This document shows, one piece after another, positions 1 through 25,889 of a DNA stretch of 25,889 nt (position 1 is its first letter; each line of letters opens with the position of its first letter). The notes under the pieces were generated by a model. That model had not been told where the DNA came from and did not search any database. It saw only the letters and a list, made by a program, of their open reading frames with translations. The translations under genes and the position numbers were made by a program. The DNA is taken from the IMG/VR virus record IMGVR_UViG_3300024273_001935, positions 1 to 25,889 of that record, one strand, 5' to 3'. This DNA is from a virus.

Positions 1-624
1 GCCCACGCCGGGATCGCCTACCATCAACACATTGGCTTTGAACTTGCGTGCCAACACTGTGATCATTTCTTCCAGTTCAGCAGCACGACCGATCATTGGT
101 TCAAGTTGACCTTCTTTGGCCAATGCACTGAGATTGATACAGTGCTCTGCCAGGATCTCGTCTGCTTTGATTGATTTGACAACCTTGTCAGTGATGTTGG
201 CATTTTTGTTGTAAAAGTCAGCAAATTCAGTTTTGCGAACATTGTACTTCAACAGGTAGTAGTGTGCATGGCTGTTGGTTTCTGACATCATGGCCAAAAA
301 CAAATCCAGCAAAGTAATCGATCTACGGCCTGTGAACAGTACCTGTGTCAGCGCACGATTAAACACACGCTCCAGCGCATTGGTCTTGCGCGGTGTAACA
401 CTGGTATTTTCAGTAACAATACCTGTTTGACTTTCGATGTAAGTTGCCAGCTCGTGTTCCAATTGCGGAACAGCGGTGCCGAACTTGTCGAGCAGCTTAC
501 GGAATGGTGGATATTGAACCATTGCCAACAGTACATGCTCGGTCAGCACATAAGAATGATTATGTGATTTTGCAATGGTCACAGCGTTGTTGACAATTTC
601 TTCAATTTCGGGATTATTTGGCAT
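1..624 (-). CDS. clpA: ClpA/ClpC-type AAA+ protease-associated unfoldase, N-terminal part (runs off the window)
   Basis: Reading the minus strand from ATG at 624 gives 208 codons without a stop up to position 1, so the gene continues outside the window. The start MPNNPEIEEIVNNAVTIA and the HSYVLTEHVLLAM segment (about residues 23-35) match the Clp N-domain, which binds substrates and adaptors. A linker follows, and then the entry to the first AAA+ module (PMIGRAAELE, then VLMVGDPGVG), cut in the middle of Walker A. Family members are hexameric ATPases that unfold proteins and feed them to ClpP. A GGAAAC ribosome site precedes the ATG, and a sigma-70-like promoter lies at 660-688. No ClpP is seen here, so the phage protein would have to use host ClpP or act alone. 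ClpA versus ClpC cannot be settled from this part. Confidence 0.88.
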   Translation of the reverse strand, partial: MPNNPEIEEIVNNAVTIAKSHNHSYVLTEHVLLAMVQYPPFRKLLDKFGTAVPQLEHELATYIESQTGIVTENTSVTPRKTNALERVFNRALTQVLFTGRRSITLLDLFLAMMSETNSHAHYYLLKYNVRKTEFADFYNKNANITDKVVKSIKADEILAEHCINLSALAKEGQLEPMIGRAAELEEMITVLARKFKANVLMVGDPGVG

Positions 625-659
625 TGTTTCCTTTTGCGGTTATTGTATATGCTAACAGT

Positions 660-688
660 ATTTTACTATAGATAGTTGGTTAGGTCAA
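660..688 (-). promoter_or_regulatory. Sigma-70-like promoter for the clpA-like gene
   Basis: On the minus strand, TTGACC (683-688) and TAAAAT (660-665) are separated by exactly 17 bp; each hexamer matches the sigma-70 consensus at five of six positions. The predicted transcript would start near 653 and leave a leader of about 29 nt containing the ribosome site before ATG 624. The -35 box overlaps the stop codon of the dnaJ-like gene. A weaker late-like element (AGTAAAATACTG) overlaps the -10 box. Confidence 0.6.
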
Positions 689-1482
689 GTTAAATTTGCT
701 CGTTTCTGTGCTATCATGTCCAATAGATCCTTGGGAATGTCGGTAGGTATAACAGCCTGTATTTCCATTATGATATCTCCGGGTCCTGTACGACTAGGCA
801 AGCCGCGGCCTCGCAACCTTAGTCTAGCGCCGGGCTGTGTGGTTGCAGGAACAACAATGGTTATATCGTTGCCCAACAAATCCTTAACAACAGACTCACA
901 GCCCAGTACCAAATCCCATATATCAACACTGTGACTGGTCAGCAAATTTGCGCCTTGTCGTTGCCATTTGTTGTCAGGCGCAATTCGAAATGTTATTACC
1001 AAATTGCCGCCGCCGGGCGCTAATCCTTTGTACTGTACACTGTCGCCATCATCGACTCCAGCCGGTATTTCTATTTCAATAGCAGAAGATCTGGAATTGG
1101 TCAAACTGATTGCCCGTTTACCACCAGTTGCTACATCCAGCAAACTAATTGTCAAGCTGACTCTACTGGTAGCACTTTGCTGGGGCTGGCCACGCTGTGC
1201 AAAATTAGCACCAAATACATTGAATATGGTTTCGAAATCAAACTGCTGGCCGCCTGGAGGCGGTCGTTGTCCAAAGTTACCAAATTGCGGTGACGGGTTG
1301 TCGTATTGTTGACGTTGAACAGGATCGCTCAGTGTGTTGTATGCTGTTTGCAATTCCTGAAACTTAACAGTGCTGCCGCCCTTGTCTGGATGATGCTGGG
1401 AAGCCAGCTTGCGATAAGCTTTCTTTAATTCGTCTTGTGATGCAGTGCTGTTAACACCAAGTGTTTTGTAGTGGTCGGTCAT
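685..1482 (-). CDS. DnaJ/CbpA-like Hsp40 co-chaperone
   Basis: A 265-aa protein with an N-terminal J domain (residues about 4-62) carrying the invariant HPD tripeptide at 31-33, which stimulates the ATPase of DnaK/Hsp70. A short Gly/Phe/Pro/Gln-rich linker (about 63-105) follows. The two C-terminal beta-rich substrate-binding domains include the RLRGRGLPSRTGPGD segment typical of class B DnaJ/CbpA. There is no CxxCxGxG zinc repeat, so this is a type II Hsp40. It probably recruits host DnaK for folding or assembly of phage proteins, alongside the ClpA-like gene just downstream and the GroES-like gene elsewhere in the window. There is no clear ribosome site: the T-tract of a terminator hairpin ends only 6 nt before the ATG. 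Confidence 0.9.
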   Translation of the reverse strand: MTDHYKTLGVNSTASQDELKKAYRKLASQHHPDKGGSTVKFQELQTAYNTLSDPVQRQQYDNPSPQFGNFGQRPPPGGQQFDFETIFNVFGANFAQRGQPQQSATSRVSLTISLLDVATGGKRAISLTNSRSSAIEIEIPAGVDDGDSVQYKGLAPGGGNLVITFRIAPDNKWQRQGANLLTSHSVDIWDLVLGCESVVKDLLGNDITIVVPATTQPGARLRLRGRGLPSRTGPGDIIMEIQAVIPTDIPKDLLDMIAQKRANLT

Positions 1483-1488
1483 ATCGTT

Positions 1489-1523
1489 AAAAAGCAGTCA
1501 ACATAATAGTTATGCCGACTGCT
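1489..1523 (-). terminator. Intrinsic terminator closing the lysis cassette
   Basis: On the minus strand an AGCAGTC/GACTGCT stem continues inward through GGCATAA/TTATGTT (two G-U pairs), giving a 14-bp stem with a 3-nt CTA loop, followed directly by five T residues. It begins about 11 nt after the stop of the small lipoprotein gene and ends 6 nt before the dnaJ-like start codon. It should end the endolysin-spanin-holin-lipoprotein transcript. Confidence 0.8.
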
Positions 1524-1533
1524 GGTAACGCAA

Positions 1534-1818
1534 TTACTTCTTGACCTGCTTGGGAACCACAGTTCCGTCGTACTTCTTGTGTATCTTGATCACTTTGCAC
1601 TGTGACTTTGTCTGTCCTTTGACTGTTACATCACGACATACTTTCTTTTCAGTCTGCACAGGCTGCTCAATAATTACAGGAGTAACCGATGCAACAGGAA
1701 CAACTGCAGGCGGCAGAGTAGTGGCCGCAACTACCGGTGTAGGAATTGGGACCACTTTGGCTGGTTCTTTGGTACATGCTGTCAACAACAACATTGCTGC
1801 AATTAGTAATAATTTCAT
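1534..1818 (-). CDS. Small predicted lipoprotein, unknown function, last gene of the lysis cassette
   Basis: A 94-aa protein with a clear lipoprotein signal: MKLLLIAAMLLLTAC, with lipobox LTAC and the lipidated cysteine at residue 15. The mature part has a Pro/Val/Thr/Ala-rich stretch (about 16-56) and a basic C-terminal part with a cysteine pair (VCRDV...SQCKV) that could form a disulfide. It would be anchored in the inner or outer membrane and face the periplasm. It follows the holin with an 8-nt gap, and its AAGGAT ribosome site overlaps the holin stop, so the two are cotranscribed. A role in lysis or superinfection exclusion is possible from position, but no family was recognised. Confidence 0.75.
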   Translation of the reverse strand: MKLLLIAAMLLLTACTKEPAKVVPIPTPVVAATTLPPAVVPVASVTPVIIEQPVQTEKKVCRDVTVKGQTKSQCKVIKIHKKYDGTVVPKQVKK

Positions 1819-1826
1819 CGTGATCC

Positions 1827-2108
1827 TTACAATGCAGACTGGTTAGCAGCAGGTGGCGCACCTAATTTTTCTTGTGTGCGTCCAAACGCAGTGACACCAA
1901 TGATAGCGCCCATTGACAAGTGGAATAGTCCCGCACCTTGCAGTGTAATGGGATTCCATTGACTGGTGACATTGCCGGCATGCAGTGCTTGGATCAAGCT
2001 CCATAGCACTGGAAAGACAACAAAGTCACATGTACAGACCAACATGTACATCCACCCCATCATCGGGCGCCATTTGTGATTCATCCAATGTTCTTTAACT
2101 GGTTCCAT
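1827..2108 (-). CDS. Holin of the three-transmembrane type
   Basis: A 93-aa protein starting MEPVKEHWMNHKWRP. The HKWRPMMGWMYMLVC start followed by three hydrophobic segments (about residues 15-37, 40-50 weaker, and 60-80) resembles the 'holin of 3 TMs' family found in phages and gene transfer agents. It would form lesions in the inner membrane that release the endolysin. A GTG 9 nt further upstream is in frame but lies inside the AGGAG ribosome site, so ATG 2108 is the better start. It lies between the spanin genes and a small lipoprotein in one lysis cassette and has its own late-type promoter motif about 23 nt upstream. Confidence 0.72.
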   Translation of the reverse strand: MEPVKEHWMNHKWRPMMGWMYMLVCTCDFVVFPVLWSLIQALHAGNVTSQWNPITLQGAGLFHLSMGAIIGVTAFGRTQEKLGAPPAANQSAL

Positions 2109-2123
2109 AATAAACACTCCTAT

Positions 2124-2168
2124 ATAAGTAGTATTTATTTGTACAATGACAAAACCAGGACTACTTAT
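2124..2168. repeat. Inverted repeat flanking the o-spanin/holin gap
   Basis: ATAAGTAGT at 2124-2132 and its exact complement ACTACTTAT at 2160-2168 form 9-bp arms around a 27-nt loop. The left arm overlaps the late-type motif upstream of the holin; the right arm contains the stop codon of the o-spanin gene. No T-tract follows, so this is not a classical terminator. It could fold in the mRNA just before the holin ribosome site. A copy of AATAAGTAGT also lies at 3636-3645, upstream of the sulfotransferase-like gene. Confidence 0.45.
2131..2139 (-). promoter_or_regulatory. Late-type promoter motif before the holin
   Basis: Minus-strand AATAAATAC, 23 nt before the holin ATG. It resembles the T4-type late promoter core (TATAAATA) and recurs as AATAAATAC or NTAAATAC before several other genes in the window (3624-3632, 7029-7037, 16326-16332, 17309-17315, 23865-23872). 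Confidence 0.45.
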
Positions 2169-2557
2169 TTAATGGGGTCGGGTTCGTAGTATTCTTTGTA
2201 CTTGATCACAATGGTTCGCTGCGCTGTGATAAAGTTGCGAACTTCGGACATTGTGACAGCAAGTTGCTGATAACCAGCGTCTGTCAGTGCAAACAACACA
2301 GGCGACTGTCCTTTTGCTGCCAATTGCTTAAAGATACTGCTGGCATTGTCCGGCGTTATAACAATCCATTTAACAGGAGTTACTTGTAACGGCTCTGGCC
2401 CAGTCAATGCCAGTGGAGTTCGTGGCATTGCCACAGTGACAATTTCCACCGGCTTGACACTGGCACAGCCCGTTAAACTAGCGAACAGTACTGTTAGACA
2501 CAGCAGAGTTGAACAGAGCCGGGCATTCTTTATTAATTTCAGTTGGTAGTTTTGCAT
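2165..2557 (-). CDS. o-spanin (Rz1-like outer-membrane lipoprotein)
   Basis: A 130-aa protein with a type II signal: basic N-terminus, hydrophobic core, and lipobox LTGC with the lipidated cysteine at residue 31. The mature part is about 100 aa and contains several prolines. The first 80 nt overlap the 3' end of the i-spanin gene in another reading frame, the classic Rz/Rz1 arrangement. In that system the outer-membrane lipoprotein and the inner-membrane coiled-coil protein join across the periplasm and fuse the two membranes in the last step of lysis. The mature part is longer than lambda Rz1. The assignment rests on lipobox, overlap and context rather than a recognised domain. Confidence 0.75.
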   Translation of the reverse strand: MQNYQLKLIKNARLCSTLLCLTVLFASLTGCASVKPVEIVTVAMPRTPLALTGPEPLQVTPVKWIVITPDNASSIFKQLAAKGQSPVLFALTDAGYQQLAVTMSEVRNFITAQRTIVIKYKEYYEPDPIK

Positions 2558-2978
2558 TTTTTTCTGCTTGAGTTAGTGCTGCGCCTGTGGCTATTTCCAA
2601 GCAACGAGCAGCATTTGCTGTGCCTGTGTTCACAGCCTTTTCTACCAGTGCCGGTTTAGCAGCAGCGACAGTACCAAAGTCGCGCTTCGTGCCCGTTGCA
2701 GTGGTGGTAAATCTATTTTTAAGACTCTGTAGGTCTTTGTTCTGCGCCTTGACAACAGCAGTGAGTTGCTGATTAATAGTGTTGATCTTGCTCTGATCTG
2801 CCTGCATAGCAGCAATAGTTTCTTGTTGCTGTGCAATGCCTGCAGTCAGTTGACGAGCATTTTCGGTACTGATAGCCAAGTCTGCTTTCAGACCCGACAC
2901 ATACCATAACCCTGCTGCTATCAACACTGCAATGACCAATGCCGACACTGCTTTGACAATTACATCAATGCTGAACAT
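2478..2978 (-). CDS. i-spanin (Rz-like inner-membrane protein)
   Basis: A 166-aa protein starting MFSIDVIVK, with one N-terminal transmembrane helix (about residues 5-27) followed by a long, charged, Gln/Ala-rich helical region with coiled-coil character (about 30-95), and a C-terminal periplasmic part with two cysteines. This is the Rz topology. ATG 2978 is preferred over an in-frame ATG at 2999 because GGGAG lies at proper spacing before it and the endolysin stop ends at 2980. The o-spanin gene begins inside its 3' end in another frame. The partners should form the spanin complex that disrupts the outer membrane. Confidence 0.78.
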   Translation of the reverse strand: MFSIDVIVKAVSALVIAVLIAAGLWYVSGLKADLAISTENARQLTAGIAQQQETIAAMQADQSKINTINQQLTAVVKAQNKDLQSLKNRFTTTATGTKRDFGTVAAAKPALVEKAVNTGTANAARCLEIATGAALTQAEKNAKLPTEINKECPALFNSAVSNSTVR

Positions 2979-2979
2979 A

Positions 2980-3594
2980 TTATTCTCCCAGCACTGCAAG
3001 TGCGTGTTCGTAATGTTTTATACGATCTGCTAATCCGTTGTCGCCACCATTGATACGCTTGGTCAATGTTACCATATCGTTCTTGTCCGCCCATTGGTTT
3101 AAGTTATTTGTTTCCCAAAACCAACAAGCACTTTGTACAGCACCTTCAAATGTGGTCAAATACTCCGGCACATCAGTCACGGGCATTTCCAAGCTGTCAG
3201 CAAATGCCCGATAGTTATCGTGCCCGGTCAGCTGTATAAGACCACGTCCGCAATAACGATAGCCGTCGCCCGACGCTTCGTCGCCGTTGCCCATACGGTT
3301 GGCATACACACGGTTGGCAATTGCTTCTTGATTGTGAGCATACTGCGCTGCGACTGCTTCGTCTTTGAAGTATTTGCCAAACACTCGCTGTAAACTTTCC
3401 TTACGATAGTTTAGATTTTCTTTAAGTGCAGTGAACTCTGCCGACTCATGGGCACATTGTGCAATGAATCCGCACACACGACTGGGTGTATCAATGTTGT
3501 AGTCCGGCAGTATTTTGTTCAGTGCATCGCACCATTGATCAGCATACTGGTTGTTTGGGATGAGTTGCCGCATCTGTTCGTGTGTGATTTGCAT
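2980..3594 (-). CDS. Endolysin, glycoside hydrolase family 19 (chitinase-like lysozyme)
   Basis: A 204-aa single-domain protein. The AHESAEF segment (about residues 48-54) carries the expected catalytic acid Glu50. The segment YANRMGNGDEASGDGYRY (about 97-114) is followed by GRGLIQLTGHDNY (116-128), a strong GH19 signature, and TKRINGG (178-184) is the usual C-terminal substrate-cleft motif. Phage GH19 enzymes cut the glycan strands of peptidoglycan. There is no signal peptide, so release depends on the holin encoded downstream. It is the first gene of the lysis cassette, 1 nt upstream of the i-spanin gene, with a late-type promoter motif 30 nt before its ATG. Confidence 0.93.
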   Translation of the reverse strand: MQITHEQMRQLIPNNQYADQWCDALNKILPDYNIDTPSRVCGFIAQCAHESAEFTALKENLNYRKESLQRVFGKYFKDEAVAAQYAHNQEAIANRVYANRMGNGDEASGDGYRYCGRGLIQLTGHDNYRAFADSLEMPVTDVPEYLTTFEGAVQSACWFWETNNLNQWADKNDMVTLTKRINGGDNGLADRIKHYEHALAVLGE

Positions 3595-3623
3595 TGATAT
3601 AATACCTTTAAATATGTTGCACA

Positions 3624-3632
3624 GTATTTATT
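3624..3632 (-). promoter_or_regulatory. Late-type promoter motif before the endolysin
   Basis: Minus-strand AATAAATAC (context GTAATAAATACTG), 30 nt upstream of the endolysin ATG, within the 54-bp divergent gap shared with the plus-strand sulfotransferase-like gene. It is identical to the nine-base motif before the holin and the GIY-YIG gene. Confidence 0.45.
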
Positions 3633-3648
3633 ACCAATAAGTAGTTGT

Positions 3649-4878
3649 ATGAAGAATGTTTTAATTTTGACTCCGGACCGGGTCGGTAGCACGTTGCTGC
3701 AACGGTTAGTTACAATTTACATGTTGCGCAAGGGAGGGGATAAACCTGTCATTAATTTACATGAATTAACCAACGGTTTAATGAAATATTATAATCCGCT
3801 ATTCAACCAGGAAGTGCTAGGAAAACCTCAAGACGGTAAGTCCTGGGGATACTATCAGAGTCTAACCGACGTTACTGAATTATTAAACTCTGCTGATCAT
3901 TATAAAACATCAAGATTGGCACATTATCATATTAAAAATCGTCAAGACACAATAGCCGAGCAGGTTCCGTTTTATAACTATCTAAATGATAACTTTTACA
4001 TAATCAGTTGTCAACGAGATAACTTGTTTGAACATGCATTAAGTTGGGTAATACAATCGCATAGTAAACGATTAAATGTATATAATCCCGCAGAAAAAAT
4101 TGATATGTTTGAGGATATTTACAAAAACGGGATAACTGCAACCCAAGAGGGATTGAACAAATATCTTACTCAGTACTTAGATTATACAAAATGGGTAGAC
4201 AATCATTTCAATGTACAATCATATTTTAATTACGACAGAGATCTGAAGAATATAGAGCAATATATTTTAGGATTAGACTTCATGCGTGATCATACGGAAA
4301 ATACATGGAAAGACATGTTTGGACAAAGTTGGGAAGATTGGAATACTTGTCATCGTATGTTGCCTAATTTAGTATTAAATCAGCCTGCGCCATCTGCTAA
4401 TACACTTAACATAACTGTTAATACAAGTAATGTAACTCAATCCCAATGGGAAAGTGTTGCCGGGCCGGACTGGCCCAAATCATTGGCGCTGGTGGCCGGC
4501 GATCCGGCAGACACTACCCTACCGCATATACAGGAAGAAATTAGCAGAATCTTCAATAAAGTACAAACAGTTACAGTATCTCAAGACAATTATAATTTTC
4601 TCAAAGTACAATTACCACAGTATCAACAAACACAGAAAGAATTAAATAATCTGGTCGACAACAAAATACTAGTAACAGGCGTTCCTATTAAACTTCAGTC
4701 CTTAAAAGAAAAGAAACATATAATTAAGAATTTTGATCAATGCATTGACTGGTACAATCAATGGGTAACTGACAACAATTATGGTAAACTATATTTTACT
4801 GATGAGTTAAATGTCCTGGCAGAAGCAGAAGAAAATAGACTGGCAGCGTCAATTATATCGACAAATTTGCTCAACTAG
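3649..4878 (+). CDS. Sulfotransferase-like P-loop protein, 409 aa
   Basis: The start MKNVLILTPDRVGSTLLQRL has the shape of a 5'-phosphosulfate-binding loop (TPDRVGST, residues 8-15) of PAPS-dependent sulfotransferases. The segment IISCQRDNLFEHALSW (about 118-133) resembles the 3'-phosphate motif, with Arg123 and Ser132 at roughly the usual spacing. The rest, including an Asn/Gln/Thr-rich middle and a helical C-terminal part, was not recognised. If active it would move sulfate from PAPS to a glycan or other acceptor. It is one of three plus-strand genes, is visibly AT-richer than the lysis genes, and its last 30 nt overlap the 3' end of a convergent SGNH gene. Family assignment is by motif only. 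Confidence 0.55.
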   Translation: MKNVLILTPDRVGSTLLQRLVTIYMLRKGGDKPVINLHELTNGLMKYYNPLFNQEVLGKPQDGKSWGYYQSLTDVTELLNSADHYKTSRLAHYHIKNRQDTIAEQVPFYNYLNDNFYIISCQRDNLFEHALSWVIQSHSKRLNVYNPAEKIDMFEDIYKNGITATQEGLNKYLTQYLDYTKWVDNHFNVQSYFNYDRDLKNIEQYILGLDFMRDHTENTWKDMFGQSWEDWNTCHRMLPNLVLNQPAPSANTLNITVNTSNVTQSQWESVAGPDWPKSLALVAGDPADTTLPHIQEEISRIFNKVQTVTVSQDNYNFLKVQLPQYQQTQKELNNLVDNKILVTGVPIKLQSLKEKKHIIKNFDQCIDWYNQWVTDNNYGKLYFTDELNVLAEAEENRLAASIISTNLLN

Positions 4879-5691
4879 CCATTTAGCAGTTACCAAATCA
4901 AAATGATGATAGTCTCTGGCATAGTCTAACTGTTCAACTTCTAGTAGATTATGTACAGATTTACAATAGTCTACTTCGCTCAACTCTAGTAGACGATCGT
5001 ACACATTGTACACAATGTCGAGCTCATTCACTATACTCGGCGGCAACTTAACAAAATCTTTAAGGCTTGTAATAGAGGGCCAGCTAGCATCTTTAACATC
5101 GTTGTATATTTTAATTAATAGTTGAATATCGTCGCCGTGGTGGGCCCTTGGAATTAACATATGTCTAATTTCAGGACCAATGACTGCCGAAATGCATGAT
5201 TTAAAATTCAGAAAATCGTCAAGGTGCGACGCGTTGACTAATGACAATCGACGACGTTCATCCGACAGCAAGATGTCTTTATGTTCTCTGCGATTCGTGT
5301 AGCTCCACATGATAACAATATTAGCCGGAGCTACTTCGTTAATAATTGATTGTGTTTTTCGTGCTATCCATTCGTTACTAGCACCATCCATACTGACATT
5401 GATACATCTACGTCCAGTTTGTTGTTGTAACAAATACGGCCATGTATGGGCAAGCGGACTGCCCACTCCTACCGTAAAGCTATCACCTATACACCATATG
5501 GCATTTTTCAATTCTTCTACGGAATCTGGCCATTCTGCGTCACGAAACCCACGACTATTATGGCTATATTCAACTTTATATGGATAATTCTTAAAATGCG
5601 TTTTATCTAAGCAATTCTCAATGCTATCAATCCCACTATAATCCCAGCGGGCATTGACACGGGAATGTAATATAAAATCAGGTAATATCAT
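4849..5691 (-). CDS. SGNH/GDSL-family hydrolase-like protein (copy A)
   Basis: A 280-aa protein with block I GDSFTVG at 69-75 (nucleophile Ser71), a block II-like NVSMDGASNE (98-107) containing Gly and Asn, and a C-terminal DYHH (260-263) giving the Asp-xx-His pair. SGNH enzymes are esterases, lipases or carbohydrate acyl-modifying enzymes; the substrate cannot be read from the sequence. A NSRGFRD segment (45-51) before block I is shared with SGNH copy C (18092-18814, NSHGFRT), so A and C are paralogues of the same layout. It overlaps the dCMP deaminase gene upstream by 14 nt and, tail to tail, the plus-strand sulfotransferase-like gene by 30 nt. Confidence 0.78.
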   Translation of the reverse strand: MILPDFILHSRVNARWDYSGIDSIENCLDKTHFKNYPYKVEYSHNSRGFRDAEWPDSVEELKNAIWCIGDSFTVGVGSPLAHTWPYLLQQQTGRRCINVSMDGASNEWIARKTQSIINEVAPANIVIMWSYTNRREHKDILLSDERRRLSLVNASHLDDFLNFKSCISAVIGPEIRHMLIPRAHHGDDIQLLIKIYNDVKDASWPSITSLKDFVKLPPSIVNELDIVYNVYDRLLELSEVDYCKSVHNLLEVEQLDYARDYHHFDLVTAKWLVEQICRYN

Positions 5692-6196
5692 TTAAATGCT
5701 CCACCATCACAGAACTTTTGGTCAAAAACTCTACACCATTGGTATCTCGGTAAGTGTGTTTGTAATATACATGCCGGATGCCACTTTGATAGATCAGCTT
5801 GGCACAATCCAAGCAGGGTGCATGTGTGACGAACATGCTGGCACCATCTCCTGATTCTGCACTGCGGGCCAATTTGGTAATGGCATTGGTTTCAGCATGG
5901 AGACATTCTGGTTTGGTTTTTAGTCCGTATCGTACATCACGCTGAACTCCTTCGTGCCACGATTCGTAAGGGTATTTTTCGTTAAAGGTATCTAGGTCAA
6001 GCCAGCCGCCTGCGCCGTTGTCCCATACTCGATCTTCACAATTGTTGTCCCAACCAGCAGGCATACCGTTGTAGCCAATTGAGATAACTCGATCGTCTCG
6101 GACCACAATAGCACCCACTTTTAAGCGCACAGCATGACTGAGTTCTGCAAATGTTTCTGCGGTTTTCATGTATGCTTGTTTTACTCTGTCTTTCAT
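5678..6196 (-). CDS. cd: dCMP deaminase
   Basis: A 172-aa cytidine/deoxycytidylate deaminase. The zinc site is clear: HAE at 100-102 (His100 ligand, Glu102 proton shuttle) and PCLDC at 127-131 (Cys128 and Cys131 ligands). The N-terminal GAIVV...SIGYNGMPAG segment (29-48) matches phage and bacterial dCMP deaminases. The enzyme turns dCMP into dUMP, feeding thymidylate synthesis during replication; members are commonly regulated by dCTP and dTTP. T4 gene cd is the family reference. It overlaps the DUF2061 gene upstream by 4 nt (ATGA) and the SGNH gene downstream by 14 nt, indicating coupled translation in one operon. Confidence 0.93.
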   Translation of the reverse strand: MKDRVKQAYMKTAETFAELSHAVRLKVGAIVVRDDRVISIGYNGMPAGWDNNCEDRVWDNGAGGWLDLDTFNEKYPYESWHEGVQRDVRYGLKTKPECLHAETNAITKLARSAESGDGASMFVTHAPCLDCAKLIYQSGIRHVYYKHTYRDTNGVEFLTKSSVMVEHLNDIT

Positions 6197-6402
6197 TTAC
6201 TCTCGTTGCCCCATTTAATTTTGTTCCATATACGCTCGTGTACAAAGTACAACACAGTGTTGAGTGTCAATTGTATCACTGCTATTGTGCCAGAAATTGC
6301 TATATCTCCCAGTACAAGATAAGATATAGCAAAAGTAGCAGTTGATCCAGTGATGCGCCAACTCAGTGTTTTTGCCATGCTGCGGGTAGATGTATCAGTC
6401 AT
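6193..6402 (-). CDS. DUF2061-type small membrane protein
   Basis: A 69-aa protein with two predicted membrane segments (about 19-36 and 38-54) and the ending VLYFVHERIWNKIKWG. The SWRITGS...FVHERIWNKI pattern matches the DUF2061 family of small membrane proteins, whose function is unknown. It overlaps both neighbours by ATGA junctions: the end of the GIY-YIG gene upstream and the start of dCMP deaminase downstream. Confidence 0.8.
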   Translation of the reverse strand: MTDTSTRSMAKTLSWRITGSTATFAISYLVLGDIAISGTIAVIQLTLNTVLYFVHERIWNKIKWGNESK

Positions 6403-7013
6403 TTAACCTCGCAGTTGTCAAAATGTTTCTTTTTCATGCTGCCTAAATATCTACCAGTAGCCTTACAATGCGGACATATAACATCGGGAGCATTTTTAAT
6501 AGTGAAGGCAGATTTTAACCGTGATTCTTTGGTGATAACTTGATTTGCTCTTGCTAATCTTATTTTTTCTTTTATATCGTCTGTCATTACTTGTTGCTTT
6601 GCCTTATCGCGTTGTCTGGCGTGACGGCCGGGATCATTGGCCCAGGCGCGCTTGGCGCTAATAGATTGTGCTACTCTGTATTCAGGATTTTTTCCGCGTT
6701 TTAGTGCAGCCGCTTTTAATTTGTCACGAACTTCTTCAGTAAGATTAAACATGAGATTGTTTCTGTTGTTATAAACATCATCGGAAGTAATATCTAAATC
6801 ATCTAACAATTTAGATTCCAGAAGTTGACATTCAGCCATCATACCCCTATGCAATATCTTTCTCTCCCAAGAATATGATGGGTTGCGGTAATCTTCCCAA
6901 AAGGTCGCCGATGCTGACGAGCAAATATAGCCGTCATCTTCTGTTCCCTTATGAAATCCTATATAAATTTTATTCAGTGCTAAATTAGTCCATTGATATA
7001 CAAATGAGTCCAT
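6399..7013 (-). CDS. GIY-YIG family (Seg-like) homing endonuclease with C-terminal zinc finger
   Basis: A 204-aa protein. The N-terminal FVYQWTN...KIYIGFHKG (residues 4-23) is a variant GIY-YIG core, followed by DGYICSS (27-33), a pattern seen in free-standing phage homing endonucleases. Glu61 or Glu66 is a candidate metal-binding residue. The middle is basic and helical and would bind DNA. The C-terminus has a CPHC...HFDNC finger (Cys180, Cys183, His197, Cys201). Such enzymes cut related phage genomes lacking the gene and spread it by recombination. No intron boundary is seen: it stands between complete genes, 45 nt downstream of the kinase/nucleotidyltransferase gene, with AAGGAGA and a late-type motif before its start. 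Confidence 0.8.
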   Translation of the reverse strand: MDSFVYQWTNLALNKIYIGFHKGTEDDGYICSSASATFWEDYRNPSYSWERKILHRGMMAECQLLESKLLDDLDITSDDVYNNRNNLMFNLTEEVRDKLKAAALKRGKNPEYRVAQSISAKRAWANDPGRHARQRDKAKQQVMTDDIKEKIRLARANQVITKESRLKSAFTIKNAPDVICPHCKATGRYLGSMKKKHFDNCEVK

Positions 7014-7028
7014 ACTATTCTCCTTAAG

Positions 7029-7037
7029 GTATTTATT
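7029..7037 (-). promoter_or_regulatory. Late-type promoter motif before the GIY-YIG gene
   Basis: Minus-strand AATAAATAC, directly followed by the AAGGAGA ribosome site and 16 nt before ATG 7013. It is the third exact copy of the nine-base motif seen before endolysin and holin. The resulting leader would be very short. It lies in the 45-bp gap between two minus-strand genes. Confidence 0.4.
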
Positions 7038-7058
7038 ATTGTGCTAACGCCCAAACAT

Positions 7059-7913
7059 TTATGTTAAGCCCATATCCTTGCGAATTTTAGTGGCAGAGAT
7101 TTGCTGTATCTCATCCGGAAGATCAATTTTGTTTATTTTATAACCCACATCACGACCATAATTAATTTCAATAATGTTTGGTACTATTTGTATTTCATAC
7201 TGACCCTGATATATAGGGTCAAGGTCTCGTCTAATGTAGTCAGTTACTTGTTTAAGAGCAAATGGATTGCTACCGTTCCAGCCTTGACAATCTCGTATCT
7301 GTACAATTACTTGCCCTGTTTTGGCAATAGCAATATCAAATAATGCTCTATGCCCTTGATGCCAGGGCTGATATCTCCCTAGTAGCATGACAGTTTCTTT
7401 TTTCCAATCAAACACAGGACGCCGACGGTTATTTAGAATATGCTCGCCGATGAACTCTGCCCACTTGTCTGCATCTTGTTCAGTTACTCTGAAGTCATAT
7501 ACTTCCGGCGGAATGAATGCTCGGTTTGTGTCATCGAACCTGCCAGCTTCAATGGTATCAACCCAAATGGTCCAGTCTGCTTTGAAGTTATTGCGCATCT
7601 CTACCAGTGGTGCAACAAAGTCGCATATAACAAAGTCTCCGGTGCATTTTACAGCAAACTCAAACATACGCAAACTTTGTCTAATACGGCCTTCTTTGCT
7701 GAAGTCCCAGTCGTTGAATTGTTTACGAATCGCGTCTGCATTGAACCAGTCGACTTTGCTAGTATACGAGATTGGCGGCAAATCTAAGTTCAGCATACGC
7801 TCTAAAGGCATTGTTTGTACTGAAGAATTTTCTTCCAAGTACTTTTTAAGGGCTGTTGCTAATGTAGTTTTACCAGAGCCCGGCAGGCCCATTACTAATA
7901 TGCGTTGTGTCAT
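7059..7913 (-). CDS. Bifunctional P-loop kinase (APS-kinase-like) fused to an HxGH nucleotidyltransferase
   Basis: A 284-aa two-domain protein starting MTQRILVMGLPGSGKTT. Domain 1 (about 1-165) has Walker A GLPGSGKT (9-16), then DWFNADAIRKQFNDWDFS and GRIRQS, and an FDDTNRAF segment, resembling adenylylsulfate kinase. Domain 2 (about 173-284) has GRYQPWHQGH (179-188, HxGH at 185-188) and ISATKIR (272-278), the two ATP-binding motifs of nucleotidylyltransferases such as NMN adenylyltransferase. Order and folds also recall PAPS synthetase, but domain 2 is closer in pattern to NadM/NadR-like enzymes. ATG 7913 is chosen because it overlaps the upstream stop as ATGA. Two sulfotransferase-like genes lie in the same operon. 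Confidence 0.7.
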   Translation of the reverse strand: MTQRILVMGLPGSGKTTLATALKKYLEENSSVQTMPLERMLNLDLPPISYTSKVDWFNADAIRKQFNDWDFSKEGRIRQSLRMFEFAVKCTGDFVICDFVAPLVEMRNNFKADWTIWVDTIEAGRFDDTNRAFIPPEVYDFRVTEQDADKWAEFIGEHILNNRRRPVFDWKKETVMLLGRYQPWHQGHRALFDIAIAKTGQVIVQIRDCQGWNGSNPFALKQVTDYIRRDLDPIYQGQYEIQIVPNIIEINYGRDVGYKINKIDLPDEIQQISATKIRKDMGLT

Positions 7914-8539
7914 GTTGTTTTTTTCGATGCTTGTTTTGCTAAGTCGTCTACCCAATGATGATCAACCTGCGTGATGTATTTACTGTTACTGTCGTTGGCT
8001 AGTATTTCTTTCAATTCTGGGCTATTGTAATCAATCGGGAAATCTAATGTACGGCTAATTTCTTTAAGATATGTTTCTTTGTACAAGTGCAACAATTCAA
8101 AACTTAAAAAGTTTATATCGGCAAATCCTGCAACTCCTGCAACTTTGTCCAAGGCCAGTGGCAAGGACTCAGTATCCCTTACGCGCTGTTGCTGCATCCT
8201 AAGAACAGTTTGGTCACGACCCAACACAGCAATCTGTACCACAATGTTCAACCGGGTTAATTCTGCAATAAACTGTTCAAAGTCGGGGACAGTCACATCG
8301 CCGTTGAGCATATAAGGAACACTAACGCTGGCCACATAGTAGTTGCTCTGACTCCAATCAAACTCGTTTAACAATGCTGGTTGCAACCAGCATTGCGCAA
8401 ATGGTTCTTGATCATGCCCAATCCAGTATGTATCTAATAGATTGCGCCAGCCAAACACTTGTGGATGCAGAGCAAATATTTTGCTCCACATATGATTACC
8501 CGATCCTTGAGGTCCGGTGATAATCAACAACTTCTTCAC
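7910..8539 (-). CDS. Sulfotransferase-like P-loop protein, 209 aa
   Basis: It starts with GTG, reading MKKLLIITGPQGSGNHMWSK; the GPQGSGNH loop (9-16) is a P-loop variant seen in sulfotransferase-like proteins of aquatic phages. A GRDQTVLRMQQQR segment sits where the 3'-phosphate-binding Arg motif would be. No signal peptide or membrane segment is seen, so it is probably cytoplasmic. The GTGA junction with the 2OG oxygenase upstream and the ATGA junction with the kinase/nucleotidyltransferase downstream show tight translational coupling. Substrate unknown. It could instead be a nucleoside or glycan kinase-like NTPase. Confidence 0.5.
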   Translation of the reverse strand: MKKLLIITGPQGSGNHMWSKIFALHPQVFGWRNLLDTYWIGHDQEPFAQCWLQPALLNEFDWSQSNYYVASVSVPYMLNGDVTVPDFEQFIAELTRLNIVVQIAVLGRDQTVLRMQQQRVRDTESLPLALDKVAGVAGFADINFLSFELLHLYKETYLKEISRTLDFPIDYNSPELKEILANDSNSKYITQVDHHWVDDLAKQASKKTT

Positions 8540-9225
8540 AGTGTGTATATTGTAGCAGAATTAGCAGCAGCAAGCAACCTACGAGTCTTGTCAGTTTTGA
8601 GTCCTGTTATCTGCAACACCGGACGCATGCTACGGCTGGCATTGGCAGTGGCATGTGGCACATTCTCCCAATCAAAGATATGCACAGCACCAGCTCGCCA
8701 ATTGCTGTATGTACAAGTGCCATATGAGTAGAATTGCCCTGGCTCCCAATCTGCCAACATAACACTCATACGGATAACACGCTCGGAATCGTCGGGGCAG
8801 CGTTCTTGTAACTTGTCAATATGCAGATTAAACATCTGTCCCGGTTGCTGATAGTGCATACGAATCTTGCCATCTTCGATGCCGAAGTATTCGCTCATCT
8901 TGGTCAGTGTGGGCAATGCACTGATATCAAACACAGCATCTGTCAACTGTAGATCAACTGGTGCGCCTGTGGTACGCAAATCGTTTTCTTCTTGAGTCAG
9001 CATAGGACTAACAGTGTCGTCTGTGTTGCTGTAAAACTTACGAGTTGCCCAGGTGATCGGCTTGCCCTGTGCTAGTTTAACTTCCTCTGTCCAGTCACCT
9101 TCAAAGTGTCCCAGCAATGTAAACCATTCTCCTGGAACGTCTACACGGTGATTGTCAAAGTGATATGTACTGTGGTCAACACACCAATCCCAACTACTGG
9201 TGTAGTCATCCTGAGTCTTATGCAT
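8536..9225 (-). CDS. 2-oxoglutarate/Fe(II)-dependent oxygenase-like protein
   Basis: A 229-aa protein with a double-stranded beta-helix pattern: HIDK at 135-138 (His135 and Asp137 as iron ligands), then VMLADWEPGQFYSYG (155-169), VPHATANAS (189-197, His191 as the third ligand) and RPVLQITG (201-208), where Arg201 or Arg198 may hold 2-oxoglutarate. This H-x-D...H...R layout is that of aspartyl/asparaginyl hydroxylase-like enzymes, common in T4-like aquatic phages. Substrate unknown; protein or small-molecule hydroxylation is possible. Its AAGGAA ribosome site and first 8 nt lie within the end of tctA, so it is translated with the transporter genes. Confidence 0.72.
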   Translation of the reverse strand: MHKTQDDYTSSWDWCVDHSTYHFDNHRVDVPGEWFTLLGHFEGDWTEEVKLAQGKPITWATRKFYSNTDDTVSPMLTQEENDLRTTGAPVDLQLTDAVFDISALPTLTKMSEYFGIEDGKIRMHYQQPGQMFNLHIDKLQERCPDDSERVIRMSVMLADWEPGQFYSYGTCTYSNWRAGAVHIFDWENVPHATANASRSMRPVLQITGLKTDKTRRLLAAANSATIYTL

Positions 9226-10660
9226 AATCTATTCCTTTATTTTTGTTTGTGACGCTACGAACTACGATGTATACTGCAACCAACAGCGTGACTATGAATA
9301 TAGGCCGGGTTAGTAAATCTTCTATGTTGTATAGTTGTGCAGTTTGTTTGATGTAGCTTTCCAAGCGTTCGGCCACTACATATGTGACCAACACTGCGGG
9401 TCTGCTTATGTCGAAGTATTTAAGCAAAGTTCCCAATGCACAACAAATTGCCAAGATTGCAATATCCTGCCAGCCGCCGGTGTATTCAAGATTGGCCCAG
9501 ACCATGATAGCAATTATAATTGTAGCGTATATCCAGTAAGGTATATCCAGTATCTTTATAATGTACTTCATAAAGAACAAACTCAGCAGGCCAACCAATA
9601 TAGTCCCGCCTACAAAGCCCGCACCCAGTGTCCAGATAAATTTGCTATCTTCCAACAGCGCCGGTGTACCCAGTTCAACACCAAAGTACATAAACAGTGC
9701 CATCATGATGGCAGCAAACGGGGCAGCAGGAATACCAAACAACACAGTGGGCAGCATACTGGCTACCTTTTGTGCATTGTTGGCACCTTCGCACCCCAGT
9801 AGTCCTTTGGGATTGCCGTTGCCAAATGTATCTTTAGGATGCTTTGCCACAGTGGCGCCGTATGCTAAAAAGTCACCAATGGCTCCGCCTACTCCCGGCA
9901 GTAAGCCTGTAACAAAACCGATGAAGCCACCGCGCATCATGTCGCGCCAGTTTGTTATACAGTCGCGAAATCCTTGTCTAACCTGTGGCCAGTAGTTGTC
10001 CAACTGCGGAACTCGCGTGTGTCGTTCTTTAAATCCCCAGATAAGTTCTGGTATTCCAAACAGTCCCGAAATTAGCGGGATCATCTGTAGTCCTGCGCCG
10101 AGATATTCCCACCCAAATGTATATCTAAACACCCCAGTGGAAGGCTCTTGTCCAATCATACCAAGCCATGCGCCCAATGCAATTGCTATGATACTTTTAT
10201 AAAAGTTCTTACTGGCAACAAAGCCCACACAGGCCAATGACATTATCATGAAACCAGCAAACTCTGGAATGCCAAACCACAGAACAATTTTACCATACAA
10301 CGGCATCAGTGCAAATGCCAGTGTACCGTACAGCACACCATTGAATGTGCTGTCAAAAATAGCAATGCCCATTGCTCTGCTGGCTTCGCCCTTCTTGGTC
10401 ATTGGGTAGCCGTCAATAACACAGGCCGCTGTGGTGCTGGCACCAGGAATACCAGTTAAGATACTGGTATAACTGTCGGCGCTGGCACACGCAGCAGTGA
10501 TAGCTGTTAAAAATATAATACCTGCATACGGATCACTTAGAAAGTAAGGTGCAATGCCAAACACTGTGATCAGTGCTGTGGTAACTCCTGCAATAGGAAT
10601 AATCCCTATCAGCAGTCCGTACAATGTTCCCAACAGTATCCATCCTGCGTATATCAGCAT
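9218..10660 (-). CDS. tctA: Tripartite tricarboxylate transporter permease TctA
   Basis: A 480-aa, very hydrophobic protein with about 11-12 membrane segments along its whole length, close to the usual ~500 aa. Typical TctA motifs are intact: the N-terminal GTLYGLLIGIIPIAG, TSILTGIPGAS (about 65-75), and in the second half GLLPGVGGAIGDFLAYG, with the second PG-x-GG loop, and GIPAAPFAA. TctA is the large inner-membrane subunit that moves citrate-like or other carboxylates using an ion gradient, with substrate delivered by the periplasmic TctC. It starts 4 nt after the end of tctC and overlaps the oxygenase gene by 8 nt. The small TctB subunit, normally between tctC and tctA, is absent. It appears full length, and nothing suggests decay. 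Confidence 0.93.
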   Translation of the reverse strand: MLIYAGWILLGTLYGLLIGIIPIAGVTTALITVFGIAPYFLSDPYAGIIFLTAITAACASADSYTSILTGIPGASTTAACVIDGYPMTKKGEASRAMGIAIFDSTFNGVLYGTLAFALMPLYGKIVLWFGIPEFAGFMIMSLACVGFVASKNFYKSIIAIALGAWLGMIGQEPSTGVFRYTFGWEYLGAGLQMIPLISGLFGIPELIWGFKERHTRVPQLDNYWPQVRQGFRDCITNWRDMMRGGFIGFVTGLLPGVGGAIGDFLAYGATVAKHPKDTFGNGNPKGLLGCEGANNAQKVASMLPTVLFGIPAAPFAAIMMALFMYFGVELGTPALLEDSKFIWTLGAGFVGGTILVGLLSLFFMKYIIKILDIPYWIYATIIIAIMVWANLEYTGGWQDIAILAICCALGTLLKYFDISRPAVLVTYVVAERLESYIKQTAQLYNIEDLLTRPIFIVTLLVAVYIVVRSVTNKNKGIDYA

Positions 10661-10663
10661 TGT

Positions 10664-11734
10664 TTACTTCTTTAAGAGTTCTGGTTTAAAAACGCTAGGA
10701 AAGCCGTATGCTTCTTGATTCCAGCGCACAGCACCGTTGAGTGCCGGCTCTGTTACCAACTTGAATAGTTCGCCAATCACTGCGTCGCCATCGGCACCAA
10801 CAATCCATCCGTATTGACCAGCATCGCGTTCAATAGCATCCATTGTTTCTTTATCGGCTAGCATTTTAGTCATTGCAGTACGCAGTGTAGCTGTGTTGGG
10901 GTTGCCTTTGTTTACCCAGAGAGATTTCTGTATTACATCACGCCAGTTGCGTGTCAAGCGATATGCTTCGTACAGTTCGCCCCGTGGTAATTCGCCCCAT
11001 GCTTTTTTGTAAACATCTTCAAATTGTGTACCAGGAAAGTTCACATCAGCAATTTGTTTCTTTTTCGCCAAGTCGTAAACACCATGTGTGAACCATACTT
11101 CGTTTGTTTTGGCAACATCATCACCGGTGTAGAATTTGAACCAAGCTGCTGGGCTTTCACGGGTAGTATTGAACTCTCCTCGCATAAAGCCCAGGCGCTT
11201 TTCGTTGCCCTTGACACCATTGACCCAGATTACACGCTTTTTAAAGCAGGCTAGATAAGCGTCGATACTGCCGTTTTTTTGCGGGCCGCACACCAACATG
11301 GCCATTGCTGCACCGTCGGGTTCATAGCCCGAGCCGCCTGCTACTTTGAATGTGCTTGTTTTTGTATCAGCTTCTCGGCTCTTGCCAACAACAATGTCAA
11401 GATTCATCATGCCAATTGCACTGTACTGACGATAGTCGTAATCGACATTGTCCAGTAAGAATGAAACACCGTTGCCACCGTGAGCAACCATGATCATTTT
11501 GGGATCAGTGCGTAGTTTGTTATGGAACTCGTTGAATCCCGGAATATCTCGTGCACCGGGAATGTGACGAACAACCACTGGTTCATCTGTGAACTTGCTC
11601 AGGCCTCGAGCAATGATTCCGGCCCATACACTGGTACCTTGCCCGGGACCTTGCGGCACAATCAAAGTATAGTCAGCTTGCGCAGCGCTCATGATACCTG
11701 CACTGGCCAGTAATGCGATTAGTAATTTTTTCAT
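10664..11734 (-). CDS. tctC: TctC-like periplasmic carboxylate-binding protein (Bug family)
   Basis: A 356-aa protein with a signal peptide MKKLLIALLASAGIMSAAQA and likely cleavage after AQA (residue 20). The mature protein begins YTLIVPQGPGQGTSVWAG and continues with VVVRHIPGARDIPGFNEF, matching the N-terminal carboxylate-binding part of Bug/TctC proteins. The C-terminal ADKETMDAIERDAGQYGW region also fits. It is somewhat longer than the usual ~320 aa. It captures a carboxylate in the periplasm and passes it to TctA. ATG 11734 is chosen over an in-frame start at 11764 because AGGAAA precedes it and it begins the signal peptide. It is first of the tctC-tctA pair and 13 nt after a P-loop gene. 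Confidence 0.88.
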   Translation of the reverse strand: MKKLLIALLASAGIMSAAQADYTLIVPQGPGQGTSVWAGIIARGLSKFTDEPVVVRHIPGARDIPGFNEFHNKLRTDPKMIMVAHGGNGVSFLLDNVDYDYRQYSAIGMMNLDIVVGKSREADTKTSTFKVAGGSGYEPDGAAMAMLVCGPQKNGSIDAYLACFKKRVIWVNGVKGNEKRLGFMRGEFNTTRESPAAWFKFYTGDDVAKTNEVWFTHGVYDLAKKKQIADVNFPGTQFEDVYKKAWGELPRGELYEAYRLTRNWRDVIQKSLWVNKGNPNTATLRTAMTKMLADKETMDAIERDAGQYGWIVGADGDAVIGELFKLVTEPALNGAVRWNQEAYGFPSVFKPELLKK

Positions 11735-11747
11735 AGTCGATTTCCTT

Positions 11748-12371
11748 TTAAATAATAGTAACACTGATATCTGCAGACTGGTAGTCTTGAAAATATTCAG
11801 CCGGGGGGATTTTGATGCCCAGTGTATTGCACAGCATCTGATTGTTTGCAGGCGCTAAGCCTGCATACTTTCGAGTAGCAGCAAGTATATTGGCATTTTG
11901 CTTTTGTATAATTGTTGCCATTGTTTTTAAGTCTTTGTAGTATTCTGCATAGTCGGGGTAAGTGATATCAAAGTGGCCGCACTTTACCCACCATCCTAAG
12001 CAAGCGTCATCTGGCCTATGCACAAGTACAATAGGACAGTCGGGCCATGTCGCTTTGATATAGTCAATGTTGTCAGCAAACACATGACTTTTAATAATAC
12101 GAACGGCCCCGGGGGCGGAAAACGGACGGTCAAACTCTGCCTCGGCACTCAGTGGGGAAACTTCACTAAGGTGATCGAAAAACCGTCCAAACTCCATCCC
12201 GGGATCAAAGTATGCACCGGTATGCATCAGCTGCATGGTGCCCGGAGCATCGTGATAATAAGTTCTCGCTTCGCTGTAATCACTACGATCGATATCAGGG
12301 CTGTAGTAAATGTTTTTGGTCACGCTGGACCATTTAGAGCCGGGTGTTCCCACTACGAAAATATATTTCAA
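11748..12371 (-). CDS. Sulfotransferase-like P-loop protein, 207 aa
   Basis: It probably starts with TTG at 12371, preceded by AGGAAA; a TTG at 12404 is in frame but lacks a ribosome site. The product begins KYIFVVGTPGSKWSSV, a loop like the phosphosulfate-binding loop of sulfotransferases. VRIIKSHVFADN (from about residue 89) and CPIVLVHRPDDACLGWW are in the order and style of the second core strand and the Arg-containing 3'-phosphate motif. Substrate unknown. It is the first gene of the minus-strand operon that continues into tctC and tctA. The 80-bp divergent gap to the plus-strand methyltransferase is AT-rich and holds a weak late-like ATAAATAAAT, but no confident promoter. Confidence 0.5.
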   Translation of the reverse strand: MKYIFVVGTPGSKWSSVTKNIYYSPDIDRSDYSEARTYYHDAPGTMQLMHTGAYFDPGMEFGRFFDHLSEVSPLSAEAEFDRPFSAPGAVRIIKSHVFADNIDYIKATWPDCPIVLVHRPDDACLGWWVKCGHFDITYPDYAEYYKDLKTMATIIQKQNANILAATRKYAGLAPANNQMLCNTLGIKIPPAEYFQDYQSADISVTII

Positions 12372-12451
12372 TGAGTTTCCTAAGATAATTAAATGTACAA
12401 ACAAATTTTATACTGTATGTATGATTTATTTATCTAATAGGAAAATTTTTA

Positions 12452-13189
12452 ATGAATACCAAGATTTTTAAGCTGATTAAAGAGAATTTAGAACTTGCCT
12501 TTAATTTACCCAAGTACTCTGCAATTTGTGCAGACATCTCTGAGTCCACTGTGGTGGATGCACTGCCTTGGACTCCTGCTCGTTATCGCAAGTTCAAAGA
12601 CGCTGTAGAAGCAAAACTTGCAATGGAGGACTGTTCTTTCACAGGCACACTGAACAGCATTGTTGACAAACTAAGCGAACGCTATATCACTCGTTTCTTT
12701 GGAGAAATCTGGAAACCACGCACAGGTGATTACGATTACACAGGGTGGGCATTGGCAGAGGCAATTCAAAAGCAACACCCTAAGGCTGTGCTGGATGTGG
12801 GCTGCGGGTATCATCCGTTTAAAGGTCGTATCGATAACTTGGTTGGTATTGACCCTTACAACCATGCAGCAGATCTTGAAGTGGATATCCTAGACTATCG
12901 AGTAACTCCGGCCAGCTTTGATCATATCATTGCACTGGGATCTATCAACTTCAACAGCAAGGACGAAATCCAAGCACGATTTGCGCATTGTGTAACTTTG
13001 CTCATGACCGGTGGCAAGTTTTACTTACGGGCCAATCCTGGTATTACACACAAGACCGGACCGTATGTTGATATCTTCTCGTGGACTTTCGAAGTAGCAA
13101 ATGAGTTTGCAGAAACTTATAATCTAAAGTTGCTGGAATTTAAACGAGATGCTAATGACAGGTTGTATTTTGTGTATCAAAAACTTTAA
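12452..13189 (+). CDS. Class I SAM-dependent methyltransferase
   Basis: A 245-aa protein. AVLDVGCGYHPFKG (about residues 114-127) is motif I, followed by NLVGIDPYNHAADLEVDI, giving the acidic motif II residue. FDHIIALGSINF (about 155-166) fits motif IV, and LLMTGGKFYLRANPG (about 183-197) fits the post-IV strand. This is a Rossmann-type methyltransferase of the small-molecule/protein kind, without the SPPY/NPPY motif of DNA base methylases. Acceptor unknown. AGGAAA precedes the ATG. It is one of three plus-strand genes, is followed by a strong intrinsic terminator, and overlaps the convergent SGNH copy B by 38 nt. Confidence 0.85.
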   Translation: MNTKIFKLIKENLELAFNLPKYSAICADISESTVVDALPWTPARYRKFKDAVEAKLAMEDCSFTGTLNSIVDKLSERYITRFFGEIWKPRTGDYDYTGWALAEAIQKQHPKAVLDVGCGYHPFKGRIDNLVGIDPYNHAADLEVDILDYRVTPASFDHIIALGSINFNSKDEIQARFAHCVTLLMTGGKFYLRANPGITHKTGPYVDIFSWTFEVANEFAETYNLKLLEFKRDANDRLYFVYQKL

Positions 13190-13850
13190 TCATTAACTCG
13201 CCAGCAGCAGCATGTGCTGCTTCCAGTGGATGCCCTATGCTAGTTATAGGGTATCCATTTTTTTTGGACCATTGCTGAAAATTCAAACTGTTAAATGTGG
13301 TCAAGTGCGGACGAATATATTCTTGTAAATCAACAATTCCGGGTGTGGTGTGCCACCTCTGGTCCAGCATCAACTCATCCATATAGGTCATTATAAACGG
13401 ACATTTTTTTTGTAATAGCACATCAATTACTGATTTGATATACATCAGTGTTGTTAGCTTATCGCGGATTTCTGAGTGCAAATCTTTGTAGTAAGTTTTT
13501 GCCTGCGGTGTGTTGTCTATTGGCATAAGTGTTGACCACGGCATCGAATCCGACCACTGAGCTGGATTGTTAATGTCGACATAATCGAATCGATCTATGT
13601 AGGTCCAATTTATTACAAATAATGCGTTTTCGTTTGTAGCAAGGTGTGTTAATGCTCGCTCGGCAATTTGCAAATTGCCCGCGCCAGGACGGGCATAGCA
13701 CAAATATGGATAGTTAAGATGCTGTGCAATATGTGCTGGCCATGTTAACTCACTATGTCTCGGCTGTTGTTTTTTACTCGGGTCAAACAAAACTTCGTCG
13801 CTTAACTCACTGCCGTAGATAAAACTACAGCCAAAGCTTTTTAAATTCAT
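13152..13850 (-). CDS. SGNH/GDSL-family hydrolase-like protein (copy B)
   Basis: A 232-aa protein. FGCSFIYGSEL at 6-16 is a block I variant in which Cys replaces Asp before the nucleophile Ser9. ARPGAGNLQIAE (about 53-64) fits block II with Gly and Asn, and SIGHPLEAAH (204-213) is a block V-like end with His207, although the usual Asp three residues earlier is Ser204. It is shorter and more diverged than copies A and C. Function would be an esterase-like step on an unknown substrate. The coding DNA for the block V region also holds the plus-strand terminator of the convergent methyltransferase. A weak TTGACC...GACACT promoter-like pair with 17-bp spacing lies just before the ATG. Confidence 0.65.
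   Translation of the reverse strand: MNLKSFGCSFIYGSELSDEVLFDPSKKQQPRHSELTWPAHIAQHLNYPYLCYARPGAGNLQIAERALTHLATNENALFVINWTYIDRFDYVDINNPAQWSDSMPWSTLMPIDNTPQAKTYYKDLHSEIRDKLTTLMYIKSVIDVLLQKKCPFIMTYMDELMLDQRWHTTPGIVDLQEYIRPHLTTFNSLNFQQWSKKNGYPITSIGHPLEAAHAAAGELMIKVFDTQNTTCH
13227..13265 (+). terminator. Strong intrinsic terminator for the plus-strand methyltransferase
   Basis: TGGATGCCCTAT (13227-13238) pairs with ATAGGGTATCCA (13246-13257), a 12-bp stem with one G-U pair and a 7-nt loop, followed by eight T residues (13258-13265). It lies 38 nt after the methyltransferase stop and wholly inside the coding region of the antisense SGNH copy B. A second small hairpin (AGCAGCA/TGCTGCT) lies just upstream at about 13207-13222. 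Confidence 0.82.
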
Positions 13851-13882
13851 AGGTATAAGTGTCTGCTGTTACGCAGAGTAGG

Positions 13883-14446
13883 TCAACGCAGGCCAGCGGC
13901 CATTTGTAAGGATTTTAATTCAGCATCAGTTTCGTAGATTTTCTTATAAGGTAAACCTGCTGCTGTGCGAACTTCGTTAAGATCTTTTTCGTATTTTTCT
14001 CTATAAGCTTTCGGGCTCAAGGGCACTGTGCTGTCAAAGGTATCTCTGGTAAAAGGAACTGATTTACCTTTGTAGTGCATGGTCCATTCGTCGAGATCAT
14101 ATTCTGTCAGTGTGTTGAGATCATGCAGCAATGTTTCCACATGCTGTCCTGCAGTGCTGCGACGCCGGATTTCAACATATACTAGATACCTATTAGGCTT
14201 TAGTTCGCCAGGACTTTTATCAGCATCCAGTACAAAATCGTAGCCCTTTTCAAACCATGCCATTAGATCTTTAGCAGCTTGATCAGATCGTACAAAGAAT
14301 GACACCACAATGATATCGTCATCGTCGCCCATCTTGGAACTGAATTCGTCAATATGGACTGTGGGCTTCATCAAGCCGTCTAAGTCCTTAAAGCCCATGC
14401 TTTCGGATAGTAGGCTGTTATTGCCGGAGAAGGTTTGCTTGTGCAT
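13883..14446 (-). CDS. Conserved-looking phage protein of unknown function, 187 aa
   Basis: A soluble, acidic protein, possibly a phage structural or assembly accessory. No enzyme motif was recognised. A run of aspartates (MGDDDDIIVVSF, about residues 39-50) precedes a mixed alpha/beta core (AAKDLMAWFEKGYDFVLDADKSPGE and RYLVYVEIRRR); the C-terminal third is charged and helical. I have the impression of similar proteins in T4-like aquatic phages, but cannot confirm this here. It overlaps the upstream gene by 29 nt, so the pair is cotranscribed. ATG 14446 has only a weak ribosome site; internal ATGs (residues 17 and 26) are alternatives. Confidence 0.7.
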   Translation of the reverse strand: MHKQTFSGNNSLLSESMGFKDLDGLMKPTVHIDEFSSKMGDDDDIIVVSFFVRSDQAAKDLMAWFEKGYDFVLDADKSPGELKPNRYLVYVEIRRRSTAGQHVETLLHDLNTLTEYDLDEWTMHYKGKSVPFTRDTFDSTVPLSPKAYREKYEKDLNEVRTAAGLPYKKIYETDAELKSLQMAAGLR

Positions 14447-14990
14447 TTTCGGCTTGCTCGCTATTTTGGTATTCTTCTTGATCTAGATCTTGTTCGTAAG
14501 CATCATCCAGATCTGCTAGGTCGATATCTTGATCTTCTAATTCCACACTGCCTGTGCGGATGTCACTCATCAAAGACTTGGGCATGGTAATTTCAACTAG
14601 CCAGATCTTTTGTTCCATTATCTTGGCTTTGTGTGTGCCTGGGCGATAGTCACTGGGACTTTCGATCTTGACAGGTACTGACATGGTTGTTTTCTTGAAC
14701 TTCACTTCACAATCAAACGGCAGCAGTCTTCGGGCACCGCGTGGATCTGGCATGCGCTGCTCGGGCCACATAAACACACAGGTTACCATGTACTTGCCGA
14801 TGTCCGGTCCCGAAACCAGCTCACCAAGTTCCCAGTTCCGAAACGCATATAGATCCAACTCATCTAGTACTCGTTCAAAGTCCAGCAAGGTCAGTAAACT
14901 GCCTTCGCTCATGTAGATTCCGCGAATGTTATCGGCAATTTGCCAATAATCGGAACCGTCTTTAAAAATGTTTTCGTCGCTTAAATCCAT
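14418..14990 (-). CDS. Conserved-looking phage protein of unknown function, 190 aa
   Basis: An acidic protein beginning MDLSDENIFKDGSDYWQIAD. The middle looks beta-rich (GKYMVTCVFMWPEQRM, KVKFKKTTMSVPVKI-like strands, KIWLVEITMPKS), and the C-terminal tail (about 150-190) is very acidic and probably disordered (DIDLADLDDAYEQDLDQEE). No domain was recognised. It is paired with the 187-aa gene by a 29-nt overlap. Just before the ATG there is no ribosome site but GGCTAAATAACAGT, a late-like element that ends 5 nt from the start codon, so the transcript could be leaderless or the true start could be internal. Confidence 0.7.
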   Translation of the reverse strand: MDLSDENIFKDGSDYWQIADNIRGIYMSEGSLLTLLDFERVLDELDLYAFRNWELGELVSGPDIGKYMVTCVFMWPEQRMPDPRGARRLLPFDCEVKFKKTTMSVPVKIESPSDYRPGTHKAKIMEQKIWLVEITMPKSLMSDIRTGSVELEDQDIDLADLDDAYEQDLDQEEYQNSEQAENAQANLLRQ

Positions 14991-15049
14991 ACTGTTATTT
15001 AGCCAAATCTGGCACTCCAGTGAAAAACTGATTTATTTCGGTAGTCAAG

Positions 15050-16315
15050 TTATTTCTTTTCAAATACCCATAGGTCTTCGAAGTTGCCGCCCACTGTTTT
15101 TTTAGCTTGCCTGGAACCACTGATAGCACTCCACTGAACTCTATGCTGTGAGTATAGAGGTAAATGTTTAAGAACTACATCTCTCATATCTTGACTGATC
15201 TGTACTTCTTCCTTAGCTTTGTTTCTATAGTTAGAAATAACAAAGCCAAATTTAGCTCCGGGCTTTAGTACTTCGCAGGACAATTTAACTGTTTCCTCCC
15301 AGTAACCTTTTAACCAATCATTATAGTTTGGGAAATTAGCAAAACTTTGATCTTCGCTATCATAAATTTCCAAATCAAAATACGGAGGACTAAACAATAC
15401 TGCATCGACTTGATTTTTGTACTTGACATCAAATTGATGCTTGCTGGCCAATTGTTCACTGGGGCATAGATATAAATCTACATTTTTTTCCGGAAGTTCA
15501 AATAAACTATTTTCTCTAATAGAGTTATATTCTTGGTGTAATAGATTGCCATTATTCACTACACCCGGGATAACATCCGTGGCAATGAAATTTTTCCAAT
15601 TAGTGCTGTAAAAACCTAATTGATAAGCATTCCATCCCATAACAGGTGCAAATATAGTGTCACCCTTGAATACATTTTCCATTATCCCTTTAAAAGTAGC
15701 TGGATTAAAGACACTAGCACGATTGGCGCCAATCATAAAGTCCAAACAAAATTGACTGTAATTATCATCAATTTTACAGATATGGTCAAAGAACGCAGGC
15801 GCTGCTAGGCTATTACGAATCTTAAACTCTTCGAACATTATTTTAAGTAAGCCGAAACAAAACTCACTGTCGTTGTTATAAAGTTTTTTAGTATTATAAA
15901 AGTTTTCGAAATTGATATTTTTACAAATTCTGCCGTATTTGCTGTTAGTTCTTCCACTAAAAGTATTCTCGTCAAATATAGTTTTAGTAGGAATATCGAA
16001 ATAAAATTTTAAATTTTCAGTTAGCGAGCCGTAACGGCGGAACCATTCTGTCAGTGCTTTTTCGGGTTCCAGTACCAGCATCTTATACATTTTTTGTTTG
16101 TATAAATCTAGTCGCTGTTTACGATCATCTTTCTTCGCGACGCGATCAATAAAGGTGTCAATGTCGCTGCGCACTGCAAAGTTGCCTGTTTTATCGCTGA
16201 TATTTAAAACGGATAACTTTTTGCAAAAATCTTCATACGAAATTTGTTTGTTAAATTTAAATAACGCTAAAAAATCAGTCAGTGTAAAAATCAATTGTGG
16301 TGTCATATTGTGCAT
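15050..16315 (-). CDS. DNA methyltransferase (N4-cytosine/N6-adenine type)
   Basis: A 421-aa protein with the amino-methyltransferase motif IV SPPY at 309-312 (FSPPYFDLE). Upstream, FAPVMGWNAYQLGF (about 222-235) followed by IATDVIPG fits the SAM-binding motif I and its acidic partner. Downstream, EVLKPGAKFGFVISNYRNK fits the following strand, and RQAKKTVGGNFEDLWVFEK is a typical end of such methylases. The N-terminal ~200 aa are not recognised and could recognise the target. It methylates DNA bases, protecting phage DNA or pairing with a nuclease. It lies 49 nt downstream of a candidate restriction endonuclease on the same strand and is AT-rich, like that gene. ATG 16306 (residue 4) is an alternative start. 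Confidence 0.82.
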   Translation of the reverse strand: MHNMTPQLIFTLTDFLALFKFNKQISYEDFCKKLSVLNISDKTGNFAVRSDIDTFIDRVAKKDDRKQRLDLYKQKMYKMLVLEPEKALTEWFRRYGSLTENLKFYFDIPTKTIFDENTFSGRTNSKYGRICKNINFENFYNTKKLYNNDSEFCFGLLKIMFEEFKIRNSLAAPAFFDHICKIDDNYSQFCLDFMIGANRASVFNPATFKGIMENVFKGDTIFAPVMGWNAYQLGFYSTNWKNFIATDVIPGVVNNGNLLHQEYNSIRENSLFELPEKNVDLYLCPSEQLASKHQFDVKYKNQVDAVLFSPPYFDLEIYDSEDQSFANFPNYNDWLKGYWEETVKLSCEVLKPGAKFGFVISNYRNKAKEEVQISQDMRDVVLKHLPLYSQHRVQWSAISGSRQAKKTVGGNFEDLWVFEKK

Positions 16316-16325
16316 TCTTAAAATA

Positions 16326-16332
16326 GTATTTA
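16326..16332 (-). promoter_or_regulatory. Late-type TAAATAC motif before the DNA methyltransferase
   Basis: Minus-strand GTAAATACTATT in the 49-bp gap between the candidate endonuclease and the methyltransferase, ending 11 nt before ATG 16315. It could give the methyltransferase its own late transcription besides readthrough from the endonuclease promoter. Confidence 0.3.
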
Positions 16333-16364
16333 CGTCAATTTCGAATTACTATTTTAATTTCTAA

Positions 16365-17126
16365 TTAATTAAATTGAATGTCGGTGTCTCGGTGCACGAC
16401 AAATTTTTCGGGCCAGTTATTATGCAGATGAAATTGCGGACAATGATTATAGTCGCCTGCTGGTCCACCGGAATTTTTCATTTGCATAAAAAAGATGGGC
16501 TTGCCGATTTCCCCAGCTTGTTCGCTTGGAATTGCACATCTTAATACAGTTCCTTTGGGCATTGTAACCCAAACACAAGTTTCAACAATCCAGTCTACTA
16601 ACCGATTCACATCAACAGCACAAAAGCCGCCTTTTTTCTTGTTGGCCCAGATAAGCCAAGATGCTTTATCCTCGTCTTTTAAACTTTGTAAAAGTAAGAT
16701 AGCAATCTTTCGATTATTGGCATTGAACCACAATGGCACCTCGTCCCAACTCGGAATATTGGAACAGTGCAATCGTTTGTATTTGAGTTCGGTAGTAGAC
16801 AAGTTTAACCCAGCGGCCCATTCTGCCCATTGTGCATTGTCGTTTGTGCCTAGAAAGCGATCTAGCTTGTTGTAGATGGCTGGCGGCATGTTAAGTTGTG
16901 ATGCTAAACTACGCAGGGTAGGTAAATGTACTTGAGTATTTTTTCCCGACGCGTATTTTACACTTACACGGGTTTGTGTACTACCGTTGATGCCGATTAG
17001 ATCGCCCTTGGTTCGTGTACTACCATCAGTTTCCACTCGCTCGAAATTAAATATCTTAGCAACATATTCTTTAAGAACATCGTTCTTTTCTAAGTCACGA
17101 CCTGCCCAATATTCATTACTGCCCAT
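16365..17126 (-). CDS. Candidate restriction endonuclease (PD-(D/E)xK-like), partner of the DNA methyltransferase
   Basis: A 253-aa protein of no family I can name. Two segments look nuclease-like: GDLIG (41-45) followed by RVSVKYASGKNTQVH (53-67), where Asp42 and a SxK (55-57) could form a variant D...(E/S)xK site with Gln65; and FFMQMKNSGGPAGDYN near the C-terminus. The strongest argument is context: same strand, 49 nt before a DNA methyltransferase, in an AT-rich two-gene unit with its own perfect sigma-70 promoter. ATG 17126 is preferred over TTG 17138 because TTTGGAG precedes it at good spacing. Alternatives are a methylation-related accessory or specificity protein. Function is inferred, not shown. 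Confidence 0.5.
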   Translation of the reverse strand: MGSNEYWAGRDLEKNDVLKEYVAKIFNFERVETDGSTRTKGDLIGINGSTQTRVSVKYASGKNTQVHLPTLRSLASQLNMPPAIYNKLDRFLGTNDNAQWAEWAAGLNLSTTELKYKRLHCSNIPSWDEVPLWFNANNRKIAILLLQSLKDEDKASWLIWANKKKGGFCAVDVNRLVDWIVETCVWVTMPKGTVLRCAIPSEQAGEIGKPIFFMQMKNSGGPAGDYNHCPQFHLHNNWPEKFVVHRDTDIQFN

Positions 17127-17156
17127 TTCGAACTCCAAATGTTATTGTAAGCTAGA

Positions 17157-17185
17157 ATTATAGCGTAATAAGCGATGTTTGTCAA
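17157..17185 (-). promoter_or_regulatory. Perfect consensus sigma-70 promoter for the endonuclease/methyltransferase unit
   Basis: Minus-strand TTGACA (17180-17185) and TATAAT (17157-17162), both exact consensus hexamers, separated by exactly 17 bp. The predicted start near 17150 leaves a leader of about 24 nt with the GGAG ribosome site before ATG 17126. It is the strongest promoter in the window and should be used by host RNA polymerase immediately on infection. Confidence 0.88.
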
Positions 17186-17308
17186 CCAAAAGAAGTGTTG
17201 TTTTTAGCCACATTGTGTCAGCTGTAGCAAGTGAACGACCCGCCAAGAGTAATACTTATGCCGCAAAAATCAATTATCACCGCCCATAGAATAGATTTTT
17301 TTCTGGCC

Positions 17309-17340
17309 TAAATACTATTAACAGCATATCGCTGTTGATT
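17309..17340 (+). promoter_or_regulatory. Late-type motif and hairpin upstream of phoH
   Basis: CTAAATACT (core TAAATAC at 17309-17315) lies 55 nt before the phoH start in the 243-bp divergent gap. It is followed at once by the inverted repeat AACAGC/GCTGTT (17320-17325 and 17331-17336, 5-nt loop). If the motif is a late promoter core, the hairpin would sit near the 5' end of the phoH transcript. The rest of the gap (17186-17300) holds no gene or RNA that I can recognise. Confidence 0.4.
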
Positions 17341-17369
17341 ACCATCCCCCACCAATCTGGAGAAATAAC

Positions 17370-18101
17370 TTGAGCAGACAAAGAGGCGCCAAAGCACAAA
17401 AACGTATCACACAAGTAGAAAACACAATTGATTTTTCCCAAGGACAAACATATCGTAAACCAAAATCCATTGCACTTGTACCCCGAACGCGAAACCAAGA
17501 GCGACTAGTACTAGCATTGCTCGACGAGGACCAGCACATTGTAGTCACTGCAGGTCCAGCAGGCACAGGCAAGACTTATCTGGCCATGCAGGCCGCAGTC
17601 AAATCACTCAAAGAAGGCACATGCGAACGCATTGTGTTAACACGACCAGCAGTGGGTGTGGAAGACGAAGATCACGGTTTCTTGCCCGGTGATTTAAATG
17701 CCAAGATGGAACCGTGGACTCGTCCGTTGATGGATGTACTGCGTGAAACATATCGTCCACAGGACATTGCTGCTATGATTGAGAATCAATTGATTGAAAT
17801 ATCACCACTGGCGTTCATGCGTGGGCGTACATTCAAACACAGTTGGATCATTGCTGACGAAATGCAAAATGCCACTCCTAATCAAATGAAAATGCTAATG
17901 ACTCGTATTGGCGTGGGCAGTAAGATTGTGATCACAGGCGATGTTGAACAAACTGACCGCCCTGGCAGCAACAACGGTCTATTGGATCTATGCACTAGAT
18001 TAGACCGCATGGATGTAAACGGAATTGCAGTGTGCCACTTAGAAGCACGAGACGTTCAGCGTCATGCTATCATTGGCAATGTACTAAAACTTTACTCTTG
18101 A
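17370..18101 (+). CDS. phoH: PhoH-family P-loop ATPase
   Basis: A 243-aa protein, essentially one PhoH domain. Walker A GPAGTGKT is at 62-69, preceded by the NQERLVLALLD helix. RIVLTRPAVGVEDEDHGFLPGD (87-108) is the PhoH signature; Walker B IIADEMQN is at 160-167; and KIVITGDVEQTD (185-196) is the sensor region. PhoH is very common in aquatic phages; its role is unclear, with RNA-linked ATPase/helicase-like activity shown for some PhoH proteins. The start is TTG at 17370, with GGAGA about 8 nt upstream. It is one of three plus-strand genes, and its last 10 nt overlap the convergent SGNH copy C. Confidence 0.95.
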   Translation: MSRQRGAKAQKRITQVENTIDFSQGQTYRKPKSIALVPRTRNQERLVLALLDEDQHIVVTAGPAGTGKTYLAMQAAVKSLKEGTCERIVLTRPAVGVEDEDHGFLPGDLNAKMEPWTRPLMDVLRETYRPQDIAAMIENQLIEISPLAFMRGRTFKHSWIIADEMQNATPNQMKMLMTRIGVGSKIVITGDVEQTDRPGSNNGLLDLCTRLDRMDVNGIAVCHLEARDVQRHAIIGNVLKLYS

Positions 18102-18814
18102 TCAACTTGACTCATTCTACTAATAATAGTTTGAGCAAGTTTTTGATATGACAGTCGCCCGGGATGCATCAAATCTCGGGCGCAATCGATAAATGGCACT
18201 TCTTCACGAGCAATAATGATGGGTGTGACATTTTCTAAGTGACACAGCATTTGAAATGCCAGTGTGTTTTTTTCGTGATTGACCCTGGAATTCTCACTTA
18301 CTAAAAACCAATACTTAACGAAGTAATCGTTGGCGCAAGGACCTTGCGCCACATCGCCTGGCAGCATATTCATTACAACCGCTTCGTCGAACAATTCAAA
18401 TCTGTAACTATCCGTTTGCAACCAGACTGCATACTTGGGTTTCATCAGTTTTAAATAATGAGCAGCCATTCTGAATGCCGTATCGTTACTGCAACCTGCA
18501 TGTCCTAGATTGATACACAATAGCCCGGTTAGTGATTCTAGTTGAGACGGCCATGTTTCGTGATTATGCACCCCGGTGCCCATGGTAAAGCTACAACCAA
18601 AACACAGTACATCTGCAGGTGTTTCCACTTCGTGTGTTCTAAAACCGTGAGAGTTAAACTTGTATTCAATGTCTACATCAAGATAACCAGCGTCAATCAT
18701 CTTCTGACGAGTCACTGCATTGCTGATATTTTTTTTGTACAGTGCTTGACTGTCTGACAGATCCCATGCTGCTGTTTGATTAATGGAATTATGATAATTG
18801 TGAATCGGAATCAT
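18092..18814 (-). CDS. SGNH/GDSL-family hydrolase-like protein (copy C)
   Basis: A 240-aa protein starting MIPIHNYHNSIN. FGCSFTMGTG (72-81) is block I with nucleophile Ser75 (GCS instead of GDS), INLGHAGCSND (101-111) is block II with Gly and Asn, WLQTDSYR fits block III, and RDLMH (213-217) gives the Asp214-xx-His217 pair. The NSHGFRT...TWP layout matches copy A, so the two are paralogues. ATG 18814 is chosen over an in-frame upstream start at 18970 because it forms an ATGA overlap with the HAD gene; the longer version would overlap that gene by 160 nt. It converges on phoH with a 10-nt overlap. Confidence 0.76.
   Translation of the reverse strand: MIPIHNYHNSINQTAAWDLSDSQALYKKNISNAVTRQKMIDAGYLDVDIEYKFNSHGFRTHEVETPADVLCFGCSFTMGTGVHNHETWPSQLESLTGLLCINLGHAGCSNDTAFRMAAHYLKLMKPKYAVWLQTDSYRFELFDEAVVMNMLPGDVAQGPCANDYFVKYWFLVSENSRVNHEKNTLAFQMLCHLENVTPIIIAREEVPFIDCARDLMHPGRLSYQKLAQTIISRMSQVDQE
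18156..18182. repeat. GC-rich hairpin downstream of phoH inside SGNH copy C
   Basis: CGCCCGGGA (18156-18164) pairs with TCTCGGGCG (18174-18182), a 9-bp stem with one G-U pair and a 9-nt loop. It lies 55 nt after the phoH stop. No T-tract follows on either strand, so it is not a standard terminator. It may block 3' decay or slow polymerase on the phoH transcript. It coincides with codons for the RDLMHPG catalytic segment of the antisense SGNH protein. Confidence 0.45.
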
Positions 18815-19407
18815 GCTGTGAGCTGTTCGTAGATTTGTTTCCAGTTTTTCATAATTGGGATATTCGGGTGGTACTCGTGCATGTTGTGTCCATGCTCTAT
18901 TAGAATACTTTTTAGTCCTGCATTGTGCCCAGCAATTGCATTCTCCCACTTGTCTTCGATCCAGTAGCACCCAGTATCTTTGTACTGTGACAATGCTTCA
19001 ACTTTGTCGGCTCCGGTGTCTAAGCATACAATATGTTCAAATGCGCTAGTCCCGAACAGCTTGTTTAGATTCATTTCACGAAGTTTTTTAGCATTGGGAT
19101 CAAGGCTTAGACTGGTGATACAATGGAATCTAAATCCGTGCTCTTCGTGCAATCGTTTAACATAGTACATTGCATCACGCAGTGCAGGCAAGAACCCAAT
19201 GGCAGCAGATTCATTAAAGATACGAATCAGCTTGACCACTTGTTCGCGGCTGATGTTGTAGCGAACGCTCATATCATAGTTCAATTTGCTGCCCGGTACC
19301 TCAACAAAACCATGTTCTTGCATCCAAATATTGAATGCCCATTCCCAGTCCAACAATACACCGTCGGCGTCTGTCAGGATCAGCTTGTCTAAGTTTTTAT
19401 GTTTCAT
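18811..19407 (-). CDS. HAD-superfamily phosphatase (5'-nucleotidase-like)
   Basis: A 198-aa protein. LTDADGVLLDW (11-21) is HAD motif I, with nucleophile Asp13 and general acid Asp15. HCITSLS (about 95-101) provides the motif II Thr/Ser, a Lys near KKLREM could be motif III, and YWIEDKWENAIAGHNAG (about 148-164) is motif IV with the metal-binding acids. The size and weak cap fit phage HAD phosphatases/5'(3')-deoxyribonucleotidases; the true substrate may be a nucleotide or sugar phosphate. A strong promoter (19413-19441) ends 5 nt before the ATG, so the mRNA may be leaderless. It is coupled by ATGA to SGNH copy C. Confidence 0.82.
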   Translation of the reverse strand: MKHKNLDKLILTDADGVLLDWEWAFNIWMQEHGFVEVPGSKLNYDMSVRYNISREQVVKLIRIFNESAAIGFLPALRDAMYYVKRLHEEHGFRFHCITSLSLDPNAKKLREMNLNKLFGTSAFEHIVCLDTGADKVEALSQYKDTGCYWIEDKWENAIAGHNAGLKSILIEHGHNMHEYHPNIPIMKNWKQIYEQLTA

Positions 19408-19412
19408 AGTAC

Positions 19413-19441
19413 ATTGTACTGTGAAACCAAGGGTTTGTCAA
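19413..19441 (-). promoter_or_regulatory. Sigma-70-like promoter for the HAD gene, predicted leaderless
   Basis: Minus-strand TTGACA (19436-19441) and TACAAT (19413-19418) with a 17-bp spacer; the -35 box is perfect and the -10 box matches at five of six positions. Only five bases (GTACT) separate the -10 box from ATG 19407, so transcription should start on or next to the start codon. The -35 box overlaps the stop codon region of the 97-aa gene. Confidence 0.72.
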
Positions 19442-19731
19442 GCAGCAGGACTAGTCGGGGCATCTGCTCCAACACTGATCGGATGACCGTTTTCTTCGAA
19501 CAATCGTTCAATGATGTTGGCATAGTGCTGATAGTAATAGCTGACAACTGTGTCCCAAACTTTGGGTACTTGTACCCCGCTCATGCTGCACTTTTCAACT
19601 TTTTGCAGTTTGAAATCTAAGATAACACTGGCCATTGCCCAGTCAGATTGTTTTAGATTCTTAGCAACTGCCATTGTTTCGTCAATTTGGCCATTGGCCT
19701 TAGCATAGTAAGTTAATGTCAGGTATCTCAT
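19438..19731 (-). CDS. Small protein of unknown function in the clamp-loader operon
   Basis: A 97-aa protein starting MRYLTLTYYAKANGQIDETM. The first half looks alpha/beta (VAKNLKQSDWAMASVILDFKLQKVEK), and the second holds VPKVWDTVVSYYYQHYANIIERLF, a helix rich in aromatic residues. No motif was recognised. ATG 19731 is chosen over an in-frame start at 19749 because it overlaps the gp44 stop as ATGA. In T4 the gene after 44 is 62, the small clamp-loader subunit, but this protein is much shorter and does not look like T4 gp62, so I do not assign it. Translational coupling to gp44 suggests a replication-linked role. Confidence 0.72.
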   Translation of the reverse strand: MRYLTLTYYAKANGQIDETMAVAKNLKQSDWAMASVILDFKLQKVEKCSMSGVQVPKVWDTVVSYYYQHYANIIERLFEENGHPISVGADAPTSPAA

Positions 19732-20648
19732 AGTCTCGCCAGTTCGCAAATAGTTGCGCTTAAATTAATTTCTTGATCTGTTACCAATGGGATATTGGCC
19801 AGTCCATTACGGATAATAATGATTGCTTGATCCTGTTTTTCAAGATCATTGCTCCACAGATCAAGATTATCATACATCCACCGGAATGTAGTGTCTGCTT
19901 CTTCAGGTGTGCTCTGTTGGCATAACAATGTTCTTGCTTCGCGAATCTTGCCTGCTTTGAACATTGCCACGCAATCTAATTTCCAATCGCCTACTGCTCG
20001 GTCGCCAACATTGGGAGCCAACAGCGCACCGCTTTGACTATTCTGCTGTGTCAAGTTCAAGCACTTGCGCAAGTCTGGATATGTTGCTTTGACATAGCTG
20101 TCAAGAGTGTCAATATCAAATTCAATGCCTTCGGTAACCAACACAGTGGCCGCTCGTGCAGTAAATTCGTTATGATCGGTCTTGGGAATATGGATATGCT
20201 GGCAACGACTATGCAGTGCTGGCAGAATCTTGTTGGGATAGTTACAAGTTAGAATAAAGCGAACACTGTGACTGTAGTCTTCCATCAAGTTACGCAGTGC
20301 AGGTTGCACACTGCTGGGATTCATAAAGTCTGCTTCGTCGATCAGCACAATCTTAAACTTGCCAAACGGCATTGTCTGACAGAATCCGATCAGCTTGTCG
20401 ACCCATTCAATCTTTCGTGCTTCCTTGGAACCGTTTGCATACATGATGTCATATTCATCAATGTCCAATGCAGCAATCAGCACCTTGGCTAGTGTGGTTT
20501 TTCCTGTACCTGGTCCGCCGCTGAACAGCAGATGCGGAATAGTGCCGTCCTTGATCCATGCTGCTACTTGTTGTCGATGATTCTCATCAATAAACACATA
20601 GTCTTCGCTTGTTTTAGGACGATATTTTTCTGTCCAGAGTTGTTTCAT
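19728..20648 (-). CDS. 44: Sliding-clamp loader ATPase subunit (T4 gp44 type)
   Basis: A 306-aa AAA+ protein. WTEKYRPKT (5-13) is the characteristic clamp-loader N-terminal motif. Walker A GGPGTGKTT is at 44-52 and Walker B VLIDEAD at 101-107. Sensor 1 lies in ILTCNY (Asn136), and SRC (147-149) gives the arginine finger. A helical collar-like C-terminal domain follows. It loads the ring-shaped sliding clamp on DNA for the replicative polymerase. The gene has its own sigma-70-like promoter with a palindrome over the -10 box, fitting early, regulated expression. The clamp (gp45), polymerase (gp43) and gp62 are not in the window. Confidence 0.94.
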   Translation of the reverse strand: MKQLWTEKYRPKTSEDYVFIDENHRQQVAAWIKDGTIPHLLFSGGPGTGKTTLAKVLIAALDIDEYDIMYANGSKEARKIEWVDKLIGFCQTMPFGKFKIVLIDEADFMNPSSVQPALRNLMEDYSHSVRFILTCNYPNKILPALHSRCQHIHIPKTDHNEFTARAATVLVTEGIEFDIDTLDSYVKATYPDLRKCLNLTQQNSQSGALLAPNVGDRAVGDWKLDCVAMFKAGKIREARTLLCQQSTPEEADTTFRWMYDNLDLWSNDLEKQDQAIIIIRNGLANIPLVTDQEINLSATICELARL

Positions 20649-20673
20649 TTTGATACCTTGTGGATTGTGGATT

Positions 20674-20694
20674 GTGTGCTATAGTATAGCACAC
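20674..20694. promoter_or_regulatory. Palindrome (possible operator) over the -10 box of the gp44 promoter
   Basis: A 21-bp inverted repeat with 10-bp perfect arms (GTGTGCTATA/TATAGCACAC) around one central base, covering the -10 box and predicted start site of gene 44. It could be a repressor or activator site, or a 7-bp-stem hairpin at the very start of the transcript. Just downstream are two near-tandem ATCCACA units before the AAGG ribosome site. Confidence 0.6.
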
Positions 20695-20711
20695 TGAAGT
20701 CTTTTATGCAA
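20683..20711 (-). promoter_or_regulatory. Sigma-70-like promoter for gene 44
   Basis: Minus-strand TATACT (20683-20688, five of six) lies 17 bp after TTGCAT (20706-20711, three of six). The predicted start is near 20676, giving a leader of about 28 nt before ATG 20648. The weak -35 box combined with a palindrome across the -10 box suggests regulation. Confidence 0.55.
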
Positions 20712-20726
20712 GAGAGATCTAGCAAC

Positions 20727-21179
20727 TTATTTTGATGCGTCAACTACTCTTTTTCGCAAGCTGCTAGAGCTGAAAGAGTGATCACGCTGATTGAACACCA
20801 ATTCAATATTTCGATGTTCGCATATTCCTGCACCTGTGAACTCTTTGCCATGATATTCTTCACCTAAAATACGAACATCAATAGGCAATGTTAGTAGGAT
20901 ATCTTCAATATCTTCTTCTGTATTGTACACAATGATCTCGTCTACATATCGCACAGCACTGAGACTAATCTGACGCTCAACAATGCTTTGAATAGGTTGA
21001 TTTTTTTCAGGCCTCTCCCATTGTGCATTGTTTTGCAGTGCTGCAATAAGATAGTCACAATGATTCTTGGCCTGACTCAGCATGGCAATGTGTCCTGCAT
21101 GCAGCAGATCAAACTGAGAAAAGGTAATTCCAATCCTCAGTCCCTTGCTCTTTAGTTCTTTGATCTTGTTGAATATCAT
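20727..21179 (-). CDS. Cytidylyltransferase-like HxGH nucleotidyltransferase
   Basis: A 150-aa single-domain protein. GITFSQFDLLHAGHIAML has the HxGH motif at 27-30, and SSSSLRKRV near the end is the second nucleotide-binding motif (the ISxTxxxxRI equivalent). Size and pattern match TagD/RfaE-type enzymes that join CTP (or ATP) to glycerol phosphate, a sugar phosphate or a similar alcohol phosphate, releasing pyrophosphate. In this context it may activate a precursor for glycan or surface modification. It starts 1 nt after the end of the radical SAM gene, so the two are probably cotranscribed and may act in one pathway. Substrate cannot be read from the sequence. Confidence 0.85.
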   Translation of the reverse strand: MIFNKIKELKSKGLRIGITFSQFDLLHAGHIAMLSQAKNHCDYLIAALQNNAQWERPEKNQPIQSIVERQISLSAVRYVDEIIVYNTEEDIEDILLTLPIDVRILGEEYHGKEFTGAGICEHRNIELVFNQRDHSFSSSSLRKRVVDASK

Positions 21180-21180
21180 T

Positions 21181-22845
21181 TTAATTTTTTAGAAGGTCAG
21201 TTAATTCTGGAAAAGTGGCAATTAAATGGTGATTATGATAATTGTCAAGTGGGGTAATGTTGTTCCAAAACTTAGCAGAGTCAAACTCTTTGTTATTGTT
21301 TATCTGATGCAGTATGCTTTCGTATCCATAGGTAGCTCTCCCAAGTGAATCTAAAGGCCGAAGCCATGTGAGATGGCTGTTATATTTTTCCCTGATTTGA
21401 TCTTTTAAAGAGTCAGGAGCACTGTCGACTCTGAGGTAGTCTGGCGTGAACAACATTTGTATATTAAAGTCTGTTGGATTAATTAATCCTTGATCAACCC
21501 ATGATCGATGAAAATCCGGTAAGTGCAGTGCATTGATGATAGATGTGGTTGCTGATATATAAAAATCAATATCGGGGCGGTTAACTAACAGTTCTTTTCT
21601 AAATTTTAGAACATCATTCCATTTTTGCCCAGATCTTAGATATTCTCCTCGTTGATGCTCACCGTCGAGGCTAGCGCCGATACTTATTTTTTTAAAATTT
21701 TTCCACACATCAAATATAGATTTACCACTAAGTGATGATTTTGTCATATTGATATTATAAATTAACTCAACCTCGTGTCGTCCGCGACGATCTAATTCTT
21801 CTACTATTTGATAAAATTGATCAATCATCAATGGTTCGCCGCCGGCAAAATAGATACGTTCTACAGTATCAATATGTTCCAGGATTTGGTCATGTATGTC
21901 ATATGTATTTTTTCCAGCAATTTGTAATGCTTTTACAGATTTATCAATCTGTCCAATTGCTACTGCAGGCTGATACCACGATGAAGAATGCTGTGGTCCA
22001 CAACTTCTGCAGGACAAATTACATAAATTATTAAATCTTGCATCTAAATAATATAAATTAAAATCTTTTAAGAATCCATCAACATGAGTAGATTCAATGT
22101 TATTGACATATTTTATAAAACGTCGATTAGTACTTTTCCGTAGGGTATCTCGTCCAAAAGATTCTTTGGTATAACAATTGTTACATGATTTGGGTTGTTT
22201 ACCTTCCAACATATCTTTTCTTAGTTGTTTAGATATATCTGAATTCCATATTTCTTTTAAAGAATTTTTTGAACAATCACCTAAAATTTCAGTAGATTCA
22301 CAACAGGGTTTAACTTTACTAGATGGGTCAATCATCATACTTGTCCACGGTATCATACAAAAATTATTGCTTTGAAATAACAATTGCTTGTGTTTTGCAG
22401 ATAAAGAATCAACAAGATCGGTATTTTCTAATTTTTGATACTTGATGTAACTAGCCTGATTGGTAAATTCTAATGTATGATAATCCCCATCACATTCATG
22501 TATATGAACCGGAATCTTGTCAAAGCTGACATTGGTTAATACCCAATTGTATTCGTCTTGTATTTTTGTATTAGATGTAACTACGCAAACAAAAAAATTA
22601 GAAATATCAATGTCATTAATAATGGCTTGCAAACTTTCTAACATTATGCCACAACATGACTCTTTTTTGTATGAGTCTTGAGTAATTGTAAAAATTAATC
22701 TATCTGTTGAGTCATACGATTCTTTATGCAGTTTTTTTATTCTGCTGTACAAGTCTTCGACGGACAGGATGTAATCGTCACAATTAATAATATCAATTAC
22801 ATTAAATTGTAATTTAATATTATCAATACATTGATCTATTGTCAT
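21181..22845 (-). CDS. Radical SAM protein with an N-terminal SPASM/twitch-like domain
   Basis: A 554-aa protein. The radical SAM cluster motif CNLSCRSC (Cys275, Cys279, Cys282) is followed by YFAGGEPLM, the SAM-binding GGE motif. Before this core lies a cysteine-rich segment: FCMIPWTS (Cys163), KPCCES (Cys181-182), Cys191, LKEIWNSD, then CNNC (Cys221, Cys224), which matches the SPASM/twitch auxiliary Fe-S pattern but stands N-terminal rather than in its usual C-terminal place. The first 150 aa are not recognised. Relatives modify peptides or other molecules by radical chemistry; the substrate here is unknown. It is visibly AT-rich and lies between the GroES-like gene (2-nt gap) and the cytidylyltransferase. 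Confidence 0.85.
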   Translation of the reverse strand: MTIDQCIDNIKLQFNVIDIINCDDYILSVEDLYSRIKKLHKESYDSTDRLIFTITQDSYKKESCCGIMLESLQAIINDIDISNFFVCVVTSNTKIQDEYNWVLTNVSFDKIPVHIHECDGDYHTLEFTNQASYIKYQKLENTDLVDSLSAKHKQLLFQSNNFCMIPWTSMMIDPSSKVKPCCESTEILGDCSKNSLKEIWNSDISKQLRKDMLEGKQPKSCNNCYTKESFGRDTLRKSTNRRFIKYVNNIESTHVDGFLKDFNLYYLDARFNNLCNLSCRSCGPQHSSSWYQPAVAIGQIDKSVKALQIAGKNTYDIHDQILEHIDTVERIYFAGGEPLMIDQFYQIVEELDRRGRHEVELIYNINMTKSSLSGKSIFDVWKNFKKISIGASLDGEHQRGEYLRSGQKWNDVLKFRKELLVNRPDIDFYISATTSIINALHLPDFHRSWVDQGLINPTDFNIQMLFTPDYLRVDSAPDSLKDQIREKYNSHLTWLRPLDSLGRATYGYESILHQINNNKEFDSAKFWNNITPLDNYHNHHLIATFPELTDLLKN

Positions 22846-22847
22846 GT

Positions 22848-23240
22848 TTAACCAAACCTACTCTTTGACTCTACATGCTCGGCTGTGCTCATGGTGTCGT
22901 CCTGCGGCAGTTCACTTGATACTAGCAAGATATCATTAGGATCAATTCGGCGGATAGTGCGCTCGACCCCAGCATCGTCAATTTCAATACCGCGTGTCCA
23001 TCGACCGTGTGCTACGCAGATCCATTCTCCGACCTTGACATCATTTTGATCTGGCCCAACTGCATATACTTGCCCCCATCTTGGACGGATACCGAGCCCA
23101 GTGCCGTTGTCGTTCAGCAGTACAATACCTGCTGATGTACGGCGTTGTTCAAATGCCATTTCGCTTACGATAACTGCTGCTCTGAGCGGTTGTAGCTCTA
23201 CGGCTGTCAATTGGTGTGGGGCGAATGCTGCTTTGATCAT
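22848..23240 (-). CDS. GroES-like co-chaperonin
   Basis: A 130-aa protein. LQPLRAAVIVSEMAFEQRR aligns with the GroES N-terminal strand and the start of the mobile loop, SAGIVLLND fits the loop end, and GQVYAVGPDQNDVKVGEWI matches the GxVxAVGxG...VGD part of Cpn10. VERTIRRIDPNDILLVSS is the usual C-terminal strand ending. The mobile-loop region is longer than in GroES, as seen in phage co-chaperonins such as T4 gp31, which adapt host GroEL for folding of the major capsid protein. AAGGAA precedes the ATG. The acidic tail after residue 110 is extra. With the ClpA- and DnaJ-like genes, it makes three chaperone-system genes in the window. Confidence 0.85.
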   Translation of the reverse strand: MIKAAFAPHQLTAVELQPLRAAVIVSEMAFEQRRTSAGIVLLNDNGTGLGIRPRWGQVYAVGPDQNDVKVGEWICVAHGRWTRGIEIDDAGVERTIRRIDPNDILLVSSELPQDDTMSTAEHVESKSRFG

Positions 23241-23298
23241 ATGTTCCTTTTAAATTTTGTTGACGCCGGGCTTGCGTTGTGCAGCTCGACGTGGGGTT

Positions 23299-23841
23299 TT
23301 AGTGATTCTTGCTTGACTGCAGGGCTGCTTGTGTCTTGGCAATGGCTGCTGCAAGTCCGCCCTGGGCCACCGATGCTAGTGTGTTGACGCTAGCAGCTTC
23401 GGTTACTGATTCTGCCATTGTAATTGGGTCTGCAATTAACTCAGGGACAGTGTTTGCTAATTCTGCCAGTTCTTCCATTGAATCAATTTCAGGAATATCA
23501 TCGTATGCAGCCAGCACTGATTCATTTACAATTTTTTCTTTGACAGGCCGTGCAGTATCTTTGGCAATTTTTTCCTTGGCTACTTTTTTCTGCGCATGTT
23601 GTTTCTTGGCTGCTCGAGTACTGGTAGTAGGAACAATGGCCGGAGCAGCAGACACTTGTTGCCGATAAAGTTTTTGCACTTGCTTGGGTTTAGATTCCAC
23701 TACACGATTGTTGCCGTCAAGTAAATCTCCACGAGCATTGACATTCATATTGCCCACGGCACGAATTTGTTCACCTTCCAACATCAATGCACCCATATCG
23801 ACTACACGACCCATTGCTGATTTATATACTTTTGTTGCCAT
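23299..23841 (-). CDS. Ala/Lys-rich phage protein of unknown function, 180 aa
   Basis: The protein starts MATKVYKSAMGRVVDMGALM and has an ordered N-terminal part of about 55 aa (GEQIRAVGNMNVNARGDLLDGNN). A Lys/Ala-rich basic stretch follows (about 75-105), then an acidic helical region (IPEIDSMEELAELANTVPEL) and an Ala-rich C-terminal helix. The N-terminus reminds me of a protein common in T4-like aquatic phages, but no function is known to me. The low-complexity charged middle suggests a disordered linker, as in scaffold or virion-associated proteins. AAGGAAC precedes the ATG and a late-type TTAAATAC lies 24 nt upstream, supporting late expression. Confidence 0.72.
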   Translation of the reverse strand: MATKVYKSAMGRVVDMGALMLEGEQIRAVGNMNVNARGDLLDGNNRVVESKPKQVQKLYRQQVSAAPAIVPTTSTRAAKKQHAQKKVAKEKIAKDTARPVKEKIVNESVLAAYDDIPEIDSMEELAELANTVPELIADPITMAESVTEAASVNTLASVAQGGLAAAIAKTQAALQSSKNH

Positions 23842-23864
23842 ATCTGTTCCTTTGAAATATATGC

Positions 23865-23872
23865 GTATTTAA
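23865..23872 (-). promoter_or_regulatory. Late-type TAAATAC motif before the 180-aa gene
   Basis: Minus-strand TTAAATAC (context GCGTTAAATACGC, itself a near-palindrome), 24 nt before ATG 23841. It overlaps the stop codon of the DnaE-like fragment. It fits the recurrent motif seen before the lysis genes. Confidence 0.38.
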
Positions 23873-24381
23873 CGCAAAAATTCTGTTATGTTTAATTCGT
23901 AAAACATGCTGTTGATTTGATGCACTCGTAATTTATAGAGTACATAGCTTGCCACACTGCTGCCACGCCCTACTCCCCAGATAATTTTGTGCTCGTCCAT
24001 AACATCCACCAGATACACCATGTACCGCAGCAGATCAAACAGATCGCGTTCTTGATATAACAGTAGCTCTGCGCCGCACCGCTGTAATTCTGCATCCGTT
24101 GTGCATAGCCCTAAGATATGTTCTGCAATATCCATTGTGCGATATTGCTCGGGCATATGCCACACTTTCTGCTGTGCTGCATGAAACTCTTCGGGTGTGT
24201 CTGATCTTTGCGTATCTGCTATCCAGTTCGGAGAGGGATCTAACAGCTCTGCTAAAAATTCCAGTGTCACAGACGAATCAACAATCATGCCTGACAGTTC
24301 AACAGCATTGTGACCCTTCATTATCAGATCACAAATATCTGCTTCGTTGTACACCAACTCGCTAAACTTATTTTGTATCAT
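23869..24381 (-). CDS. DnaE-like (DNA polymerase III alpha) fragment protein, 170 aa
   Basis: The C-terminal part reads DEHKIIWGVGRGSSVASYVLYKL, close to the conserved GxGRGSAAGSLVAY segment of the bacterial replicative polymerase DnaE (palm region), and ends YELNITEFLR, like the FERFLNPER segment that follows in DnaE. The protein stops there, before the catalytic PDxDxD aspartates, and lacks a PHP domain, so it cannot be a complete polymerase. The first ~120 aa are helical and not recognised. ATG 24381 is preferred over 24441 because it reduces the overlap with the upstream gene to 14 nt. It may be a relic turned to another use, or a regulatory or binding module. Confidence 0.65.
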   Translation of the reverse strand: MIQNKFSELVYNEADICDLIMKGHNAVELSGMIVDSSVTLEFLAELLDPSPNWIADTQRSDTPEEFHAAQQKVWHMPEQYRTMDIAEHILGLCTTDAELQRCGAELLLYQERDLFDLLRYMVYLVDVMDEHKIIWGVGRGSSVASYVLYKLRVHQINSMFYELNITEFLR

Positions 24382-24991
24382 CTCTGCCGAAATTACCAAA
24401 TACAATGGTATTTCCAGTATCTTCGTACTGTGTTGCATCATCTGTATCGTTGTCAGTTGGCCATTGTAAAGATAAATCTCTCCAAGATGTAACCGTATTC
24501 AAACTCATGATATTTTCAGTTTCGATTATTTTCTTATCGTAATGAACCAGGTTAGCATCGTGCCACCAACCATCTTGATCGTACGGACCGATCGGCTCGT
24601 CATCGCCGTGAATATAAGTAACTCCGCCGCCGTGATCGCTGGTCAGTTCTACTTCACCCACGATCATACGGTCTTCGCATAGCGCATTCAGCTTGCAGTA
24701 TAGCATGATACCGATCAGCTGGTCAACTGGATCGTTGGGCAATGTAGTGATCTTCACACCAGCCTTGGCCAATAGCTGACATTGTTCCGTTTCGTCGCTG
24801 TTGATAAACACACTAGAGTCCAGTACGCCTTCAACAAAGAATTTAATGCGTTCAAACGCAATGTTATGGCTCTCGCTGTCAATAGCAGTGGTCATCATCC
24901 ATAAACGAACTGAGTAGTTGTTCATATACATCAAGCCGTTGTAATAAAATCCGGCCACGAAATCAAACGAGTAGTGTAGTCTTACATTCAT
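24368..24991 (-). CDS. Phage protein of unknown function, 207 aa
   Basis: A soluble alpha/beta protein starting MNVRLHYSFDFVAGFYYNG. Hydrophobic and charged stretches alternate (NIAFERIKFFVEGVLDSSVFIN, DQLIGIMLYCKLNALCEDRMIVGEVELTSD), with a Gly/His segment DHGGGVTYIHGDDEP and an acidic C-terminal tail (DNDTDDATQYEDTG). No catalytic pattern could be assigned. It is joined to the 80-aa gene by an ATGA overlap and to the DnaE-like fragment by a 14-nt overlap, so these three form an operon read from the promoter at 25237-25265. Confidence 0.72.
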   Translation of the reverse strand: MNVRLHYSFDFVAGFYYNGLMYMNNYSVRLWMMTTAIDSESHNIAFERIKFFVEGVLDSSVFINSDETEQCQLLAKAGVKITTLPNDPVDQLIGIMLYCKLNALCEDRMIVGEVELTSDHGGGVTYIHGDDEPIGPYDQDGWWHDANLVHYDKKIIETENIMSLNTVTSWRDLSLQWPTDNDTDDATQYEDTGNTIVFGNFGRDDTK

Positions 24992-25230
24992 GATATGTCA
25001 ATAATTTGGTCAAAGTCGGGTCCTTTGCCGTTGGATGATTTATTAAAAAGTGCAGCAGATTTCTCTGCATACTTATTTTGGTGTGTTTCGATTGCCATCT
25101 GAATTTGACGGCAAAGATCGTTATTGCCCATTCGACGAGCAATGCCCATTTTCTTATTGAGTTCTGAGATTTTGGAGCCTAGTTCGTCTATAGTAAACGA
25201 ATCTACGCTGTTTATTAACGGATGTTCCAT
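24988..25230 (-). CDS. Small helical protein of unknown function, 80 aa
   Basis: It starts MEHPLINSVDSFTIDELGSK, followed by a probable coiled-coil helix pair (ISELNKKMGIARRMGNNDLCRQIQMAIETHQNKYAEKS) and a short acidic/Gly tail. No domain was recognised. There is no ribosome site before ATG 25230; a sigma-70-like promoter ends 6 nt before the start codon, so a leaderless transcript is predicted. It is the first gene of an operon with the 207-aa and DnaE-like genes. Confidence 0.7.
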   Translation of the reverse strand: MEHPLINSVDSFTIDELGSKISELNKKMGIARRMGNNDLCRQIQMAIETHQNKYAEKSAALFNKSSNGKGPDFDQIIDIS

Positions 25231-25236
25231 GCGTTA

Positions 25237-25265
25237 AGTATACAGCAGATTGCCCCTAAGGTCAA
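25237..25265 (-). promoter_or_regulatory. Sigma-70-like promoter for the 80-aa gene operon, predicted leaderless
   Basis: Minus-strand TTGACC (25260-25265) and TATACT (25237-25242), each five of six to consensus, with a 17-bp spacer. Six bases (TAACGC) separate the -10 box from ATG 25230, so the start site should fall on the A of the start codon. It lies in the 44-bp gap after the structural gene. Confidence 0.68.
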
Positions 25266-25274
25266 CCTATATGA

Positions 25275-25889
25275 TTAGGCAAATACTGCGCCGTTGTTGC
25301 CAATGCAGAACCACTTGCTGGCAATGTACTGTAAGGTACATGCATCGCCTACTGCGGCAAATGTGATTATTCCTGTGCCCGACGATTTCCATCCTGCGTT
25401 GGCCACAGTAATTACCATGTCGCCACCGGTGGCCACCATTGCAAAAGTTTTAATCTGTCCGTCTTGCCCGGCAAGCAGTGTTGCTACTTCGGCACCGGCA
25501 GTTGTAAAGTAACTCACTGCTTTGGTCAAGCTGGCGTCGGTACTGGGCAATAGGTCTTCACTTGACGCCACAGTCAGTGGAGCAGTAAATTTATTACGCG
25601 GACGAGTCAGCTCACTTAGATAGATCGCTGATCCGCCGTCGTCGGTATGGAACTGGAATTCGTATGTGCCTGTTTCACCAAATGTAATGACATTGGATGC
25701 AAATCCCTGAATACCAACAACACTGGTACTGCTGGAGCTTGCACCCACAGCAGCAGGCAATGTCACAGTGTGTGCAATACTAGACACGGTGATTCTGACT
25801 ATCAGCCACGCTTGAGCGCCGGCGGCCGGAAAGTCAGCAAATGCCAAAGTAATGCTGCCTCCAGTTGTTACTGTTTGATAGTGTCCCAA
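25275..25889 (-). CDS. Probable virion structural protein (tail-fibre or decoration type), C-terminal part
   Basis: The reading frame is open to the right edge, so the gene starts outside the window; 204 codons and the stop are seen. The sequence is rich in Ala, Gly, Ser, Thr and Val with repeated beta-strand patterns (SITLAFADFPAAGAQAWLIVRI, GTYEFQFHTDDGGSAIYLSEL, then TGIITFAAVGDACTLQYIASKWFCIGNNGAVFA). The last segment, ending in a W-x-C/I-GNNG turn, is common at the ends of phage fibre and receptor-binding proteins. No enzymatic motif is seen. It is separated from the next operon by 44 bp containing that operon's promoter. The assignment rests on composition and ending. Confidence 0.6.
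   Translation of the reverse strand: MGHYQTVTTGGSITLAFADFPAAGAQAWLIVRITVSSIAHTVTLPAAVGASSSSTSVVGIQGFASNVITFGETGTYEFQFHTDDGGSAIYLSELTRPRNKFTAPLTVASSEDLLPSTDASLTKAVSYFTTAGAEVATLLAGQDGQIKTFAMVATGGDMVITVANAGWKSSGTGIITFAAVGDACTLQYIASKWFCIGNNGAVFA

What the first reader, a model, noticed from the sequence alone, without database searches (positions are those of the whole stretch)
3649..18814. Every plus-strand gene converges on an SGNH gene with overlapping 3' ends
There are only three plus-strand genes in the window (sulfotransferase-like, methyltransferase, phoH). Each meets a minus-strand SGNH-like gene tail to tail, with overlaps of 30, 38 and 10 nt. Chance seems unlikely. The pairs may be mobile cassettes that move as [plus gene + SGNH], or the SGNH 3' end may be a favoured landing site for inserted plus-strand genes.
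Basis: seen in the sequence. Interest (0 to 1): 0.72.

Follow-up and report, generated by a model that had tools for sequence, protein, structure and literature searches.

The report
Three facing gene pairs, three histories
In this freshwater phage fragment all three oppositely oriented genes do run tail to tail into SGNH-hydrolase-like genes, but comparison with hundreds of related loci shows three separate histories: one real travelling two-gene unit (probable sulfotransferase plus esterase), one exchangeable gene at the edge of a fixed SGNH gene, and one SGNH gene inserted beside an ancient, fixed phoH gene.

Summary
The geometry is confirmed: three plus-strand genes each overlap the 3' end of a minus-strand SGNH-like gene, by 30, 38 and 10 nt. 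It is not one rule. In four related jumbo phage genomes 22 of 35 SGNH genes lie away from convergent junctions and 70 of 83 convergent junctions lack SGNH; without the three pair families the enrichment disappears (4/26, expected 2.5). Overlap at such junctions is ordinary (51 of 83).

Pair 1 (sulfotransferase-like + SGNH1) behaves as a unit. An SGNH1-type gene lies within six genes in 39 of 58 loci, in convergent, co-directional and divergent arrangements. The flanks differ, and the two protein distance matrices correlate with each other (0.70-0.78) better than with neighbours.

Pair 2: SGNH2 is a fixed resident beside a core gene. The methyltransferase at its 3' end has been exchanged repeatedly (well-supported branches force at least 7 label changes).

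Pair 3: phoH is the fixed lone gene and SGNH3 is cargo. HAD, a GIY-YIG-like protein or SGNH3 can sit there, all ending in the same 'DQE-stop' read from the antisense of phoH.

So "plus gene + SGNH cassette" holds for pair 1 only. Its likely role, PAPS-dependent sulfation plus deacylation of a shared substrate, is inferred. Neither protein matches 50,697 phage records.

The parts
3649..4878 (+). PLUS1: sulfotransferase-fold protein (P-loop GSTLLQR; invariant R123 and S132), 409 aa; partner of SGNH1
4849..5691 (-). SGNH1: SGNH/GDSL hydrolase, invariant S71, D260, H263 across 35 homologues; 30-nt tail overlap with PLUS1
4849..4878 (.). overlap PLUS1/SGNH1, 30 nt; length varies from 9 to 65 nt in relatives
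7059..7955 (-). APS-kinase-like + NMNAT-like nucleotidyltransferase fusion; within 3 genes of 18 of 22 convergent PLUS1/SGNH1 pairs; possible source of PAPS (inferred)
12452..13189 (+). PLUS2: methyltransferase-like gene at the edge of the variable metabolic module; exchanged repeatedly
13152..13850 (-). SGNH2: SGNH-like gene resident beside h187; Asp of the DxxH motif not conserved
13152..13189 (.). overlap MTase/SGNH2, 38 nt; the last residues of SGNH2 are antisense of the MTase 3' end
13225..13259 (+). intrinsic-terminator-like hairpin plus T-run for the MTase, written in the SGNH2 codons around its active-site His; conserved in the nearest relatives
17370..18101 (+). PLUS3: phoH; fixed lone plus-strand gene, also alone on its strand in Pseudomonas phage PA5oct
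18092..18814 (-). SGNH3: cargo gene between phoH and HAD, start overlapping the HAD stop by 4 nt; last codons Asp-Gln-Glu-stop supplied by antisense of the phoH end
18811..19407 (-). HAD-like core gene; takes the phoH-facing position with the same 10-nt overlap in the near relatives L001, L004, L005 and L007

Best explanation
The pattern is three unrelated events that happen to give the same geometry. (1) The gene at 3649-4878 and SGNH1 form a real, co-inherited two-gene unit that has moved between places in related phage genomes; it most likely encodes a PAPS-dependent sulfotransferase and an SGNH esterase working on one substrate. (2) SGNH2 is a resident next to a conserved core block, and its 3' end is the border of a variable metabolic module whose outermost gene is the inverted methyltransferase; that gene is repeatedly replaced. 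(3) phoH is an ancient, fixed, inverted gene, and the position at its 3' end accepts cargo, here SGNH3. The overlaps arise because a gene placed tail to tail at a junction reads on into its neighbour until the neighbour's antisense supplies a stop codon. Shown here: the arrangements, tree and linkage results, and the shared DQE-stop ends. Inferred: enzymatic activities, common substrate, and why tail-to-tail junctions tolerate insertions (no promoter or start site is disrupted).
For: Pair 1: 58 non-identical loci, 22 adjacent convergent with 9-65 nt overlap, 4 adjacent co-directional (L307, L308, L316, L318), 1 adjacent divergent (L325), 9 co-directional three or four genes away; second, divergent copy in G004; pair on either side of the APS-kinase gene and at 316 kb in G002; distance correlation 0.70-0.78 against 0.05-0.53 with neighbours. 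Pair 2: SGNH2 beside h187 in 46 of 64 loci, facing MTase in 40 and a co-directional gene in 23; SGNH2 distances follow phoH 0.85 and h187 0.77 but MTase only 0.50; SGNH2-facing MTases need 10 label changes, at least 7 forced by starred branches, while their SGNH2 genes form one supported group with one co-directional member. Pair 3: phoH faces HAD in L001, L004, L005, L007 and a GIY-YIG-like protein in L003, each with a 10-nt overlap; HAD, the GIY-YIG-like protein and SGNH3 share the DQE-stop end; SGNH3 sits only between phoH and HAD in 5 of 5; phoH inverted in PA5oct without SGNH.
Against: Loci are contig fragments and many are related, so counts are not independent events. Seventeen PLUS1 loci show no SGNH1-type gene nearby; many are cut close to PLUS1, but some (L326, L328) are not. 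SGNH3 may be ancestral and lost repeatedly rather than recently inserted. The MTase exchange could be homologous allele replacement inside the gene rather than insertion at the junction: the 38-nt overlap is more alike than the gene body. Activities rest on fold and motif only; P-loop kinases score within about one Z unit of sulfotransferases for PLUS1. SGNH1 in the window is below the Pfam cut-off.
Confidence: 0.78

Rival explanations
1. All three are mobile cassettes that move as [plus gene + SGNH].
For: Pair 1 is absent from the sequenced neighbourhoods of L003-L006 and sits in different places in G001 and G002.
Against: SGNH2 and MTase have different histories; phoH is present without SGNH3 in nearly all relatives; no flanking repeats at the three sites.
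Confidence: 0.07
2. SGNH 3' ends are general landing sites for inserted plus-strand genes.
For: MTase is present, absent or replaced at the 3' end of a resident SGNH2.
Against: 22 of 35 SGNH genes in four large genomes end beside a co-directional gene; outside the three pair families convergent position is at background; phoH is older than SGNH3 at its junction.
Confidence: 0.08
3. The overlaps themselves are selected: convergent transcription gives antisense control of plus gene and SGNH.
For: A terminator-like hairpin for the MTase lies inside SGNH2 in the window and close relatives, stronger than synonymous shuffles in the window (p 0.005), L003 and L005.
Against: Overlap length varies (9-65 nt for pair 1, 4-56 for pair 2), pair 1 occurs in non-overlapping and co-directional layouts, and the hairpin is missing in L091 and L166.
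Confidence: 0.1
4. Coincidence: three SGNH genes fell on the facing positions by chance.
Against: Naive probability about 1/6000; pair 1 linkage and the single-clade SGNH3 position are clearly not random. The coincidence of three different histories in one 15-kb stretch is nevertheless partly chance.
Confidence: 0.1

Closest known systems
Convergent overlapping gene pairs formed by stop-codon movement (PMC4161906, PMC2174442)
   Same: Tail-to-tail overlaps of a few to some tens of nt, explained by loss and relocation of a stop codon into the neighbour
   Different: Here one fixed gene (phoH) supplies the same antisense stop and last residues to three unrelated partner genes
Stf0 trehalose sulfotransferase and PAPS-dependent sulfotransferases (PDB 1tex, SULT, NDST1)
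   Same: Predicted fold, P-loop start, invariant Arg and Ser spaced as in the 3'-phosphate site
   Different: No sequence-profile match in PDB or consistently in Pfam; about 10-14% identity; substrate and activity unknown
SGNH/GDSL esterases (TesA 1ivn, 1yzf)
   Same: Fold, block-I GDS nucleophile, Asp-x-x-His at the C-terminus in SGNH1
   Different: N-terminal extension of about 60 residues; no SGNH1 match among phage records
PhoH in jumbo phages such as Pseudomonas phage PA5oct
   Same: phoH as lone inverted gene in a one-strand region that also carries DnaJ and chaperonin genes
   Different: PA5oct has no SGNH and no overlap at this junction
NDST heparan N-deacetylase/N-sulfotransferase (functional analogy only)
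   Same: Removal of an acyl group coupled to sulfation
   Different: Two separate genes, SGNH instead of the NDST deacetylase domain; analogy untested

Membership tests
SGNH/GDSL hydrolase (SGNH1) | Block I Gly-x-Ser, block II Gly, Asn, block V Asp-x-x-His | tested here: met
   G69, S71, G103, N106, D260, H263 invariant in 35 sequences
SGNH/GDSL hydrolase (SGNH1) | SGNH fold | tested here: met
   Model pLDDT 91; top PDB matches are GDSL acylhydrolases and TesA
SGNH/GDSL hydrolase (SGNH1) | Pfam gathering score for the window protein | tested here: not met
   18.5 bits against 32.9; 26 of 35 members match PF13472 at E<=0.01. A score cut-off, not a structural feature; family placement rests on motifs and fold
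SGNH/GDSL hydrolase (SGNH2) | Catalytic Asp of Asp-x-x-His | tested here: not met
   His207 invariant but not the Asp three residues before it (Ser in the window, Asp in L001); SGNH2 is SGNH-like, activity doubtful
SGNH/GDSL hydrolase (SGNH3) | Block I Gly-x-Ser and Asp-x-x-His | tested here: met
   G73, S75, D214, H217 conserved in all three sequences
PAPS-dependent sulfotransferase (PLUS1) | Sulfotransferase fold | tested here: met
   Foldseek best 1tex E 2.5e-4; VIA Z 11.1 to 1tex, 196 residues, rmsd 4.0; P-loop kinases at Z about 10
PAPS-dependent sulfotransferase (PLUS1) | 3'-phosphate-binding Arg...Ser | tested here: met
   R123 and S132 invariant in 49 sequences; the assignment of their role is from established family knowledge
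PAPS-dependent sulfotransferase (PLUS1) | Sulfate transfer from PAPS | not testable with these tools
   needs enzyme assay
Mobile two-gene cassette (pair 1) | Both genes gained, lost or moved together | tested here: met
Mobile two-gene cassette (pair 1) | Terminal repeats or own mobility gene | tested here: not met
   No flanking repeat pair found and neither gene is a mobility gene; so it travels by recombination rather than as a self-moving element (inference)
Mobile two-gene cassette (pair 2) | Concordant histories of both genes | tested here: not met
Mobile two-gene cassette (pair 3) | Plus gene and SGNH gained together | tested here: not met
   phoH without SGNH3 in most relatives

The most novel reading that the evidence does not exclude
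The sulfotransferase-like gene and SGNH1 form an undescribed two-enzyme module (deacylate, then sulfate the freed position of a glycan, lipid or phage decoration) supplied with PAPS by the neighbouring APS-kinase/nucleotidyltransferase fusion, spread among uncultivated freshwater phages and kept together by function whatever the gene orientation.
Probability: 0.4. Interest if true: 0.62.

Novelty: new variant of a known kind. Interest (0 to 1): 0.45.

Why it matters
It warns against reading one rule from a striking local pattern, and replaces it with testable statements. It reveals a conserved sulfotransferase-SGNH gene pair not found among the phage records searched. It also gives a clear natural example of one fixed gene lending a stop codon to successive unrelated neighbours, and suggests that tail-to-tail seams are where phage modules are exchanged.

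Tried and rejected
A search for close SGNH3 relatives with the single window protein found nothing; an alignment query did. DNA-level search of phage records gave only a short lysozyme match. PLUS1 was not found in bacterial genomes by pattern scan nor in PDB by profile. A common promoter was looked for only by the T4-like late-promoter word and a sigma-70-type consensus scan: no TATAAATA occurs in the window and the sigma-70 matches were no more frequent than in shuffles. No flanking repeat pair was found at the three sites. Two initial SGNH hits (L001:3872, L005:3909) lacked the motifs and were removed. No PLUS1-SGNH1 fusion protein was found. A defence role was not supported by PADLOC (only a weak hit for the methyltransferase). 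The embedded terminator in SGNH2 was considered as a general cause of the overlaps and rejected as general.

Full report
What is there. The window is a 25.9-kb IMG/VR record from a relative of jumbo phages (contigs of 320-365 kb). All genes but three lie on the minus strand. Each plus gene overlaps the 3' end of a minus-strand SGNH-like gene by 30, 38 and 10 nt.

Is it a rule? I called genes in four large related records fetched almost whole (320-347 kb) and searched them with an SGNH profile. They hold 1577 genes, 83 convergent junctions and 35 SGNH genes. Thirteen SGNH genes face a convergent neighbour, against 3.7 expected, but nine of these belong to the same three pair families. The rest are at background (4 of 26, expected 2.5). 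Seventy of 83 junctions lack SGNH, and 51 of 83 overlap. Thus neither the SGNH association nor the overlap is a general rule. A tree of 80 SGNH proteins shows that partner identity follows clades: the phoH-facing three form one clade (100/100); the methyltransferase-facing fifteen sit in a supported group of sixteen with one co-directional member; the PLUS1-facing seven sit in a group of eight with one co-directional member (11 label changes against 29 in shuffles). Each arrangement therefore probably arose once and was inherited.

Pair 1. A deep scan gave 80 PLUS1 loci, 58 PLUS1 genes after removing identical copies. An SGNH1-type gene lies within six genes in 39. The layouts are 22 adjacent convergent (overlap 9-65 nt), four adjacent co-directional downstream, one adjacent divergent and nine co-directional three or four genes upstream, among others. 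One genome carries a second, divergent copy. The pair lies between lysozyme and the APS-kinase gene in some phages, on the other side of the APS-kinase gene in others, and elsewhere in G002. Protein distances of PLUS1 and SGNH1 correlate at 0.70-0.78 in sets that also hold a neighbour gene (0.63 over all 34 pairs), while each correlates with neighbours at 0.05-0.53. Persistence of linkage through changes of orientation points to shared function rather than to the overlap. No match was found in 50,697 phage records; the bacterial genome scan found no PLUS1 relative.

What pair 1 encodes. SGNH1 has an SGNH fold and an invariant Ser71, Asp260, His263. PLUS1 has a sulfotransferase-like fold, best match Stf0, with invariant Arg123 and Ser132; kinases score close, so this is likely rather than certain. 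An APS-kinase/nucleotidyltransferase fusion, above the Pfam APS-kinase cut-off, lies within three genes of 18 of the 22 convergent pairs. I infer a sulfation step coupled to deacylation; this is untested.

Pair 2. SGNH2 lies beside core gene h187 in 46 of 64 loci, facing the methyltransferase in 40 and a co-directional gene in 23. SGNH2 distances follow phoH (0.85) and h187 (0.77) more than the methyltransferase (0.50). The SGNH2-facing methyltransferases are scattered in their tree, with ten label changes, at least seven forced by well-supported branches. In other phages the same methyltransferase, usually divergent from a TctC-like gene, faces other genes such as nucleases or phosphoesterases, often with a 4-nt overlap. 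So the junction is a border between a variable module and the core. The last 38 nt are more conserved than the gene body, which fits exchange with a breakpoint in or near the gene, double-coding constraint, or both.

Pair 3. phoH faces an opposite-strand gene in most relatives and is inverted and alone on its strand in Pseudomonas phage PA5oct. In Agrobacterium phage Atu_ph07 and Sinorhizobium phage Phosso it is co-directional with its neighbours. In the closest relatives it faces HAD with the same 10-nt overlap; in L003 a GIY-YIG-like protein (identified by eye, no Pfam match) sits there. HAD (L001, L004), the GIY-YIG-like protein and SGNH3 all end in Asp-Gln-Glu-stop, read from the antisense of phoH's last codons. 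SGNH3 was found only in this position (5 of 5). Thus SGNH3 is cargo beside a fixed gene.

An extra lead. On the plus strand a strong terminator-like hairpin lies inside SGNH2 at 13225-13259, conserved in position in near relatives and stronger than synonymous shuffles in the window, L003 and L005. It could end methyltransferase transcription. It is not present in all lineages.

Limits. Gene calls are mine; contigs are fragments; loci share ancestry; all functions are inferred from sequence and predicted structure.

Noticed in passing
window 9218-11764: TctA and a TctC-like protein of a tripartite tricarboxylate transporter in a phage. A TctC-like gene is divergently linked to the methyltransferase in many of its loci. 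A tctA domain hit on SUP05 viral contigs was reported before (PMC4164917).
   Followed up: partly
window 7059-7955: Fusion of an APS-kinase-like domain with an NMNAT-like nucleotidyltransferase, conserved in relatives.
   Followed up: partly
window 13225-13259: Terminator-like hairpin on the plus strand formed by SGNH2 codons around the active-site His.
   Followed up: partly
L431 near 6001: SGNH2 appears flipped in place: co-directional with the methyltransferase and convergent on h187 with a 24-nt overlap.
   Followed up: no
L128/L297 first 8.6 kb: Two tandem copies of the sulfotransferase-like gene followed by one SGNH1.
   Followed up: no
window 15050-17138: DNA-methylase-like gene (N6_N4_Mtase) and a 257-aa unknown between h190 and phoH, also present in L007/L008 but not found there in L001-L006; possibly an inserted modification cassette.
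   Followed up: no
window 21181-22845: Radical SAM/SPASM protein between the cytidylyltransferase-like gene and GroES, not found at this place in the closest relatives.
   Followed up: no
G001-G004 (L169-L237): SGNH genes are numerous in these jumbo phages, 7-12 per genome, several as tandem co-directional pairs.
   Followed up: partly

Follow-up and report, generated by a model that had tools for sequence, protein, structure and literature searches.

A TctC–TctA pair without TctB and its neighbouring enzyme genes in uncultivated aquatic viruses

Results

Gene organization of the locus

The window, by which we mean the entire stretch of DNA that was analysed, is the linear virus record IMGVR_UViG_3300024273_001935 of 25.9 kb. 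It contains a tightly spaced run of minus-strand genes in the order S1, tctC, tctA, O, S2 and K, and upstream of this run, divergently oriented, lies M (Table 1). S1 and tctC are 13 nt apart, and S2 overlaps K by 4 nt. The start codon of tctC is ATG and its product begins with the predicted signal peptide MKKLLIALLASAGIMSAAQA; for S1, a TTG start was inferred from homologues beginning with MKYIF. A scan for promoters and terminators gave no more matches than were found in shuffled sequences, and neither the tRNA search nor anything else provided a clue to the host.

Table 1. Genes and features of the locus
Feature	Position	Strand	Basis of assignment
TctA-type membrane transporter subunit, 480 aa	9218-10660	-	PF01970, 312 bits, model positions 3-422 of 423 (full length); clade tree
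Diverged TctC/Bug-type periplasmic binding protein with predicted signal peptide, 356 aa	10664-11734	-	AlphaFold (AF2) fold; weak profile matches
Gap of 3 nt from tctC stop to tctA start	10661-10663	-	Too short for TctB
O, 2-oxoglutarate (2OG)/Fe(II)-dependent oxygenase	8536-9225	-	Motif and AF2 fold; 8-nt overlap with tctA
S1, sulfotransferase-like P-loop protein	11748-12371	-	Sulfotransfer_3 in homologues; synteny
M, SAM-dependent methyltransferase-like protein	12452-13189	+	Weak methyltransferase Pfam matches; DVGCG motif
S2, second P-loop protein	7910-8539	-	Family alignment; synteny; 4-nt overlap with O
K, P-loop kinase (APS-kinase-like) with apparent nucleotidyltransferase (HxGH)	7059-7913	-	PF01583, 31.9 bits; recurs beside the pair

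On both sides the pair is flanked by phage genes (PhoH, clamp loader, virion proteins and endolysin), and a contig of 167 kb, L004, is largely collinear with the window. These flanks, the collinear contig and the many independent viral contigs described below rule out a chimera of bacterial and phage DNA. Thus, we are dealing with cellular-type metabolic genes residing inside a phage genome, as is characteristic of phage auxiliary metabolic genes. The original prediction of a full-length TctA next to a full-length TctC-like protein, separated by merely 3 nt and set in phage surroundings, agrees with the gene map and with the strong PF01970 match.

Several other genes of the window deserve mention. 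In K, the APS-kinase match covers only the P-loop region and the HxGH motif was read by eye; given its position beside sulfotransferase-like genes, K might take part in the synthesis of PAPS or a similar donor. At positions 15050-17126, a DNA methyltransferase-like gene adjoins a gene for a 250-aa protein of no assigned family. Both are absent from the collinear L004 and might represent a small restriction-modification pair. At positions 20727-22845, a SPASM radical SAM protein gene adjoins a cytidylyltransferase-like gene, possibly for sugar or peptide tailoring. The window additionally encodes other proteins of the P-loop, GDSL-like and radical SAM types.

Distribution of the pair among viruses

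Scanning IMG/VR with the window TctC as a single sequence produced 60 loci, and in 60 of 60 TctA is adjacent to TctC, although some loci are cut off at their end. Searching more widely with a profile brought the number of stretches encoding TctC relatives to 424, of which the best 80 loci were analysed. TctA adjoins TctC on the same strand in 72 of these 80. Both gene orders are represented (A-C in 38 loci, C-A in 34), gaps between the two genes range from -76 to +23 nt except for one of 254 nt, and neither order has TctB between TctA and TctC. As for the remaining eight loci, TctA is slightly more distant in two, and another, L192, represents a second TctC copy on contig L053, which encodes a further TctC and a TctA within a few kb; the others are truncated or have no TctA within the locus DNA. 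Among 50,697 records of cultured phages, TctC had no matches and TctA only seven, all of them distant (26-29% identity). Judging by these scans, the TctA/TctC pair is common in uncultivated aquatic viruses.

Sequence features and phylogeny of TctA

A duplicated motif, GxxxGxxxGxxPGxG, is expected in TM1 and TM7 of TctA, and the window protein does not have the full pair. PGxG is retained in TM7 (GFIGFVTGLLPGVG), as it is in 26 of 27 clade TctAs, the pattern not being found in L071. In TM1 (GTLYGLLIGIIPIAG), PGxG is replaced by PIAG, and loss of the Gly after Pro is common to all 27 clade members (PxAG or similar). The motifs, originally described as intact, are therefore intact in TM7 but not in TM1, and TctC falls outside the known families altogether (see below).

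In a tree of 67 TctAs rooted at midpoint, the viral sequences and those of three metagenome-assembled genomes (MAGs) constitute a single group (support 100/100) with a stem of 1.74 changes per column. This group joins bacterial TctA-TctB fusions, apart from other TctAs (support 100/98). According to this tree, phage TctAs are a deep, almost purely viral clade. Since their nearest bacterial relatives are TctA-TctB fusions, phage TctA probably arose by losing the fused TctB domain, which is the simplest reading under the midpoint root. Comparison of synonymous and nonsynonymous changes, proposed along with the original prediction, revealed saturated synonymous sites and pN of 0.14-0.28 for tctA and tctC; purifying selection acts strongly on the two genes.

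Search for TctB

PF07331 (TctB) matched nothing in 30 viral records (15-343 kb), namely the window's own and 29 related ones, many of these records being fragments and possibly incomplete. A hydropathy scan of the window detected no small multi-TM ORF, and the same scan of the flanks of 34 related loci detected no widely shared TctB candidate. We also considered a DUF2061 protein (6193-6402) as a stand-in for TctB, but this protein has only 69 aa and does not accompany the pair in every locus, and the idea is unsupported. TctB, a 4-TM subunit, is poorly conserved (PMC5812351). Because of this, and because TctC itself escaped Pfam, a very diverged TctB encoded elsewhere in the phage genomes could escape detection. 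Having looked both for a TctB elsewhere and for a chimeric joint, we found neither, and the original claim of a phage-borne TTT-type pair without TctB has held up. As far as sequence can tell, the window locus is a two-component relative of TTT rather than a complete TTT.

Identity of the binding protein

The window TctC has no match among Pfam, NCBIfam or PHROG families, and among 29 homologues a single protein matches PF03401, with an E value of 0.14. Searched against the PDB, the profile of the 29 viral TctC homologues picks up Bug proteins weakly, with a best E of 0.012. The AF2 model of the window TctC is good (pLDDT 89.9). When it is compared with PDB folds, each of the top 16 matches is a binding protein of the Bug/TctC type, among them Polaromonas TctC, Bug27, MatC, TphC and RPA4515. 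The identity of TctC thus rests on modelled fold and synteny. A weak Pfam match (E=0.016) had raised the possibility of a GDSL lipase, which was overruled by the Bug/TctC fold. One viral contig, L053, encodes two different phage-type TctCs (4623-5669 and 7968-9053) and one TctA, an arrangement that suggests two substrates served by a single permease.

Bacterial relatives and origin

Outside viral records, near relatives of TctC were found only in three MAGs: Marine bacterium B5-7 (L074), a Candidatus Pelagibacter MAG (L075) and an Omnitrophota MAG. TctA and TctC are adjacent in all three, with no TctB in between. The Candidatus Pelagibacter contig is 7.9 kb long and carries DUF6267, which we take to be a phage-type family; for this reason the contig is probably phage DNA within a bacterial bin. 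In B5-7, positions 4001-8819 comprise TctA and TctC and, after them, S1, M and a 2OG oxygenase other than O, all among ordinary chromosomal genes; this is possibly a cellular version of the cassette considered below. Around each of the three MAGs we sampled genomes (398, 285 and 297), and the close pair was present in one genome per sample, without a further close copy. Consequently, the search for a donor clade, advised at the outset, identified no simple recent host donor.

The next relatives are bacterial TctCs of 350-400 aa encoded beside a TctA with TctB fused at its C-terminus; such systems were found in eight genomes (G279, G415, G082, G190, G393, G427, G719 and G976). In several genomes (L081, L082, L083 and L085), TctC and the fused TctA-TctB adjoin a PrpF-like gene, named by eye, hinting at aconitate-type substrates.

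These relatives bear on the question of whether phage TctC and TctA might need TctB after all and borrow it from a TTT system of the host. Two of the three MAGs having the pair do encode TctB (three copies in G030, one in G031), and in the nearest bacterial relatives TctB is part of the system. However, there it is covalently fused to TctA, so that a host TctB supplied as a separate protein would need to be compatible with a TctA that has diverged deeply (1.74 changes per column). Moreover, the Omnitrophota MAG, which may be incomplete, has the pair and no detectable TctB in 2.1 Mb. On balance, we regard borrowing as unlikely. Of the three options entertained in the original prediction, the one in which the pair works without TctB is best supported, by the Omnitrophota MAG and by the absence of TctB clade-wide as tested.

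Cassette enzymes and their linkage to the pair

In most loci of the first scan, the pair is accompanied by M, S1 and O. The latter has the facial triad and the Arg for 2OG binding (H135/D137/H191/R201; HxD...H...R), invariant in 26 homologues. Its AF2 model (pLDDT 93.3) has the double-stranded beta-helix fold, and the top PDB matches are mostly 2OG dioxygenases, including proline 3-hydroxylase and AspH, at modest TM-scores. By motif and modelled fold, O is a 2OG/Fe(II) oxygenase. The assignments of S1 and M are weak. Sulfotransfer_3 is detected in 11 of 23 S1 homologues at E<=0.5 (best E 2.6e-5) and the S1 family profile has zero matches in the PDB, while the M family shows a conserved DVGCG motif and weak methyltransferase Pfam matches.

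Linkage was examined in 16 records of 96-343 kb. O is present in 15 of these records, and in 14 of them its nearest copy lies no more than 400 bp from the pair; 15 records have M, with the closest copy at most 2.9 kb away in 14. The product of single-record chances is about 1e-20 for each of the two genes, a value that is no true probability since the records are related. Cassette membership varies, and L009 and L071 are without an oxygenase nearby. Linkage alone does not prove that the enzymes and the importer share a substrate; other phage accessory genes cluster there too. The original prediction was right about a phage-borne TTT-type pair, but it missed how common the pair is in uncultivated viruses, how far TctC has diverged and that the transporter belongs to a larger cassette with O, M and S1.

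An exchangeable transporter slot

A scan with the oxygenase profile returned 79 O loci. Both TctC and TctA are present in 51 and one of them in 4, a lone canonical TctC in 7 and a sodium:solute symporter (SSF) in 4; the other 13 have no recognised transporter within the locus DNA. The lone TctCs match PF03401 with 58-86 bits and the symporters match PF00474 with 49-85 bits (three tested in each case). Loci of both kinds have the same M and O nearby and, in all but one, also S1. In L233 (3876-4850), L234 (4425-5378) and L238 (4392-5384), from phages closely related to that of the window, the lone PF03401 TctC has M on one side and S1 on the other, and TctA is absent within about 6 kb. The oxygenases of these phages are the closest to that of the window, at 75-81% identity. 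The PF00474 symporter occupies the slot in L248 (3505-4962), L250 (3892-5364) and L295 (3761-5245); the next gene in L248 encodes an amidohydrolase (PF04909). Because unrelated transporters occupy one slot in sister phages, uptake is likely what is selected, and slot exchange argues for uptake as the selected property. From its gene content, we read the cassette as a conserved group of enzymes accompanied by an uptake module that can be exchanged.

The lone TctCs raise another possibility, namely, that the working part is the binding protein, feeding TTT permeases of the host, with phage TctA being secondary. There is precedent for a phage binding protein as a working part in cyanophage-encoded PstS. 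The original prediction had similarly allowed for TctC alone rewiring host TctAB; this does not fit the present phage, which has its own TctA, although sister phages carry a lone canonical TctC at this locus. Members of the clade almost invariably encode a conserved, full-length TctA, and the window TctC is so far from bacterial TctCs that it is probably suited to no TctA but its own. We therefore think it very unlikely that feeding host permeases is the main role of the pair.

The slot also helps in judging whether the pair transports anything at all. It could instead alter the envelope so as to block superinfection, or aid the modification of surface polymers by the cassette enzymes. The clade-wide change of PGxG in TM1 fits such a role, as do those other proteins encoded in the window (P-loop, GDSL-like and radical SAM) that are of the surface-polymer-tailoring sort. 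Nonetheless, the binding protein keeps the Bug/TctC fold, TM7 keeps its motif, and sister phages fill the slot with unrelated transporters (SSF or lone TctC). A non-transport role appears to us highly improbable.

Discussion

We consider it probable, though far from certain, that the phage pair is a TctB-free, binding-protein-dependent importer that serves the enzymes of the cassette. Assuming a Gram-negative host, its Sec machinery would export the binding protein to the periplasm, where TctC would capture an organic acid-like solute. TctC would then hand the solute to phage TctA in the inner membrane, and TctA would move it inward, TctB being dispensable. The imported compound would most likely be used by O, M and S1, either as a tailoring substrate or, in the case of the oxygenase, as 2-oxoglutarate or its precursor. 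TTT substrates are diverse, and the "citrate-like" substrate proposed originally is a guess from the family name.

It is inviting to generalize these observations. Large aquatic phages may share an uptake-and-tailoring cassette with constant O, M and S1 and a swappable slot filled by TctC-TctA, a lone TctC or an SSF symporter. TctC-TctA would then be a working TctB-free transporter that came about by the loss of a fused TctB and, through long viral evolution, became a family of its own. So broad a reading we put forward tentatively, as one that could nearly as well hold as fail. It suggests that such phages make infected cells import and process an acid-like nutrient.

These findings matter in several respects. 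To our knowledge, no function of TctB is known, and an abundant natural clade that is seemingly without a formerly fused TctB provides a direct route to asking about its role. Slot exchange is good evidence of selection for solute uptake, going beyond the mere carriage of host genes. Finally, the 2OG oxygenase, methyltransferase and sulfotransferase-like genes of aquatic phages, which have been neglected, become testable as parts of one pathway.

TTT-type genes have been noticed in phages before. A tctA domain was reported for SUP05 phages (PMC4164917), and a myovirus carrying norB/nirK was described as having tricarboxylate transport genes in their vicinity (PMC8115048). These, too, are TTT-type genes, and they lie on marine phage contigs; in the accessible text of the two papers, however, they are mentioned in passing, without analysis of TctC, TctB or gene neighbours. 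In the open literature, leaving aside subscription papers and preprints, we found nothing written on the phage TctC or the lack of TctB, nor on the cassette and its slot. Thus, phage tctA was already known in passing, whereas we found no open-literature report of the diverged TctC of a TctB-less pair, of the cassette or of the exchangeable slot.

A TctA that does without TctB is not without parallel. Archaeal stand-alone TctA is thought to be functional without TctB (Winnen et al. 2003, as cited in PMC5812351; PMC5898192). The archaeal proteins are mostly without TctC too, whereas the phage pair has a binding protein. Bacterial TctC plus TctA-TctB fusions are nearest to phage TctA (about 300 bits) and TctC (about 53-91 bits), and in them, too, TctC directly adjoins TctA. 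However, the fusion ORF is about 650-680 aa long and includes a C-terminal TctB, in contrast to the phage TctA of about 480-507 aa without the TctB domain. Compared with the TTT system TctCBA (TC 2.A.80; Salmonella TctCBA), the phage pair has in common a PF01970 permease beside a binding protein of the Bug/TctC fold. It differs in that TctB is missing, TctC lies outside PF03401, the TM1 Gly after Pro is lost, and the genes occur in either order and in phage genomes.
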